Shown here one piece after another: positions 1 through 64,000 of a DNA stretch of 64,000 nt. The notes beneath the pieces were generated by a model. The model searched no databases. It was not told the DNA's origin and worked only from the letters and a program-made list of their open reading frames with translations. A program made the position numbers and the translations under genes. Source of the stretch: Saccharopolyspora aridisoli (lineage in GTDB: Bacteria; Actinomycetota; Actinomycetes; Mycobacteriales; Pseudonocardiaceae); assembly GCF_004348445.1 (NCBI RefSeq), contig NZ_SMKV01000002.1, forward strand, positions 186,001 to 250,000, written 5' to 3'. Within the stretch, counting starts at the first letter, position 1, and each line of letters begins with the position of its first letter.

Positions 1-722
1 TCGTCGGAGGCGCCGTAGGTGATGACGCGCGCGCCGTTGTCGGCTGACTGGAACGCGGCTCGCCCGTACGCGCCGCCGGCGCCGTCGAAGACGACGTCGA
101 CGCCGCCTGTCAGTTCGCGGACCCCCTCCACCCAGTCCGGTGCGCTGTAGTCGACCGGTTCGGCGCCGAGTTCGCGCACCAGGTCGAGCTTCTCCGCGCC
201 TCGTGCAGCGCCGATGACCTGGGCCCCTGCGGCCTTGGCCAGCTGGACGATGATGGACGCGGCTCCGCCCGCGGCCGCGGTGACGAGCACTCGTTCTCCC
301 GGGCGCACGGCCGCGTGGTCGATCAGTCGCATGGCGGTGGTGGCGTCGTGCAGGAGCACCACGGCTGCCTGCTCGTCCAGTCCGCTGGGGATCAGCGCGA
401 GTTCTGCTTCTTCGACCGTGACCAGTTCGGCGTAGGTTCCGCTGTGCTCGGTGCTGGCGACCACCTTCTTGCCCAGCCACGCCGACTGGACGTCCGCGCC
501 CAGCGCGACCACTTCACCGGCGATGCCGTCTCCGGGTATGTAGGGCGGATTCACCTCGAAGTACTTCCGCCCCCAGCCTTGGCGGAGCCGCGTGTCGAGG
601 AACAGCACGTCCACGGCCGCCATCCGCACCAGCACCTGACCCGACCGTGGCACGGGATCGACCTCCTCGATCATCGACAGGACTTCCGGTCCCCCGAATG
701 TCGTCACCTGCACCGCACGCAT
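1..722 (-). CDS. Quinone oxidoreductase / MDR-family dehydrogenase, 3' end cut by window
   Basis: About 240 N-terminal residues are visible; the gene runs off the left edge. The protein starts MRAVQVTTFGGPEVL, typical of NADPH:quinone reductases of the medium-chain dehydrogenase family. A GroES-like substrate domain (about residues 1-130) precedes a Rossmann domain with the nucleotide loop VLVTAAAGGAAS near residue 140. No structural-zinc cysteine cluster is seen, which fits the zinc-independent quinone reductase (QOR) subgroup. The expected role is NADPH-dependent reduction of quinones or enones in the cytosol; the substrate cannot be deduced. It stands alone, with a short gap before the next gene on the same strand. 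Confidence 0.85.
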   Translation of the reverse strand, partial: MRAVQVTTFGGPEVLSMIEEVDPVPRSGQVLVRMAAVDVLFLDTRLRQGWGRKYFEVNPPYIPGDGIAGEVVALGADVQSAWLGKKVVASTEHSGTYAELVTVEEAELALIPSGLDEQAAVVLLHDATTAMRLIDHAAVRPGERVLVTAAAGGAASIIVQLAKAAGAQVIGAARGAEKLDLVRELGAEPVDYSAPDWVEGVRELTGGVDVVFDGAGGAYGRAAFQSADNGARVITYGASD

Positions 723-800
723 GCTGATCACTCCGCTCTCGATCGACTCCTGCCCACCCTCTGACTTCGAGTTAACTGGAGGTCAAGGGCAGTGGGAGGA

Positions 801-1496
801 TCAGCAGCAGTGCTCACCGCGCCAGGCTCGCCGGCCTTCGTTGACCGCGACGGCCGTGATCACCGACCCGACCAGCGGATCGGCCCACCACCAGCCGAGA
901 AGGCTGTTGAGGACGAGCCCGAAGAGCAGCACTCCGGACAGGTAGGTGCAAATCAAGGTCTGCTTGGAGTCGGCGACGGCGCTCGCCGATCCGAGTTCGT
1001 GCCCTGCTCGCCGTTGCGCGTAGGACAGCAGCGGCATGATCAGCAAGGAGAGGGAGGCGACCACGATGCCGGCGGTGGAGTGTTGAGCAGCCTCCCCGCC
1101 GAACAGGCTGCGCACGGATTCCACAGCCACGTAGAGCGCCAGCGCGAAGAACGACACGGCGATCACCTTCAGCGCGGTTCGCTCACGCGCCTCCGGGTCG
1201 GAACCGGCGAACTGCCAAGCGACCGCGACCGCGGAGGCGACCTCGATGATTGAATCCAGGCCGAACCCGATCAGCGCGGTGGAGGACGCGGCAGCGCCTG
1301 CGCTGATGGCCACGACCGCTTCGATCACGTTGTAGGAGATCGTGGCGCCGACCAGCCATCGCACCCGCCGCTGCAGCGCACGGCGCCGCGCGTCCGCGCT
1401 GACGGTCGCCGTTCGCGCACAGCACTGGTCGCCGCAGGCGTCGGCACCGGCCTCGTTGACGTGCGCTGGGCGGTGCTGCTGCCCGTCGTCACACAT
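801..1496 (-). CDS. Cation diffusion facilitator-type metal exporter
   Basis: A 231-residue membrane protein with five to six hydrophobic segments. CDF features are visible: NVIEAVVAISAG in the first membrane segment, GFGLDSIIEVAS with the metal-ligand Asp in the second, and ADSKQT in a later one. A Cys-rich N-terminus (CGDQCC) could bind soft metals. The usual long cytoplasmic C-terminal domain is absent, as in the short CDF clade. The gene overlaps the upstream ArsR-type regulator by 8 bp, so the two are almost certainly co-transcribed. Metal-induced efflux of Cd, Pb or Zn is inferred from that pairing. Confidence 0.85.
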   Translation of the reverse strand: MCDDGQQHRPAHVNEAGADACGDQCCARTATVSADARRRALQRRVRWLVGATISYNVIEAVVAISAGAAASSTALIGFGLDSIIEVASAVAVAWQFAGSDPEARERTALKVIAVSFFALALYVAVESVRSLFGGEAAQHSTAGIVVASLSLLIMPLLSYAQRRAGHELGSASAVADSKQTLICTYLSGVLLFGLVLNSLLGWWWADPLVGSVITAVAVNEGRRAWRGEHCC

Positions 1497-1845
1497 GCCG
1501 AGCCTCGTCGCGAAGCGTCTCCGTGCCGTAGTTGGGGCAGAGGGCGACCGCGTTCCCGGTCGCCGCGAGCAGGGCCTCGGCGGCTGTCAGCACCTCGATC
1601 AGTTCCGGCCGGGCGAGCGAGTAGAACACCTGCCGCCCTTGTGGACGGCCGTCGACCAGGCCGCAATCCCGCAGGCAGGCCACGTGCGCCGACACGGTCG
1701 ACTGCGCCAGCCCGAGATGTCCCACGAGATCGGCGACCCGCGCCTCACCTCCGGCAAGACGTCGCACGATGGCCAACCGCGTGCCGTCGGACAGTCCGTG
1801 GAACAGTGCCGCCGCCGCGTCCAGCTCCACACGTTCGATCGTCAT
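1489..1845 (-). CDS. ArsR/SmtB-family metal sensor, CmtR-like
   Basis: A 118-residue winged-helix repressor. The recognition helix lies in LVGHLGLAQSTVSAHVACL. Cys57 and Cys61 (ACLRDCGLV) and Cys103 (ALCPNYG) closely match the three cysteines that form the Cd(II)/Pb(II) site of mycobacterial CmtR. It should repress itself and the overlapping CDF exporter until thiophilic metal binds. An AT-rich stretch just upstream is the likely operator and promoter. Metal specificity is inferred from the cysteine pattern alone. Confidence 0.9.
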   Translation of the reverse strand: MTIERVELDAAAALFHGLSDGTRLAIVRRLAGGEARVADLVGHLGLAQSTVSAHVACLRDCGLVDGRPQGRQVFYSLARPELIEVLTAAEALLAATGNAVALCPNYGTETLRDEARHV

Positions 1846-1881
1846 TCGGCGATGTTATCAATTTTTACCGATGAAGACCGA
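1846..1881 (-). promoter_or_regulatory. AT-rich putative promoter/operator of the metal-resistance pair
   Basis: The 36 bp before the ArsR-type gene are strikingly AT-rich for this genome (they include ATCAATTTTTACC). They separate the regulator from the methyltransferase pseudogene. This is where a CmtR/SmtB-type repressor would bind. No clean dyad is visible, so the call rests on position and composition. Confidence 0.4.
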
Positions 1882-2668
1882 TCAACCCAGACGCTTCGCC
1901 AGGGCGAGCTGCGTCACGTACCGCTTGGTGATCACGCCGCCGTGATCACCATCGATGCGCTCCCCGATGCAGTCCAAGAGCCGGTCCCGTGCCGAGGGCG
2001 GCATCTCCCGATGCCCCGAGTAGGTCATCAGCAGACCGAGGTACTGGTCGGTCGTGTATCGGGCTTTCCACTCGTAGCGGTGGAACTCCGGCGGGCTGAA
2101 CCGAGCTGAGCGGTGGAACTCCTCCGAATCGTCCGGAATCTCGTCGGAAACCGGAAGGCGTTGCCCCGGTTCGGTGTTGGGGTAGTACCGCTCATAGCAC
2201 TGCTGGACCTGCGCGAAGAACTCGTCGCTCCCGCCGGCGATGTGGTGCGTTGAGAACACGGCGAGCGCACCCCGAGCACGCAACGCTTCGGCCGCCTTGA
2301 CCATGCGCACCTCGGGGTCGAGCCGGTGGAACGAGGCCGCCGCCACGACCAGGTCGAACCCCACCGGCGGGAGCGGCCACTCCTCGAACGCGGCGACCAC
2401 CACCCGCGCGGACACGCAATCAGCGAGGTGACGCCGGGCGATCTCAGCCATTTCAGTCGCAGGTTCGACAGCGGTGACCGCGAACCCGCGGGCAGCCAGC
2501 GGCACGGTCGCCTGCCCGGTGCCGCATCCGATCTCATGAGCACCCGGCCCCCTTCACCGACAGCCGCGGTGAGCACGTCGAACAGCTGCGCCGGGTAGCC
2601 CGGGCGGCACCGGTCTAGAGGCCGGCGTCCTCGGCGAACACCGATCGAATCCGCTCGCGGTCGTTCAC
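1882..2668 (-). pseudogene. Class I SAM-dependent methyltransferase, broken by two frameshifts
   Basis: Three reading frames must be joined to recover one methyltransferase. From a GTG at 2668 the frame reads VNDRERIRSVFAEDAGL and hits TAG at 2617-2615, where restoring one base gives the expected YDRxRPGYP. The second frame continues YPAQLFDVLTAAVGEGGRVL until about 2537. There the motif EIGCGTGQ (SAM-binding motif I) continues only in a third frame, which is then open to 1882 (about 207 codons). The C-terminal part is otherwise normal for the YafE/UbiE-like family. Either the gene is a recent pseudogene or there are two assembly errors. Confidence 0.8.
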
Positions 2669-2720
2669 GGCAGTCTCGAACCGCAGGTCATGTGCGCAGT
2701 GTACGAACCAGCGGCCGTGT

Positions 2721-2744
2721 TGACAGGAAGGTTCCCATGCTCGC
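2721..2744 (+). repeat. Copy of dispersed GGTTCCC motif (intergenic)
   Basis: Best full-length example of the dispersed motif: TGACAGGAAGGTTCCCATGC followed by TCGC. It lies in the short gap between the methyltransferase pseudogene and the 3' end of hutI. It looks like a stop codon, a Shine-Dalgarno sequence and an ATG in a row, but no credible gene follows. Confidence 0.7.
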
Positions 2745-2795
2745 GATCAAGAGGTGTCGAGGCGAGAACCGCGACGCCGACCCACCGAGGTGGCC

Positions 2796-3974
2796 TCATC
2801 GAATGCGGTCGCCTTTGCGCCACACGGCGCGGGTCAGGGGAACACCAGGCCGATACGCCAGCCAAGTCGTGCTCGGCGCGTCCAGCACTTGGAGGTCGGC
2901 CCGGGCGCCCGGGCGCAGCACGCCGACGGCACCGTCCCCGGTTTCGCGTCGCAGCGCACGCGCCCCACCCCAGGTGGCCGCGCGCACAGCTTCGGCCACG
3001 CTCACCCGCATCTGCAGTACCGCGGTCGTCACGCAGAAGGCCATCGACGAGGTGTAGGACGAGCCCGGGTTGCAGTTGCTGGCGAGCGCCACGGTGGCCC
3101 CGGCGTCGAGCAGTGCGCGGGCGTCCGGCAGCGGCTGGCGGGTGGACAGGTCGCAGGCAGGCAGCAAGGTCGCGACGGTGTCAGAAGCTGCGAGCGCGTC
3201 CACGTCCGAAGGCACCAGGTGGGTGCAGTGGTCGACGCTGGCCGCTCCCACCTCGACCGCCAACGTCACTCCCGGCCCGGGCCCGAGCTGATTGCCGTGC
3301 ACCCGCAGTCCCAGGCCGCGCTGGCGGGCAGCCACCAGCACTCGGCGGGACTGGTCGGCGTCGAAGGCCCCCTCCTCGCAGAACACGTCGCACCATCCGA
3401 CGTGATCGGCGACGGCGTCGAGCATGTCCCCGCACACCAGGTCCACGTAGTCGGCCGCGTCGGCTCCGGGCGGGACGAGATGGGCCCCGAGGAAGGTGAC
3501 CTCGTCGGCGACGGTGGCTGCGATCTTCGCTGCGCGCAGCTCGTCCTCGACGGTCAGCCCATAGCCGGTCTTGGTCTCCACGCAGGTCGTGCCCTGAGCT
3601 GCGGCCTCCTCGAGATGACGGCGCAGGTTGCCCGCGAGTTCGGCGTCGGTGGCCTGCCTGGTGGCGTTGACGGTGACCGCGATTCCGCCCGCCTGGTAGG
3701 GCAGGCCGGACATGCGGGCGGCGAACTCGGCGGTGCGATCGCCGGCAAAGACGAGGTGGGTGTGGCTGTCCACCCAGCCGGGCAGGACCGCCCGCCCCTC
3801 GACGTCGACGCGCTCGTCCGCGTCCGGCGCGGATCCGGCGTGACCGACCCAGGCGACCCGGTCGCCGTCGATGACCACTGCCGCGTCGGCGATGGTGCCG
3901 AGCGCGTCGTCATTGGTCGTGAGTTCACCTATCCCAGTGATAACAGTGGATGGCATCGCCGCCCATTTCCTCAC
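2796..3974 (-). CDS. hutI: Imidazolonepropionase
   Basis: A 392-residue metal-dependent amidohydrolase that opens 4-imidazolone-5-propanoate to N-formimidoyl-L-glutamate, the third step of histidine breakdown. The first metal-binding HxH is in [12 protein letters not shown]. Further matches are [19 protein letters not shown] and DHCTHL. The GTG start at 3974 overlaps the hutF stop (GTGA), the same coupled style as the rest of the operon; an ATG at 3956 ([10 protein letters not shown]) is the alternative. It is the last gene of the hut operon. Confidence 0.95.
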
Positions 3975-5260
3975 GCTCGAAGTGCAGTGATGGATTCGCG
4001 CAGTTCACGCGCGGTATCGATGGTGGTGTGGGCTCCACCGGTGACCACGGTCCTGCCATCGGTGATCACCTCGCGAACGTCCTCGGCGCGGGCCACGGCC
4101 GGGACCACCGGCAGCGCGACACCGGCCAAGCGCGGTGTGTCGAGGTCGATCGCGACGAAGTCCGCACGGGCTCCCGCTTCGAGCCGGCCCGCATCGGGAC
4201 GCCCGATGGCGGAGTGCGCTGTGGCCATCGCGAGCAGCTCGTCCGGCCCGTGGTGTCCGCGGGTCTCCGTCGCCAACCGCTGGTAGGACTCCACGGCCTG
4301 CGCCTCGGCGAGGACGTCGATGACCGAGTGCCCGTCGCTGCCCAGTGACAGAGCACTCCCCGCCACTGCCAGAGCCCCGGCAGGACCGATCCCGTCAGCC
4401 AAGTCCGCCTCGGTCGTCGGGCACAGGCACACCCCGGTTCCGCTGCCGCCCAGCAGGCCCACATCCCCGGCTGCGAGGTGCGTGGCGTGCACGGCGGTGA
4501 CGTCCTCACCGAGAGCACCGCGCTCGGCCAGCAGCTGCACCGGGGTTCGACCGTGGGCCGCCAAGCACGCCTCGTTCTCGGCGCGCTGCTCGGACACGTG
4601 CAGGTGCAGGGGAACCTTCCTGTCACACGCCCACCCTGCGACCTCCCCGATCGCCTCGGCCGGCACCGCGCGAACCGAGTGCACAGCAGCCCCCAGGAGC
4701 ACGTCCTGCGCGGTGAAGGACTCCGCGCGTTCGCCCCACCCAGCCGCGTCGCCGTCGGAGAACCGTTGCTGAACCTCGTCGAGTTCACGATCAAAACCGC
4801 CCGCGAGGTAGCAAGTGTCCAGGAGCGTCAACCTGATCCCGGCGTCGTGGGCGGCTTGCGCCAGCGCGTGGCTCATCGCGTTCGGGTCGCGGTAGCGGGA
4901 ACCGCCGGGCGCGTGGTGCAGGTAGTGGAACTCGCCGACACCGGTGATGCCCGCCTGCACCATCTCCGCGTAGACGCCGCGCGCGAGCAGGTAGTAGCTG
5001 TCCGGGTCGAGCTTCGCCGCGACCCGGTACATCTGTTCCCGCCACGTCCAGAACGTGCCGCGTGCGGTGTCACCGCGCAGAGCCCGGTGGAAGGCGTGGG
5101 AGTGCACGTTGGCCAGGCCGGGCAGCACCAGGCCGGGAAGCCTCCGGGCACCACCGGGTGCTTCGGCTTGCCGCACCGCTGTGATCCGCCCGGACTCGAC
5201 CTCGAACAGCACGTCGCGGCACGGGCCTTCGGGCAGCCACGCCCATTCGCACCAGAACAT
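3971..5260 (-). CDS. hutF: Formimidoylglutamate deiminase
   Basis: A 429-residue amidohydrolase that deaminates N-formimidoylglutamate to N-formylglutamate, which marks the five-step version of histidine degradation. Seen: HxH in [30 protein letters not shown] and the metal Asp region [13 protein letters not shown]. The ATG at 5260 follows a GAGGGG ribosome site and lies 4 nt after the stop of the upstream M20 gene; a longer upstream reading frame is only overlap with that gene. A copy of the dispersed motif lies inside the gene and encodes DRKVP just before LHLHVSEQ. Confidence 0.95.
4610..4625 (-). repeat. Dispersed motif copy inside hutF
   Basis: GGGAACCTTCCTGTCA on the + strand. On the hutF coding strand it reads GAC AGG AAG GTT CCC and gives the peptide DRKVP. 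Confidence 0.7.
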
Positions 5261-5264
5261 CCCC

Positions 5265-6449
5265 TCACCCCGCCAAGTCTGCGAGGACGCGGGCGAGGGC
5301 ATGGGAACCTTCCTCGCAGTCCTCGGCGGTCGCGTGTTCTTCGGGGGCGTGGCTGATCCCGGTCGGGTTTCGCACGAACAGCATCGCGGTCGGCTTCTCG
5401 GCTGCGAGCACTCCCGCGTCGTGGCCGGCCCCGGTGGGCAGGACAGGGACATCGTCGAGGACACCGCGCAGTCGGTCGCGCAGCGCCGGGTCGAATTGGA
5501 CGGTGTCGCCGAAGGATTCCTCGACGACCTGCACCTGGCACCCTTCCTGCGCGGCGAATTGCTCCGCCTGCCCGGCCAGGTCGTCGACCATGGATCGCAC
5601 CCCCCTGGGAGCGCGCGCGTCGAGGTGGACGTCCACTGTCGAGGCGATGACGTTGGTGCCGCCCGGGGTGGGGACGAGCCTGCCGACCGTCGCGCGACCT
5701 CCGGGCGTCGCGGCCGCCGTGCGGCGGGCGGCGAGGACGAGGTGCGCTGCGGGGAGCATGGAATCGTTCCGGTCATCGATGAGCGTGGCGCCGGCGTGGT
5801 TTCCCTGACCGCTGAAGCGGAACCGCCACCTGCCGTGTCCGAGGATCGAGTCGGCGACCCCTAGGGGACGATCCAGGTCGATCAGGCCCTTGCCCTGCTC
5901 GACGTGCAGCTCCACGAAGGTTCCGATGCGCGCGAGAGCGGTCTCGTCCCGGCCGATGCGGGCGGGGTCCGCGCCGAAGGAGCGCATCGCTTCGGCGAGG
6001 GTGCCTCCGTCGGCGTCGCGCAGGTTGCGCGCGTGATCCGGGTGGATGGTTCCCGCCATCAGCCGGGACCCGAGGCAGGGCACCCCGAAGCGGCCGCCTT
6101 CCTCTTCGGCGAAGACCACCACGGCCAGCGGTGCGCGCGGCTGAAAACCTCGTTCCCGCAGAATGTCCACCGCTTCGAGCGCGCTGACCACACCGAGGGG
6201 GCCGTCGAAGGCGCCACCGCCGGGCACCGAGTCGAGATGGCTGCCGGTGACGACAGCACCCGGTCCCGGCTCTCCCCACCAGGCCCAGATGTTGGTGTTG
6301 GCATCGGTTTCCACCGCGAACCCGCGGTTCTCGGCCTGCTCGATGAACCATTCGCGCAGGTGCCGCTCGGCGTCGTCGAAGACGTGCCGCGAGTAGCCAC
6401 CGCGCCGCTGATCCGCGCCGATCCCGGCGATGGCGTTGAGCCCGCTCAT
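5265..6449 (-). CDS. M20-family amidohydrolase (allantoate amidohydrolase / N-carbamoylase type) in the hut operon
   Basis: A 394-residue binuclear metallohydrolase. It shows [19 protein letters not shown] (metal His/Asp) and EEEGGRFG (catalytic/metal Glu), plus the dimerisation-domain motif ELHVEQG. The family hydrolyses allantoate, N-carbamoyl amino acids and related ureido or formyl compounds. The ATG at 6449 overlaps the hutU stop (ATGA), and hutF follows 4 nt after the stop. Its place between hutU and hutF, with no HutG-type N-formylglutamate deformylase in the operon, suggests that it removes the formyl group in the last step. That function is inference. Confidence 0.85.
5301..5320 (-). 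repeat. Dispersed motif copy inside the M20 gene
   Basis: ATGGGAACCTTCCTCGCAGT on the + strand. On the coding strand it is read as GAG GAA GGT TCC CAT GCC (EEGSHA), a different reading frame from the hutF and hutU copies. Confidence 0.65.
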
Positions 6450-8092
6450 CGGCTCACCAGCGGTGTCCGCACGCCGCGCTCGGCAGCAATCTCTTCGGCA
6501 CGTTCGTAACCGGCGTCGACGTGCCGGATCACCCCCATGCCCGGGTCGTTGGTGAGCACCCGCTGGAGCTTCTGCGCGGCGAGCTCGGTGCCGTCGGCGA
6601 CCGTGACCTGACCAGCGTGCAGGGAACGTCCCATGCCGACGCCGCCACCGTGGTGCAGCGACACCCAAGTCGCGCCAGATGCGGTGTTGACCAGGGCGTT
6701 GAGCAGCGGCCAGTCGGCGACCGCGTCGGAGGAGTCCGCCATCGCCTCGGTCTCGCGGTAGGGAGAGGCGACCGATCCGCAGTCGAGGTGATCGCGGCCG
6801 AGGACCACGGGTGCGGCGAGCTCGCCGGAGGCGACCATCTCGTTGAACCGCAGGCCCGCGGCAGCGCGCTCGCCGTAACCGAGCCAGCAGATCCGGGCGG
6901 GAAGGCCGTGGAAGGGAACCTTCCTGTCAGCCAACCGGAGCCATCGGGCGAGGTGCTCGTCGTCTCCGAAGAGCTCCAGCACGGCCTTGTCGGTCTTGGC
7001 GATGTCGGCGGGGTCACCGGACAGCGCCGCCCAGCGGAAGGGTCCTCTTCCTTCGCAGAACAGCGGGCGGATGTAGGCGGGGACGAAGCCCGGGTAGGCG
7101 AACGCCCGGTCGTATCCGGCGAGCTGGGCTTCGCCGCGCAACGAGTTGCCGTAGTCGAAGACCTCGGCGCCTGCGTCGAGGAATCCCACCATCGCCTCGA
7201 CTTGCTGGGCCATCGAATCCCGTGCGCGGGTGGTGAACTCGTCGGGTTTGCGGGCCGCGTAATCGCCCCAGTCGGAAAGGTCCACGTCCAGCGGGAGGTA
7301 CGACAGCGGGTCGTGCGCCGAGGTCTGGTCGGTGACGATGTCCGCCGGCACTCCGCGTCGCAGCATCTCGGGGAGCAGCTGCGCCGCGTTGCCGATGACG
7401 GCCACCGAGTAGGCGCGCCGGTCACGCTTGGCTGCGACGGCCTTGTCGATGGCTTCGTCGAGGGAGTCGGCGACCTCGTCGAGGTAGCCCTGGCGGGCGC
7501 GGCGGTGGGCGCGTTCCGGGGCGCATTCCACGACCAGCGCGACACCTTCGTTCATGGTGACCGCCAGCGGCTGCGCTCCACCCATGCCGCCGAGTCCCGC
7601 GGTGATGGTGAGCGTTCCGGCAAGCGTTCCGCCGAAGCGCTTGGTCGCGATGGCCCCGAACGTCTCATAGGTGCCTTGAAGGATCCCTTGTGTTCCGATG
7701 TAGATCCAAGATCCGGCCGTCATCTGGCCGTACATCATCAGGCCGAGTTCGTCGAGGCGCCGGAACTCCGACCAGTTCGCCCAGTCGCCGACGAGGTTGG
7801 AGTTGGCGATGAGCACGCGCGGCGCCCACTCGTGGGTTCGCAGCACGCCGACGGGTTTGCCGGACTGCACGAGCAGCGTCTCGTCCTGGCCGAGCGTGGT
7901 CAGTTCGCGCACGATCGCCTGGTAGCAGGCCCAGTTCCGGGCGGCCTTGCCGGTTCCGCCGTAGACGACGAGGTCTTGCGGGCGTTCGGCGACGTCGGGG
8001 TCGAGGTTGTTCTGCAGCATCCGCAGCGGTGCCTCGGTGCTCCAGCTGCGGGCGGTCAGCGTCGTGCCGCGTGGGGCGCGCACGTCGGTCAT
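6446..8092 (-). CDS. hutU: Urocanate hydratase
   Basis: 548 residues, the normal length for urocanase. It adds water to urocanate to give 4-imidazolone-5-propanoate, using tightly bound NAD+ as an electrophile. Family signatures are plain: [13 protein letters not shown] in the NAD-binding part, [30 protein letters not shown] and [21 protein letters not shown] overlaps with hutH upstream and the M20 gene downstream indicate a coupled operon. A copy of the dispersed motif gives [13 protein letters not shown] near residue 390. Confidence 0.97.
6914..6929 (-). repeat. Dispersed motif copy inside hutU
   Basis: GGGAACCTTCCTGTCA on the + strand, identical over 16 bp to the hutF copy and in the same frame, so both unrelated enzymes carry DRKVP. 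Confidence 0.7.
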
Positions 8093-9624
8093 CGATCCCT
8101 CCCTGATTCGGCGGCGGCGAGGACTTCGCCGCCGCGGATGAGTCGTTCTGCCGCGGCGATCTCGGGTGCCACGTGCCGGTCGGGGCCCGGTCCTGGCACG
8201 TCGCGGCGCAGCAGGTCGCGGACCGCACCGGTGGCGGGGCCGGGTTCCAGGGGTGCGCGCAGGTCGAGGGCCCGAGCGGCTGTGAGCAGTTCGATGGCCA
8301 GCACCGTGGTCAGGCCGTCGACGGCGCGGCGCAGCTTGCGGGCGGCGGCCCAGCCCATGGACACGTGGTCTTCCTGCATGGCGCTGGTGGGGATGGAGTC
8401 CACGGAGGCCGGCACGGCGAGGCGTTTGAGTTCGGAGACGATCCCGGCCTGCGTGTAGTGGGCGATCATGTGTCCGGAGTCGACGCCGGGGTCGTCGGCG
8501 AGGAACGCCGGGAGTCCGTGGGAGCGGGCGACGTCGAGCATCCGGTCGGTGCGCCGGTCGCAGATGCTGGCCACGTCGGCCAACGCGATGGCCAGGAAGT
8601 CCAGCACGTGTCCGAGCGGGGCTCCGTGGAAGTTGCCGTTGGATTCGATGCGGCCGTCGGGAAGCACGACGGGGTTGTCGATGGCGGACGCGAGCTCGCG
8701 ATCGGCGACGGTCTCGGCGTGGCCGACGGTGTCGCGGGCGGCGCCGTGGACCTGCGGTGAGCAGCGCAACGAGTAGGCGTCCTGGACGCGTGGGCAGTCC
8801 GGCCCGCGGTGGCTGGCCACGATCGGCGAGTGCGAGAGGAAGGCGGCCATCCTCTCGGCCGAGACGGCTTGGCCGGGGTGCGGGCGGAGTGCTTGGAGGT
8901 CGGCGGCGAAGGGACGGTCGGTGCCGAGCAGTGCCTCGACGCTCATCGCGGCGGTGAGGTCGGCGACGTCGACCAGGGCGTTGATGTCACGCAGCGCGAG
9001 CACCAGCATGCCGAGCATGCCGTCGGTGCCGTTGGTGAGCGCGAGCCCTTCTTTCTCGGCCAGCACGACGGGCGCGATGCCGGCTTCCGTGAGCACTTCG
9101 GCGGCCAGGCGTCGCCGGCCGGAGGCGTCGAGGACCTCGCCTTCACCGGTGAGCGCCAGGGCGACGGCCGCGAGCGGGGCGAGGTCGCCGGAGCAACCGA
9201 GGGAGCCGTGCTCATGCACGAGGGGAACGATCCCGGCGTTGAGCATCGCGGCCAGGGCGTGGGCGGTTTCGGGTCGAACCCCGGTGTGACCGGTGGCGAT
9301 GGTGTGCAGGCGCAGCAGCATCTGCGCGCGCACGACTTCGGGTTCGACGATGTCGCCGGCGCCCGCCGCGTGGGAGCGGACGAAGGACTGCTGCAAGGCC
9401 GCCCTTCGCTCACTGGGGATGTGGCGCACGGCGAGGGCTCCGAAGCCGGTGGAGACCCCGTAGACGGGTCGTTCTTCGGCTGCCAGTTCTTCGATGTGCT
9501 TGCGGGTGGCGACGATGCCTTGTTCGGCGAGCTCGCTGAGCCGCACGGTGCTCCCCCCGCGCGCGACCGAGACGACTTCCGCGCGCGACAGCGGCTGCGG
9601 ACCGAGGAACAACTCGTTGTGCAT
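8089..9624 (-). CDS. hutH: Histidine ammonia-lyase
   Basis: 511 residues. Catalyses non-oxidative deamination of L-histidine to urocanate, the committed step of the pathway. The catalytic Tyr region VYGVSTGFG is at about residue 54. The cofactor-forming loop reads [13 protein letters not shown], so the tripeptide at 144-146 is Cys-Ser-Gly rather than the usual Ala-Ser-Gly. The MIO group forms from the Ser, so activity is expected. Its stop overlaps the hutU start (ATGA). It is the first gene of the operon and is divergent from an IclR regulator. Confidence 0.96.
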
Positions 9625-9650
9625 GTCCCCATCTCAGCTCGCGGAAGCCC

Positions 9651-9692
9651 CTGGCAGAAGCCCTGATGGAGGGACTTCGTCTGGGATGCCAG
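9651..9692. promoter_or_regulatory. Nested palindromic operator between hutH and the IclR gene
   Basis: The 77-bp divergent gap contains outer arms CTGGCA/TGCCAG (9651-9656 and 9687-9692). Inside them is a second dyad: AGAAGCCCT, five bases, then AGGGACTTCGTCT. A symmetric site here could control both hutH and the regulator. IclR family members bind such dyads, so it is the obvious operator candidate. Confidence 0.6.
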
Positions 9693-9701
9693 ACTTTGGG
9701 C

Positions 9702-10484
9702 GTGGGTGACAGCAGTGACGTGCCCGCGCTGCGGCGCGGGTTGGCGATCTTGCGGGCGCTGGCAGGGCGGGCCGGCCCGGTGTCGGCGGGCGTGCTGGCG
9801 CGCGAGCTGGGCTTGCCGAGGTCGACGACGTATCACTTGTTGGCGGAGCTGGTGGCGGGCGGTTTCGTGGTGCACCTGCCGGAGGAGCGCCGCTACGGGC
9901 TGGGTGTCGCGGCGTTCGAGCTGGGTTCGGCCTACTTGCGGCACGATCCGCTCGAACGGTTGGCGGGCCCGGTCCTGCGGCGGTTGGTGGACCGGGTGGG
10001 GCGCGCCGCGCAGTTGGGGGTGCTGCACGGGGCCGAACTCCTCTACTTGCTCAAGGAGCGACCTTCACGACCGCAAACACTGGTCACCGACGTCGGTGTC
10101 CGGTTGCCCGCTCAGCTCCCGGCGTCGGGGCGGGCGATGCTGGCGCACCTCCCGGCGGCGCAGGTGCGCGCGATGTTCCCTTCCAGCGAGCGCTTCGTGC
10201 TGCGCACGGGTCGGGGCCCTCGCAACCTGCCGGAGCTGCGCCGGTTGCTGGCCGAGGAACGCCGCCGGGGGTGGGCGGTGGAGGACGGTGTCGTCACGCC
10301 CGGGTTCGCCTCGGTCGCGTGCCCGGTTTTCGACCACACGGCCCGGCCGATCGCCGCCATCGGGGTCACCTTTCGCCATTCCTGCGAGGGCGCCGGGTGC
10401 GGCGAGACCTGGCCTGGGTTGGCTGCCGACGTCGGTGAGGCCGCCGCCGAGCTCACCGGACGGATCAGCGGCCGCAGCGCTTGA
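9702..10484 (+). CDS. IclR-family regulator of the hut operon
   Basis: 260 residues from a GTG at 9702 (VGDSSDVPALRRG); an in-frame ATG at 9666 would place the start inside the operator. The N-terminal winged helix (LARELGLPRSTTYHLLAELVAGGFV, read in parts) is followed by the IclR ligand domain, with GLGVAAFELGSAYLRHDPL and a C-terminal effector pocket around ASVACPVFDHTARPIAAIG. Position opposite hutH makes it the likely local regulator, with urocanate or histidine as effector (inferred). Confidence 0.88.
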   Translation: MGDSSDVPALRRGLAILRALAGRAGPVSAGVLARELGLPRSTTYHLLAELVAGGFVVHLPEERRYGLGVAAFELGSAYLRHDPLERLAGPVLRRLVDRVGRAAQLGVLHGAELLYLLKERPSRPQTLVTDVGVRLPAQLPASGRAMLAHLPAAQVRAMFPSSERFVLRTGRGPRNLPELRRLLAEERRRGWAVEDGVVTPGFASVACPVFDHTARPIAAIGVTFRHSCEGAGCGETWPGLAADVGEAAAELTGRISGRSA

Positions 10485-10511
10485 CCGGCCGCCGCTGGGG
10501 AGGCCGGTCAA
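10481..10511. terminator. Bidirectional hairpin between the IclR gene and the transporter operon
   Basis: Arms TTGACCGGCC (10481-10490) and GGCCGGTCAA (10502-10511) form a perfect 10-bp stem with an 11-nt loop. It overlaps the IclR stop codon and lies just before the stop of the convergent binding-protein gene. Confidence 0.7.
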
Positions 10512-10516
10512 GGCGG

Positions 10517-11392
10517 TCAGAGACCAGCGGTGGCGATGAATTCCTTGGCGACGTCGGCGGGATTGGCCTTGTCCACTTCGAGCCGCTTGTTGAGCTCGGT
10601 GAGCTCTTCGGTGGTCAGCGCTTCGGAGACCTTGTTGACGGCCTCGACCTGGGGCGGGGTCAACTTGCCCTTGCCCGCGAGGGGGACGACGTTCTGTGCC
10701 GGGAACATGTTCTTCGGGTCGTCGAGCTTGACCAGGTCGTTGGTGGTGATCTGCGACGAGGTGGTGAACAGGTTCGCGGCTTGGATCTCGCCCGAGGTGA
10801 GTGCGTTGACGGTGATCGTGCCGGCTTCGACGCTGCGGATCTCCTTGAAGGTGCAGCCGTAGTCCTGCGCGATCTTGGCCTCCCACCGCGACTTCCACTC
10901 GGCGGGGGCTCCGAGGACGATGTCGCGGCAGCGCGGTCCGAGATCGGCCATCGAGCGCAGACCGGTGTCGGCGGTGGCCTTCGTGACGGTGAGGACGTCG
11001 GAGTCCTCGGCCGGGGACTGGTCGAGGAGTTCCATGTCGTTGCCGACCTTGCCGCGCAGCTGGTCGTAGACCTGCTGCGACTCCGTGGCGCTGGAGGCAG
11101 GGTCGAGGAATTCCAGCAGGTTGCCGGTGTATTCGGGCACGAGCGTGAGTTCACCGTTGCGGACGGCGTTGACGTAGAACTCGCGGGCGCCGATGCGGGG
11201 TTTCGTCTGCACGTCGGCTCCGGTGGTCTTGAGCGCCTCGGCGTAGACGTGCATCAGCAGCTCGCTCTCGGCGAAGTCCGCAGAACCGATCACCACTTGC
11301 CCGCTCTGGGCCTTTCCGGCTTCCAGCGGGTCTTGCGAGCCGCAACCGGCCAGCACCAGTGCCGCAGCGGCGAGCGCCAGCAGTCGTCTCAT
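10517..11392 (-). CDS. Osmoprotectant (glycine betaine/choline) ABC transporter, binding lipoprotein
   Basis: 291 residues. The signal peptide ends in a lipobox (LVLAGC), so it is a membrane-anchored lipoprotein. The fold matches OpuAC/OpuCC-type binding proteins (VVIGSADFAESELLMHVYAEAL; LVPEYTGNLLEFLDP). It is the last gene of a four-gene operon; its start overlaps the stop of the upstream permease (ATGA). Ligand is inferred as a quaternary amine osmolyte. Confidence 0.9.
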   Translation of the reverse strand: MRRLLALAAAALVLAGCGSQDPLEAGKAQSGQVVIGSADFAESELLMHVYAEALKTTGADVQTKPRIGAREFYVNAVRNGELTLVPEYTGNLLEFLDPASSATESQQVYDQLRGKVGNDMELLDQSPAEDSDVLTVTKATADTGLRSMADLGPRCRDIVLGAPAEWKSRWEAKIAQDYGCTFKEIRSVEAGTITVNALTSGEIQAANLFTTSSQITTNDLVKLDDPKNMFPAQNVVPLAGKGKLTPPQVEAVNKVSEALTTEELTELNKRLEVDKANPADVAKEFIATAGL

Positions 11393-12072
11393 CGATCGTT
11401 ACCTCCTCGTCGGGCGGCCAGGACCAGACCGCGCGGCACCACCAACCGGGTCAGCCCGGCCAACACCACGTCGAGCAGGACCGCCAGGGCCGCGATGACG
11501 ATCGCGGCCGAAGCCATCTGCGCGTAGTCGCTGATCTTCAAGCCGTCGAGCAGGATTCGCCCGAGCCCGCCCAGGCCGACGTAGGCCGCGACGGCGGCGG
11601 TGGCCACGACCTGCAACATCGCGCTGCGAATGCCGCCGAGCACCAGCGGGAGCGCGGTCGGCAGCTCGACCTGCCACAGCACCTGGATCGGTCGCATGCC
11701 CATTGCCTTGGCCGCGTCGACGGCGTCGGCGGGGGCGTTGCGAACGCCCGCGTAGGCGCCGGAGAGGATCGCCGGGATCGCGAGGATCACCAGGCCGGCG
11801 AGCGCAGGTGCCACTCCGAGGCCGAAGCCCAGCACCAGCAGCGTGACCACGCCGAGGGTGGGCAGCGCCCGCATCGCGTTGCTGAACCCCACCAGCAGCA
11901 CCGAACCCCGGCCGGTGTGTCCGATGTAGACGCCGAGCGGGACGGCGATGAGCGCGGCGACGAGGACCGACAGCACGCAGTAGTAGAGGTGCAGCAGCGT
12001 CTGCGCGGAGATCCCGCCTGGTCCGCTCCAGTGCGCGGGGTCGCCGAGCCACGCGATCAGATCGCCGATCAT
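11389..12072 (-). CDS. Osmoprotectant ABC transporter permease (second)
   Basis: 227 residues, MIGDLIAWLGDPAHW start, about six membrane segments. The coupling loop GMRPIQVLWQVELPTALPLVLGGIRSA is typical of OpuCB/OpuCD permeases (quoted in part: VELPTALPLVLGG). Starts in an ATGA overlap with the preceding permease gene and ends in an overlap with the binding-protein gene. The paired permeases and separate lipoprotein fit the OpuC/OsmVWXY layout. Confidence 0.9.
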   Translation of the reverse strand: MIGDLIAWLGDPAHWSGPGGISAQTLLHLYYCVLSVLVAALIAVPLGVYIGHTGRGSVLLVGFSNAMRALPTLGVVTLLVLGFGLGVAPALAGLVILAIPAILSGAYAGVRNAPADAVDAAKAMGMRPIQVLWQVELPTALPLVLGGIRSAMLQVVATAAVAAYVGLGGLGRILLDGLKISDYAQMASAAIVIAALAVLLDVVLAGLTRLVVPRGLVLAARRGGNDR

Positions 12073-12710
12073 CGGCGCGCCCACGGGGTCGCGAGCCGCC
12101 ACAGCAGTACCAGCAACAGGTCCACCACCAGTGCGAGCAGCAGGGTCAGCACGATGCCGATGATGATCTGCTGCGGGTAGTCGCGTTGGAACCCGTCGGT
12201 GAACAGCCTGCCCAGCCCACCGATTCCGACGAGCGCACCCACGCTGACCAGGCTGATGTTGCTCACCGATGCCACCCGCACGGCGGCGGCCAGCACTGGC
12301 ACCGCCAAGGGGAGTTCGACCGCGAACAGCCGCCGGCCCGGGCGGTATCCGATGGCGGTCGCGGCGGCGACGATGTGCCCGGGCACGGAGTCCAGCGCGT
12401 CGCGGACCGGTCCCACCAGCAGCGCCGCCGTGTAGAGGGTCAGCGCGATGATCACGTTGAGCGGCGACAGCAGTGGGGTTCCCATCAGGCCGGGGAGGAT
12501 CACGAACAACGCCAGGGATGGAATGGTGTAGAAGACGTTCGCGGTGTTCTGCAGGGCACCGCGCAGCCATCGGACGCGTTGGGCGAGGCGTCCCAGCGGG
12601 AGTGCCAGCAGAACTCCGAGCAGCAACGGGAGCAGCGACAGGTAGAGGTGTTCGGCGAGCTGGGTGGCCACCAGTTCGCGGTTGCTCGGGGAGCTGAAGA
12701 AGTCGATCAC
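12069..12710 (-). CDS. Osmoprotectant ABC transporter permease (first)
   Basis: 213 residues, about six membrane segments. The ABC-permease coupling motif is in YRPGRRLFAVELPLAVPVL. It overlaps the ATPase gene upstream and the second permease downstream by 4 bp each. It forms the membrane channel together with the other permease. Confidence 0.9.
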   Translation of the reverse strand: MIDFFSSPSNRELVATQLAEHLYLSLLPLLLGVLLALPLGRLAQRVRWLRGALQNTANVFYTIPSLALFVILPGLMGTPLLSPLNVIIALTLYTAALLVGPVRDALDSVPGHIVAAATAIGYRPGRRLFAVELPLAVPVLAAAVRVASVSNISLVSVGALVGIGGLGRLFTDGFQRDYPQQIIIGIVLTLLLALVVDLLLVLLWRLATPWARR

Positions 12711-13789
12711 GTCGCCGCCCGGTGCTCATCCAGCAACGACAGCACCTCGTCGGCCGTGACGACGCCGACCGCGCCACCGTCGGCGTTGACGACGACGCCC
12801 AGACCGGACGGCGCGGACAGAGCGGCGTCCAGAGCGCCACGGAGGTTCCCGTGCTCCACGTGGAGCGAACCGCCGGCCACGAGGGTGTGCTCTGCGAGGT
12901 CGCCGTCGGAGTCGGTGCCCGGGGGCAGCCAGCCGCGTGGACGGTCACCTTCATCGACCGCCAGCCGCCACTGGTCGGTGGAGGGGACCCTTTCTCCCAA
13001 CCGGACCGTCGGGACGGGTTTCGGACGCAGGCGCGCGGAGTCCACGAAGGACAGCCGGCGGTAACCGCGGTCGCGGCCGACGAAGGACGTCACGAAGTCG
13101 TCGGCGGGTGAGGACAGCAAGTCGTCGGGCGGCGCGCACTGGGCGAGGTGACCGCCTTGGCGCAGGACGGCGACCTTCTCGCCGAGCTTGATGGCCTCGT
13201 CGATGTCGTGGGTGACGAACAGGACGGTCTTGTCCAGCTCGTCCTGCAGGCGCAGCAACTCGTCCTGGAGGCCTTCGCGGACGACCGGGTCGACGGCGCT
13301 GAAGGGCTCGTCCATCAGCAGCACGGGCGGGTCAGCGGCCAGCGCTCGCGCCACTCCGACTCGTTGCTGCTGACCGCCGGAGAGCTGCGCCGGGTACCGC
13401 TTGCCCAGGTCCGCGGGAAGGCCGACGAGGTCCAGGAGCTCGCTGGAGTGCTCGCGCGCGGCGCGGCGGGTCTTCCCGGCCAGCATCGGGACGGTGGCGA
13501 TGTTGTCCAGCACGGTTCGGTGCGGGAACAGTCCTGCCTGCTGGATGACGTAGCCGATGCCGCGGCGCAGCTGCGCCGGGTCGCGGTCGCGCACGTCGGT
13601 GCCGTCGACGGAGACGGTGCCCGAGGAGGGGTCGATCATGCGGTTGACCATCCGCATGAGGGTGGTCTTGCCGCAGCCGGAAGGCCCCACCAGCACGGTG
13701 ATCGTCCCCGTCTCGACGGACAGGCTGAGCTCCTCCACGGCGACGGTGCCGTTCGGGTACTGCTTGCGGACGGACTGGAACTCGATCAA
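12707..13789 (-). CDS. Osmoprotectant ABC transporter ATP-binding protein with CBS region
   Basis: 360 residues from TTG 13789 (LIEFQSVRKQYPNG), preceded by a strong GAGAGGGGG ribosome site; the longer open frame upstream is not needed. Walker A GPSGCGKTT, signature LSGGQQQRVGVARAL and Walker B VLLMDEPFSAVDP are intact. After about residue 240 the sequence resembles paired CBS modules (VGVVTADEVLSLLDEH at the end), which in OpuA-type ATPases sense ionic strength or nucleotides. First gene of the operon. Confidence 0.92.
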   Translation of the reverse strand: MIEFQSVRKQYPNGTVAVEELSLSVETGTITVLVGPSGCGKTTLMRMVNRMIDPSSGTVSVDGTDVRDRDPAQLRRGIGYVIQQAGLFPHRTVLDNIATVPMLAGKTRRAAREHSSELLDLVGLPADLGKRYPAQLSGGQQQRVGVARALAADPPVLLMDEPFSAVDPVVREGLQDELLRLQDELDKTVLFVTHDIDEAIKLGEKVAVLRQGGHLAQCAPPDDLLSSPADDFVTSFVGRDRGYRRLSFVDSARLRPKPVPTVRLGERVPSTDQWRLAVDEGDRPRGWLPPGTDSDGDLAEHTLVAGGSLHVEHGNLRGALDAALSAPSGLGVVVNADGGAVGVVTADEVLSLLDEHRAAT

Positions 13790-13974
13790 CCGAGCCCCCT
13801 CTCGCGCGGACCCCCGAACCCGGCCGACCCTAGCCGGATGGTTCCCTTCCCGCGCTCGACTGAGACCGACGCGTGATCTGCTCCCATCATGCGAACCGCA
13901 GGGCGATGAGCCATCGACTGTGACACGAACGCGACCGTCGAGGGTTTCTCGCACCGATTAAGCTGGGCGATCCC

Positions 13975-15513
13975 ATGGACAACGCCCAGCCACCCACTCC
14001 GATCGAAGCCGTTCGAGCGCTCCACGCCGAGCACGGCCTCCTCGGCCACCACGTTTGCCGCGTGCTGGCCGAACTCGTCTCAGGCCCGCGCTCGTTGGAC
14101 GAGCTGATCAGGCGAACCGGGGTGTCGCGCCGGACGGTCGAGCAGGTGCTCACCGCAGTCGGTGACGACCTCGACGAAGGCGGTGCCCACCGCATCAAGG
14201 ACTCCCTCCTCTCGCTCTACCGGCAGGAGTGGTCCCTCGTCGACACCTCGTCGGTAGAGGACATCGAGGCAGGGCTCGACACCGAGGCGTTGGAGGCGAT
14301 GCGGGGTTTCGTCGCCTCCGGGCCTCGCCCGGAGGCGGCGCTGGACCACGTCACCGCGACTCCGGAGACCGCTCTGCGCCGCGCGACGTGGCTGCGCGAC
14401 AACTACGACCTCGACGGCAAGAATGTCCTGTGCCTGGGCGATCACGACCTGACGTCGTTGGCGCTGTCGCTGGTGGCGCCGTCTGCGCAGGTGCGCGTCG
14501 TGGACCTGGACGAGCGCATCCTCCGCCACATCGACACCGTCGCGGCCGAGCGCGGGTTCACCATCGGCACCACGCACGCCGACCTGCGCTTCGGGTTGCC
14601 GCCGGCGGTGGAGGGCTGGGCTGACGCGGTGTTCACCGACCCGCCCTACACCCCGGAGGGCATCGGTTTGTTCTCCACCAGGGCCGCTGAGTGCCTGGCT
14701 CCGGGGCACAGCCGGATGTTCCTGGCCTACGGCTACAGCCCGCGCACCCCGGCTCTGGGGTTGAAGGTCCAGCAGGAGCTGCTGCGACTGGGCTTCGCGT
14801 TCGAAGCGATCCTCCCGCAATTCAACCGCTACTACGGCGCACAGGCCATCGGCAGCGCGAGCGACCTGTACGTGTGCCAGCCGACCTCGCACACCCGGAA
14901 GTTGGCGCTCCGCCAGGACCAGGCGATCTACACGCACGGCCCGCAGTCGGTGGAGGCTTCGGGTGAGGTTCCGGCGGCGTTGCCCGAGGCGGTTGCCGAG
15001 CGGCTCGGCGCCCCGGTCACCGAGTTGCGCCGGGCGAGCTGGACTCGTCCGGTGCGCCAGAGCGCAGCGGCGGCCTTCGACCTCCGCGCCGATCCGGGGC
15101 CGTGGCTGCTGCGGATGCTGTTGGCGTGCAGCGCCCAGAAGGTGGCCTTCGTGGTGGCCAACAACCATCCCGACATCACCAGCGAACGCGCCCAGTCAGA
15201 GCTGCGCGACCTGGTCGCGGCCAAGTACCGGTTGAAGCTGCACCGCAGCACCCCGGACGGCAAGCACGCGATCGTGGTCGCCGAACGCGCGGGAACCGGG
15301 TCCGCCATCGATTTCGTGCTGCAGCGCGCTCACGGCAAGCTGGGCAACATCTGGCGGGAAGCTCTCATCGCGCAGCGCGGGGACCTCACCAAGCGCCAGG
15401 CGCGGGAGGAGGTCGCCGAACTCGCACCACACCCCGACGACCTGGAGTTGCGGTTGATCGACCTGCCGCGCCACCGGATCGCCGACGTGCTGCGGGCGAT
15501 CACGGGACGGTGA
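13975..15513 (+). CDS. N4-bis(aminopropyl)spermidine synthase-like protein with extra C-terminal region
   Basis: 512 residues. A winged-helix-like N-terminus (DELIRRTGVSRRTVEQVLTAV) precedes a Rossmann core with NVLCLGDHDLTSLALSL and the catalytic-type motif FTDPPYTPEG, both hallmarks of the BpsA family. That family transfers aminopropyl groups from decarboxylated SAM to spermidine to build branched polyamines in thermophiles. Typical BpsA is about 350 residues. Here a further 150 or so residues follow (ACSAQKVAFVVANNHPDIT to the end). No polyamine genes lie nearby, so the substrate here is uncertain. Confidence 0.75.
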   Translation: MDNAQPPTPIEAVRALHAEHGLLGHHVCRVLAELVSGPRSLDELIRRTGVSRRTVEQVLTAVGDDLDEGGAHRIKDSLLSLYRQEWSLVDTSSVEDIEAGLDTEALEAMRGFVASGPRPEAALDHVTATPETALRRATWLRDNYDLDGKNVLCLGDHDLTSLALSLVAPSAQVRVVDLDERILRHIDTVAAERGFTIGTTHADLRFGLPPAVEGWADAVFTDPPYTPEGIGLFSTRAAECLAPGHSRMFLAYGYSPRTPALGLKVQQELLRLGFAFEAILPQFNRYYGAQAIGSASDLYVCQPTSHTRKLALRQDQAIYTHGPQSVEASGEVPAALPEAVAERLGAPVTELRRASWTRPVRQSAAAAFDLRADPGPWLLRMLLACSAQKVAFVVANNHPDITSERAQSELRDLVAAKYRLKLHRSTPDGKHAIVVAERAGTGSAIDFVLQRAHGKLGNIWREALIAQRGDLTKRQAREEVAELAPHPDDLELRLIDLPRHRIADVLRAITGR

Positions 15514-18316
15514 GGGGCCCGCTCGCCAGCATTTCGCGGAACTTCGGCGCGGGCACGGCGCCGGAGAACAACCAGCCTTGGTAGGACTCGACGCCGATAC
15601 CGCGGAGCAGCCGGAACTGGGTGGCGTCCTCGACGCCTTCGGCGACGCACTGCCGGTCCATCGCGTAGGCCATGTCGACGACGGCGCGAGCGACCGCGAA
15701 GTCCGAGGCGTCTCCGCCGACTCCGGCGACGAACCGCCGGTCGACCTTGATGATCTGCGCGGGCAGGTCCTTGAGCCGGGCCAGCGACGAGTAGCCGGTG
15801 CCGAAGTCGTCGACGGCGAACCGCACGCCGCGGGAGACGAGTTCGCCCATCTCGTGCCGGGTGCGGGAGGGCAGGTCGACCAGCGAGGTCTCCACCAGTT
15901 CCAGGATCACCCGGTCCCAGGAGATGCCGGTTCCAGCGACGATGTCGGCGACGGAGTCGACGAAGTCTGGGCCGCCGGGCACCAGGCCTGCGAGGTTCAC
16001 GGCGATGCTGACGGGGCGGCCGTTGCGGACCGGCCAGGACGTCGCTTCGCGCAGCGCGGTGCGCAGGACCCAGCGGTCGAGTTCGCGCAGGAGGTCCCCT
16101 TGTTCGGCCACCGGGAGGAACGCGTCGGGGGACAGCATCCCGCGTTCGGGGTGCGGCCAGCGGATCAACGCCTCGGCGCTGACGACGGTGCCTTCCGCGT
16201 CGACGACGGGCTGGTAGTGCAGGGCGAGCCCGTCGTTGCTGAGCGCTTCGCGGAGCTGGCCTTCCAGGTGCAGCTGGCGGTCGGCGGCGGCCATCAGGGC
16301 CGGGCTGGCCAGTGAGACCTTACCGGTGCCGCGCCGCTTCGCTTCGAACATGGCCGCGTCGGCGAAGCGCAGCAGGTCTTCGCCGCCCGAGCTGGAACCG
16401 TTGGGCACGGCCGCGCCGATCGAGGAGGAGACCCGGACCAGCTGGCCGTGCACGGGTACGGCGGTGCGCAGCAGCGCCGACACACGGGTGGCGAGCTGGT
16501 CGACACCGCCGCTGGCTTCGACGTCGGAGCAGATGATGACGAACTCGTCGCCGGAGAGCCGTGCCGCCGTGCACTCCACGGGAAGGCCGCCTTCGAGGCG
16601 CCGTGCCAGGGCCACCAAGAGTTCGTCGCCCGCGTCATGACCGAGCGAGTCGTTGACCCGCTTGAAGTTGTCGATGTCGCAGAACAGCACCGCGATGCCG
16701 GGTGAGTCGGCCCGGCCCAGGAGCCTGCTGAGCAGTTCCTTGACGGCGGTGCGGTTGGGCAGCCCGGTCAGGTCGTCGTGGGTGGCCTGGTAGCGCAGGG
16801 CTTCGGCGGCGCGCCGGCGTTCGGTGATGTCCTGGAACACCACGAGCCAGAACTCGGTTCCGTCGTCCTGCACCGAGGTGGAGGTGTGCAGCTCGCAGTA
16901 GACGGGTTCGCCGTCGGCGCGCACCATGACGCGTTGCGGTGCGCGGCGGCGGATCCCGGCGTGCTCGTCGGGCGCGGGCAGGTTCGGATTTGCCTCTTCG
17001 GGGTGGGTGATGTCGCGGATGCTGAGCCCGCGCATCTGGTCGAGCCGGTGGCCGAGCAGGTCGCAGAGGGCTTCGTTGGCGTTGACGATGCGTTCCGAGT
17101 GGTCGAACAGCCCGATGCCGACCGGCGTGATGTTGACGAGGTCGGAGAAGCGCTGGCTGGAGCGTTCCATGCGGGTGACCACGGCCCGCTGCTCGGTGAC
17201 GTCCTGCACGGTGCCGACGAAGAGGTCCCTGCCGTCGGCGTCGACGATCTTGGTGCCGTGGATCCGCAGAATGCGGGTGGTGTCGCCGTTGCGCAGGTAG
17301 CGGTGCTCGATCTCGACGGGTGCGCCGCGTTCGACCAGCGGCCGCCACGCCTGGCGGACCCAATTGCGGTCGTCGGGGTGGACGTGGTCGAGGTAGCGGT
17401 CGAAGGTTCCGGTGGTGGAGACGGGCTGGCCGAGGATTTCGTAGAGCATGCTCGACAGCCGCATGACGTTGGTGCGCGGATCGACTTCCCAGGTGCCGAG
17501 CCGGGCGATGCGTTGGGCGTCTTGCAGCCGCCGGCGCTCGTCGCGCAGCTGCCGTTCGAGGGCCCGGTGTTCGGTGACGTCCTGCACGGTGCCCTGGACT
17601 CGCACGATCTGGCCTGCGCGGTCGTACTCGGCGCGCCCGGTGCACAGGAAGACGCGGGTGCCGTGCAGGTTGCGCAGTTCGGCTTCGAGCAGTTCGCCCT
17701 CGGCGGCGGTGAGCACGTCGGTGTAGAACTGCGCGGCGCGTTCGCGGTCGTCGGGGTGGGTGGTGGAGATCATCGCCGTGACGTCGTCGGCGTGGTCGGC
17801 CCCGCCCGCTCCGAGGAAATCGGCGAGCAGCGGGCTGCGGTAGATCTTGCCGGTGTCGGGGTAGTAGACCCAGCTGGCGACCTTGGCGAGCCTCTGAGCG
17901 TCGATGAGCCAGTAGCGCTCTTCGGAGTCGCGCGGCCCGACCTCGGTGCCGGGTTCGCCATCGGCGAGGTCGGAGACGTCGACGAGCAGGGTGACCTGCA
18001 GCGTCGTGTCGTCGGGGTGCGGCCAGGTCTGGAGCCGCACGGGGGCGCGTCGCTGCGGACCGCGCAGCCAGGTCTCGCGGCCTTCGCGGTCGATGAGGTC
18101 GGCGAGCTGGTTGCCGACGAGGGCGCTCGGGTCGGCGTGGCCGGCCAGCTTGGCCGCATGCCCGGTGGCGGCGACGACCTGGCCGTCCTGGTTGCTCAGC
18201 AGTGCGGGGGCGTCCGGAAGCGCCACTCTCGGGACCTGCACGCTCGCTGGGGTGCCGGCCAGGCCGAGGCCCCCGGGTGCCGATGGCATCCGGGTCCGCT
18301 CGCTCCGCTCGGTCAA
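15500..18316 (-). CDS. PAS-GGDEF-EAL protein, cyclic-di-GMP turnover
   Basis: 938 residues from TTG 18316, which has a GGGAGGG ribosome site 6-7 nt upstream; GTG 18322 and ATG 18289 are alternatives, and longer starts run into non-coding-like sequence. At least three PAS sensor domains (about residues 60-480) precede a diguanylate cyclase domain with SGDEF near residue 588 and an EAL phosphodiesterase domain (AEALIRWPHP near 715, ELVETS, DDFGTGYSSL near 837). Both catalytic motifs look usable. No membrane segment is seen in this version, so a soluble sensor is likely. It converges on and slightly overlaps the BpsA-like gene. Confidence 0.93.
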   Translation of the reverse strand: MTERSERTRMPSAPGGLGLAGTPASVQVPRVALPDAPALLSNQDGQVVAATGHAAKLAGHADPSALVGNQLADLIDREGRETWLRGPQRRAPVRLQTWPHPDDTTLQVTLLVDVSDLADGEPGTEVGPRDSEERYWLIDAQRLAKVASWVYYPDTGKIYRSPLLADFLGAGGADHADDVTAMISTTHPDDRERAAQFYTDVLTAAEGELLEAELRNLHGTRVFLCTGRAEYDRAGQIVRVQGTVQDVTEHRALERQLRDERRRLQDAQRIARLGTWEVDPRTNVMRLSSMLYEILGQPVSTTGTFDRYLDHVHPDDRNWVRQAWRPLVERGAPVEIEHRYLRNGDTTRILRIHGTKIVDADGRDLFVGTVQDVTEQRAVVTRMERSSQRFSDLVNITPVGIGLFDHSERIVNANEALCDLLGHRLDQMRGLSIRDITHPEEANPNLPAPDEHAGIRRRAPQRVMVRADGEPVYCELHTSTSVQDDGTEFWLVVFQDITERRRAAEALRYQATHDDLTGLPNRTAVKELLSRLLGRADSPGIAVLFCDIDNFKRVNDSLGHDAGDELLVALARRLEGGLPVECTAARLSGDEFVIICSDVEASGGVDQLATRVSALLRTAVPVHGQLVRVSSSIGAAVPNGSSSGGEDLLRFADAAMFEAKRRGTGKVSLASPALMAAADRQLHLEGQLREALSNDGLALHYQPVVDAEGTVVSAEALIRWPHPERGMLSPDAFLPVAEQGDLLRELDRWVLRTALREATSWPVRNGRPVSIAVNLAGLVPGGPDFVDSVADIVAGTGISWDRVILELVETSLVDLPSRTRHEMGELVSRGVRFAVDDFGTGYSSLARLKDLPAQIIKVDRRFVAGVGGDASDFAVARAVVDMAYAMDRQCVAEGVEDATQFRLLRGIGVESYQGWLFSGAVPAPKFREMLASGPLTVP

Positions 18317-18649
18317 CAGCACCCCTCCCGCGTTGCAGCCGCAACGGCCGCCGATTACGGCCCCGATGACGAACCACCTAGTGATGCACACCACAACGAC
18401 TCGTATTGCTGACCCTACCGCTCTGCGCACGGTCGGTATCGCCATGGTGCTGGGCCCTGAGGCCAGTTCCCTGAAGAGGTGACAGCCTTTGCCCGACATG
18501 ATGACGCCGATTTCGAAATCTTCGTGAAGTCGATTTCCCGATGTCACCTACGAGTGGGGCCGGGAGAGCCCTTGAGGACTCTCCCGGCCCCACTCGACGC
18601 CGGTGTAGAACCTACCGCCGACCCATCGGCCTGCGACAGTGCTCGTTGA
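18317..18649. other. Gap between malic enzyme and the GGDEF-EAL gene
   Basis: No convincing gene. It holds the strong hairpin at 18552-18595. The rest is of lower GC than the genes around it and should contain the promoter of the GGDEF-EAL gene; no clear -35/-10 pair was seen. Confidence 0.5.
18552..18595 (-). terminator. Hairpin terminator after malic enzyme
   Basis: Perfect 17-bp arms (GAGTGGGGCCGGGAGAG and its complement) around a 10-nt loop, about 55 bp past the malic enzyme stop. There is no T-run, as is common in high-GC actinomycetes. Confidence 0.75.
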
Positions 18650-19849
18650 TCACGTGGCCGCCACACCTCCAGCACGAGCGGCCTTGGACACCGCCGCGCT
18701 GACCTCGGGTGCGACCCGCGGGTCCAGCGGCGACGGGACGATGTAGTCCGCACTGAGGTCGTCGGCGGCCACGGCCGCGATGGCCTCGGCAGCGGCGACC
18801 TTCATGCCGTCGGTGATGCGCCGCGCGCCCACATCCAGCGCTCCCTTGAAGATGCCTGGGAACGCGAGCACGTTGTTGATCTGATTCGGGAAGTCGCTGC
18901 GCCCGGTGGCGACCACCGACGCGTACTTGCCCGCGACGTCGGGGTGGATCTCCGGGTCGGGGTTCGACAGCGCGAACACGATGCAGTCCTTGGCCATCAG
19001 GGCCACGTGCTCCTCGGGGACCTGGCCCATGGAGACACCGATGAACACGTCCGCGCCGCGCATCGCTTCGGCGGGGCCGCCGGAGATGCCACGCGGGTTG
19101 GTGAACTCGGTGAGCTCCTGCTTGATCGGGGTGAGCCCGTCACGATCGGCGCTGATCACGCCGCGCGAGTCGAGCACGATGATCTCGCCGACGCCCGCGG
19201 TGTGCAGGATCCTCGCGCAGGCGACGCCCGCTGCGCCCGCGCCGGAGATGACCACGCGCAGCGACTCCAGCTCGCGACCGGCGACGCGGGCGGCGTTGCG
19301 CAGCGCGGCCAGCGCCACGACCGCGGTGCCGTGCTGGTCGTCGTGCATGACCGGGCAGTCCAGCGCCTCGGTGACCCGGCGCTCCAGCTCGAAGCAGCGC
19401 GGCGCGGAGATGTCCTCCAGGTTCACCGCACCGAACGAGGGACGCAGCCGGACCAGGGTCTCCACGATCTCGTCGACGTCCTTGGTGTCCAGGACCAGCG
19501 GGATCGAGTCGAGCCCGGCGAAGGTCTTGAACAGGGCGGACTTGCCCTCCATGACCGGCAGTGATGCCTTCGGTCCGATGTCGCCCAGACCGAGAACCGC
19601 GGATCCATCGCTGACCACGGCCACCAGGCGCTGAGTCCAGGTGTAGCGATCAGCCAGGGACGGATCGCTTGCGATCGCCCGGCTGACCTGCGCCACCCCG
19701 GGGGTGTACGCGATCGACAGGTCGCGCGCGCTGTCCAGCGGGGCGGTCACCGCAGCGGTGAGCTTGCCCCCTTCGTGCGCGGCGAAGATCTCTTCGTGGG
19801 TCAGCTCGGCACCGATTCCATTGGCGGTGCCCTCGTTGATGGTGGTCAC
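18650..19849 (-). CDS. NAD(P)-dependent malic enzyme
   Basis: 399 residues. Oxidatively decarboxylates malate to pyruvate. The malic-enzyme N-domain (SIAYTPGVAQVSRAI; DGSAVLGLGDIGPKASLPVM; the divalent-metal region DCPVMHDDQHGTA) is followed by a Rossmann domain with VVISGAGAAGVACARIL. This is the short bacterial form without a C-terminal phosphotransacetylase domain. The GTG start follows GGAGGGAC. Single-gene unit ending at a strong hairpin. Confidence 0.95.
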   Translation of the reverse strand: MTTINEGTANGIGAELTHEEIFAAHEGGKLTAAVTAPLDSARDLSIAYTPGVAQVSRAIASDPSLADRYTWTQRLVAVVSDGSAVLGLGDIGPKASLPVMEGKSALFKTFAGLDSIPLVLDTKDVDEIVETLVRLRPSFGAVNLEDISAPRCFELERRVTEALDCPVMHDDQHGTAVVALAALRNAARVAGRELESLRVVISGAGAAGVACARILHTAGVGEIIVLDSRGVISADRDGLTPIKQELTEFTNPRGISGGPAEAMRGADVFIGVSMGQVPEEHVALMAKDCIVFALSNPDPEIHPDVAGKYASVVATGRSDFPNQINNVLAFPGIFKGALDVGARRITDGMKVAAAEAIAAVAADDLSADYIVPSPLDPRVAPEVSAAVSKAARAGGVAAT

Positions 19850-20335
19850 GGCGTCCCTCCTATTGCCATGCCTGCGGCCCGAGCACTATCGAGCCGGGCG
19901 GATGCGACCTCGAGCGGTCGCTGTCAACGCCGGCTTCCCGGGCGTACCGGTGAAGAAGACGTCTATCGAAATACCGATACCGGCCATCCTGTTCGGACAA
20001 CGGCTCGGCGGACGCTGCGGTGCGTTTAGTGTGCCAGCCCTTTGAAGCAATGTCAGCGACAGGGATCACAAGCCTCACCAGCAAAAAGGCGAGATTTTTA
20101 CGAATTGGGACAGTACGCGCGTCATATTTTTCGACCACGAGATGCAGTACGGCCGTCCTGTTTGCATTTCGCAGTTGTGCGGTACAAGTGTCCGGTATTG
20201 CCATCTGAATCGAAACTGTTTGGAAAATGCGAGTGCCCACCTCTGGTTTTCCGCGATGCGATCGAACACGGGAACCTTCTTGTCACCACCGCCCCACCGA
20301 ACCGGCCCCGGTCACACCTCCTAGGCTCGGCACTC
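19850..20335. other. Low-GC intergenic stretch with one dispersed-motif copy
   Basis: 486 bp without a convincing gene. From about 20041 to 20265 the composition is visibly AT-richer than everything else in the window (for example GCGAGATTTTTACG and GTCATATTTTTCG). Open frames here have non-actinomycete codon use and no recognisable domain. It probably includes promoters for malic enzyme and the epimerase. It may be a remnant of transferred DNA. Confidence 0.5.
20270..20285 (-). repeat. Dispersed motif copy upstream of the epimerase
   Basis: GGGAACCTTCTTGTCA, one mismatch from the consensus, 50 bp before the RmlC-like start. Confidence 0.65.
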
Positions 20336-20947
20336 GTGCAGGTACGTCGACTTGAGATCACCGGGGCGTTCGAATTCACCCCAAAGGCTTTCCCCGACAA
20401 CCGCGGCCTGTTCGTGGCCCCGTTCCAGGAGGAGGCGTTCACCGAAGCCACCGGCCACCCGATGACCCTGGCCCAGACCAACCACAGCGTCTCGGCCCGC
20501 GACGTCATCCGCGGCGTGCACTTCGCCGACACCCCACCCGGCCAGGCCAAGTACGTCTACTGCCCGCAGGGCGCACTGCTGGACGTGGTCGTCGACATCC
20601 GCGTCGGCTCCCCCACCTTCGGCCAGTGGGAGGCCATCCGCCTCGACTCGACCGAGTACCGCGCCCTCTACCTCGCCGAAGGACTCGGGCACGCGTTCCT
20701 GGCCCTCACCGACAACACCGTGATGACCTACCTGTGCTCCACCGGCTACAACCCCTCCGGCGAGCACGGCATCAACCCGATGGACCCGGACCTCGGCCTG
20801 CCCTGGGACGGCGCGCTCACCGGTCCGGCGATCCTGTCCCAAAAGGACCGCGAAGCCCCGACTCTCGCCGAAGCCGCCGAGAGCGGCCTGCTCCCCGACT
20901 TCAACACCTGCCTGGCGCACTACGAGTCGCTGCGCACCGAGCAATGA
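20336..20947 (+). CDS. dTDP-4-dehydro-6-deoxysugar 3,5-epimerase family (RmlC-like)
   Basis: 203 residues from GTG 20336 (VQVRRLEITGAFEF), the normal RmlC length. Cupin fold with the catalytic His in DVIRGVHFAD, followed by GQAKYVYCPQGALLDVVVD and the C-terminal Tyr region VMTYLCSTGYNP. RmlC epimerises C3 and C5 of dTDP-4-keto-6-deoxyglucose on the route to dTDP-L-rhamnose; close relatives act at one carbon in antibiotic sugars. No other sugar nucleotide gene is adjacent, so which variant this is remains open. Confidence 0.88.
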   Translation: MQVRRLEITGAFEFTPKAFPDNRGLFVAPFQEEAFTEATGHPMTLAQTNHSVSARDVIRGVHFADTPPGQAKYVYCPQGALLDVVVDIRVGSPTFGQWEAIRLDSTEYRALYLAEGLGHAFLALTDNTVMTYLCSTGYNPSGEHGINPMDPDLGLPWDGALTGPAILSQKDREAPTLAEAAESGLLPDFNTCLAHYESLRTEQ

Positions 20948-21000
20948 GGACGGGAACCTTCCTGTCACGCCCGACGGAATGGCACAGAGGTTCCCATCCT
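20948..21000. terminator. Inverted pair of dispersed motifs between convergent genes
   Basis: TGAGGACGGGAACCTTCCTG starts near 20946. After a short loop, CAGAGGTTCCCATCCTCA follows and ends at about 21002. The two copies face each other and would fold into a long hairpin right between the converging epimerase and sodX genes, where it could end transcription from both sides. Confidence 0.65.
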
Positions 21001-21377
21001 CAGCGCACGCGGCCGGGCGATGGCCACAACCGCCAGCGCACGACGCCCAGCACCTGCGCGGGGCCGAGGTCGCGGGAGTCCGTCGAACCGAAACCGTTGT
21101 CGCCCTCCACGTGCCAGCCGTCGGCCTCGCGGCGCACGGCGCGCTTGACCGACAGCTGATGGGGACGTTGCTGCCACCGCACCAGCACGACATCACCCGC
21201 ACGGGCAAGATCACCGGTCCGGAACACCACGACGTCCTGGTCCCGAAGTGTGGGAACCATCGACGGTCCGCGCACCCGCAACCTGCGCAACGGCCACGGT
21301 CCGAGCGATTTCACCGGCACCTCCAGTAGGACGACGAGGATCTTCAAGAGTAGGGTCGGCCTCGTCGGAGCACTCAC
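21000..21377 (-). CDS. sodX: S26-family peptidase, probable nickel-SOD maturation protease
   Basis: Up to 125 residues. Signal-peptidase-I catalytic Ser in VRGPSMVPTL and Lys in SVKRAVRR, then GDNGFGSTDSRDLGP. Such small S26 enzymes beside sodN remove the SodN leader so that the nickel hook becomes the N-terminus. The start is uncertain: GTG 21377 gives a hydrophobic LLLKILVVLLEVP segment but leaves only 16 bp before the divergent sodN; GTG 21315 is an alternative. Confidence 0.85.
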   Translation of the reverse strand: MSAPTRPTLLLKILVVLLEVPVKSLGPWPLRRLRVRGPSMVPTLRDQDVVVFRTGDLARAGDVVLVRWQQRPHQLSVKRAVRREADGWHVEGDNGFGSTDSRDLGPAQVLGVVRWRLWPSPGRVR

Positions 21378-21393
21378 TTGTCAGGGAGGAATC

Positions 21394-21801
21394 ATGCGAC
21401 TCCTGTCGCGCATCCTCAGCCCCCGCCTGGAGGCGACCGCGCACTGCGACCTGCCGTGCGGCGTTTACGACCCCGCGCAGGCGCGGATCGAAGCGGAGTC
21501 GGTCAAGGCGATCCAGGAGAAGTACCAGGGCAACGAGGACCCGGAGTTCCGCACTCGTGCGATTCTGATCGCCGAGCAGCGCTCCGAGTTGGTCAAGCAC
21601 CACCTGTGGGTGCTGTGGACCGACTACTTCAAGCCGCCGCACTTCGAGAAGTACCCGCAGCTGCACGAGCTGGTCAACAAGGCCACCAAGGCCGCGGGCG
21701 CCACCGGCACCAAGGGTTCGATGGACCCGGCCAAGGGCCAGGAGCTGCTGGACTACATCGCCGAGATCGACAAGATCTTCTGGGAGACCAAGAAGGGCTG
21801 A
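21394..21801 (+). CDS. sodN: Nickel superoxide dismutase
   Basis: 135 residues from ATG 21394 after AGGGAGGA. A 16-residue leader (MRLLSRILSPRLEATA) precedes the nickel hook HCDLPCGVYDP. After cleavage, His1, Cys2 and Cys6 bind nickel. The mature protein of 119 residues matches the four-helix-bundle, hexameric enzyme that dismutates superoxide in the cytoplasm. Its processing protease is encoded divergently next door. In streptomycetes nickel activates and the Nur repressor controls such genes; no Nur box was confidently seen. Confidence 0.97.
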   Translation: MRLLSRILSPRLEATAHCDLPCGVYDPAQARIEAESVKAIQEKYQGNEDPEFRTRAILIAEQRSELVKHHLWVLWTDYFKPPHFEKYPQLHELVNKATKAAGATGTKGSMDPAKGQELLDYIAEIDKIFWETKKG

Positions 21802-21819
21802 TCTCCATCGACCTTCGAG

Positions 21820-21858
21820 AACGCCGGCCAGCGGAAACGCTGGTCGGCGTTTTCCTTT
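21820..21858 (+). terminator. Rho-independent terminator of sodN
   Basis: Arms AACGCCGGCCAGCG (21820-21833) and CGCTGGTCGGCGTT (21838-21851) with one G-T pair, a GAAA tetraloop, and a T-rich tail TTCCTTTT. This is the most classical terminator in the window. Confidence 0.9.
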
Positions 21859-21884
21859 TCGCGCCCTCGGCCCGAGACCGCAGG

Positions 21885-22030
21885 TGACAGAGAGGTTCCC
21901 ATGCTCGCGTCGACGCGAACTGCGCGAACGGTTCCCACGCCCACCACCGCAGTGCGCGAACGGTTCCCACCGTCACTGCCGTGGTGCGCGAAAGGTTCCC
22001 ATGCTCACACCGCAGTGCGGGTAGGTCCCC
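21885..22030 (+). repeat. Tandem array of the dispersed GGTTCCC motif
   Basis: A full copy TGACAGAGAGGTTCCCATGC at 21885 is followed by three head-to-tail units of 32, 32 and 31 bp (21923, 21955, 21987). Each starts CGCGAA(C/A)GGTTCCCA and ends in GTG. A decayed copy (GTAGGTCCCC) closes the array at 22030. It is not a CRISPR: the units are near-identical across most of their length and no spacer pattern exists. Confidence 0.8.
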
Positions 22031-22123
22031 TCGCTGCCGCCGGTGACGATCATGCGAGGCGTTCACCGCAGCCATAGGCTGGCCTGCACGGACACCGACG
22101 TCTCGCGGAGTTGGGGAGACCTC

Positions 22124-22420
22124 ATGACCACCGCATGCCGAGAGCACACCGGTCACGACCACGCGCACGGGCCCGGCTGCGGGCACGTCGCCGTGCCGCA
22201 CGGCGACCACGTCGACTACGCCCACGACGGGCACCTGCACGCTGCGCACGACGGGCACTACGACGAGTGCGAGGCCGGCGGACATCAGGAGCACGGGTCC
22301 CACGACCACGTTCACGGCGAGAACTGCGGGCACGTCGCGGTTCCGCACGGCGACCACGTCGACTACGTCCACGACGGGCACCGCCACGCCGCCCACGGGG
22401 AGCACTACGACGAGCACTGA
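22124..22420 (+). CDS. Histidine-rich small protein, internally duplicated
   Basis: 98 residues from ATG 22124 (ribosome site GGGGAG). Two copies of a 39-residue unit (residues 11-49 and 60-98) share CGHVAVPHGDHVDY, flanked by HDH.HG and DGH.HAAH..HYDE. I count 26 histidines plus four cysteines, so metal binding is very likely. Similar unnamed proteins are, from memory, common in actinomycetes and sometimes mislabelled as zinc transporters; there is no membrane segment. Proximity to sodN hints at nickel or zinc buffering, but the motif array and a terminator separate them. Confidence 0.75.
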   Translation: MTTACREHTGHDHAHGPGCGHVAVPHGDHVDYAHDGHLHAAHDGHYDECEAGGHQEHGSHDHVHGENCGHVAVPHGDHVDYVHDGHRHAAHGEHYDEH

Positions 22421-22489
22421 ACGATGTGGACTCCGTGACGTGGGCGACGTCGCGCTGCGGACGCGCCGCGGATCCGTACGCTGCCATCC

Positions 22490-23077
22490 GTGGAGCAGCG
22501 CGTCTACATCCTCCGGCACGGCACCACCGAGTGGTCCCTGACCGGCCAGCACACCAGCCGCACCGACATCCCCCTCACCGTCGAGGGCGAGCTGCGGGCA
22601 CGCCAGGCGGGGCAGGCCCTGACCGCCCTGCGCCCCGCCGGCCCCGTCACGGTGCTGTGCAGTCCGCGCAAGCGGGCGCAGCGCACCGCGGACCTCGCCG
22701 GGCTCGCCGACGTGGTGACCGAACCGCTGCTGGTGGAGTGGGATTACGGCGACTACGAAGGCCTGACCACCGATCAGATCCGCGAGACCGTTCCGGACTG
22801 GACTGTGTGGAGCCATCCTTGCCCCGGCGGTGAAACGGCCTCCAACATCGCCACTCGTGCCGACGGTCTGCTGGAGCGCGTGCGCGGGACCGACACCGAT
22901 GTGGTGCTCGTCGGGCACGGCCACTTCAGCCGGTGCCTGATCGCCCGATGGCTCAACCTGCCCATCGCCTCGGGGGTCCACTTCGCCCTCGATGCCGCCG
23001 GGATCACCGTCCTCGGCCACGACCGGGGAGTTCCGCAGATCCAGCGGTCGAACATCCCCGCCTGGCAGCAGGGCTGA
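22490..23077 (+). CDS. Histidine phosphatase family protein (phosphoglycerate-mutase-like)
   Basis: 195 residues from GTG. The catalytic RHG motif is in VYILRHGTTEWSLTGQHTSR, the second catalytic His in VVLVGHGHFSRCL, and the acid residue in VEWDYGDYEGLT. This is the cobC/GpmB-like phosphatase branch, hydrolysing small phosphate esters; substrate unknown. It may be read with the downstream acetyltransferase. Confidence 0.9.
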   Translation: MEQRVYILRHGTTEWSLTGQHTSRTDIPLTVEGELRARQAGQALTALRPAGPVTVLCSPRKRAQRTADLAGLADVVTEPLLVEWDYGDYEGLTTDQIRETVPDWTVWSHPCPGGETASNIATRADGLLERVRGTDTDVVLVGHGHFSRCLIARWLNLPIASGVHFALDAAGITVLGHDRGVPQIQRSNIPAWQQG

Positions 23078-23159
23078 GCACCTGCCTCCGTCCCCACCGC
23101 ACCACCGCGCAGAATGGCCTGCAAGCACCGAGGTCGGTTGGTTGGCAGTGGAGGACGGG

Positions 23160-23627
23160 ATGATCCGGCGGGCTCGCGAGGACGACGTGGCGGCCATGGT
23201 GGAGCTGGTGCACGAGCTCGCCAGGTACGAGGAGGAGCCCGATTCCTGCCACCTGACGGAGGAGCAGCTGCGGACAGCGCTTTTCGGGCCTGATCCCGCG
23301 CTGTTCGGGCACGTGGCCGAAGTGGGCGGTGCTGTCGTCGGGCTGTCCCTGTGGTTCCTGAACTTCTCCACCTGGGAAGGCGTGCACGGGATCTACCTGG
23401 AGGACCTCTACGTGCGGCCGGAGCACCGGGGGTCGGGCTTGGGCAAGCAGCTGCTTCGGACGCTGGCGAGCTATTGCGTCGAGCGCGGGTACGCGCGGCT
23501 GGAGTGGTCGGTGCTGGACTGGAACGAGCCCTCGATCGCCTTCTACGAGGCCCAGGGCGCCTTCCCGATGGACGGCTGGAGCGTCTACCGACTCACCGGG
23601 GACGCCCTGCGCTCCTTCGGGGGCTGA
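23160..23627 (+). CDS. GNAT N-acetyltransferase, spermidine/thialysine acetyltransferase-like
   Basis: 155 residues from ATG 23160 with GGAGGA just upstream. Acetyl-CoA loop in LYVRPEHRGSGLGKQLLRTL; C-terminal WNEPSIAFYEAQGA is typical of the SSAT-type branch, as is EDLYV. Members acetylate polyamines or lysine analogues. The only other possible polyamine link in the window is the BpsA-like gene 8 kb away, so substrate is inference. Confidence 0.85.
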   Translation: MIRRAREDDVAAMVELVHELARYEEEPDSCHLTEEQLRTALFGPDPALFGHVAEVGGAVVGLSLWFLNFSTWEGVHGIYLEDLYVRPEHRGSGLGKQLLRTLASYCVERGYARLEWSVLDWNEPSIAFYEAQGAFPMDGWSVYRLTGDALRSFGG

Positions 23628-23631
23628 CCGA

Positions 23632-24060
23632 TCAGTCCTCGCGGGCGTCGGGGGCCATCGAGGCGTGGAACGCCCACTCGCGGCCCTCGCGGTTGAACAG
23701 GAACCACAGCACCGCCACGGCGGGCACGGCGATGATCAGGCCGATCAGCGGCCGCCCGGACGGGCCGGTCGCGTACCAGGCGGTGCCGAGCAACAGCAGC
23801 TGCAGCAGCAGGGCGGGTGTGCGAGCCCAGTGCTTGCCCTTGATCAGACCGATGCCCGCTGCCAGCACACCGGAGGCCAGCAGCGCGTAGTAGCCCGCCT
23901 CGCCCCACGTCTCGCCGCGTTCGAGCTGACCGACGCCGCCGAGGTCGCTGGAGGCGCTGCGGACCAGCAGCGCCACGACGAACACCAGAGCTGCCACCGC
24001 CTGCAAGGTGGTCAGCACTCCAGCGATGCGCACCGTGCGGGGAACGGTCTCGGTAGACAA
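23632..24060 (-). CDS. Small membrane protein of unknown function
   Basis: 142 residues from TTG 24060 preceded by GAGGAGAGGG; the long open frame further upstream is an overlap with the lipid-kinase antisense strand. Four hydrophobic segments are visible (IAGVLTTLQAVAALVFVVALL; YYALLASGVLAAGIGLI; TPALLLQLLLLGTAWY; LIGLIIAVPAVAVLWFLF, last two adjacent). No catalytic motif. It converges on the acetyltransferase gene. Confidence 0.7.
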   Translation of the reverse strand: MSTETVPRTVRIAGVLTTLQAVAALVFVVALLVRSASSDLGGVGQLERGETWGEAGYYALLASGVLAAGIGLIKGKHWARTPALLLQLLLLGTAWYATGPSGRPLIGLIIAVPAVAVLWFLFNREGREWAFHASMAPDARED

Positions 24061-24492
24061 GGGGCCCTCTCCTCGAACGGGGCCACGACCCCGCAAGTGA
24101 CTCTGCGTGTGCACTTTCGATGGTAATACCGCCCGATCGCCGCATAGCTGCCGCAGGCCCCGAGCCGCCATGATCGACTCATGGCTGAAGCGGCGTTCGC
24201 GGATATCGGGGTGTCCGTCGATCTCGCCGCGTGCACGTCGGCAGCCGGTGCACAACAGTCGGGTGCGTTCCGGGGTTACGCATCCGGTTGTGACCGGAAA
24301 ACGGTGGTCAGCGGCATGGCGCATCCGCTCCTGGCGCGTTCCGTCGCCGCGTCCGCCCGTGCCGCGCACCTCGGCCGGTCCCGTCCGCATCGGACTCGGA
24401 GGTGACCGGACAGCCCAGTTGAGACTTCGCGGCACGCGGAACCTGGCCCCCGCGCCCGACGGACACGAAACCGTCTCGCTTAGGCTTCGGTT
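24061..24492. other. Gap with no identifiable gene
   Basis: 432 bp between two divergent genes. Open frames here give low-complexity Arg/Ser-rich translations with no domain. It must hold promoters for the membrane protein and the lipid kinase. No convincing motif was found. Confidence 0.5.
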
Positions 24493-25419
24493 GTGCGCGC
24501 CGTTCTCGTCGTCAACCCGCAGGCGACCTCCACCACAGCCAGTGGCCGCGATGTGCTCGCCGCCGCCCTGGCCAGTGTGCTGAAGCTGGACGTCGTGGAG
24601 ACGCGGCACTTCGGGCACGCCTCGGAGGCCGCGAGGGACGCCGTCCGGGACGGCGCGGACCTGGTCATCGCGCACGGCGGCGACGGCACGGTCAACGAAG
24701 TGGTCAACGGCATGTTCGAGGTCGCCGAGCCCGGCGACCCCTCGATGCCGAAGCTGGGCGTGGTCCCCGGTGGTTCGGCGAACGTCTTCGCCCGCGCGCT
24801 CGGGGTCCCCAAGGACCCGGTCGACGCCACGCACCACCTGATGCGCGCGCTGGCCGATCGCAGCACCCGCCAGGTCGGGTTGGGCAAGGCCGACGAGAGG
24901 TGGTTCACCTTCAACGCCGGCATCGGCTGGGACGCCGAGGTCGTCGCCGAGATGGAGCACCAGAGGTCGCGAGGCCACGAGGCCACCCCCGCCCTGTATG
25001 CCCGGATTGCCCTCACCTGCTACGTTCGGATGGCCCGCGGGGAACCGAAGCTGAGCTTGCAAATCGGTGACGATCACCCGAGTGAGCTACTACACAGTGT
25101 GTTCGTCTCCAACACCGACCCGTGGACCTACCTGGGTTCGACGCCGGTGCGCATGAGCCCCGAGACCAGCTTCGACACCGGTCTCGGCGTGTTCGCGCTG
25201 AAGAAGATGACTGCCTACCCCGTGTTGCGACACGTAGCGGAGATGCTACGCGGTAGAGGGAAACCACACGGAAGAAATTCAATTCAGGCTGCGGATGTGC
25301 CCCATCTACGCGTAGCCTGTACGGAGCCGTTGCGCCTGCAGGTGGACGGCGATTGCCTGGGTGAACGATCGGCGATCGAGTTCTCCTCAGTCCCGAACGC
25401 TCTCCGCGTCGCTGTATAA
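24493..25419 (+). CDS. Diacylglycerol kinase-family lipid kinase
   Basis: 308 residues. The nucleotide motif HGGDGTVNEVVNG and the substrate-loop motif GVVPGGSANVFARALGVP are those of DagK/YegS lipid kinases, which phosphorylate diacylglycerol or related lipids at the membrane. GTG start (VRAVLVVNPQAT). It stands just upstream of whiB1 on the same strand, with 247 bp between, so it is probably a separate transcript. Confidence 0.92.
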   Translation: MRAVLVVNPQATSTTASGRDVLAAALASVLKLDVVETRHFGHASEAARDAVRDGADLVIAHGGDGTVNEVVNGMFEVAEPGDPSMPKLGVVPGGSANVFARALGVPKDPVDATHHLMRALADRSTRQVGLGKADERWFTFNAGIGWDAEVVAEMEHQRSRGHEATPALYARIALTCYVRMARGEPKLSLQIGDDHPSELLHSVFVSNTDPWTYLGSTPVRMSPETSFDTGLGVFALKKMTAYPVLRHVAEMLRGRGKPHGRNSIQAADVPHLRVACTEPLRLQVDGDCLGERSAIEFSSVPNALRVAV

Positions 25420-25516
25420 CCTTCTGGTCACGGATGGACGTCGCTGCCGACTCATGACCCCCGTCTAAGTTCGGGAGCACACCGAAACCCCTGGTCAAGT
25501 CTCGTCGATCTTTCAG

Positions 25517-25609
25517 GTGAGTTCGCTCACCGCCCGAGATCGACCTCTTGACATCGCGGCAGTTCGTGAAAGCATTCACAAGCACACGGACTCCGTGAAA
25601 GCATTCACA
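25517..25609 (+). promoter_or_regulatory. whiB1 promoter with three CRP-like palindromes
   Basis: Three perfect GTGA-N6-TCAC sites are present: GTGAGTTCGCTCAC at 25517-25530, and two identical CGTGAAAGCATTCACA copies at 25565-25580 and 25594-25609. They match the mycobacterial CRP consensus TGTGA-N6-TCACA. A TTGACA at 25548-25553 could be a -35 element. Mycobacterium tuberculosis whiB1 is known to be controlled by the cAMP receptor protein Rv3676 through two such sites, so this is probably the same circuit with an extra site. Confidence 0.75.
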
Positions 25610-25666
25610 AACACCCCGAACGAACTATCGGCGCGCATGGGCGCGCCTAGCGAGGAGCAAGGAACA

Positions 25667-25921
25667 ATGGACTGGCGCCACGATGCGGTTTGCCGTGACG
25701 AGGACCCGGAGCTGTTCTTCCCGGTTGGGAACAGCGGTCCTGCTGTGCTGCAGATCGCCGAGGCGAAGGCCGTATGCCGCCGTTGTCCGGTTGCTTCTCA
25801 GTGCCTGGCTTGGGCACTCGAGAGCGGCCAGGACGCCGGTGTCTGGGGCGGCATGAGCGAAGACGAGCGGCGTGCCCTCAAGCGGCGCAACGCTCGCACC
25901 CGGGCGCGCACCAACGCCTGA
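25667..25921 (+). CDS. whiB1: WhiB1 iron-sulfur regulator
   Basis: 84 residues from ATG 25667. Four cysteines of the [4Fe-4S] cluster appear in order (AVCRDEDP, then CRRCPVASQC). These are followed by GVWGG and a basic tail RRALKRRNARTR for DNA binding. In M. tuberculosis WhiB1 is essential, binds the primary sigma factor and responds to nitric oxide. The neighbouring pdtaS and biotinyl protein repeat the mycobacterial order Rv3219-Rv3220c-Rv3221c. Confidence 0.95.
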   Translation: MDWRHDAVCRDEDPELFFPVGNSGPAVLQIAEAKAVCRRCPVASQCLAWALESGQDAGVWGGMSEDERRALKRRNARTRARTNA

Positions 25922-25944
25922 GTGGCAGCTCGCTGAGACGTGGT

Positions 25945-25973
25945 CGGTCGGTCGCACCCCCGGTGACCGACCG
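25945..25973. terminator. Hairpin after whiB1
   Basis: Arms CGGTCGGTC (25945-25953) and GACCGACCG (25965-25973), 24 bp past the whiB1 stop; no T-run. Confidence 0.65.
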
Positions 25974-26207
25974 CCCGTCTCGCCCCGGCCGCACACGGCC
26001 TCGCACCGAATGAACTGACCCGACCCCGACTAGCAGCTCCGGCCGATCAGCGTCGATGTCGGTCCCGCACGTTCCAGCCGATCTCCCCAATCACCACGGG
26101 GCAGCCGGAAGCGGGGAAACCGACCCGATCGGCCAGACGTCCCCGGCGCGTGGGGATGTCACCCGAGTGATCGACGCACCAGCGTGGCGCCCAGTGCAAA
26201 CGGGCCG

Positions 26208-27701
26208 TCACCGTCGGTACTTCAGAGGCACCCGCAGAACCGCCTCGGTACCACGTTGATGACCACGGCCACGCAAGCTCAGAGACCCGCGGAGCTCAGA
26301 CTCCACCAGGGTCCGCACGATCTGCAGGCCGAGACGTTCGGCGCGCTCGAGGGAGAAGCCCTTCGGCAGGCCACGACCGTCATCCGAGATGACGACGTCG
26401 AGCCAGCGCGCCGAACGCTCCGCCTGCACGACCACTTCCCCGCCTTGGCCCTCCGGGAAGGCGTGCTCGAAAGCGTTCTGCACCAGCTCGGTCAGGACCA
26501 TCACCAGCGGCGTGGCCAGTTCCGCCGACACAACCCCGAACTTCCCGCCGCGGCTGACCTTCACCCCCGTTTCGGCAACGGCGACGTCGCTCATCATCGG
26601 GATCACCCGGTCCACCACGTCATCGAGGTCGACCCGCTCGTCCACCGACATCGACAGCGTCTCGTGCACCAAAGCGATCGAGGTCACCCGCCGCACCGAC
26701 TCGTCCAGCGCCAGCCGAGCCTCGTTGTTGCCGGTGCGGCGCGACTGCAACCGCAGCAGCGCCGCCACGGTCTGCAGGTTGTTCTTCACGCGGTGGTGGA
26801 TCTCGCGGATCGTGGCGTCCTTGGACATCAGCGCCCGGTCCCGCCGCTTGACCTCGGTGACGTCGCGGACCAGCACCAGCGCGCCGGCCGACTGGCCGCG
26901 CGGGCGCAGCGGCAGCGCTCGGAACAGCACCGTCGCACCGCGCGCCTCGGCTTCGATGCGCATGCTGGGCTCGCCGCCCATCGCCCGCCGGACCCGCTGC
27001 GAGACCTCGTCCGCGTCGAACGGGTCGTTGAGCAGCGACCGCGTCAACGGCGCCAGCTGGGCGCCCACCAGATCGGCCGCGTGACCCATGCGGTGGTAGG
27101 CCGACAGCGCGTTGGGGCTGGCGAACACGACCGTGCCCGAGTTGTCCAGCCGGATCAGGCCGTCACCGACGCGCGGACTGGTGTGCACGTCGGGTGCCGG
27201 CTCCGGCGTGGGGAACGTGCCGTCGGCGACCATCTGGCAGAGGTCGGCGGCGCTGCCCAGGTAGGAGATCTCCAACGGGCTGGGCACTCGCGGCACGGCG
27301 AGGTTGGTGTCCCGGCTGAGCACCGCCACGATCTCCTCGCCCAGCTTCACCGGGATCGTCTCGCGCCGAACCGGAACCCCCAGGTGCCAGCGCGGGTCCT
27401 CCTCGCGGCAGATCCGGCCCTCCAGGGCGGCCCGCCGGAGCTGCGGGTGGTCGTCCTGGGTGACCTCGGAGCCGACCACGTCCTCCGGGTGCGCGGTGGG
27501 CGCGGTGGTGGGACGGGCCTGCGCGACGCACAGGAAGCGGTCCTCCGGTGCCTCCGAGGGGCCGATCGGCACCCACATGAGGAAATCCGCGAACGACAGG
27601 TCGCTCAGCAACTGCCACTCGGCGACCACGAGCTGCAGGTGGTCGGCGGCAGTGCCGGACAGTCCCGTGTGTTCGGCGAGGAGATCACTCAGCGTGGACA
27701 A
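26208..27701 (-). CDS. pdtaS: PdtaS-like cytosolic sensor histidine kinase
   Basis: 497 residues from TTG 27701 with GGAGGA upstream. An N-terminal GAF-like region and a PAS domain (about 170-300) precede a HisKA_2 dimerisation domain with the phospho-His in IREIHHRVKNNLQTVAALLRLQ. An HATPase domain follows with ELVQNAFEHAFPEG and SDDGRGLPKGF. PdtaS phosphorylates the ANTAR-type antiterminator PdtaR, which is not in this window. No membrane segment. Position beside whiB1 supports the assignment. Confidence 0.93.
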   Translation of the reverse strand: MSTLSDLLAEHTGLSGTAADHLQLVVAEWQLLSDLSFADFLMWVPIGPSEAPEDRFLCVAQARPTTAPTAHPEDVVGSEVTQDDHPQLRRAALEGRICREEDPRWHLGVPVRRETIPVKLGEEIVAVLSRDTNLAVPRVPSPLEISYLGSAADLCQMVADGTFPTPEPAPDVHTSPRVGDGLIRLDNSGTVVFASPNALSAYHRMGHAADLVGAQLAPLTRSLLNDPFDADEVSQRVRRAMGGEPSMRIEAEARGATVLFRALPLRPRGQSAGALVLVRDVTEVKRRDRALMSKDATIREIHHRVKNNLQTVAALLRLQSRRTGNNEARLALDESVRRVTSIALVHETLSMSVDERVDLDDVVDRVIPMMSDVAVAETGVKVSRGGKFGVVSAELATPLVMVLTELVQNAFEHAFPEGQGGEVVVQAERSARWLDVVISDDGRGLPKGFSLERAERLGLQIVRTLVESELRGSLSLRGRGHQRGTEAVLRVPLKYRR

Positions 27702-27741
27702 GGCGGTCCTCCGGGTCGGCTGCTCGGATCGAAGCGGGTCG

Positions 27742-27957
27742 TCACTCGACGACAGCGATCAGATCGCCCTCTGCAACGACGTCACCCGGCTTGACCGCCA
27801 TGGTGCTGATCTTGCCGGAAACCTCGCTGAGCACCGGGATCTCCATCTTCATGGACTCCAGGAGCACCAGCGAGTCACCGTCGTGGACCGCGTCGCCCTC
27901 GGACATCGACACCGCCATGACGTTGGCCACCACCTCGGCGCGGATCTCCTCGGCCAT
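27742..27957 (-). CDS. Biotinyl/lipoyl carrier protein, TB7.3-like
   Basis: 71 residues, a single biotinyl domain with the biotin-attachment lysine in LLESMKMEIPVLSE. A stand-alone biotin carrier of this size corresponds to mycobacterial TB7.3 (Rv3221c), which is also next to pdtaS. It lies 40 bp upstream of pdtaS on the same strand, so co-transcription is likely. Its carboxylase partner is unknown. Confidence 0.92.
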   Translation of the reverse strand: MAEEIRAEVVANVMAVSMSEGDAVHDGDSLVLLESMKMEIPVLSEVSGKISTMAVKPGDVVAEGDLIAVVE

Positions 27958-28141
27958 CTCTTCCTCCTAGTCGCGGCCGACTTCGGCCCCTGCTTAGGAA
28001 ACCACGACCGCCACCACCCACCGACGGCAGGTTCCGGACATGGCAGACTGGAACCTCGAAATCCCAGCGGAGACCGGGTGTCAGTTGATCACTCGCGGTC
28101 ACCGGGCTGGAGCGGAACTCGAACTTCGAGGGAGTCGCCTT

Positions 28142-28216
28142 ATGGGCAAGCGCGCGCGCAAGAAGAAGGACCGGCGCAAGAACAAGGCCAACCACGGCAA
28201 GCGCCCCAACTCGTGA
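28142..28216 (+). CDS. Ribosomal protein bL37
   Basis: A 24-residue, highly basic protein starting MGKRARKKKDRRKNKANHG and ending KRPNS. It matches the tiny actinobacterial large-subunit protein bL37 first seen in mycobacterial ribosome structures, especially its NKANHGKRPN end. ATG 28142 is preceded by GAGGGAG and the gene is followed at once by a strong hairpin. It is easily missed because of its size. Confidence 0.88.
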   Translation: MGKRARKKKDRRKNKANHGKRPNS

Positions 28217-28244
28217 TCGCAGCGGCAACCGCCGCACCCGAGAA

Positions 28245-28282
28245 GCGAAGGGCCCCGGACCACACGGTCCGGGGCCCTTCGC
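28245..28282. terminator. Strong hairpin between bL37 and secA
   Basis: Perfect 17-bp arms GCGAAGGGCCCCGGACC (28245-28261) and complement (28266-28282) around ACAC. It sits between convergent genes, so it can serve both. Confidence 0.88.
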
Positions 28283-28294
28283 GTGAACGGCTCG

Positions 28295-31174
<2,880 letters not shown>

Positions 31175-31290
31175 CCGGTCGACCTCGCTAGCTGATCGTG
31201 ACGCGTCCGTCACGGACGCTTTGTAACCATCGTATTAGAGCTGGCTGTGGGGGTGTGCCGTAGTCCGATGCAGCGTTGGCGGACCGCAAC

Positions 31291-31336
31291 ACACGGCTGT
31301 CCCCCGCGAACCACCGTACGCGGGGGACGGCCGTGT
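31291..31336 (-). terminator. Hairpin between hpf and secA
   Basis: Arms ACACGGCTGTCCCCCGCG (31291-31308) and CGCGGGGGACGGCCGTGT (31319-31336), one mismatch, 10-nt loop. It probably ends the comF/hpf-side transcript before the secA promoter. Confidence 0.75.
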
Positions 31337-31393
31337 GGGTCGGGCGTGGCGCAGACTCGCCCTTTGGCGCCAGGCACCCTGCGTCAGCCTTCC

Positions 31394-31492
31394 CACCCCG
31401 CAGCTACCAGCGCCGCGGGTTGTGAGTGCGAGGACGACCACTCCGAAGTGGCTCGGGAGTGGCACCCCCGGTCCAGCCGACGTCTCAGGTCC
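31394..31492 (-). repeat. Repeated intergenic element, copy A
   Basis: Shares with copy B (37072-37186), in the same order and orientation, CACCC(C/T)CGCAGCT, the exact 16-mer CGCCGCGGGTTGTGAG, AGTGGCA and GTCCAG.CG.CGTCTCAGGTCC. Both lie between genes on the minus strand. Confidence 0.6.
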
Positions 31493-31517
31493 GCCGCGCA
31501 AGGCGCCCAGATGGTTC

Positions 31518-32201
31518 TCAAGCCTCGGCGAGTCGGATCACGCCGTAGTCGAATCCCTTCCTGCGGTAGACGACGCTGGGACGGCCGCTGTCGGCGTCGG
31601 AGAAGAGGTAGAAGTCGTGCCCCACCAGTTCCATCTGGTAGAGGGCTTCGTCGACCGTCATCGGCTTGGCCGAGTGCTCCTTCTCGCGCACGACATGGCC
31701 GGGGGCGTAGCCGTCCTCTTCGGTCATGCGCTGTCCCGGCACCTCGGCGGTGTGCGCGGGAGCTTCCTGGGGCGCTTCGAGCAGCGCGGTTCGGCCTTCG
31801 GCTCCACCGGAGCCTGACCCGACCGGGCCGGTCGCCACGGGCCGGTCCGCCATCGCTGCGGTCGCCTCTGCCACGGAAGTCGGGTTGTGCTGTCCGTAGT
31901 GCACCTTCCTACGGTCGTGCATGCGCCGGAGCCTGCTCTCCAGCTTGGTCGTCGCGGCGTCGAGCGCGGCGTAGAAGTCGCCTGCACAGGCTTGGGCTCG
32001 AATGGGAGCGCCCTTGCCCTTCAGTGTGATCTCGACTCGCTGGCAGTTCTTGGCTTGACGGGGATTCTTCTCGTGGAACAATTCCACTTCCGCCCGGATG
32101 GCCTTCCGGTTGTACCGCTCAAGCCGGGTCATCTTGGTGTTGACGTGCTCCCGGTAGTGATCGGGAACCTGAACGTTACGACCCTTGACGACGATATCCA
32201 T
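31518..32201 (-). CDS. hpf: Ribosome hibernation promoting factor, long form
   Basis: 227 residues. N-terminal HPF/YfiA domain (MDIVVKGRNVQVPDHYREH; VEITLKGKG; DFYAALDAATTKLE), a linker, then the C-terminal dimerisation domain ending VVYRRKGFDYGVIRLAEA. Long HPF joins 70S ribosomes into inactive 100S pairs in stationary phase or stress. ATG 32201 follows GGAGG. Promoter lies in the 417-bp gap upstream. Confidence 0.96.
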   Translation of the reverse strand: MDIVVKGRNVQVPDHYREHVNTKMTRLERYNRKAIRAEVELFHEKNPRQAKNCQRVEITLKGKGAPIRAQACAGDFYAALDAATTKLESRLRRMHDRRKVHYGQHNPTSVAEATAAMADRPVATGPVGSGSGGAEGRTALLEAPQEAPAHTAEVPGQRMTEEDGYAPGHVVREKEHSAKPMTVDEALYQMELVGHDFYLFSDADSGRPSVVYRRKGFDYGVIRLAEA

Positions 32202-32618
32202 TCACGACCTCCGTTCCTTGCAAGCTCCGTAGGCGAGGTGTGCACGGGGGGCGCCTGGAAAGGAGATCAGCTCGCTTCAGGCGCCAGGGACATGGCTTTT
32301 CGCTCCTTCCCTCCGCCTCAGTTGGCTGGATTGGTTCGTCACGTTAGCTCGGTTTATCGATTTGTGACACCCCCTCAGACGGGCGAAGTCAAGCATCCAC
32401 CGAGAGTGATGTTTGCTGCCGAAAGCAGCAGATCACGCAGCGTGCCAGGCTTGGCCGAAGCGAGGCTCCGAACGGGTGGTTCACCCGTTCGGGTAGAAAG
32501 CTCAGTAGCTCTGCGCGGGGTGGCGTTCTGCCCCTTCAGCCAGCTCACACCCGGAGAACGAACACGGCCGCCGATCAGTTCCTGGGCCGATCAGGTGTGG
32601 CGGAATCACTCGACGAGA
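32202..32618. other. comF-hpf gap
   Basis: 417 bp, no gene. Contains the hairpin at 32468-32492, then roughly 270 bp that should include the hpf promoter and leader. No -35/-10 pair could be assigned with confidence. Confidence 0.5.
32468..32492 (-). terminator. Hairpin after comF
   Basis: Perfect 11-bp arms CCGAACGGGTG / CACCCGTTCGG with a 3-nt loop, about 130 bp past the comF-like stop. Confidence 0.7.
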
Positions 32619-33302
32619 TCAGCCGGCCGTCGCGGTCAGGGCGAGCGCCACCGCGACCGGGCGTCGGGCTCCGCCGAGCACGGCCGCAGCGCCGGTCACC
32701 GTCGCCCCCGTCGTCACGACGTCGTCGAGCAACGCGACCTGCGCCCCGTCCGGCGGCAGCCGACCAGGGCGCACCAGCACCCGGCCGGAGAGGTTGTCGA
32801 GGCGTTGCTGCGGGGTGAGCCCCGCCGAATCCGCGGCACCTGGGCCGGTCAGCAGGCAGTCGGCAACGCGCGTCGGCATCCCCGCGGCGCTGAGCTCGAT
32901 CGCCGCGAAGTGCGCGAGCCGGGCCATGTGAGCACCTCCGCGCCGCCGCGAGGCCATCGCGCGCGAGGGCGCGGGCACCAGCCACCACCCGGGTTCCAGC
33001 GACCGGTCGACGGTGATCGAGCGCAGCCCCGTGGCCAGCTGCGTGCCCAGCGGAGCGGCGAGCGCGCGCTGGCCGTCCTCCTTGTAGGCCAGGACCGCGC
33101 GCCGGGCGACGCCCCGGTATCGGCCGAGGGCGAACACCGGTGGCGAGTTCCCGAACAGCGGCCGGTCCACCCGGCGCAACCCGCCGAGCCTGCCCGCGCA
33201 GCGCGGACACCACGCGGTGCCCGCGACGTCGCAGCCGACGCAGTGCAGCGGCAGCAGCAGGTCGGCCAGACCGGAGATCGCGTCGCGCAGCGAGGACAGC
33301 AC
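32619..33302 (-). CDS. ComF-family phosphoribosyltransferase-like protein
   Basis: 227 residues. N-terminal zinc ribbon (LHCVGCDVAGTAWCPRC) and a type I phosphoribosyltransferase domain with the PRPP loop VALLDDVVTTGAT. ComF/GntX proteins help DNA uptake in competent bacteria, but are widespread in actinomycetes where the role is unclear. It follows lpqB on the same strand, as in mycobacteria. Confidence 0.9.
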   Translation of the reverse strand: MLSSLRDAISGLADLLLPLHCVGCDVAGTAWCPRCAGRLGGLRRVDRPLFGNSPPVFALGRYRGVARRAVLAYKEDGQRALAAPLGTQLATGLRSITVDRSLEPGWWLVPAPSRAMASRRRGGAHMARLAHFAAIELSAAGMPTRVADCLLTGPGAADSAGLTPQQRLDNLSGRVLVRPGRLPPDGAQVALLDDVVTTGATVTGAAAVLGGARRPVAVALALTATAG

Positions 33303-33537
33303 CGGCCGATCATGGCCCGATCGGCGATCCGACTCACCGGCGCGCGTCGGTGATCAGCGAAGCCGGTTCCTCATCCACCACCCTCGCCGCCGACACCTCC
33401 GGGGGTTCTGAGCTGCGCTGTGGCGAGCACGTCGCGACGCCGTGCGTTCGGACAGGCACGAGTCGTGCGCGGAGCCCGCACGTCGCCGAGGCTCCGCTAC
33501 GCACCGCCCAGCAGGTCGACCACGGATGAGAAGGACG

Positions 33538-35259
33538 TCAGCCCGGGTAGAACGGGATGGACGCGCCCCCGATCGGCGCGTCGGTCAAGGACCAGACGTC
33601 GTCGGTGTCCTGCGACTGCCAGATGCCGTGGCGATCGGCGACCACCACCTGGCCTCCCGGACCGACGGTGACCGCGGTCAGCGGCTGCCCCAGGTTCGCC
33701 GCCGTGTACGGCTCCCAGCGGAAGCCGTCCACGGACAGATCGTAGACCGGGTAGTTGTTGCTGTCGGTGATCGCGACGAGGGACTCGTCCTGCCGCCACT
33801 CCACCGACGTGACCTGCATGCCCTGCGGAGCGCGCAACACCACCGGCCGTTGCAGCACCGCGTGGCCGTCCTGCTCGGCGACTCCGGCGACCACCACGCT
33901 GCCGTCGATGACCGCCGCGATCCGGGTGCCGTCGCGGGACAACCGCAGGTCGGTGATGGGCCGCCCGGTCGGCAGGGCGCGGGTGTCGACGGTCTGCGGG
34001 GTCCACTCGCCGCCGGTGTCGACCACGCGCACCACGTCGCGGCCGTCGACGACCGTCCACGCCTCTTCCTCGCCGCGCCACGTCGGCTTGCTCATGTAGT
34101 TGCCGATCGTGGGCAGCTCGGCCAGCTGCTCGCCGAAGTCGCCGACGCGCAGCGCCACACCACCGGGGCGGCGGGTGACCGCGGCGAGCTTGCCGCCGTG
34201 CGGCGACCGCCCCGCGCGCACCACGTCGTACTCGCCGGAACCGGCTGGTCCGGGGATCGGCCGCGCGTTCCGGTCGAGCACCAGGACGCGCTCGTCGACC
34301 ACCGCCAGGCCGGGCAGGTCCGGGCGCTGCACGTTGTCGGCCTCGTACTGCTCCATGTCGGTGGGCCGCAGGTCCTTGCCGTCGGGCAGCAGCGGCACGC
34401 CCTCTTCCTTGATGCGCACGCGCGCGCTGCTCACGCCTTCGAGCGTGTAGACCACCTGCGCGGCGATCAGCTTGCGCGTGTCGGGCGATACGTCCCCGAG
34501 CTCGCTGAGGTTGACCTCCATGGCGCCGTCCGCGGCCTCGGTGGTGTTGGTCTTGGGGTGCACTCCGGGCGGGATGGCGGTGCGCATCGCCTGCCGCATG
34601 CCTTCCGACGGCCCGGAGGTGAGCAGGTCGATGACCCGGCGCGGCAGCGTGGTGGCCGGTTGAGCCACCACGTAGCGCAGGTCGGAGGCGACGCCGGTGA
34701 GGTCGTGGTCGAGGAAGTAGATCGGCACCGGGCGGAAGATCGAGCTGAAGGACGTCTTGCTCACGACCAGGTCCGGCGGCGGCGTGGTGATCCGCCACTG
34801 GCCGTTGCTCTGGAGCTCCACCCGCACGTCCACGGCGAACTCGCCGGTCTCCGGCACGAACGAGGAATCGGCGAGCAGCCTGCCGATCCGGTCGGCCCGC
34901 AGCGTCACCAGCTGGACACCTTCGGGCAGCGGCTGCGGCGTGGCGACCGGGATGGTGTCGACGTTCTCCACGATCAGCATGCCCGGCGGCGGCGTCCAGT
35001 TGCGCTCCATCGACTCCGCCAGGTGCTTGCGGGCCGACTCGTGGTTGCTGGCGGGCGAAGCGGCCTTGTCGACGAAGCTGCGCACCAGGGCCAGCGGGTC
35101 GATGTCGGCCGGTGGCGGGTTGACCGGGATGGTCGTGTTGCTGCCGTCGACCTCCTTGACCGCCTTGGGCTCGGAGGTTTCCGGGATCGACGCGCATGCC
35201 GACACCGACAGCAGCAGGACCAGCAGTGCCGCCAGTCGGCGTGACCGGTGGGCGCCCAT
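33538..35259 (-). CDS. lpqB: Lipoprotein LpqB, MtrAB accessory
   Basis: 573 residues from ATG 35259, which overlaps the mtrB stop by one base (TGATG). Signal peptide with lipobox LLSVSAC gives a surface lipoprotein. A GerMN-type region (about 100-320) is followed by a beta-propeller-like LpqB domain. In mycobacteria LpqB interacts with the extracytoplasmic part of MtrB and modulates MtrA phosphorylation. Operon order tmk-mtrA-mtrB-lpqB supports the name. Confidence 0.96.
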   Translation of the reverse strand: MGAHRSRRLAALLVLLLSVSACASIPETSEPKAVKEVDGSNTTIPVNPPPADIDPLALVRSFVDKAASPASNHESARKHLAESMERNWTPPPGMLIVENVDTIPVATPQPLPEGVQLVTLRADRIGRLLADSSFVPETGEFAVDVRVELQSNGQWRITTPPPDLVVSKTSFSSIFRPVPIYFLDHDLTGVASDLRYVVAQPATTLPRRVIDLLTSGPSEGMRQAMRTAIPPGVHPKTNTTEAADGAMEVNLSELGDVSPDTRKLIAAQVVYTLEGVSSARVRIKEEGVPLLPDGKDLRPTDMEQYEADNVQRPDLPGLAVVDERVLVLDRNARPIPGPAGSGEYDVVRAGRSPHGGKLAAVTRRPGGVALRVGDFGEQLAELPTIGNYMSKPTWRGEEEAWTVVDGRDVVRVVDTGGEWTPQTVDTRALPTGRPITDLRLSRDGTRIAAVIDGSVVVAGVAEQDGHAVLQRPVVLRAPQGMQVTSVEWRQDESLVAITDSNNYPVYDLSVDGFRWEPYTAANLGQPLTAVTVGPGGQVVVADRHGIWQSQDTDDVWSLTDAPIGGASIPFYPG

Positions 35260-37001
35260 CACTTCTCCTCCCACGACTCTTCGGTCAGGCGAGCGGGGCC
35301 CTTGTCGCGGACGTCCTGCTCACCGTCCCCTTCGGACGGCCGTTCCACGCCGGTGGCCAGCAGCGCTTCAGGGGCGGCGATGCGCCGGGTGCTCGGCAGC
35401 GACAGCGGGCTGATCTCGGGTTCCTTGCCCGGTTTGCGCGGCAGCGTCAGGCGGAAGCAGGAGCCTTCGCCGGGTTCGCCCCAGGCGTCGAGGTCACCGC
35501 CGTGCAGGCGGGCGTCCTCCTGGCTGATCGACAGGCCGAGCCCGGTGCCGCCGCTGCGCCGGTTGCGGGAGGGGTCGGCGCGCCAGAAGCGGGTGAACAC
35601 CAGCTCGGCCTCGCCGCTGCGCAGCCCCACGCCGTAGTCCCGGACGGTGACGGCGACGGCCTGTTCGTTGCCTCCGAAGCGCAGCTCGACCGGGCCGCCT
35701 TCGGCGTGGTCGATGGCGTTGGCCACGAGGTTGCGCATGATGCGCTCGACGCGGCGGGCGTCGGCGACGATGGTGAGGTCGGTGCCGTCGGCAGGTGCGA
35801 GCACGCGGAGCTCGACGCCGCTGGTGTCGGCGATGGCGCGCACGGATTCGGCGGCGCGCTCGGCGATCTCGTGCAGGTCGAGCCTCTCGGCGGCCAGATC
35901 GGCGACGCCCGCGTCGAGGCGGGAGATCTCCAGCAGGTCGGCGAGCAGCAGCTCGAACCGGTCGAGCTCGTCGACCAGCAGCTCGGTGGAGCGCGACAGG
36001 CCGGGCGGGAACTCCTCGCGGGAGGCGTGCAGCACGTCGGCGGCCATCCGGACCGTGGTCAGCGGGGTGCGCAGCTCGTGCGACACGTCGGAGGTGAAGC
36101 GGCGCTGCAGCTGGCCGAACTCCTCCAGCTGCGTGATCTGCTGCTTGAGGCTGTCAGCCATCTCGTTGAACGACTCGGCGAGCCGGGCCATGTCGTCCTC
36201 GCCGATCACACGCATCCGCTTGTCCAGGTCGCCTTCGGCGAGCTGCTCGGCGGTCTGCGCGGCTTGCCGCACCGGGCGCACGACCTGGCGGGTCACCAGG
36301 TTGGTGATCGCGCCCAGCAGCGCCAGCAGCACCACGGCGCTCACCAGCAGGGTCCGCTGCAGGCCGGCGAGGGTCTGCTGCTCGGCGGTCAGCGGGAACA
36401 GCAGGTAGATCTGCAACGGGCGGGTCGCGCTGGACACCGGTGTCCCGACGATCACCATCGTGACCGGTGTGCTCTCCCGCTGCACCGTGTGGATCTTGGT
36501 GGCGAGCTGGCCGCGTTCGACGAACACGCGCAGGTCCTCGGGCACGTCCTCGATGGGGCCGGCGGCGGGCTGAGCGCTGCGCGCACCGGGCGCTCGACCG
36601 TCCACCAGCACGGCGGTGAACGCGCCGGCGACATCGCTGGTGGACTGGCCGGAGGAGGAGGTCGTCAGCCGGTTCAGGGCGGCCTGCAGCTGCTCGGAGA
36701 CGCTGTCGGAGTTGGGGTCGACGGCGGTGAGCTCGCGCTCCAGGATCGGCAGGCTCACCTCGGCCTGCGAGATCGCACCCTGCTCCTTGGACTCCAGCAG
36801 CTGCGAGGTGATCTGCCACTGCAGCACCATTCCCAGCACGATCACCACGGCCAGCGACAGCGCGAGGGTGCTGACGACGACGCGCAGCTGCATCGACCGC
36901 CGCCACAGCGCTTCGAATCGGTGCCAGCGAGCGCGCGTCTCCTCGCGGACACGACTGCTCAACAACCGCACCCAGCGGCTCTGGCGCGTCCACACACTCA
37001 C
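35259..37001 (-). CDS. mtrB: MtrB sensor histidine kinase
   Basis: 580 residues. A first membrane helix near residue 40 (VVVSTLALSLAVVIVLGMVL), a large extracytoplasmic domain, and a second helix (LLVSAVVLLALLGAITNLV) lead into a HAMP domain. HisKA with SHELRTPLTTVRMAADVLH and HATPase with GLGLSISQEDARLHGG follow. MtrB phosphorylates MtrA to control cell wall, division and osmotic responses. Confidence 0.97.
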   Translation of the reverse strand: MSVWTRQSRWVRLLSSRVREETRARWHRFEALWRRSMQLRVVVSTLALSLAVVIVLGMVLQWQITSQLLESKEQGAISQAEVSLPILERELTAVDPNSDSVSEQLQAALNRLTTSSSGQSTSDVAGAFTAVLVDGRAPGARSAQPAAGPIEDVPEDLRVFVERGQLATKIHTVQRESTPVTMVIVGTPVSSATRPLQIYLLFPLTAEQQTLAGLQRTLLVSAVVLLALLGAITNLVTRQVVRPVRQAAQTAEQLAEGDLDKRMRVIGEDDMARLAESFNEMADSLKQQITQLEEFGQLQRRFTSDVSHELRTPLTTVRMAADVLHASREEFPPGLSRSTELLVDELDRFELLLADLLEISRLDAGVADLAAERLDLHEIAERAAESVRAIADTSGVELRVLAPADGTDLTIVADARRVERIMRNLVANAIDHAEGGPVELRFGGNEQAVAVTVRDYGVGLRSGEAELVFTRFWRADPSRNRRSGGTGLGLSISQEDARLHGGDLDAWGEPGEGSCFRLTLPRKPGKEPEISPLSLPSTRRIAAPEALLATGVERPSEGDGEQDVRDKGPARLTEESWEEK

Positions 37002-37071
37002 GGTGACCGTCCTTCGGGCAGCACCTGTTCCGACACTGCGTGCAAGCGGCAGAGCCGCTTCCTCCGCACCC

Positions 37072-37186
37072 CACCCTCGCAGCTCGCACCGCCGCGGGTT
37101 GTGAGAGGTCGTCTGGCGAAGACGCCCCGACGCCGTGCAGTGGCATGCACCATGGGCGGCCGGAGTCCAGACGGCGTCTCAGGTCC
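37072..37186 (-). repeat. Repeated intergenic element, copy B
   Basis: Lies in the 236-bp gap between mtrA and mtrB. It shares the ordered blocks described for copy A (31394-31492). It contains a small hairpin (GGCG-TCTT-CGCC on the transcript strand) that copy A lacks. Confidence 0.6.
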
Positions 37187-37237
37187 CGCTGTCCGCAACG
37201 CCGCTCGAGGTGACTTCGATGAAGAGCTCCCAGCACA

Positions 37238-37924
37238 TCACGGGGGCCCGGCCTTGTACCCGACGCCTCGGACCGTGAGCACGACCTCTGGGCGTTCCGG
37301 ATCGCGCTCGACCTTGGAGCGGAGTCGCTGCACGTGCACGTTGACCAGGCGGGTGTCGGCCGCGTGCCGGTATCCCCACACCTGCTCCAGCAGCACTTCC
37401 CGGGTGAAGACCTGGCGCGGCTTGCGGGCGAGGGCGACCAGCAGGTCGAACTCCAGCGGGGTCAGCGCGATCGGCTGGCCGTCGCGGGTGACCTCGTGCC
37501 CGGGCACGTCGATGATCACGTCGCCGATGGTGAGCACCTCGGCGGGCTCGGCGTCGGTGCGGCGCAACCGGGCGCGCAACCTAGCGACGAGCTCCTTCGG
37601 CTTGAAGGGTTTCACCATGTAGTCGTCGGCACCGGACTCCAGGCCGAGGACGACGTCGACCGTGTCGCTCTTGGCGGTGAGCATGACGATGGGCACCACG
37701 GACTCGGTCCGGATCGCCTTGCATACGTCGATGCCGTTCATGCCGGGCAGCATCAGGTCCAGCAGTACCAGGTCGGGTTTGAGCTCGCGCAAGGCGGGCA
37801 TCGCCTTGGTGCCGTCGCTGACGACGGCGGTCTCGAACCCCTCTCCCCGGAGCACGATGGTCAGCATTTCGGCCAGGGCCGGATCATCGTCCACCACGAG
37901 CACGCGTGCCTTCATGCGCCACAT
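37238..37924 (-). CDS. mtrA: MtrA response regulator
   Basis: 228 residues, OmpR/PhoB type. Receiver domain with the phospho-Asp in PDLVLLDLMLPGMNGIDVC, then a winged helix with TRLVNVHVQRLRSKVERDPE. It is near-identical in layout to M. tuberculosis MtrA. The start is ATG 37924 (MWRMKARVLVVDDD) or ATG 37915; neither has a good ribosome site, so a leaderless transcript is possible. The gap to mtrB is unusually long for this operon and carries a repeated element. Confidence 0.97.
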   Translation of the reverse strand: MWRMKARVLVVDDDPALAEMLTIVLRGEGFETAVVSDGTKAMPALRELKPDLVLLDLMLPGMNGIDVCKAIRTESVVPIVMLTAKSDTVDVVLGLESGADDYMVKPFKPKELVARLRARLRRTDAEPAEVLTIGDVIIDVPGHEVTRDGQPIALTPLEFDLLVALARKPRQVFTREVLLEQVWGYRHAADTRLVNVHVQRLRSKVERDPERPEVVLTVRGVGYKAGPP

Positions 37925-38054
37925 CGTTGCACTTGTCACTTGGAGTCCGTGCATCCACCCGCCGGGTGTCGTCGCAGGTAGCGAACTCGACGCCGGTTCA
38001 GCGCAACCGGTACCACCGAATGGAGCAGCCTCCGTGTGGTGTCGGTTCCAACCT

Positions 38055-38699
38055 TCACGCCAGGACGTGCTTGTCGACGAGGACCGCGAAATCGACGTCG
38101 GTGGCGCCGTCGACGACCACCCACGGGGTCCACCAGTCCGCGTCGGCGAGCTCGGCGTAGACCTCGGCGCATCGCAACTGGAGCGGGGTGTCGGATTCGA
38201 AGCGGTCGCGGCGGCGGTCGGACTCGGTCCGCTCGCGGTGCTCGGCACGACCGGTGGCGACCTCGGCGGGCACCCGGAGCAGGATCTGCAGGTCCGGTTC
38301 GGGCAGCCCGAAGCGGGTGATCTCCAGGTCGCGGATCCAGGACACGACCTCACCGTCGGCGTGCTGGTGCAGCCGTGCGGCGGCGTAGGCGGCGTTGGAG
38401 GCGACGTAGCGGTCCAGCAGGACGACGTCGTGGGCGGCGAGGTCGGCGCGCAGCGCGTCGGCCGCTGCCCTGCGGTCGAGGGCGTAGAGGACCGCCATGC
38501 CGTGCACGGAGGATCCGAGGTCGCCGTGCTCACCCCGCAGCGCCTCAGCGACGAGTTCGGCGTGCACGTCTTCGGCGTAGCGCGGGAACGCCGCGCTCGC
38601 CACGCTGCACCCGCGCGCGTTCAGCTCGGCCGTGATCCCCCGGGCCAGGGTCCGCTTGCCCGCGCCGTCCAGCCCCTCGATGACGATGAGTCGTCCCAC
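38055..38699 (-). CDS. tmk: Thymidylate kinase
   Basis: 214 residues. P-loop GLDGAGKRT and the DR motif VVLLDRYVASNAAYAAARL. Phosphorylates dTMP to dTDP for DNA synthesis. Upstream of mtrA as in mycobacteria; the 130-bp gap to mtrA may hold a separate promoter. Confidence 0.95.
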   Translation of the reverse strand: MGRLIVIEGLDGAGKRTLARGITAELNARGCSVASAAFPRYAEDVHAELVAEALRGEHGDLGSSVHGMAVLYALDRRAAADALRADLAAHDVVLLDRYVASNAAYAAARLHQHADGEVVSWIRDLEITRFGLPEPDLQILLRVPAEVATGRAEHRERTESDRRRDRFESDTPLQLRCAEVYAELADADWWTPWVVVDGATDVDFAVLVDKHVLA

Positions 38700-38801
38700 G
38701 TCGGAAACGGTAGCGGAACGGTGTCCGCGGGTGCCGGGCGCCGTCCTCCCTCATCGGCAGCGCGGTGGCAAAAAGTTCGAATGCATGACACCCCCTGCCG
38801 G

Positions 38802-38821
38802 GACGATCACAATCATGATCG
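38802..38821. promoter_or_regulatory. Palindrome ahead of the large membrane protein gene
   Basis: ACGATCA, six bases, TGATCGT in the divergent gap between tmk and the 903-residue protein. A possible operator; nothing else supports it. Confidence 0.35.
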
Positions 38822-38898
38822 TAGAGGTCGCCATGTGTGCATCCACGATGGAGAATCACCTCGGCGTTCGATGATCACGACCTGCTCGGGAGGATCCT

Positions 38899-41610
38899 GT
38901 GCAAGTACCCGGGCCCGACACCCGCGTCGTTGAGCTGCGCGTGCACGGAATTCTCGGCACCACCGGCGACGAGCTGACCGATTCGGTGGCGTCGGTGGAC
39001 GTGGCCGGCGACGGGGTGGGTCGCATCATGCGGCCGGCCGACCGGCTGCGCCGCCCCGTTCCGGGTCCGATGCTCAACGCCGGCGACCGCTCGGTGCCCC
39101 GGATCGTCGAGGGCTACGTGTGGGGCGCGATGACCTCCGGTGGTCTGGCGAAGGCGACCTGGGCCCTGCTGTTCCCGTTCGCGCTGGCCAACATGGCGCA
39201 CTGGATGTTGCCGCCGACTCGCACCGCGAACCCGGTGAGCCGGATGCTGGGCTCGGTGTTGCGCGGGCTGCTGCGGCTGTCCGCGCTGCTGCTGACGATG
39301 CTGCTGGTCGCGCAGCTGACCGTGATCACCCTGGACCTGGTGGCGGCGCAGTGCCTCGCACCCGGCGCTCAGTGCATGGGTTCCGTGCCGGACGCGCTGC
39401 GCGGTGTCGACGTGCTGCGGTCGGCCGTGCTGCTGGTGCCGGTGGCTCTGGTGGTGCTGCTCATGCACCGGCTGTCCACCGTGTCCTGGCGGGTGTCCGC
39501 GCCCAAGAAGGACAGCCCGCAGCACTCCGCGCTGGCGCCCATGCTGCCGGGCGAGAACGTGGTGTCCGATCCGGACACCCCGGCCCTGCGGGCGCTGCAC
39601 GTGATGGCCGCTCTGTCCACTGTGGCGCTCGTTGCGCTGGGCGGACCGCTGTCGCCGAGTATCGATCCGCGCTGGCTGGTCGCCGCCGCGCTGCTGGCCC
39701 TCTCCGTCGTGGGCACCGCCGGGCTGGACGATCCGGCCGGGATGCGGGAGACCAGCATGGTCTTCCGGGCGCTGCTGGGGCGGCGGACGCGGCAGGTGCT
39801 GATGTCGGTCGGCGGCGTGCTGTTCGCTTCCGTCGCACTGCTCCCGGGTGAGCTCAGGGGTCCCCTGCCCGGTTCGGGTTCGACGATCGACACGATCACC
39901 GCGCTGCTGGTGCTGACATGCGTTGCGGTCGCCGTGCTGCTGGTTCCGGCGTCGCTGCTGGCGCGGCCCGAGTGGAAGTCCTCGCCGAAGCAGCTGCGGC
40001 CGTGGGCGGGCGGGTGGATGAGCGCGCCGGTGCTGATGCTGGCGGCGATGCTCGGCAACGGGTTCGGCGCGGGCTTGGCGCTCAGCGTCCGGGAAACGCT
40101 GAGCGTGCCGCAGTCGCCCGGGGCCGCACCGCTGCTGCTGCCCGCCGCGTTCGACGACGTGACGTTCTTCTGGGGCAGCGCCGTGGTGCTGCTGGTCGCG
40201 TCGCTGCTGCTGGCGCTGCCGTGGCTGCTGGTCCGCCGGTTCCGGCGCAGCGAGGACGGCGACCCCATCCCGGACGAGGTCGCGCTGCTGCACGCGGGCC
40301 GCAAGGAGGACCAGCGCAAGGCCGCCAGCGCCTGGAAGCTCGCCGATGTGCAGCGCCGGTACTCGCACCAGCTCTTCCTGGTGATCGCCGGGGTCTTGAC
40401 GGTCAGCACCGCGGCGAGCCTGGCGGCCCGGTTCGCCGGGATGGCCAGCGTCGGCTGGTTGAGCGCGATCGGCGTGGTGACGCTGGCGGGTCTGGCGGTC
40501 GGGTTGCTGCGCACGGTGTTCCTGGCGGCGACGAAGCGGGACACCGCGCGCGTGCTGGGCGTGCTGGGCGACCTGGCGCTGTTCTGGCCGCGCGAGGCGC
40601 ACCCGGTGGTGCCGCCGTGCTACGCGCTGAAGGTGATCCCCGAGCTGGCCGACCGGGCCGCCGAGCACCTGGCCGATCCGGACACGCGCGTGGTGCTGGT
40701 CGGGCACAGCCAGGGCAGCCTGCTCGCCGCCGTCGCAGCCGCGCGGCTGCTCGAGAAGCTGCCGGAGCAGGACCGCGAGCGAGTCGGTCTGGTGACGGCC
40801 GGGTCGCAGTTGCAGTGGGCCTATCCGCGCGCCTTCCCGGGTGTGGTGCCGCATTCGGCGCTGCGGGACCTGGCGGGTTCGATGGGCGACCGGTGGCGGT
40901 CGCTGTGCCGCGGCACCGACCCGCTGGGCGGCGCTGTGACCACCTGGAACCGGCAGGTCTACAACGGGATGCTGATCGGCGTCGGCCTTCGCGGCGACGG
41001 CACCGAGGGGCCTCTGCCCGCGGCGACGCGCGGGCCGACCGGTGCGCTGGTGCTCGGCGGCGATCACTGGTTGCCGGACCCGCAGCGGGGCCCGTTCTCC
41101 TGCCGCCGTTGGGTTCCCGGCGTGCTGGGGCATTCCGATTACCGCGGCGATCCGGAGTGGGATCGCGCCGTGGCGATGGCCGCGGGCCTGGAGCGGCCGG
41201 TTCGCGGTGCCGCGCTGCCGCTGTCGACGCCCGAGGCCCAGCAGATCCCGTCCGCTCCGGTTCCGCACGCCTTCGGCGCATCGCTGTCCCCGCAGGGTGA
41301 CGACGGCGGATCGATCACCGATCCGGTCGAGGACCTGCCCCGGCGCACTCCGGGTGAGACGGCGGAGGCCGCCAGGACCAAGCGCTCCAAGCCGGTCATC
41401 CCGTTCCGCGAGAGGTCGGAGACCGAGGTCCCGGAGCAGCAGTCCCACGAGGAGCCGGCCCCGGAGCCCGCCGAGGACGTCCCGGAGCCGCCCGCGCAGC
41501 AGGGCTCCGAGGCACGCTCGGAACCTTCGGTCCTCCCGGAGATCACCGAGCCCCGGGGTCGCATCGCGCCCTGGGAGCGCGGCGCCTCCCTCCGCTCCAC
41601 CGACAGCTGA
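38899..41610 (+). CDS. Large membrane protein with lipase-type GHSQGS motif
   Basis: 903 residues from GTG 38899 with a GGGAGGA ribosome site. Starts RVVELRVHGILGTTGDE, then several membrane segments between about residues 85 and 560. A soluble alpha/beta-hydrolase-like part has VVLVGHSQGSLLAAVAAARLL near residue 600, the nucleophile-elbow pattern of lipases. The last 120 residues are Glu/Pro-rich and probably disordered. Similar unnamed membrane hydrolases occur in streptomycetes (from memory). Substrate unknown. Confidence 0.8.
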   Translation: MQVPGPDTRVVELRVHGILGTTGDELTDSVASVDVAGDGVGRIMRPADRLRRPVPGPMLNAGDRSVPRIVEGYVWGAMTSGGLAKATWALLFPFALANMAHWMLPPTRTANPVSRMLGSVLRGLLRLSALLLTMLLVAQLTVITLDLVAAQCLAPGAQCMGSVPDALRGVDVLRSAVLLVPVALVVLLMHRLSTVSWRVSAPKKDSPQHSALAPMLPGENVVSDPDTPALRALHVMAALSTVALVALGGPLSPSIDPRWLVAAALLALSVVGTAGLDDPAGMRETSMVFRALLGRRTRQVLMSVGGVLFASVALLPGELRGPLPGSGSTIDTITALLVLTCVAVAVLLVPASLLARPEWKSSPKQLRPWAGGWMSAPVLMLAAMLGNGFGAGLALSVRETLSVPQSPGAAPLLLPAAFDDVTFFWGSAVVLLVASLLLALPWLLVRRFRRSEDGDPIPDEVALLHAGRKEDQRKAASAWKLADVQRRYSHQLFLVIAGVLTVSTAASLAARFAGMASVGWLSAIGVVTLAGLAVGLLRTVFLAATKRDTARVLGVLGDLALFWPREAHPVVPPCYALKVIPELADRAAEHLADPDTRVVLVGHSQGSLLAAVAAARLLEKLPEQDRERVGLVTAGSQLQWAYPRAFPGVVPHSALRDLAGSMGDRWRSLCRGTDPLGGAVTTWNRQVYNGMLIGVGLRGDGTEGPLPAATRGPTGALVLGGDHWLPDPQRGPFSCRRWVPGVLGHSDYRGDPEWDRAVAMAAGLERPVRGAALPLSTPEAQQIPSAPVPHAFGASLSPQGDDGGSITDPVEDLPRRTPGETAEAARTKRSKPVIPFRERSETEVPEQQSHEEPAPEPAEDVPEPPAQQGSEARSEPSVLPEITEPRGRIAPWERGASLRSTDS

Positions 41611-41723
41611 CACCCCGGCGCGGTCACGCCCGGAGGCATGGTCGCCGGGAGCTGCCGGATCGCTCCACCGGTAGGACCGCAGCTCCGGTGTCCCTGGGCT
41701 GAGACCGATGCGCGGGAACGCAG

Positions 41724-41755
41724 CAGCGGCGCCATCCCTGAGGATGACGCCGCTG
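41724..41755. terminator. Hairpin between convergent genes
   Basis: Arms CAGCGGCGCCATCC (41724-41737) and GGATGACGCCGCTG (41742-41755), one mismatch, CTGA loop; lies between the GHSQGS protein and the permease stops. Confidence 0.75.
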
Positions 41756-41771
41756 TCTGGTGTTGCTCGGG

Positions 41772-43283
41772 CTAGCTGGTGACGGAGCCGCCGTTGGCGA
41801 CGTCGCCCTCCTTGCCCAGGCGCGAGTGCGACCGGCCGTAGAGGAAGTAGATCACCACACCGGCGATCATCCAGATCAGGAACCGGACCCAGGTCAGGGC
41901 GGTCAGGTTCAGCATCAGCCACAGGCAGGACAGGATCGCCAGGATCGGCACGAGCGGCACCAGCGGGGCGCGGAAGCCGCGCGGCAGGTCCGGACGGGTC
42001 CGCCGGAGCACGATCACACCCAGCGAGACCAGGATGAACGCGAACAGCGTGCCGACGTTGACCATCTCCTCCAGCTTGTCCGCCGGGAAGAAGGCCGCCG
42101 CCAGGACGACCACGACGCCGACCAGGACCGTCGCGCGCACCGGGGTTCCGGCGGTGGAGGTCTTGGCCAAGCTCTTCGGCATCAGGCCGTCACGGGACAT
42201 CGCGAACAGCACGCGGGTCTGGCCCAGCAGCAGCACCATGACCACAGTGGTCAGACCGGCCAGCGCGCCGAAGGAGATGATCGCCGCCGCCCAGGTCACG
42301 CCGTGCTGCGCGAACGCGGTGGCCAGCGTCGCCCGGGTGCCGTCCTCAGTGGTCGCCAGGTCGGTGTAGGGCACCATGCCGGTGACGACCAGCGCGACCG
42401 CGACGTAGAGGACCGTGACGATCGCGAGGCTGCCCAGGATGCCGCGCGGGGCGTTCTTCTGGGGATTCTTGGTCTCCTCCGCGGTGGTCGCGACGATGTC
42501 GAAACCGATGAACGCGAAGAACACCAGCGAGGCACCGGCCAGCAGGCCGAACATGCCGTAGGTGCTGGTCTGACCGCCGAGCATCAGCGACAGCAGGGAC
42601 TGCTCGATCGCCGGGCTGTCCTCAGTGGCCTGCTCGGCCGGCGGGATGAACGGCGTGTAGTTGTCGGCGTTGATGTAGGCGAGGCCGACCACGATCACCA
42701 GCAGCACGACGGCCACCTTGACGATGGTGATGACCAACGACACCCGCGCGGAGAGCTTCGTGCCGACCGCCAGCAGCGTGGACAGCACCGCGACCAGCAG
42801 CAGCGCGCCCCAGTCGAACTGGAGCGGCCCGAGCGGCAGCGAGGTGGGCACGCTGAGCCCGATCAACTGCAGGACCTCTTCGAGGTACACCGACCAGCCC
42901 TTGGAGACGGCCGCGGCGGCGACCGCGAACTCCAGGATCAGGTCCCAGCCGATGATCCAGGCGATGAACTCGCCGAAGGTCGCGTAGGAGTAGGTGTAGG
43001 CACTACCGGCGACCGGCACCGTCGAGGCGAACTCGGCGTAGCACAGCGCGGCGAGCCCGCAGGCGATCGCGGAGAGCACGAAGGCCAGCGACACCGAAGG
43101 GCCGGAGACGTCACCCGCCGTACGTGCCGCGAGCGTGAAGATGCCGGCACCGATCACGACCGATACGCCGAAGACGATCAGGTCCCACGTGCCCAGGTTC
43201 TTGCGTAGTTTTGTGTCCGGCTCGTCGGTGTCGAGAATGGATTGCTCTACCGACTTGGTTCGCCACAGCCCAGTGCCTGGCAC
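41772..43283 (-). CDS. APC-family amino acid permease
   Basis: 503 residues from GTG 43283 behind GAGGAGG. About 12 membrane segments; the APC signature GVSVVIGAGIFTLAARTAGD is near residue 40 and GSAYTYSYATFGE follows in the third segment. It resembles the YfnA/cationic amino acid transporter branch. Substrate not predictable. Monocistronic. Confidence 0.92.
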   Translation of the reverse strand: MPGTGLWRTKSVEQSILDTDEPDTKLRKNLGTWDLIVFGVSVVIGAGIFTLAARTAGDVSGPSVSLAFVLSAIACGLAALCYAEFASTVPVAGSAYTYSYATFGEFIAWIIGWDLILEFAVAAAAVSKGWSVYLEEVLQLIGLSVPTSLPLGPLQFDWGALLLVAVLSTLLAVGTKLSARVSLVITIVKVAVVLLVIVVGLAYINADNYTPFIPPAEQATEDSPAIEQSLLSLMLGGQTSTYGMFGLLAGASLVFFAFIGFDIVATTAEETKNPQKNAPRGILGSLAIVTVLYVAVALVVTGMVPYTDLATTEDGTRATLATAFAQHGVTWAAAIISFGALAGLTTVVMVLLLGQTRVLFAMSRDGLMPKSLAKTSTAGTPVRATVLVGVVVVLAAAFFPADKLEEMVNVGTLFAFILVSLGVIVLRRTRPDLPRGFRAPLVPLVPILAILSCLWLMLNLTALTWVRFLIWMIAGVVIYFLYGRSHSRLGKEGDVANGGSVTS

Positions 43284-43401
43284 TGTCGCCTCCTCATCAA
43301 GTCCCAAGTGTCGCGGGGTGGAACGCACCCTAACGTGCTCGTGTCGCTCCAGGTAACGGTCGACTAGTGTTCGCCACAGTTTTCGTTAACCCGTTGTGAT
43401 G

Positions 43402-43418
43402 ACAAGACGGTGTCTTGT
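43402..43418 (-). terminator. Small hairpin after the CDF gene
   Basis: ACAAGAC-GGT-GTCTTGT, 7-bp stem, 2 bp beyond the CDF transporter stop. On the minus strand it is followed by lower-GC sequence. Confidence 0.5.
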
Positions 43419-43419
43419 G

Positions 43420-44343
43420 TCAGGCCGTGGCCGTCCGGCCACGGTCGAGGTCCGGTTCCAGGTAGATCAGACGAGCGGCCGGAACGCTCGCTCGAATTCG
43501 CTTCTCCGCACCATCGATCTCGGCGGCCACTTCCGCAACCGAGAGGGACTCGGTGAAGGAGATCTTCGCGGCGATCAGCAGCTCGTCGGGCCCGAGGTAC
43601 TGGGTGCGGATGTGGATGACGCGCTCCACCCGCTCGGACTCCAACTGGCCGACGATCTCGTCGAGCACGTCGCGGTTCGCGCCCTCGCCGATGAGCAGGC
43701 TCTTGGTCTCCACGATCAGCACCACCGCGATCACCCCGAGCAGCACACCGATGCACACGGTGCCGATGCCGTCGAAGATCGCGTTGCCGGTCAGCACCGT
43801 CAGGCCGACACCGCCGAGCGCCAGCACCAGGCCGACCAGCGCGCCGAGGTCCTCCAGCAGCACCACCGGGAGCTCGGGGGTCTTGGACTGGCGGATGAAC
43901 TGCCACCAGCTCAACTCACCCTTGACCGCGCGCGATTCCTTGATGGCCGTGCGGAAGCTGTAGGTCTCCAGGCCGATCGCGATCACCAGGATGAGCACCG
44001 CCACCCACGCCGATTCCAGCGGCTCCGGGTGCTCGATCTTGTGGCTGCCCTCGTAGAGCGCGAACACCGAACCCAGCGTGAACAGCATCAGCGCCACGAC
44101 GAACGAGTAGAAGTACCGGTCCCGGCCGTAGCCGAACGGGTGCTCCTCGGTGGCCTTGCGCCGCGAGGTCCTCTGACCGAGCAGCAGCAGCCCCTGGTTC
44201 GAGGTGTCAGCGAGCGAGTGCACCGACTCCGCCAGCATCGACGACGAACCGGTGAACAGGAATCCACCGAACTTGGCCACCGCGATTCCCGCGTTGGCCA
44301 CCAATGCGGCGAGGATGGCCTTGGTCCCGCCCCCTGCTGACAC
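43420..44343 (-). CDS. Cation diffusion facilitator transporter
   Basis: 307 residues. GTG start with AAGGAGGAGATC. Typical CDF core: KFGGFLFTGSSSMLAESVHSLADTSNQG holds the metal-site His/Asp in membrane segment 2 (SVHSLADTSNQ), with HPFGYGRDRYFYSF in the loop. The C-terminal cytoplasmic domain is present, unlike the short CDF at 801-1496. Zn/Fe/Co efflux type; metal unknown. Confidence 0.92.
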   Translation of the reverse strand: MSAGGGTKAILAALVANAGIAVAKFGGFLFTGSSSMLAESVHSLADTSNQGLLLLGQRTSRRKATEEHPFGYGRDRYFYSFVVALMLFTLGSVFALYEGSHKIEHPEPLESAWVAVLILVIAIGLETYSFRTAIKESRAVKGELSWWQFIRQSKTPELPVVLLEDLGALVGLVLALGGVGLTVLTGNAIFDGIGTVCIGVLLGVIAVVLIVETKSLLIGEGANRDVLDEIVGQLESERVERVIHIRTQYLGPDELLIAAKISFTESLSVAEVAAEIDGAEKRIRASVPAARLIYLEPDLDRGRTATA

Positions 44344-44420
44344 GATCTCCTCCTTGCGATCCGGCTGCGATGTCGGGAGGAATCTACCGGGTGTCCGGCT
44401 TGATCAGGGGCGGAGTGGAC

Positions 44421-45698
44421 CTAACCGTTGTGCGAGATCGCTCTCGAGAAGGACCCGGCCGCAGCTCGGAAGACCTGGGCCTGCCCGTCCGGATCCAATT
44501 CGGCCGGACGGACTTCCACCGCCGGGTCGCTGGCGGCGAGCCACACCGAGTGGCCCCGGTGCAGGACCAGTTCGCGCGGCAGCGATCCGTTGCCCGGGTG
44601 ACCGCTGATCAGGCGGACGCTTCCCTTGGTGCACAGCAGTATCTGCGGACCGGGCGAATCCAGGTGGACGGTTCCGGACTCGGCCGGGGTCCAGTCCAAC
44701 CGGGACAGCTCGAACTCGTCGGCCGGGGTGCGGTAGGCCGTCAGGTTGGCGTCCAGCGACTCGCCCTTGAGAACCCGCATGTCCCCGCACGAGAAGTCCA
44801 GGACCTTCAGCAGTTCCGGCACGTCCACGTGCTTGGGCGTCAGGCCGCAGCGCAGGATGTTGTCCGAGTTGGCGAGGATCTCGATGCCGGTGCCGTGCAG
44901 GTAGGCGTGCAGGTTGCCTGCGGGGAGGAAGATCGCTTCGCCTGGCTGCAGCACGAGCCGGTTCAGCAGCAGGCTCGCCAGCACTCCCGCGTCGTGCGGG
45001 TACTCCTCGCCCAGCTCCAGCACCGTGCGGCACTCCAGGGCGAACTCGCCGCGCTCCCTGACGTGCGCGACGCAGGCGTCCAGCAGCTCCGGCAGCACGT
45101 CCCGCAGGTAGTGCTCCGGCAGCGTGATCCAGGTCGTGAACAGCGCCCGCAGACCGCTGGCGTCCGGTTGTGCGGCCAGCAACTCGCGGTGCGCGCGCAG
45201 GCTGGGCACGTCCAGCGCGTCGAGCAGCCGAACGGTGCGCTGCGCCTCGCGGAACCCGGCGAGCGCGTGGAACTCGGTGAGCGCGCAGATCAGCTCGGGC
45301 TTGGCCGTCGGGTCCGGGTAGTTGCGGTTGGGCGCGTTGCGCGCGATCCCGGCCCGCTCCTCCCGGGAGAAGCCTTCGGCGGCCTGTTCGGCGGAGGGGT
45401 GGGCCTGCAGGCTCAGCGGCTCGTCGGCCGCGAGGACCTTCAGCAGGAACGGCAGTCTGCCGCCCCAGCGGCGCACGCACTCGTCGCCCAGGTGGTGCGC
45501 AGGTTCGGAGTCCAGCAGCGACAGCAGCGATACCTCGTCCCCGCCGGGCCGCAGCACCCGCGACGGGTCACCGGGGTGAGCGCCCATCCACAGCTCGGCT
45601 TCCGGGTGCGGGGTGGGGACGGGCCGACCGAGCAGATCCGCAATAGCGGTGCGCGAGCCCCAGGCGTAGGGGCGCACCGCGTTTCGCAGTAGCTCCAC
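44421..45698 (-). CDS. manA: Mannose-6-phosphate isomerase
   Basis: 425 residues from GTG 45698 (VELLRNAVRPYAWGS). Type I PMI: zinc ligands in PLSLQAHPSAEQAAEGF, the motif ALTEFHALAGFRE and EAIFLPAGNLHAYLHGTGIEILANSDN (read in parts). Converts fructose-6-phosphate and mannose-6-phosphate, feeding GDP-mannose synthesis with manB and the manC-like gene at 57.4 kb. Confidence 0.95.
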   Translation of the reverse strand: MELLRNAVRPYAWGSRTAIADLLGRPVPTPHPEAELWMGAHPGDPSRVLRPGGDEVSLLSLLDSEPAHHLGDECVRRWGGRLPFLLKVLAADEPLSLQAHPSAEQAAEGFSREERAGIARNAPNRNYPDPTAKPELICALTEFHALAGFREAQRTVRLLDALDVPSLRAHRELLAAQPDASGLRALFTTWITLPEHYLRDVLPELLDACVAHVRERGEFALECRTVLELGEEYPHDAGVLASLLLNRLVLQPGEAIFLPAGNLHAYLHGTGIEILANSDNILRCGLTPKHVDVPELLKVLDFSCGDMRVLKGESLDANLTAYRTPADEFELSRLDWTPAESGTVHLDSPGPQILLCTKGSVRLISGHPGNGSLPRELVLHRGHSVWLAASDPAVEVRPAELDPDGQAQVFRAAAGSFSRAISHNG

Positions 45699-45796
45699 AG
45701 TCGTTCTCGCTTCCTCGTTCTCGCGCTTGCTCGTCCGGCCGAGCACACCTCGCCGGGCGGGCGTGCGGCATCGGAGGGTTCTCGGTGCGGCTCGCC

Positions 45797-46876
45797 TCAG
45801 CTCATGGCCAGGGCCGGCCAGCCCGGGCCGTTGAGGGTGCCCGCGGCCAAGCCGAGGTACACGGCGGCCAGGTCGAACCGGGCGGCCAGGACCGCCGCGC
45901 GCAGGAGCGGGTCAGCGCGCACCGTGTCCCCCGGTACGACCACGTCGGCACCGGGCAGGTCCCGCGCAGCGGACCGTTCGAACACCTCCCCCTGGTCGTT
46001 GTGGTGCGTGCTGATCAGGAAGGCCCTCAGCTGCGCCCCCGGCTCGTCCTCGGGGTCGGCGAAGATGTCGGCCTTGGAGCCGGCGGAAGCGGCGGCGTGG
46101 TGGAGCGCGCGCTGCACGACCGCGTGCGGGTACTCGGCGACGTGGGCGGGAACGCCCGCGTGCGCGCCGAGCGCGAACGCACCGTGACCAGCCACGGCGG
46201 CAGCGATGGGGCCCAGGCCCCACAGCAGCGGGGTGCGGTCGGCCATCCGCAGCGCCAGCGACTTGGCCGGGTTGCTCAGCGACTCGTGACCGGGGTGGGC
46301 GCGCTCGGCTTCCCGGTCCAGCTCTTCGGCGAGCTCCTCGGTGTCGAAGTCCAGCAGGCCCAGGGCTCGGAAGGTGCTGATCCCGGACGCGAAGATGTAG
46401 GCGAACGCGAGCGCGGGCGGCACCGGTACGCGCGGCACCAGGACCTTCGCGCGGCCCGCTCCAGCGGCGGCGACCGGACCTTCGGAGGGCACCGCGAGCA
46501 CGACGCTGGCGGTGCGGCGGCAGGCGGTTGCCACGGATTCGGCGAGCGCGACGTCACCGACGTCGTCGGTGTGGGCGAACACGACGTCCAGCGCACCCAC
46601 CCAGGACGGCAGCTCGTCGGAGATCACGACCGGGACCGGGCAGCGGGCACCGGTCAGCGCGACCAGCAGGTCCGCCACGATCGTGGACACGCCGGGCCTG
46701 GTCAGCAGCACGACCGCGCGTGGGCGGCCGTCGGCCAGGTCATCGAGGCCGACTTCGGCCGCGGTTTCGGCGGTGGCGCGCACCTGCGCACCGGAGAGCG
46801 CGGCCAGCCTCAGCAAGCCGCCGGAATCGACGTCGGCCAGCCTGGCCGGGTCGTCGAGGAGACTGTCGTCCAGCAC
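45797..46876 (-). CDS. SIS-domain phosphoglucose/phosphomannose isomerase-like protein
   Basis: 359 residues from GTG. Weak SIS folds with the PGI/PMI C-terminal region (SNPAKSLALRMADRTPLLWG). The actinobacterial family between Trm112 and manA corresponds to mycobacterial Rv3256c; activity there is not firmly known. The distance to the Trm112 gene upstream is 7 bp, so they are co-transcribed. Confidence 0.82.
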   Translation of the reverse strand: MLDDSLLDDPARLADVDSGGLLRLAALSGAQVRATAETAAEVGLDDLADGRPRAVVLLTRPGVSTIVADLLVALTGARCPVPVVISDELPSWVGALDVVFAHTDDVGDVALAESVATACRRTASVVLAVPSEGPVAAAGAGRAKVLVPRVPVPPALAFAYIFASGISTFRALGLLDFDTEELAEELDREAERAHPGHESLSNPAKSLALRMADRTPLLWGLGPIAAAVAGHGAFALGAHAGVPAHVAEYPHAVVQRALHHAAASAGSKADIFADPEDEPGAQLRAFLISTHHNDQGEVFERSAARDLPGADVVVPGDTVRADPLLRAAVLAARFDLAAVYLGLAAGTLNGPGWPALAMS

Positions 46877-46883
46877 CGGCGCT

Positions 46884-47099
46884 TCACCCCTCCCCGGCGC
46901 CGCCGGGAGACCCGCCCCCGACGGCTTCTTCCAGCAACAGCACCGGAATGCCGTCCCGCACCGGGAAACCGCGGCCGCAGGAAGCGCAGGTCAGGTAGTC
47001 GGCCTGCGCGTCGTCGGCCAAGCCGGGCCGCAGCGCGCCGTGCTGCTCGCACGGGCAGGCCAGGATCTCCAGCAACTGCGCTTCCAGGTCAACGGCCAC
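46884..47099 (-). CDS. Trm112-family zinc-ribbon protein
   Basis: 71 residues from GTG 47099 behind GGGGAGGAAG. Cysteine pairs in LACPCEQHG and LTCASCGRGFPV, then RDGIPVLL, the classical Trm112/YcaR pattern. Trm112 proteins activate methyltransferases; bacterial partners are mostly unknown. Lies between manB and the SIS protein. Confidence 0.9.
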   Translation of the reverse strand: MAVDLEAQLLEILACPCEQHGALRPGLADDAQADYLTCASCGRGFPVRDGIPVLLLEEAVGGGSPGGAGEG

Positions 47100-47157
47100 G
47101 TCTTCCTCCCCAACTCGCGCGCTTCGGCGAGTGTCGCCCATCAGTGTCGACGCCGGT

Positions 47158-48507
47158 TCATCCGCGGATGACCGCGAGCACCTCGTCGCGCAGCGCGGTC
47201 ATGACCTCAGTGTCCCTCGCCTCGACGTTGAGCCGGAGCAGCGGTTCGGTGTTGGACGGGCGCAGGTTGAACCACGATCCGTCCGACAGCTCCACGGTAA
47301 GCCCGTCGAGCTCGTCTACAGAAGCGCCATTCCGGTCACCGAAGGTGTCGGCGACGGCGCGCATGCGGGCCTGCTGGTCGTCGACCGTGGAATTGATCTC
47401 GCCGCTGGCCTCGTAGCGGGAGTAGTCGGCCATCAGTTCCGACAGCGGCGCGTCCTGGCCCCCGAGGGCGGCCAGCACGTGCAGTGCGGCCAGCATCCCG
47501 GAGTCGGCGCGCCAGAAGTCGCGGAAGTAGTAGTGCGCCGAGTGCTCGCCGCCGAAGATGGCCCCGGTCTCGGCCATCGTCTGCTTGATGAACGAGTGGC
47601 CGACGCGGGTGCGCACCGGCTTGCCGCCGAGCTCGGAGACGATCTCCGGCACGGCCTTGGAGGTGATCAGGTTGTGGATGATCGTCCCGCCGGGCTCCTT
47701 GGCCAGCTCGCGGGCGGCGACCAGCGCGGTGATCGCGCTCGGGGTCACCGGTTGGGCGCGCTCATCGACCACGAAGCAGCGGTCGGCGTCGCCGTCGAAG
47801 GCCAGGCCGGCGTCCGCTCCGACCTCGCGGACCTTGGCCTGCAGGTCGACGATGTTGGCCGGGTCCAGCGGGTTGGCCTCGTGGTTCGGGAAGGAGCCGT
47901 CGAGCTCGAAGTACATCGGCACGAGTTCGACCGGCAGGTCGGCGAACACGGTGGGCACGGTGTGCCCGCCCATGCCGTTCCCCGCATCGACGACGATCTT
48001 GAGCGGACGGATGCCGCGCAGCTTCACCAGGTCGAGCAGGTAGGCCGAGTAGTCGACGACCATGTCGCGCTCGCTGGTCGACCCCTTGGCACCGAGGAAC
48101 TCCGGCACGCCATGACCGACCAGTTCGCGGATCTCGGACAGGCCGCTGTCCTGGCCGACGGGCGTTGCGCCCGCGCGGCAGAGCTTGATGCCGTTGTACT
48201 GGGCCGGGTTGTGGCTGGCGGTGAACATCGCGCCCGGCAGCTCCAACTTGCCGGAGGCGAAGTAGAGCATGTCGGTGCTGGCCAGCCCGATGTTGATGAC
48301 GTCGACGCCCTGGCCGGTGACGCCATCGGCGAACGCCTGCGCCAATCCGGGCGAGGAGTCCCGCATGTCATGACCGATCACCACGGCCGGTCCGCCGACC
48401 AGTCTGGTGAACGCCGCTCCGATCTCCCGCACGACGTCGGCATCAATGCCTTCACCGACCACTCCGCGGATGTCGTAAGCCTTGACGATCCCCGACAGGT
48501 CCCGCAC
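47158..48507 (-). CDS. manB: Phosphomannomutase/phosphoglucomutase
   Basis: 449 residues from GTG 48507 (VRDLSGIVKAYDIRG) with GGGGAGGA upstream. Phospho-Ser loop FTASHNPAQYNGIK, metal loop AFDGDADRCFVVDE, sugar loop GGEHSAHYYFRDF and C-terminal RPSNTEPLLRLN. Converts mannose-6-P to mannose-1-P. First of the manB-Trm112-SIS-manA run. Confidence 0.95.
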   Translation of the reverse strand: MRDLSGIVKAYDIRGVVGEGIDADVVREIGAAFTRLVGGPAVVIGHDMRDSSPGLAQAFADGVTGQGVDVINIGLASTDMLYFASGKLELPGAMFTASHNPAQYNGIKLCRAGATPVGQDSGLSEIRELVGHGVPEFLGAKGSTSERDMVVDYSAYLLDLVKLRGIRPLKIVVDAGNGMGGHTVPTVFADLPVELVPMYFELDGSFPNHEANPLDPANIVDLQAKVREVGADAGLAFDGDADRCFVVDERAQPVTPSAITALVAARELAKEPGGTIIHNLITSKAVPEIVSELGGKPVRTRVGHSFIKQTMAETGAIFGGEHSAHYYFRDFWRADSGMLAALHVLAALGGQDAPLSELMADYSRYEASGEINSTVDDQQARMRAVADTFGDRNGASVDELDGLTVELSDGSWFNLRPSNTEPLLRLNVEARDTEVMTALRDEVLAVIRG

Positions 48508-48611
48508 GCTGCATCCTCCCCGGTTCCCAACCAACGTGGTTGGCAGCCTACCGGCGATCGGCATGTCGTTGGCAGCATCCGGTTTGACCAGAGCTGTTCG
48601 TCACGATCTGT

Positions 48612-48980
48612 TCACTCGTCCACGGGGTCGGGCAGCGCCCGCAGGTGCGCGCGACGACCGCCCCCCGGGGCGCTGACCTGCGGCTCCACCGGCCTGTCCG
48701 GTCTGCCCGCTTCGCGCACGGCCTCGGCCAGCGCGGTCAGGTCGTCATCCGACGGGGTCGGTGGCGCGAACTCGCCTTCGTGCCGGACGACCTCCCAGCC
48801 GTTGGGAACGGTGAGCCGCAGCGCGTGCGCCTCGCAGAGGTCGTAGCTGTGGGGTTCGGCATAGGTGGCCAGCGGTCCGACGACCGCGGTCGAGTCCGCA
48901 TAGGCATAAGTGAGCGTGGCGACGGCCGGGTTGACACACCCGGTCCGCGAGCACCGCCTCACGCTCCGCACGCCACGCAC
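48612..48980 (-). CDS. DUF3499-family protein
   Basis: 122 residues from GTG 48980 (AGGAGG 7 nt upstream). Starts VRGVRSVRRCSRTGCVNPA and continues TLTYAYADSTAVVGPLATYAEPHSYDLCEAHA. Four conserved cysteines/His (CSRTGC and YDLCEAHA) suggest a zinc ribbon. Corresponds to mycobacterial Rv3258c, always near manB and whiB2. Function unknown. Confidence 0.85.
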   Translation of the reverse strand: MRGVRSVRRCSRTGCVNPAVATLTYAYADSTAVVGPLATYAEPHSYDLCEAHALRLTVPNGWEVVRHEGEFAPPTPSDDDLTALAEAVREAGRPDRPVEPQVSAPGGGRRAHLRALPDPVDE

Positions 48981-49177
48981 GATAGCGCCTCCTGTCCACC
49001 TCGCGGCGCAGGCACGCGGAATCTCCCTCACGAGCCACGCCGAACACCAGTTTCCACCCTGCCTGCCGCCGAGTTGTCGGGGTGTCTGCTCACGGCGAAC
49101 AGGCAGTCGCGATCACCACCGGAAATCCCCCGCGCCGGTTGTCCCGGCAAGGGTCGCCGAGGGCGTACCCTCAGCCC

Positions 49178-49651
49178 GTGGTGACCGCACGTGGATCTCG
49201 GCGTCGAACCCGCTACCGGCGGGATCGGCGCGGCCGTGGCCTGCGCGGACCGCTGTACCCCTCCTCGGTCCCGGTCTCGCGCAGCCGTTCGCAGCGCTTC
49301 GACGCGCTGGTGCTGGAAGCGCTGGAACCCATCGAGCAGCGCTGGCACGCCGAACTGACCCAGCTCGATGTGGCAGTCGACGAGGTACCGGAGATCAACA
49401 ACACCGCTCCGGAGAAGGTGACCTGGGGCGATGACGTCGTCGTCGACGCCAACGTCCCGCTCGCCCGGCTCGTCCCGGCCGGCGTGGACAAACGTGGCCT
49501 GCCCACGCGCGCCCGCATCGTGCTCTACCGCAGGCCGCTGGAAGCCCGCGCTCGCGACGGCACGGACATGGCCGACCTGCTGCACGACGTCCTCGTCGAG
49601 CAGGTCGCGACCTACCTGGGACTGGACCCGGACGTCATCGAGGGGCAGTGA
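49178..49651 (+). CDS. Metallopeptidase-family protein with degenerate active site
   Basis: 157 residues from GTG 49178. The fold matches the zincin-like family (DUF1025-type; Rv3259 in mycobacteria): SRSQRFDALVLEALEPIE, VEEVPE-like VDEVPEINNTAPE, RIVLYRRPLE. Where active members have HExxHxxG, this has VEQVATYLGL, so both zinc histidines and the Glu are missing. Probably non-catalytic. Divergent from DUF3499. Confidence 0.75.
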   Translation: MVTARGSRRRTRYRRDRRGRGLRGPLYPSSVPVSRSRSQRFDALVLEALEPIEQRWHAELTQLDVAVDEVPEINNTAPEKVTWGDDVVVDANVPLARLVPAGVDKRGLPTRARIVLYRRPLEARARDGTDMADLLHDVLVEQVATYLGLDPDVIEGQ

Positions 49652-51662
49652 CGCCCCGGCGGTGCCGCCCGGGGATCGCCGCGATCACCGTGAACAGGAC
49701 CACCGCAGCCTGCACCACCAGCAACGTGGTTCGCGGGAGCTCGGTGTAGCCCACCTGGACCTCGGCCGCCTGCTGCGGCAGCGGCACGGCGACCTGGTGA
49801 CCCCACGCCGTGGCCAGCGGGACGCGCTTGCCGTTGACGGTGGCGTACCAGCCGGGCTCGTTCTCGGCACCGAGCACCAGCGCGCGTCCGGTCCCGCCTT
49901 CGGAGATCCGCACCGTGAACGACGGCAGCTCGGCGCCGACCGGCAGCGGACGCGCTTCCGGGGCCGGGCCGGGTTCGGTCTGGGCCTGCCTGGACAGGTC
50001 GGGGCCGACGAGCTTCACCGGGGTCGCGGGCAGCAGCAGCCGCAGCTCGCGGCCGGGACCGGTGAGGCGCCCGTCGTCGACGACCATGTCGTAGGCGAGC
50101 TCGGGCAGCCGCGAGTTCGCCGGGACGATCACGTGGTCGGCGCCGCGGGCGCCGACCGCGGCCAGCGCGCGGCGCACACGTGCGCTGTCGTCGCTCCGCA
50201 GGTCCTCGTCCACCTGGCGCAGCCAGTCGGCGGCGGTGCCCGCCGGAGCGAGGTCGTCGTCGCCGAAGCGCGGACCGCTGCCGGTGATCAGCCGCGCGGG
50301 CTGCGGTCCCGGGTCCAGCACCAACCGGCTTCCGGTCGCGGGAGCGGCCTGGTGGACCTGCAGCGGCCCCGAAGCGCCGCCCGTCGCCGACGCTGCCCCC
50401 AGCGCGAGCAGCCCCACCACCAGCACCGGCGCGGCGATCTTCCGACTCAGCGCGGGCATCTTCGCGACCAGCACGATCCAGGCGCACCCGGCGGCGACCA
50501 GCACCAGCGGACCGCCCGTCCAGCCGGGGCTCGCGACGCCGCCGGTCAGCGGCTCGGTCGACACCGTGCCGATGACGACGGCCGCCAGCCAGCCGAGCAG
50601 CGCGACTCCCGCACCGGCCAGCATCCGGGCGTCCCAGCAGATCGCCAGCGCCAGGATCGCGGCCAGCACCAGCAGCACGCCGAACGCGCCCACCGCCGAG
50701 CCGTCCGGGCTGAGCGCGGCCAGCAGCACCGACGCGGGCTGTTCGACGACGCGGGCGCCGAGCCCGTGCACCAGCACCTCGGGGTGGCTGAGCAGCAGCA
50801 CCGGCCACGGCAGCAGGCAGGCCACCGACAGCAGCACCAGCGCGACGAGTCCGGCAGCTCGCCGGCGTCCGCGCAGGCCGTTGCCGGTAACGAGCACGTG
50901 AGCGAGCAGCGCGAGCACGATCAGCGACAGGTGCACAGCCGGCGCGAAGGCGCCGAGGACGGCAAGGCCGAACGCGGTGAGGCAGGCGGTGCCGAGCCAC
51001 TGGCCGTCAGAGCGGTGGATGACCGCGGCGATCCCGGCAAGCAGGGGCGGGACCAGCACGTGCGCGACGACGACGTCGAGCCGTCCCTGCCCGGCCGAGA
51101 TCGCGGCGACCGGCAGCAGCGCGTAGGCGCAGGCGACGAGGGCGCGGCGCAGCGGGGAGGCGTTAATAGCGCGGGTGGCGAGGTAGGCGCTCAGCCCGGC
51201 GAGCGGCACGCCGAAGAGCATCAGCGCGGTGACCACGACCGACGGTCCACCTAGGACGGAGCCGAGCAGCGCCAGCACGACCAGCGAGGGCGACGCGGGC
51301 GACCCGGTGCCACCGCCGACGGCGTGCCACGCGCTGAGGTAGTCGCTCCAGGTGGTGGCCAGATCAGCGGTCGGCAACAGCCGGCCGCCGGCCAGCGTCC
51401 CACCTAACCGATCCGTGACCAGCGCGTTGACGAGCGCGAGAACGACGAGGACGGCGGTCATCGCGGTTCCGGGCGACCGCAGCGCCGACAGCGCCCGCTC
51501 ACGCGGTGAGCGGCGGACCGACTCCGGTGTTCCCGCGGTGGCCGGGGCGTCCGTGGACTCGCGTGGTGACGGCGTCGGCTCCCCGGCCTGGTCGCTTCGC
51601 TCGAAGACGAAGCGGCGCAACAATTTCAGGCCCTGCGACCGCGACTTCGACGGCTCGTCCAC
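49635..51662 (-). CDS. Large integral membrane protein of the whiB2 locus
   Basis: 675 residues from GTG 51662 (GGGAGGA upstream). About twelve membrane segments, then an extracytoplasmic C-terminal domain and a last membrane segment (LLVVQAAVVLFTVIAAIPG). From memory, the Streptomyces whiB neighbour is a longer protein with an N-terminal GT2 glycosyltransferase domain; here only a Pro/Ser-rich N-terminus precedes the membrane part. The role is probably in envelope glycan assembly. It overlaps the metallopeptidase gene's 3' end by 17 bp. Confidence 0.75.
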   Translation of the reverse strand: MDEPSKSRSQGLKLLRRFVFERSDQAGEPTPSPRESTDAPATAGTPESVRRSPRERALSALRSPGTAMTAVLVVLALVNALVTDRLGGTLAGGRLLPTADLATTWSDYLSAWHAVGGGTGSPASPSLVVLALLGSVLGGPSVVVTALMLFGVPLAGLSAYLATRAINASPLRRALVACAYALLPVAAISAGQGRLDVVVAHVLVPPLLAGIAAVIHRSDGQWLGTACLTAFGLAVLGAFAPAVHLSLIVLALLAHVLVTGNGLRGRRRAAGLVALVLLSVACLLPWPVLLLSHPEVLVHGLGARVVEQPASVLLAALSPDGSAVGAFGVLLVLAAILALAICWDARMLAGAGVALLGWLAAVVIGTVSTEPLTGGVASPGWTGGPLVLVAAGCAWIVLVAKMPALSRKIAAPVLVVGLLALGAASATGGASGPLQVHQAAPATGSRLVLDPGPQPARLITGSGPRFGDDDLAPAGTAADWLRQVDEDLRSDDSARVRRALAAVGARGADHVIVPANSRLPELAYDMVVDDGRLTGPGRELRLLLPATPVKLVGPDLSRQAQTEPGPAPEARPLPVGAELPSFTVRISEGGTGRALVLGAENEPGWYATVNGKRVPLATAWGHQVAVPLPQQAAEVQVGYTELPRTTLLVVQAAVVLFTVIAAIPGRHRRGVTAPR

Positions 51663-51845
51663 CCGCGCTGGTCCTCCCGCTCGTCCGAACCACTACGGCC
51701 CGAACCGTAATGCACGCGGAACGTCCAGCGGACTGGGTGTGACGACCTCTCGTGCCGTGCGTACCGGACGCGAGCGGCACAGCCACGGGCGTGAAGACCA
51801 CCTCCGCAGCTCGCGCCGCTGCGGGACGAGCGCGGAAACAGCCGG

Positions 51846-52169
51846 TCAGACCGCGCGGCGCTTGAGCTTGCGGCGCTCGCGTTCTGACAAGCCGCCCCAG
51901 ATGCCGAAGCGCTCGTCGTGCTGCAGCGCGTATTCCAGGCATTCGGAGCGGACCTCGCAGCCGGCGCAGATGCGCTTGGCCTCGCGAGTGGATCCGCCCT
52001 TCTCCGGGAAGAACGCTTCTGGATCGGTTTGCGCGCACAGCGCGCGCTCCTGCCACTCCTGCTCTTCTTCCATCTCGAAGAGTTCGGCGAGCGCGTCGAA
52101 CTCCGCAACCGTGGCGGTGGCGGTGGTATCCCCGCGCTCCACGAGACGGCTATCTCCTGATTCCCACAT
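51846..52169 (-). CDS. whiB2: WhiB2/WhmD-type sporulation or division regulator
   Basis: 107 residues. Four cluster cysteines (ALCAQTDPEAFF; RICAGCEVRSEC), GIWGG and the basic tail ERRKLKRRAV. The acidic N-terminal region LAELFEMEEEQEWQERALC is typical of WhiB (Streptomyces) and WhmD/WhiB2 (mycobacteria), needed for septation. The long upstream gap fits the long leader usual for this gene. Confidence 0.93.
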   Translation of the reverse strand: MWESGDSRLVERGDTTATATVAEFDALAELFEMEEEQEWQERALCAQTDPEAFFPEKGGSTREAKRICAGCEVRSECLEYALQHDERFGIWGGLSERERRKLKRRAV

Positions 52170-52671
52170 GACTCCCCCGATTTCTCCCCGTTATCCCGCC
52201 GGCCCTCCCCAGGACCGGAACAGGACGCACTCCTGCTCGCAGGTTTTCGGTCCCGCTGCCGGGACCGGAACGCATCGACGGCGATGCCGTCGCCGACCGC
52301 CCACACCGCCGTCCTCTCACTGCCGGCGACGTGCCGATCGACCTCGTGCCAGACCGGGTTCTCCCGCTCCCGGACGACTGCCGAAACGACCACCGCGCCG
52401 CAGCGAGGCGTTCGGTTTCACCAGCGAATGACACTGCTGTGATTACACCCGTGTAGCTCCTTGCGGTCAAGCCGGGACCATCCGTAGGGGGACAACCGGA
52501 TCTGCGGATCCCCAGGTCCAGCCGACCCAACCGAACCCGCGCGTTCAGCACAGGGCCGGTGGTCCGCACGGCGCAATCGCGCTGCGCCAAGATCACTAAT
52601 ACCAGCCCTGGTCGATCACCGCCGTCCGAATCCGATCAACACGCGCATGGCGAGTCGTGGAGACTTGGAGC
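52170..52671. other. Long gap upstream of whiB2
   Basis: 502 bp between divergent whiB2 and the M50 protease gene. No gene. A TATTAG on the minus strand (52596-52601) could be a -10 element, which would give whiB2 a leader of over 400 nt; no matching -35 was found. Confidence 0.45.
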
Positions 52672-53430
52672 GTGACCACCTCCGCCGCGCGGGTCAGCCC
52701 GCTGTTCCTCGGCATCGTCGCCGTCACGGCGCTCGGCGGTGTCCTGACGACGTTCACCAACACCACCGCTCTGACCAGTGGCGTGATCCTGCTGGTACTC
52801 GGCGGCTGGGCGGTCTCGCTGTGCCTGCACGAGTTCGGGCACGCGGCAACCGCCTACCGCGGTGGTGATCGGTCGGTGCGCTCGAAGGGCTACCTGACGC
52901 TGGACCCGCGCCGCTACACCGATCCAGTGCTGAGCATCATCCTGCCGTTGATCTTCGTGGCCATCGGCGGCATCCCGCTCCCCGGCGGCGCGGTGTGGAT
53001 CGACCACGGCGCTCTGCGGGGCCGCAGGGTCGAGTCGATGGTTTCGCTCGCGGGACCACTGACGAACCTGGTGCTGGGTTTGATCCTGACGACGATCATC
53101 GCTCTGGTCCCGATGCCGATCGGCCTGACGGCCGCACTGTCCTACCTGGCCTTCCTGCAGGTGATCGCGTTCGTGCTCAACATCCTGCCCGTTCCCGGCC
53201 TCGACGGGTACGGCGCGATCGAGCCGTGGCTGTCGGCGCCGGCGCGGCAGTTCGGCGAGAAGGCCCGCCCGTGGGCTCCGCTGGTGCTGTTCCTGCTGTT
53301 GATCGGCGTTCCGCTGGTGGGCAGCTGGTTCTTCGAGCTCGCCTACTTCGTGTTCGACCTGGTCGGCGGCGACTCCGCGATGACCTCTCTGGGGCAGACC
53401 TTCTTCCGGAGCATCTTCGGCGGCCTCTGA
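52672..53430 (+). CDS. Site-2 protease (M50) family membrane metalloprotease
   Basis: 252 residues from GTG 52672 (VTTSAARVSPLFL). HEFGH zinc motif in LCLHEFGHAATAYRGGD and the third ligand in LNILPVPGLDGYGAIE. About six membrane segments. The Rv3264-region-like rhomboid-free context gives no substrate. S2P enzymes cleave anti-sigma factors or signal peptides inside the membrane. Confidence 0.92.
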   Translation: MTTSAARVSPLFLGIVAVTALGGVLTTFTNTTALTSGVILLVLGGWAVSLCLHEFGHAATAYRGGDRSVRSKGYLTLDPRRYTDPVLSIILPLIFVAIGGIPLPGGAVWIDHGALRGRRVESMVSLAGPLTNLVLGLILTTIIALVPMPIGLTAALSYLAFLQVIAFVLNILPVPGLDGYGAIEPWLSAPARQFGEKARPWAPLVLFLLLIGVPLVGSWFFELAYFVFDLVGGDSAMTSLGQTFFRSIFGGL

Positions 53431-53496
53431 GTCCACTGACCGGGAACGCCCGGGTTCACAGACCTCGCCGGGGGTGGGCGTGCGAGGATCGGTGGT

Positions 53497-54486
53497 GTGA
53501 AGGTCGTAGTTCTGGTCGGCGGCGTCGGTGGCGCCCGTTTCCTGCTCGGGGTCAAGGCGGCGCTCGGGCTGCCCGCCATCGGCGAAGCGGGGAGTTCCGA
53601 GCACGAGATCACTGCGGTGGTCAACGTGGGCGACGACGTGTGGATGCACGGGTTGCGGGTCTGCCCCGACCTCGACACCTGCATGTACACGCTCGCCGAC
53701 GGCATCGACACCACCAAGGGGTGGGGCCGGGTCGACGAGACCTGGTCGGTCAAGGAGGAGCTCGCCGCCTACGGCGCGGAGCCGACCTGGTTCGGCCTCG
53801 GCGACCGCGACATCGCCACCCACCTCGTGCGGTCCCGGATGCTGCGTGCGGGCTACTCGCTGTCGGCGGTGACCGAGGCGCTGTCCGACCGGTGGCGCCC
53901 GGGCGTGCGGCTGCTGCCGGTCACCGACGACAGAGTCGAGACCCACGTGGCGATCGACGACCCGGACACCGGCGAGAGCCGGGCGGTGCACTTCCAGGAG
54001 TGGTGGGTGCGCTACCGCGCGGAGCCGGAGGCGCACGCGATCGTGCCGGTCGGCGCCGACGAGGCGAAGCCGACCCCCGAGGTGTTGGACGCGATCGCGC
54101 AGGCCGACGTGGTGCTGCTGGCCCCGTCGAACCCGGTTGTGAGCATTGGAACGCTGCTGGCGGTGCCCGGTTTCGGCAACGCGCTGCGCGAGACGGAGGC
54201 CGCCGTGGTGGGCCTGTCGCCGATCATCGGCGGCAAGCCGCTGCGCGGGATGGCCGACGCGTGCCTGAGCGCGGTCGGCGTGGAGACCTCAGCGGAGGCC
54301 GTCGGCCGCCACTACGGCGCGCGCGGACACGCCGGGGGAATCCTGGACGGTTGGTTGGTGCACAGCGACGACACCGCTGACGTGCCCGGTGTGGAGGTGC
54401 GCTCGGTGCCGCTGCTGATGTCCGATGTGGACGCCACGGCCGCGATGGCGCAGGCCGCGCTCGACCTCGCTTCGGAGCGGACATGA
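53497..54486 (+). CDS. fbiA: 2-phospho-L-lactate transferase, F420 synthesis
   Basis: 329 residues. CofD/FbiA: starts [18 protein letters not shown], with [19 protein letters not shown] and [12 protein letters not shown]. Joins the phosphoenolpyruvate- or lactate-derived unit to deazaflavin Fo to give (dehydro-)F420-0. Stop overlaps the fbiB start (ATGA). Confidence 0.96.
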
Positions 54487-55832
54487 CACCCCGGGACCAC
54501 GCGGCGACCGGTGGTGTGCAGCTGCTCGCGGTGACGGGGTTGCCGGAATTCGTCGAGGGGGACGATCTGGCGGCGTCGATCTCGGCCGCTGCTCCCTGGT
54601 TGAGCGACGGTGACGTGCTCGTCGTCACCAGCAAGGTCGTGTCGAAGGTCGAGGGCCGAATGGTCACCGCGCCCGAGGATCCCGAGGAGCGCGACGCGCT
54701 GCGGCGCGAGCTGGTGCTGTCGGAGGCCACGTCGGTGCTGGCCCGCAAGGGCCGGACGCTGATCACGCAGAACAAGCTCGGCATCGTACAGGCCGCGTCC
54801 GGTGTGGACGCCTCGAACGTCGCGCAGGACCAGATCGCGCTGCTCCCGGAAGACCCGGACGCCTCCGCCCGCCGGTTGCGGGACGGGATCGCCGCGCGGC
54901 TGGGCGTGCAGGTCGCCGTGGTGGTGACCGACACGATGGGCCGGGCTTGGCGGGTCGGGCAGACCGACGCGGCCATCGGCTCCGCCGGGCTGGCAGTGCT
55001 GCACCGATACGCGGGCAGCTCGGACGCGCAGGGCAACGAACTGGCCGTCACCGAGGTCGCGATCGCAGACGAGATCGCCGGTGCGGCGGATCTGGTCAAG
55101 GGCAAGCTCGGCGGCATCCCGGTCGCCGTGGTGCGCGGGCTGACCACCGTGGACGACGGCTCGGAAGCCCGGGACCTCGCCCGGCCGGTCGAGGAGGACC
55201 TGTTCCACCTCGGAACGGCAGAGGCGATCGCACGGGGACGACGGGAAGCGGTGCTGGTGCGCCGCTCGGTGCGCGAGTTCGCCGACACCCCGGTGGAGGA
55301 GGAATCGCTGCGGCGCGCGGTCGGCGCGGCGCTGACCGCTCCCGCTCCGCACCACACGCGCCCGGTGCGGTTCGTGTGGCTGCGCGATCGTCCGCTGCGG
55401 GTCAAGCTGCTCGACGCGATGCGCACCGCGTGGTTGGAGGACCTGCGCGGCGACGGCTTGTCCGAGCAGGCCGCCCAGCGCCGCGTCAACCGCGGGAACC
55501 TGCTCTACGCGGCGCCGGAAGTGGTGCTGCCGTTCCTGGTGCACGACGGTGCGCACGCCTACCCGGACGCGGCGCGCTCGGACGCCGAACGGCAGATGTT
55601 CACCGTCGCGGGCGGTGCCGCGGTGCAGGGGCTCCTGGTGTCGCTCGCCGCCGAGGAGCTCGGCTCGTGCTGGGTCTCCTCGACGATGTTCTGCGCCGAC
55701 GTGGTCCGCGAGGCCCTGGACCTGCCGGTGGGCTGGGAGCCCCTCGGCGCCGTCGCGGTCGGCCACCCGGCGACTCCGGTCGAGGGCCCGCGACCGCCGC
55801 GCGACCTCGACGGCGGACTGGTGGAGCTGTGA
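54483..55832 (+). CDS. fbiB: Bifunctional F420:gamma-glutamyl ligase / reductase
   Basis: 449 residues. N-terminal CofE domain (about 1-245: [30 protein letters not shown]) adds glutamates to F420-0. The C-terminal nitroreductase-like domain (about 250-449: [27 protein letters not shown]) binds FMN and reduces dehydro-F420. The fusion is the actinobacterial form. Coupled to fbiA and, by GTGA overlap, to the Nudix gene. Confidence 0.96.
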
Positions 55833-56362
55833 GCGGGCCGCACGCGGACGCGACGCGGGTGCTGGGCGACTGGCGCCCCGTCGACCCGCAGCAGGAGGCC
55901 CTGCGCCAGGCGTTCCTCACGCTGCTCGACGCCCGCGGGGACGCCTGCCTGCGCGCCTGCGAACCCGGCCACGTCACGGCCTCGGCGGTGCTGCTGGACT
56001 CGGCGGGGGACAACGTGCTGCTCACCCTGCACCCGCGCGTGGGCCGGTGGCTGCAGCTGGGCGGGCACTGCGAGCCGGAGGACGACACGCTCGCCGGTGC
56101 GGCGCTGCGCGAGGCCACCGAGGAGTCCGGGATGACCGGCCTGGTGGTCGACCCGGAGCCGGTGCACCTCGACATCCACCCGATCACCTGCTCGCTCGGC
56201 AAGCCGACCCGGCACTTCGACGTCCGCTACATCGTTCGCGCCCCGGACGGCGCCGAACCCACCCGCAGCGATGAGTCCCTCGACCTGCGCTGGTGGCCCC
56301 TGGCGACCCCGCCGGAGAACACCGACCTCGGCCCGCTGCTCACCGCGGCGATGGCAGGCTGA
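55829..56362 (+). CDS. Nudix hydrolase
   Basis: 177 residues from GTG 55829, overlapping the fbiB stop. Nudix box in [25 protein letters not shown] (GX5EX7REXXEEXG pattern, with Asp/Leu variation). Hydrolyses a nucleoside diphosphate linked to another group. Translational coupling to fbiB suggests a housekeeping or F420-related role, but none is established here. Confidence 0.9.
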
Positions 56363-56505
56363 CTCCGCTTCGAACGCTCGCGAGGCCAGGTCGAGTCACT
56401 GCCGCTCCGCTTCGCGGCCCGGTGAGCGACTCCCCTGCCCCTTCGGGCACGTTGCGATCGTCAGAACAGCCAGGACTTCACCGCAGTGGCATGTTGCAGT
56501 CACGG

Positions 56506-57414
56506 CTAGAACGCCCGGTAATCGCGCACCGGGAAGCGGGGGGCGTAGCGGGGGCGGTTGACGCCTGCCGCGGCGAGGTAGCGGACGGCCCTGTGGCGGT
56601 GGCCTTCGTAGGGGCTGAGCACGCGGAGCATTCCCTCGTCGTCGAGGGGCCGGCCGACCAGGGCGGTGCCGACGATCGTGGGCAGGTGGAAGTCGCCGAC
56701 GCTGACCGCGTCGGGGTCGCCCCAGGCGCGCTGCGCGACCTCGGCCGCCGTCCAGGGTCCGATGCCGGGGATCTTCTGCAGGAGGTTCCGGCCCGGCTCA
56801 CCGCGGAGGACCACGGCCTTCTCCAGGCTGCGCGCCGATGAGGCCGCGGCGAGCAGGGTGCGGCGACGGGCTCCGTCGATGCCCGCGCGATGCCACTCCC
56901 AATCCCGGATCTCGCGGACCTGCCGCGGATCGGGCACCGTCCACAGCTCCTCCACCGGCCCGGGGGCGGGGTGGCCGAAGCGGCGGCACAGCTCCCGCCA
57001 CGAGCGCCACGCCTCCCGGTTGGTGACCTTCTGCTCCAGGATCGCGGCGACGAGGACGTCCCACACCCTTCCTGACGAGCACAGCCGCATCCCCGAGGCC
57101 GCCCGCACGCCTCGGGTGACGACGTCGTGGGCAGGTGAGAACCCGCTGTCGTCGTCGGAGGCGCCCAGCAGGTCGGGGACTCCCTCCAGCACCGCTTCGG
57201 CTCCCGGGCCCCACGCGGATGCGCGGATGGTTCCCTTGCTCGCACGACGCAGCCGCAGCGTCGCGGGGCCGTCGGCGGTGGTGCTGGCCCACCACAGCTC
57301 GCCCGGCTCGACTCGGGTCGTCGGGTCACCGCTGCCGCGCCGCAGCGGCGACAGGACGCGGACCAGGTCCAGCGGGTAGTCGTGGTGCCAGTCACGGGTG
57401 AGGGGTTCGTTCAT
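56506..57414 (-). CDS. HhH-GPD DNA glycosylase, AlkA-like
   Basis: 302 residues from ATG 57414. Helix-hairpin-helix LQKIPGIGPWTAAEVAQRAWGD with the catalytic Asp in SVGDFHLPT. The N-terminal half matches AlkA-type N-domain folds only loosely. Base-excision repair of alkylated purines is expected. The ATG is 3 nt after the stop of the upstream manC gene, so it is co-transcribed. Contains a diverged dispersed-motif copy (GGATGGTTCCCTTGCTCGC, 57225-57243). Confidence 0.88.
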   Translation of the reverse strand: MNEPLTRDWHHDYPLDLVRVLSPLRRGSGDPTTRVEPGELWWASTTADGPATLRLRRASKGTIRASAWGPGAEAVLEGVPDLLGASDDDSGFSPAHDVVTRGVRAASGMRLCSSGRVWDVLVAAILEQKVTNREAWRSWRELCRRFGHPAPGPVEELWTVPDPRQVREIRDWEWHRAGIDGARRRTLLAAASSARSLEKAVVLRGEPGRNLLQKIPGIGPWTAAEVAQRAWGDPDAVSVGDFHLPTIVGTALVGRPLDDEGMLRVLSPYEGHRHRAVRYLAAAGVNRPRYAPRFPVRDYRAF

Positions 57415-57419
57415 ATCGC

Positions 57420-58520
57420 TCAATCCGCCGAGAACCGTACTCCGTTCGGCGGGAGCTCGACGCCCGGCCAGACCCGGATCCCGGCCAGCAGCTCGCAGTC
57501 GGCACCGACCGTCGCGCCGTCACCGATCACCACGTCGCGCAGCACGGCCCCGGCGCCCACCCGAGCACCGGCTCCCACCACGCAGCGCTCCACGACCGCG
57601 CCGTCCTCGACCACCACGCCCTCGAAGAGCACCGAGGCGCTGACGTGGGCATGGGAACCTACCTCGCAGTTCTCCCCCACGGTGCTTCCCGCGTCGACGA
57701 CCGCGTCCTCGGCGACCTCCGCGCCGGCGAGCACCAGCGCCTGCCCGGTCGGGCCGGGCAGCGCGTCGGACGGGGCGTTGCCCAGGACGAGGTCCGCGCT
57801 GCCGCGCACGAACGCGGCAGGGGTTCCCATGTCCAGCCAGTACGACGCATCGACGTAGCCCTGCACACGGGCTCCCGAGGCGAGCAGTTCGGGGAAGGTC
57901 TCGCGCTCGACCGACACCGGTCTGCCGGTGGGGATGCCTTCGATCACCTCTCTTCGGAAGACGTAGCAACCCGCGTTGATCTGGTCGACCGGCGGGTTCT
58001 CGGTCTTCTCCAGGAAGTCGGTGACCCGCCCGTCGGCGTTGGTGGGCACGCAGCCGAAGCGGCGCGGATCGTCGACCTTCACCAGGTGCAGGGTGACGTC
58101 GGCGGCCGTGTCGCGGTGCGTGTCGAGCAGCTCGGCGAGGTCGACGCCGGAGAGGATGTCGCCGTTGAACACCAGCACGTCGTCGGCGGTCAGCCGGTCG
58201 GCGACGTTGCGGATCGCGCCCGCGGTGTCCAGCGGCTCGGACTCCACCACGTACTCGACGTGCAGGCCGAGGTCGGAGCCATCACCGAAGTGCTCCTCGA
58301 AGACCTCCGCCTTGTAGGACGTGCCGAGGACCACGTGCTCGATGCCGATCGCGCGGATCCGGGACAGCAGGTGGCGCAGGAACGGCACCCCGGCGGTCGG
58401 CAACATCGGCTTCGGTGCGGACAAGGTCAAAGGCCGGAGCCGGACCCCCCGACCGCCCACCAGCACGACCGCTTCCGCCTTCGGACGCGGTTCGGCCGGG
58501 GTCTGCGCATCCGCGGACAT
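57420..58520 (-). CDS. Mannose-1-phosphate guanylyltransferase / NDP-sugar pyrophosphorylase
   Basis: 366 residues. Nucleotidyltransferase N-domain with LVGGRGVRLRPLT, KPMLP and VFNGDILSGVD, then a left-handed beta-helix (about 260-360: GSTVGENCEVGSHAHVS; GAGARVGAGAVLRDVVIGDGA). Equivalent to mycobacterial ManC (Rv3264c), making GDP-mannose from the product of manB. ATG 58520 follows GGAGGACG. Confidence 0.92.
   Translation of the reverse strand: MSADAQTPAEPRPKAEAVVLVGGRGVRLRPLTLSAPKPMLPTAGVPFLRHLLSRIRAIGIEHVVLGTSYKAEVFEEHFGDGSDLGLHVEYVVESEPLDTAGAIRNVADRLTADDVLVFNGDILSGVDLAELLDTHRDTAADVTLHLVKVDDPRRFGCVPTNADGRVTDFLEKTENPPVDQINAGCYVFRREVIEGIPTGRPVSVERETFPELLASGARVQGYVDASYWLDMGTPAAFVRGSADLVLGNAPSDALPGPTGQALVLAGAEVAEDAVVDAGSTVGENCEVGSHAHVSASVLFEGVVVEDGAVVERCVVGAGARVGAGAVLRDVVIGDGATVGADCELLAGIRVWPGVELPPNGVRFSAD
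57651..57670 (-). repeat. Dispersed motif copy inside the manC-like gene
   Basis: ATGGGAACCTACCTCGCAGT, one base from the copy in the M20 gene (5301-5320). The coding strand gives EVGSHA, in the same frame as the M20 copy's EEGSHA. Confidence 0.6.
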
Positions 58521-58704
58521 CGGCGTCGTCCTCCTCTACCTGACCTAGATCAATGACGAAAACCCATTGGGGGGAATACTCTGGCAGTGGCAACGGCATA
58601 ATGACACTGGGCCCGTGCCCGATGGCCGTGCCCGGTTCAACGCCACACCTGGTTCGTTGCCAGGTTCGGCACCACCGACTGCGAACGACTGAGAGGGCAT
58701 CCAC

Positions 58705-59073
58705 ATGGACCCGCGCCTCCGAGCCGACGAAGCACTTGCTCGCGCGCGGGCACGCGGCGCGTTCGTCGTCACACCGGACAACGCCACGTCACCGATGGAC
58801 GCGGCGAACACCGTGCGGATTCCGCGCGACATCGTCAACAGCGCGGGCGCCGACACCGACACGAACATGCTGCCCGCCGCAGGTCAGCAGATGCAGGCGC
58901 AGCAGCAACCGCAGTTCCCGACCGTCGACCCGCACACCGGGTGGCCGACCGAGGACTACGGGCAGCCGCAGCACGGCATGCCGCCCAACCCGTACCAGTC
59001 GCAGCGCGGCCCGAACGAGTTCGGACCGCTCGGGTCGTCGCAGCCGACGCAGCAGTACCCGCAGCAGTACTAG
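58705..59073 (+). CDS. Conserved Gln/Pro-rich hypothetical protein
   Basis: 122 residues from ATG 58705 with GAGAGGG upstream. A folded-looking N-terminus (MDPRLRADEALARARARGAF; FVVTPDNATSPMDAANTVRI) is followed by a disordered tail rich in Gln, Pro and Gly (QPTQQYPQQY at the end). I do not recognise it beyond similarity to unnamed proteins at this locus in Pseudonocardiaceae. It converges on wbbL with 4 bp between stops. Confidence 0.75.
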   Translation: MDPRLRADEALARARARGAFVVTPDNATSPMDAANTVRIPRDIVNSAGADTDTNMLPAAGQQMQAQQQPQFPTVDPHTGWPTEDYGQPQHGMPPNPYQSQRGPNEFGPLGSSQPTQQYPQQY

Positions 59074-59077
59074 ACGA

Positions 59078-59938
59078 TCAGCGCGCCTGGATCTTGGCGC
59101 GCGCGGTCAGGCCGAGCTTCAGCGCGAGGCGCAGCGGCGCCCACTTCAGGCCCTGGTACCGGTCGGCGAGGTAGCGGTAGGCGGAGCGGTGGTGCTCGGT
59201 GAGCATCCTCTTGGACACCTGCGAGGTCGAGGCGCCACCGATGTGCATGATCTCTGCGCTCGGCACGTAGACGTTGAGCCAGCCGGCCTTGCCCAGCCGG
59301 TCGCCGAGGTCGACGTCCTCGAAGTACATGAAGTAGCGCGGGTCGAACCCGTCGATGGAGTCGAACGCCTCGCGCCGCATCAGCAAGCAAGATCCCGACA
59401 GCCATCCGGCGGTGCGTTCACCACTCCTGGAGTCCGACTGGCGGTAAGCGCGCGACCAGGGGTTCCCCGGCCAGACCTTGACGAACAGCGCGTGCCCGAC
59501 ACCGCGCCCGATCGACGGCAGCAGCCGTGCGGAGGGGTAGACCTGCCCGGTGGGCTCGGTGATCAGCGGGCCGAAAGCGCCACCGCGCGGCCAGCGCCCG
59601 GCCGCCGCGATCAGCTCGTCGAGGGACCCCGCGCCCCACTCCAGGTCGGGATTTGCGATGACCACCCAGCCGTACTCCGGACCGAGCGCGGCGACTCCGC
59701 GGTTGGCTCCCCCGCCGTATCCGAGGTTGCCGCCGGTCGGCACGAAGTCGACGTTCGCGTGCTGCTGCGCTGCCTGCTGCGGTGCGCCGTCCTTCGAACC
59801 GTTGTCGGCGAGGATCACGCGGACCGGGCGCTCGGTGGCCTTGTCCAGGGTGTCGATGAAGCGCTGCAACGTTTCGCCGGGCGAGTAGGTCACGGTGACG
59901 ACGGCGAGTTCGTCGCCGTAGGTGCGCGCGTTGGTCAC
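59078..59938 (-). CDS. wbbL: WbbL-like rhamnosyltransferase (GT2)
   Basis: 286 residues from GTG. GT-A fold: ADNGSKDG, GGNLGYGGGANRG, ANPDLEWG and YFMYFEDVDLGDR. The order wbbL next to manC (Rv3265c-Rv3264c) matches mycobacteria, where WbbL adds L-rhamnose to GlcNAc-PP-decaprenol in arabinogalactan linkage. Here a small gene intervenes and rmlD is not adjacent. Confidence 0.88.
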   Translation of the reverse strand: MTNARTYGDELAVVTVTYSPGETLQRFIDTLDKATERPVRVILADNGSKDGAPQQAAQQHANVDFVPTGGNLGYGGGANRGVAALGPEYGWVVIANPDLEWGAGSLDELIAAAGRWPRGGAFGPLITEPTGQVYPSARLLPSIGRGVGHALFVKVWPGNPWSRAYRQSDSRSGERTAGWLSGSCLLMRREAFDSIDGFDPRYFMYFEDVDLGDRLGKAGWLNVYVPSAEIMHIGGASTSQVSKRMLTEHHRSAYRYLADRYQGLKWAPLRLALKLGLTARAKIQAR

Positions 59939-59974
59939 GTCGTCACATTCTGCTGCAACGCGGTCGCCAACGGA

Positions 59975-61123
59975 TCAGCGGGTGCTGGCGTGGTGGGCGC
60001 GCGCGTACGCCTCGCGGTGCTGGGTCGCGCAGGCGCCCCAGGTGAACTCCTTGGCCCGCAGTTGCGCGGCAGCGACCAGGGCCGAGCGGCGAGCCGGGTC
60101 GTCGAGGAGTTCGCGCAGGCCGGCGGCGATGTCGGTGGGCCGGACGCCGCAGTAGGCGACTGCGTCACCGCCGACCTCCGGCAGGCTCAGCCTGCGGGTG
60201 GTCAGCACCGGTGCCCCGCAGGCCATCGCCTCCAGGACCGGCAGGCCGAAGCCCTCACCGAGGCTCGGGTAGGCGACCAACCGCGCGCCGCCGAGGAATC
60301 CGGCGAGCTCGCCGAACGGCAAGTACCCGGCCCTGATCACCCGGATCCGATGCGGCACCGATTCCAGCGCCCGCTCGACCTTGGTGTCCCACCCGGGCTG
60401 CCCGGCGAGCACCAGCGCGGGAGCCTCGTCGCGGCGTCCCTGGCAGGCCTGCGTGAAGGCCCGGATGAGCGCGGGAACGTTCTTGCGCGGTTCGAGGGCA
60501 CCGAGGAACGCGACGTAGGGCTGGTCGAAGAGGTTCAAGCGGTCGCGCACGACCTCGACCTCCTCGGGCGTCGGCGGGTGGAACCGGTCCGGGTCGACGC
60601 CGTGGTAGCTCACCGCCATGCGGTTGCGGTCCGCCCCGACGGTGCGCGCCAGCTCTGTCGCGGTGGCCTGGCTGGGCACCACGCAGACCTCGGCGCGGCG
60701 CAGCGCGGCTCTCGTCCACGCTCGGAAGAAGCGGGCCTTGACCGGCGAGTGCACGCGGCGGTTGGTGAAGAACGTGGCGTCGTGCAGGGTCACCACCGAC
60801 GCGGCGGGGTTGGCCAGCGGCGTCGTGTAGTGCGGCGAGTGCAGCACGTCGACACCGAGCTTGTTGACCAGCACCGGCAGCGTCGTCTGCTCCCACGTCA
60901 ACCGCGCCGTCCGGGTCGCGACCGCCTCGGCGGCCGGGATGGTCCTCGAGTTCGGCGCGAGGGTCGCGTAGAGCGCGGCGTCGCGCGGCTGGCACACCAC
61001 GGTGACCCGCGCGCCGTCCGCATCCAGGGCGGCGAGCAGGGAATCGACGTACCGTCCGACGCCGCCTCGGTCCGCGGGGACCGCGGTGGCGTCGATCAGG
61101 ATGTGCGGTTCACCTCTGTGCAC
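59975..61123 (-). CDS. GT4-family glycosyltransferase
   Basis: 382 residues from GTG 61123 (VHRGEPHILIDATAVPADRGGVGRY, start read in part); no clear ribosome site. The GT-B donor-site motif YPSLGEGFGLPVLEAMACG is present near residue 280. Typical of mannosyl- or other hexosyltransferases. Paired in tandem with the next GT4 gene. Confidence 0.9.
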   Translation of the reverse strand: MHRGEPHILIDATAVPADRGGVGRYVDSLLAALDADGARVTVVCQPRDAALYATLAPNSRTIPAAEAVATRTARLTWEQTTLPVLVNKLGVDVLHSPHYTTPLANPAASVVTLHDATFFTNRRVHSPVKARFFRAWTRAALRRAEVCVVPSQATATELARTVGADRNRMAVSYHGVDPDRFHPPTPEEVEVVRDRLNLFDQPYVAFLGALEPRKNVPALIRAFTQACQGRRDEAPALVLAGQPGWDTKVERALESVPHRIRVIRAGYLPFGELAGFLGGARLVAYPSLGEGFGLPVLEAMACGAPVLTTRRLSLPEVGGDAVAYCGVRPTDIAAGLRELLDDPARRSALVAAAQLRAKEFTWGACATQHREAYARAHHASTR

Positions 61124-61201
61124 CAGAAAAGAGTACGGCGAAGGTTCACGGCTTCGTGCCAAGTACGTGAAAAACGTGGGAGCGAGGGCCAACCGCTGTG
61201 A

Positions 61202-61270
61202 GCGAGGGAACCTCTCGGTCACCGTTCCCCGGCTCGCGAGCGTCGGTCCGGGCGTGAGGAGGGGAACCTT
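61202..61270 (-). repeat. Two dispersed-motif copies between the GT4 genes
   Basis: GCGAGGGAACCTCTCGGTCA at 61202-61221, then GGGGAACCTTTCAGCCACCG at 61261-61280, the second running into the GT4 stop region. Between them CCGTTCCCCGGCTCGCG (61222-61240) is partly complementary to the first copy, so a hairpin is possible. Confidence 0.6.
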
Positions 61271-62362
61271 TCAGCCACCGACGAGGTCGCGGTGCAGTTC
61301 CCAGATGTCGAGGGCTGCTCGTTCCCAGGTGAACTCGGCCGCCCTGCGCCGCCCGGCTGCGGCGAGGTCCGCCCTGAGCTGCGGGTCGTCGGCGATGCGG
61401 CGCAGCGCGGCCGCCATCGCGCACGGGTCGGCTCGGGGAACTTCCACCCCCGCACCGCCGGCGACCTCCGACAGGGCTGGGGCGTCGGAGTGGACGACCG
61501 GGAGGCCGAGCGCCATCGCTTCGACCAGCGGCAGGCCGAAGCCCTCGGCGAGGCTCGGCGCGACCAGGGCCGTGGCGCCGCGCAGCAGCGAGGAGAGCTC
61601 GGCGTCGGTGATGTCGGTGAGCACCCGCAGGCGGCGATACCCGGCGTCGGCCGCGAGCTCGGGCAGGTCGAGGTCTCCCCAGCCGGGGCGGCCGACGATC
61701 AGCAGAGGGATGTCGGGAGCGTTCGGTTCGGCGAGAGCCCTGATGAGGTGCTGGTAGCCCTTGCGCGGCTCGATGGTGCCGATCGCCAGCAGGTACTCCG
61801 CCGGCGGATCGAGACGGGTGGCGGGTGCCGGTTCGGCCAGCAGAGCGGGGGACACCCCCTCAGCGACCACCTGTGGCTCCGAGGTGAGCGGAACTCGACC
61901 CGCCAGATCTTGCGCGATCGCGCGGGTGGGCACCACCAGGGCGTCCGCGTGACCGGTGGCTCTGGTGATCATGCGCCGGTGCCAGGCGACTCCGCGCGGG
62001 GTGAGGGTTTCCGGGTGGGTCCAGGCGACGGTGTCGTGCACGGTGACGACCAGGCCGCGCCCGCGTCGGCGGGGCGGGGCGAGCGGCGTCATCGCGTGCA
62101 CGGTGTCGCCGCCCGGCCAGAGCGGCAGACCGCGCTCCCACGCGGCGATCAGCGCACGTCGCGGCAGCGGCAGCACGCGGGGTCCCGCGACGCCGGGGAC
62201 GCGGGCCTCCTCGGGGTCGCCGGTGCGGCTGATCGCGCTGGTCACCGTCCAGCCGTCGGGTGTGGTGGCGGCGAGAGCGCGCAGCAGTTCCCGGGTGTAG
62301 CGGCCGGTGCCGCCGGGGACCGGGGCCAGCAGCTGCTCGGCGATGGCAACCAGCTCGGGCAC
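61271..62362 (-). CDS. GT4-family glycosyltransferase
   Basis: 363 residues from GTG 62362 (VPELVAIAEQLLAPVPGGTGRY). N-terminal GT-B domain with VVTVHDTVAWTHPE, then YLLAIGTIEPRKG and APSLAEGFGLPLVEAMALG. Close in type to its neighbour at 59975-61123, probably an ancient duplication. The acceptor is unknown. Confidence 0.9.
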   Translation of the reverse strand: MPELVAIAEQLLAPVPGGTGRYTRELLRALAATTPDGWTVTSAISRTGDPEEARVPGVAGPRVLPLPRRALIAAWERGLPLWPGGDTVHAMTPLAPPRRRGRGLVVTVHDTVAWTHPETLTPRGVAWHRRMITRATGHADALVVPTRAIAQDLAGRVPLTSEPQVVAEGVSPALLAEPAPATRLDPPAEYLLAIGTIEPRKGYQHLIRALAEPNAPDIPLLIVGRPGWGDLDLPELAADAGYRRLRVLTDITDAELSSLLRGATALVAPSLAEGFGLPLVEAMALGLPVVHSDAPALSEVAGGAGVEVPRADPCAMAAALRRIADDPQLRADLAAAGRRRAAEFTWERAALDIWELHRDLVGG

Positions 62363-62418
62363 GCGCTCAGCTTCGCACGCGCTGGGAACCCGCCGATGCG
62401 TGACGCTAGGTTTCCCCG

Positions 62419-63339
62419 GTGACATCAGAACGGGTGCGCACCACGGTCATCGTGATCACGTGGCGCGGCCGCGCCCACATCGACGCCTGCCTGGAGGCAT
62501 TGGCCGCCCAGTCGCGCGCGCACCGGACGCTGGTGGTGGACAACGCCTCCGATGACGGCACTGCCGAACTGCTCGCCGCCCATCCCGAGGTCGAGGTGCT
62601 GCGGCTGTCTCGCAACGTCGGCTACGCGGGTGGCCTGGCCGCCGCACTGCCTGAGGTGAACACGCCCTTCGTCGCCTGGCTCAACGACGACGCCGCCCCG
62701 TCCGCGACCTGGCTGGAGGTGGTGGAGGGGAACCTTCCTCCCACCGCGACCGCGGCGGCGGCCACATCGGTGCTGCTGTCGCCGGAGGGTGGTGTGCAGT
62801 CGACGGGGGTGCGGCTGACTGCTGACGGGCACGGCGCGGACGCGACCGCCACCGACGCGGTCTTCGGGTTCTGCGGTGGGGCGGCGTTGCTGCGCACTGA
62901 CGTGCTGCGCGAGGTCGGAGGGGTTCCGGCCGAGTTCTTCTGCTACTACGAGGACACCGACACCGCGTGGCGGCTGCGGCTGGCGGGTTTCGACGTGGTG
63001 GGCACGGAGGCGACCGCCGCGCACCTGCACGGGGCCAGCACCCGGCCCGGTTCGGCCCTGTTCCACCGCTGGAACGAGAGGAACCGTCTGCTCACCCTCC
63101 TGCGCTGCGCGCCCGCCGGGGTGGCGGTCCGCGAGCTGGCGAGGTTCGCGGCCATCACGCTGCTCCTGCCGTGGCGCGATGTGCCCCATCGCCCGCCGAA
63201 CCTGCGGTCCGGTCTGCGGCTGCGGGTGTTGGTGGAGGTCTCCTCCCTGCTGCCCGCGACGCTGCGCGCCCGACGTCGGATCGGCCGGATGGCGCGGGTT
63301 TCGCGCCGCGAGGTGTGGGAGACCTGGGCGGGTCGGTGA
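62419..63339 (+). CDS. GT2-family glycosyltransferase, rhamnosyltransferase-like
   Basis: 306 residues from GTG 62419. GT-A motifs VDNASDDGTAELLA, SRNVGYAGGLA, AWLNDDAAPS and CYYEDTDTAWRL. Resembles WbbL-type enzymes. Divergent from the GT4 gene and just upstream of the polyketide synthase on the same strand. An in-frame dispersed-motif copy encodes EGNLPP in the middle. Confidence 0.9.
   Translation: MTSERVRTTVIVITWRGRAHIDACLEALAAQSRAHRTLVVDNASDDGTAELLAAHPEVEVLRLSRNVGYAGGLAAALPEVNTPFVAWLNDDAAPSATWLEVVEGNLPPTATAAAATSVLLSPEGGVQSTGVRLTADGHGADATATDAVFGFCGGAALLRTDVLREVGGVPAEFFCYYEDTDTAWRLRLAGFDVVGTEATAAHLHGASTRPGSALFHRWNERNRLLTLLRCAPAGVAVRELARFAAITLLLPWRDVPHRPPNLRSGLRLRVLVEVSSLLPATLRARRRIGRMARVSRREVWETWAGR
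62727..62743 (+). repeat. Dispersed motif copy inside the GT2 gene
   Basis: GGGGAACCTTCCTCCCA. Here the opposite strand of the motif is the coding strand and gives GNLPP, a third frame relative to the other coding copies. Confidence 0.6.
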
Positions 63340-63395
63340 GCGGACGTCAGTGTTGTGCAAGGCGGTTGTAAGCGGTCTGCACACACTTCGTGGGC

Positions 63396-64000
63396 ATGAC
63401 TACGACTGGAGTTCACCAGCGTTCGATCGCCGTCGTGGGGATATCCTGCCGGCTTCCCGGCGCGACCGATCCCGACCGGCTGTGGGAACTTTTGTGCGGC
63501 GGCGTCGACGCGACCGCGCAAACCCCCGCTGAGCGCTACGACGCGGCGGCGCTGCGTTCCTCCGGGCCCGGCGGTCTCGCCGGTTCCCGGGCCGGGTTCG
63601 TCGACGGGATCGCGGATTTCGACGCCGATTTCTTCGACATGTCCGCCGCCGAGGCCACCGCCCTCGATCCTCAGCAGCGGCTGCTGCTGATGTGCGCGTG
63701 GGAGGCGTTCGAGGACGCCGGGGTCGTCCCGGAGCGGTTGCGCGGATCCCGAACCGGCGTGTTCGTGGGCAACTCCCGGGCTGACTTCTTCGAATCCGCT
63801 CTCCAGAGGGGCCTTTCATCCGCCACGGCGACGCAGCTGGGCAACGTTCGCTCACTGCTGCCCGCGAGGCTGTCGCACTTCTTCGACCTGCGCGGTCCCA
63901 GCGTCGTGGTCGACACCGCGTGCTCGTCGGCGTTGACGGCGGTGCACCAGGCGGTGCAGAGCCTGCGGTCCGGGGAGATCCCGGCGGCGGTGGTCGCCGG
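63396..64000 (+). CDS. Type I polyketide synthase, N-terminal ketosynthase, cut by window edge
   Basis: 201 residues visible from ATG 63396 (MTTTGVHQRSIAVVGISC), open to the end. Ketosynthase domain with the active-site Cys in VVDTACSSALTAVHQA. LDPQQRLLLMCAWEAFEDAG and LRGPS are also typical. Only about ten residues precede the domain, so there is no docking coiled coil or loading domain, and the Cys is intact, not the KSQ form. That suits an iterative or stand-alone synthase more than an internal modular one. The rest of the gene lies outside the window. Confidence 0.93.
   Translation, partial: MTTTGVHQRSIAVVGISCRLPGATDPDRLWELLCGGVDATAQTPAERYDAAALRSSGPGGLAGSRAGFVDGIADFDADFFDMSAAEATALDPQQRLLLMCAWEAFEDAGVVPERLRGSRTGVFVGNSRADFFESALQRGLSSATATQLGNVRSLLPARLSHFFDLRGPSVVVDTACSSALTAVHQAVQSLRSGEIPAAVVA

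Follow-up and report, generated by a model that had tools for sequence, protein, structure and literature searches.

The motif in the window and in its genes

What maintains a short DNA motif that recurs along a bacterial chromosome, both between genes and within them? The question is raised by a stretch of 64,000 nucleotides, hereafter the window, which corresponds to positions 186001-250000 of the 283 kb contig C23 in a 6.0 Mb genome of the genus Saccharopolyspora (G000). A first-pass annotation of this DNA had reported nine copies of the 9-mer GGGAACCTT as an excess over chance, and the excess is real: 0.16 copies are expected, and nine were reached in none of 100 shuffles. The 16-mer form of the motif, with up to three mismatches allowed, occurs 11 times in the window against 0.30 expected.

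The window's share of the site-bearing domain described below is 1-27957, the high end being inferred from relatives; on C23 the domain starts at ~40.98 kb. Exact 16-mers lie between genes at 2721-2736 (minus strand, left flank GAGCAT), inside hutF at 4610-4625 (plus), inside hutU at 6914-6929 (plus) and again between genes at 20952-20967 (plus), where the site forms an inverted pair with a copy at 20980-20995 (minus, four mismatches, 25.8 bits) that had been noticed before but placed near 20985. The M20/allantoate amidohydrolase gene carries a two-mismatch site at 5303-5318 (plus) and a weak degenerate copy at 5760-5775 (plus, four mismatches, 18.3 bits), and a one-mismatch site is intergenic at 20270-20285 (plus). 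Copies do lie in the block formerly given as 21885-22030, which resolves into a minus-strand array at 21885-22000 composed of a two-mismatch site (21885-21900), two degenerate members reading GGGAACCGTTCGCGCA (21921-21936 and 21953-21968) and a member with the exact 9-mer (21985-22000, 27.7 bits). Two weak degenerate copies within a single gene, at 12835-12850 (minus, 18.1 bits) and 12984-12999 (plus, 20.1 bits), may be due to chance. Outside the domain end of relatives there is a degenerate copy inside a gene at 57220-57235 (minus, 22.3 bits), and further along are a degenerate copy in the mannose-1-phosphate guanylyltransferase gene at 57653-57668 (plus, three mismatches, 17.8 bits), a three-mismatch site at 61206-61221 (plus, 27.0 bits) near one with the exact 9-mer at 61262-61277 (plus, 28.9 bits), and a two-mismatch site inside a glycosyltransferase-like gene at 62728-62743 (plus, 32.4 bits). 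HutF, HutU, the M20 enzyme and the guanylyltransferase are named by their family matches; those of the glycosyltransferase-like gene are all below cut-off. Five of the earlier positions are corrected slightly (from 5301, 57651, 61202, 61261 and 62727 to 5303, 57653, 61206, 61262 and 62728), and the residues read at the coding copies stand, namely CDRKVP in HutF, ADRKVP in HutU, CEEGSH in the M20 protein, CEVGSH in ManC and GNLPP in the GT2-like protein.

Alignment with homologues, a check proposed with the original observation, bears on whether selection or spread acts on the DNA. HutU reads ADRKVP in the window species and AGEKVS or AGEKVP in all four relatives compared, and the window species shares DRKVP in HutF with three close named loci only. 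In hutF, hutU and the M20 gene the coding copies represent a derived state of the window's lineage, as the DNA-level idea predicts, and that idea agrees also with a core that is near-invariant while flanks (near-random) and spacers are not. The suggestion that full copies form a stop/ribosome-site/start cassette did not hold up: its ATG needs C-A-T directly before the core, yet only 65% of copies in the relative G001 have the C and only 47% of those in G006 have the T, and intergenic copies occur in both orientations.

Confinement to one chromosome segment

The motif had been described as dispersed. This is true inside the window, but at the scale of the genome the copies keep mainly to a single region. 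A genome-wide count, proposed earlier and run here on exact 16-mers, places 11 of 11 on C23, and contamination by a foreign contig is ruled out as the reason, since further members of the genus show the same confinement. A single segment of 166-257 kb in each of five relatives with closed or nearly closed genomes holds 58 of 58 (G001), 59 of 59 (G006) and 65 of 65 (G008) exact copies and, for the form GGGAACNTTNCTGTCA, 36 of 36 (G017) and 43 of 44 copies (G105); the reversed motif, used as a control, has no copy in any of 22 genomes. The segment lies 0.8-1.4 Mb upstream of dnaA in chromosomes of 4.8-9.4 Mb, a position that rules out an origin or a terminus domain. Its ends adjoin the same genes in G001, G008, G017, G368 and G105, which represent three genera, and G000 has the low end in common with them; the two ends are marked by a rhodanese gene and by ybaK. 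Confinement of sites to one defined chromosome region, one criterion of site-specific macrodomain systems, is what we find. The exceptions are few: satellites in G000 (on C34, C62 and C23 at 243-262 kb), one composite in G105 ~0.7 Mb from the segment with no evident DNA-binding gene beside it, and a small extra cluster 12-14 kb past the low end in G001 and G008. Read by eye, the genes of the domain include those for ATP synthase, rho, kgd and other housekeeping functions. The regional restriction was overlooked by the first-pass annotation, as were two features described below, the fuller form of the dyad and the uneven occurrence of the motif in close relatives.

The reading that we favor, at a probability of roughly 55%, is that the motif represents the recognition site of a putative sequence-specific DNA-binding protein that marks one chromosome domain in Saccharopolyspora and its relatives. 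Our confidence in it derives mainly from the confinement and the shared end genes. Sharp shared ends would also be explained if an ancestor had imported the segment from a lineage carrying the motif throughout its genome, but we consider this the least probable of the explanations weighed here. Among 390 genomes of the family, only 25 have at least 30 copies, and matches elsewhere are limited to one or two copies in each of 20 genomes; wherever the layout of one of the 25 could be judged, its copies are regional; and the cores are exact across deep divergence, so that something must maintain them.

Architecture and placement of the sites

Each copy is an imperfect dyad of ~25 bp, about TGnnAGsAwGG-GAA-CCTTYCTGYCA, which is the form expected for binding by a dimer. 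Copies stand in arrays of one to seven or as two dyads placed head to head in a palindrome of 46 bp, and along the ~200 kb segment there is an array about once per 3 kb. The two arms of the composites (n=78) resemble each other more (0.878) than randomly re-paired arms do (0.816); such matching could also arise by template switching at quasi-palindromes. The distribution of direct spacings has peaks at 31, 41-42 and 53 bp, with a 10.5 bp period that was reached by none of 4000 smoothed resamples; the sites of an array frequently share one helix face, and a further peak at 37 bp is off the helical period.

The sites are mostly intergenic. Those inside predicted genes number 4 of 99, 2 of 68, 8 of 91, 2 of 62, 0 of 92, 0 of 48 and 4 of 48 in seven genomes, and the placement is looser in the window's genome, where 13 of 78 matrix matches lie in genes. 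Dyads occupy many of the core's intergenic gaps, at a median distance to the 3' end of a gene of 39-118 bp, and of the 47 sites that G001 has in co-directional gaps, 36 point with the genes. Both observations would suit a regional transcription regulator whose operators or silencers damp or insulate transcription across the segment, much as phage stoperators do. We regard such a regulator as improbable, since site density is higher in convergent than in divergent gaps in five of the seven genomes (not in G368 and G105), unlike that of promoter operators, sites pointing with and against the genes are equal in number in G008 (21 and 21) and on C23 (13 and 13), and the domain carries the housekeeping genes named above.

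The nearness to 3' ends might likewise point to elements acting in RNA, as bidirectional terminators or 3' UTR hairpins, and the predicted folding energy is -42.7 kcal/mol for a composite and -13.4 kcal/mol (z -3.07) for the unit in its GAGGAAGG form. This we think more doubtful still. The commonest unit in Saccharopolyspora folds no better than shuffles (z 0.28), some gaps of G008 contain, by eye, a separate terminator-like hairpin beside the sites, the window has no Rfam match at gathering scores, and the sites are confined to one region. Intrinsic terminators, consisting of a stem-loop and a T-run, are ruled out by the folding together with the T-run counts: among 512 sites in the seven genomes, none has a T-run within 16 nt downstream and four have one on the other side.

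A check for strand or origin bias, also proposed earlier, revealed neither a consistent strand direction nor a position at the origin. Arrays pointing with and against replication number 15 and 14, 11 and 12, 16 and 28, 13 and 26, 10 and 3, 7 and 12, and 11 and 7 in the seven genomes; a polar motif of the KOPS/SRS type, which needs strong orientation along the replichores, is thereby rejected.

Patchy presence and possible decay among relatives

Twenty of 22 members of the genus contain 30-128 copies, and the other two contain one each; S. rosea is a motif-bearing species, and beyond the genus the motif is borne by G105 and G368-G371. G372, which we take to be S. erythraea, has none. Remnants are found at shared gaps in G013, the sister of G008, and some of them suggest decay after loss; as a class, motif-bearing gaps score no better against shuffles than other gaps (means of 0.39 vs 0.38 in G013 and 0.40 vs 0.33 in G015). 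No remnants were seen in 13 gaps of G367, and the syntenic stretches of G367, G366, G372 and G013 contain nothing comparable to a replacement motif. Other motif-poor genomes show weak unrelated repeats (G107) or weak diverged copies (G015). A phage origin seems unlikely: the 16-mer occurs once in each of four IMG/VR contigs, and one composite pattern occurs in none.

The original proposal of either a palindromic invasive element or a protein site can now be divided. A protein site is the better guess, and an element invading the whole genome clashes with confinement to one segment and with the conserved end genes. The main rival to the domain-marking reading is instead a regionally confined repeat, a palindrome of the REP/MITE type that multiplied locally in an ancestor through tandem duplication, gene conversion or a locally hopping transposase, was purged from genes and is decaying without its enzyme. 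We judge it unlikely, although it would accommodate the mostly intergenic sites and their scarcity in divergent, promoter-bearing gaps in five of seven genomes, copy numbers that differ between species at shared gaps, the 18 repeated spacers counted, the patchy presence, the strong hairpins of the composites and the satellites in G000; the dispensability of the sites would suit a selfish element equally well. REP and MITE repeats scatter genome-wide, however, whereas here a single segment contains all or nearly all copies, and its end genes agree across three genera. Spacer lengths that follow the helix, the use of one core in both direct arrays and head-to-head pairs, and the lack of any transposase noticed by eye among the predicted domain genes also count against such a repeat.

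Search for a binding protein

A candidate for the protein was sought in the domain stretches, which make up a minor part of each genome. Comparison of C23 with the stretches of G001, G006, G008, G105, G367, G372 and G107 gave no domain gene that tracks the presence of the motif, and none of the genes around kgd fits in 10 of the 80 named loci compared. With the profile TIGR00180, all 13 genomes searched have just one ParB over cut-off whether or not they bear the motif, and weaker second matches occur in G001, G006, G368 and the motif-free G367, so that an extra Noc/ParB paralogue is ruled out as the binder at the sensitivity of this profile. MatP is also ruled out: PF06303 has no match over cut-off in any of the 13 genomes and weak matches in two (E 0.5 and 0.75); the control search matched four of the 14 named genomes, including that of E. 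coli, with one match over cut-off.

A proposed domain-marking system

In the genomes of Saccharopolyspora and close relatives that are sufficiently complete to judge, dozens of palindromic sites, mostly intergenic and almost all within one stretch of ~200 kb, look like a domain-marking or folding system that is as yet undescribed; a literature search found no paper describing this site system. The putative dimeric protein would cover the arrays of sites and bridge them, and bridging might let the segment fold, move or be positioned in the cell in its own way; anchoring of the segment or guidance of SMC complexes would be possible means, following the example of MatP at matS in E. coli. Loss of the binder would leave the sites to decay. 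At slightly less than even odds, and from sequence comparison, we further propose that this is the first site-specific chromosome-domain system of the Actinobacteria, one that occupies ~200 kb of one arm far from origin and terminus, has the same end genes in three genera, consists of dimer sites for a putative protein and has undergone repeated loss, Saccharopolyspora erythraea being one case. If this is true, bacteria can set apart an ordinary, gene-rich and off-centre stretch of chromosome. Ends that are precise to the gene and the presence or absence of sites in sister species offer a ready-made comparison of the same genes with and without them, and the purpose of an off-centre domain becomes directly testable by contact maps, pull-down and the presence or absence of genes. 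That the model species S. erythraea, presumably G372, apparently is without the sites may explain why they have not been described.

Comparison with known systems

The sites of ParB (parS) and Noc (NBS) are palindromic, regional in distribution and bound by dimers; those described here differ in sequence, have a longer dyad, lie away from the origin and occur in genomes with one ParB over cut-off. The KOPS and SRS motifs of FtsK and SpoIIIE are short, G-rich and polar, with a meaning on the scale of the chromosome, in contrast to arrays without a consistent direction that are confined to one segment. REP/BIME and MITE elements are short intergenic palindromes in pairs and arrays, scattered genome-wide; the pairs and arrays are alike here and the scatter is absent.

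Site-specific action on a defined chromosome region is shared with MaoP/maoS of the Ori macrodomain in E. coli, where maoS is a single site in the origin region (PMC5023128), whereas here the sites are many and far from the origin. The closest likeness, and the model for the mechanism suggested above, is MatP/matS of the Ter macrodomain in E. coli, which has in common with the present system many short sites confined to one region. matS is a site of 13 bp with 23 copies in 800 kb at the terminus (PMC3330122); here there is a longer dyad of ~25 bp in dozens of copies within ~200 kb, in arrays and on one arm, with no MatP over cut-off in the 13 genomes searched and no confinement to the terminus. 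By this analogy the system would work like matS and yet be no member of the MatP/matS family. The site-specific region organisers considered here, MatP and MaoP, come from E. coli and its relatives, and the sites reported here belong to actinomycetes.

Confinement of the motif to one chromosomal segment

The ninefold occurrence of a 9-mer that the first-pass annotation had reported in the window is real: GGGAACCTT is found nine times on the two strands combined, against 0.16 expected, and none of 100 shuffles reached nine. The positions given there were correct within a few bases. The surrounding 16-mer, GGGAACCTTCCTGTCA, occurs 11 times in the window with up to three mismatches (0.30 expected), and the excess holds for the whole S. 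aridisoli genome (G000; 83 contigs, 6.0 Mb), in which 122 copies at that stringency compare with 20 for the reversed pattern. All 11 exact 16-mers in this genome lie on the 282,869-bp contig C23, of which the window covers positions 186001-250000, as do 52 of the 61 copies with up to two mismatches, the others being distributed over contigs C34 (5), C62 (2), C20 (1) and C45 (1). A weight matrix, which was trained on C23 and is biased in its favour, found 78 sites of at least 18 bits on C23 versus two in 287 kb of other contigs. The satellites off C23 are located at C34 12.9-24.9 kb (L024-L025) and C62 3.97-4.03 kb (L026); among them are four copies arrayed at C34 18,347-18,473 and a group flanked by cofC-like and ppk-like genes.

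The same confinement was seen in each relative for which the layout along the chromosome was worked out, namely the Saccharopolyspora genomes G001, G006, G008 and G017, and G105 and G368 from sister genera. All exact copies lie within 3.857-4.114 Mb of the 8.126-Mb contig of G001 (58/58), 7.594-7.825 Mb of 9.44 Mb in G006 (59/59) and 1.590-1.780 Mb of 5.78 Mb in G008 (65/65). When one mismatch was allowed G001 had 119 copies, and the 100 among the matches listed were all within 3.857-4.131 Mb. The string GGGAACNTTNCTGTCA is confined to 5.478-5.681 Mb of 6.56 Mb in G017 (36/36) and, for 43 of 44 copies, to 3.836-4.002 Mb of 4.83 Mb in G105, the other copy being at 4.712 Mb; G368 has 75 copies, and those among the matches listed all fall within 5.293-5.444 Mb.

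Position and ends of the segment

The dnaA gene was located at 2.706 Mb (-) in G001, 0.695 Mb (-) in G008, 6.497 Mb (-) in G006 and at the contig start (+) in both G017 and, as read by eye, G105. In all five genomes the segment lies 0.8-1.4 Mb from dnaA, on its upstream side.

C23 proteins served as anchors for mapping the ends. The low end adjoins rhodanese-like and cysteine-dioxygenase-like genes (named by eye; C23 40.05-40.98 kb), a border common to G000, G001, G008, G017, G105 and G368, the last of which is rearranged there. The high end is the 3' end of ybaK (named by a family match in G105), near sigR-like and rsrA-like genes (named by reading), in G017, G105, G368, G008 and G001. G001 and G008 have one further array at aroA and, elsewhere, a small additional cluster near an RNase H-like gene (C23 coordinate about 28.6 kb). 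On C23 of G000 the sigR-rsrA-ybaK-aroA stretch is missing where it would be expected, and a search of parts of C34, C62 and C20 did not recover it; the high end in G000 is therefore not comparable with the others. The place concerned is window 27957-28295 (C23 213957-214295), where G017, G105 and G368 carry the stretch, about 18 kb long, and G000 does not. The stretch may lie elsewhere in this genome or have been lost. Degenerate copies are present at window 57220-62743, past the high end of the relatives, some of them inside sugar-nucleotide and glycosyltransferase-like genes.

Anatomy and spacing of the sites

In Saccharopolyspora the conserved positions are roughly -5 to +18, with background level on either side. 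The unit reads as an imperfect 25-bp dyad, TGnnAGsAwGG-GAA-CCTTYCTGYCA, the outer left half being most complete in G105. Many units in G105, G368 and G017 face each other across 4 bp, forming a 46-bp palindrome, and G368 also has direct arrays with a spacing of 29 bp. Such composites number 29 in G105, 22 in G017, 19 in G368, four in G006, two each in G001 and G008, and none in G000. The G105 outlier (L237, C1:4711759-4711794) is a single composite about 0.7 Mb off the segment, between PhoX-type phosphatase-like and short-chain dehydrogenase-like genes. The two arms of the 78 composites agree at 0.878 of positions, compared with 0.816 when arms are re-paired randomly (maximum of 500, 0.831) and 0.851 when they are re-paired within genomes (maximum of 1000, 0.870).

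In G001, 80 kb holds 78 sites (up to two mismatches), arrayed at spacings near 31, 37, 41 and 53 bp. After the removal of 18 repeated spacers, the 111 direct spacings that were left cluster at 31, 41-42 and 53 bp. They fit a period of 10.5 bp (R 0.34 against a null mean of 0.08; none of 4000 resamples reached it), although any period from 10 to 11 passes and a smaller peak at 37 is out of phase. The median distance from array to array is 2.7-3.8 kb in five genomes.

Taken together, the confinement of the sites, the conserved ends of the segment, the dyad form and the helical spacing suggest that a trans-acting protein dedicated to one region of the chromosome binds here. A regionally confined repeat is a possible but less probable explanation.

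Placement relative to genes

Few copies lie inside genes predicted by a simple GC-frame caller on the fetched stretches (up to two mismatches): 4/99 in G001, 2/68 in G006, 8/91 in G008, 2/62 in G017, 0/92 in G368, 0/48 in G105 and, within the segment, 4/48 in G000; a looser matrix places 13 of 78 C23 matches inside genes. Sites per intergenic kb are more frequent in convergent than in divergent gaps in G001 (9.5 vs 2.3), G008 (8.7 vs 1.25), G006 (2.1 vs 0.33), G017 (2.0 vs 0.41) and G000 (1.95 vs 0.87), an excess that is hardly present in G368 (2.2 vs 1.7) and absent in G105 (0.74 vs 1.09). Sites in G008 and on C23 point with and against the genes equally often, but in G001 36 point with and 11 against; relative to replication they follow no consistent direction. 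Arrays of different species are often found in corresponding gaps: with gap length ignored, G001 and G008 share 12 of 12 over 38 gaps (p 4e-10), and G000 and G008 have 18 in common versus 6.8 expected over 119 gaps.

For the coding copies, the residues assigned in the first-pass annotation were correct as given. NCBIfam matches confirm HutF and HutU, the M20 protein as an allantoate amidohydrolase, and mannose-1-phosphate guanylyltransferase; the glycosyltransferase-like gene has below-cut-off matches only. At the HutU copy the window has ADRKVP, and each of the four relatives compared has AGEKVS or AGEKVP. DRKVP in HutF is shared by the window species only with the loci of S. endophytica, S. 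ipomoeae and S. dendranthemae. In the M20 gene, S. dendranthemae and the window species have CEEGSH, as against CDAGAH, CTAGAH or others elsewhere. The stretches compared held no relatives of ManC or of the glycosyltransferase gene. By this sequence comparison the HutU, HutF and M20 residues are derived, and therefore the alternative raised earlier, that the coding copies are ancestral residues conserved in all homologues, does not hold for these three. The residues at two degenerate copies, at C23 178184 (LGTFVA, in an ABC gene) and C23 161929 (LTAGFP), are widely shared and not derived.

Distribution and probable loss

With up to one mismatch, 20 of 22 genomes of the genus carry 30-128 copies, G013 and G015 carry one each, and the reversed motif is absent from all 22. 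Across the family, 45 of 390 genomes have any match; 25 have at least 30 copies, namely the 20 of the genus, G105 and four (G368-G371) of the six genomes of a third genus, and the remaining 20 have one or two. With the ABC protein encoded next to kgd as query, 80 named loci were retrieved, each no longer than 24 kb. At up to two mismatches the motif is present in five of them, with 21 copies in S. indica, 16 in S. rosea, 11 in S. ipomoeae, 10 in S. endophytica and 9 in S. dendranthemae. The retrieved stretch contains no copy in the other 75, S. oryzae and Halosaccharopolyspora lacisalsi included. The exact 16-mer also occurs once in each of four IMG/VR contigs (L241-L244).

A motif-blind search for 10-mers overrepresented between the genes of the segment placed pieces of the motif at the top in G001, G008, G105, G368 and G017 (scores 58 to 154). 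Scores in the syntenic stretches of the motif-poor genomes G367, G366, G372 and G013 were at most about 7, and G015 gave 8.5 with the motif-like AAGGGAACTT. Genome G107 reached about 12 from unrelated repeats, with a similar value in its control stretch. These other short intergenic repeats (L111-L116) include CGAAAGCCAC near the atp locus and CGTGAGTGGT in the control stretch.

In a tree of 23 proteins of the segment, G013 is the sister of G008 and G366/G367 the sister of G368 (support 100 for each), and placement is weak for G015 (70) and for the motif-free G372 (60), which we take to be the S. erythraea NRRL 2338 chromosome. These placements therefore imply at least two losses, possibly four, unless there were repeated gains with identical ends. 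The G013 gaps that match site-bearing gaps of G008 are often shorter, and among four that were scored one has a 23.7-bit copy, one a visibly decayed copy and two are empty. On average, however, gaps that bear the motif in the relative scored no better against shuffles than other gaps did in G013 (0.39 vs 0.38) and G015 (0.40 vs 0.33), and slightly better in G372 (0.35 and 0.22 against 0.54 and 0.51). G015 has four diverged copies, as two head-to-head pairs 20 bp apart, and G372 one weak copy; 13 gaps of G367 held no remnants.

Comparison with known systems

In the papers searched, neither the 15- nor the 16-base motif string occurs; an 11-base piece is present in eight, whose titles refer to human, animal, fly or viral sequences. 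Listings on Saccharopolyspora repeats, Hi-C and macrodomains, on MatP in actinobacteria and on region-specific motifs returned no description of the motif, and a term search of PMC3610266, on S. erythraea transcriptional regions, did not return the word "motif". No Noc-like second ParB scored over the cut-off in the genomes searched, and no candidate binder emerged among the segment genes compared, which cover the smaller part of each genome. Membership of the MatP/matS system is ruled out: none of 13 genomes has a MatP over the cut-off, the site is a different one and the segment does not lie at the terminus. As a model for the possible mode of action of the segment sites, the nearest is MatP/matS, in which 23 sites of 13 bp are distributed over 800 kb of Ter (PMC3330122).
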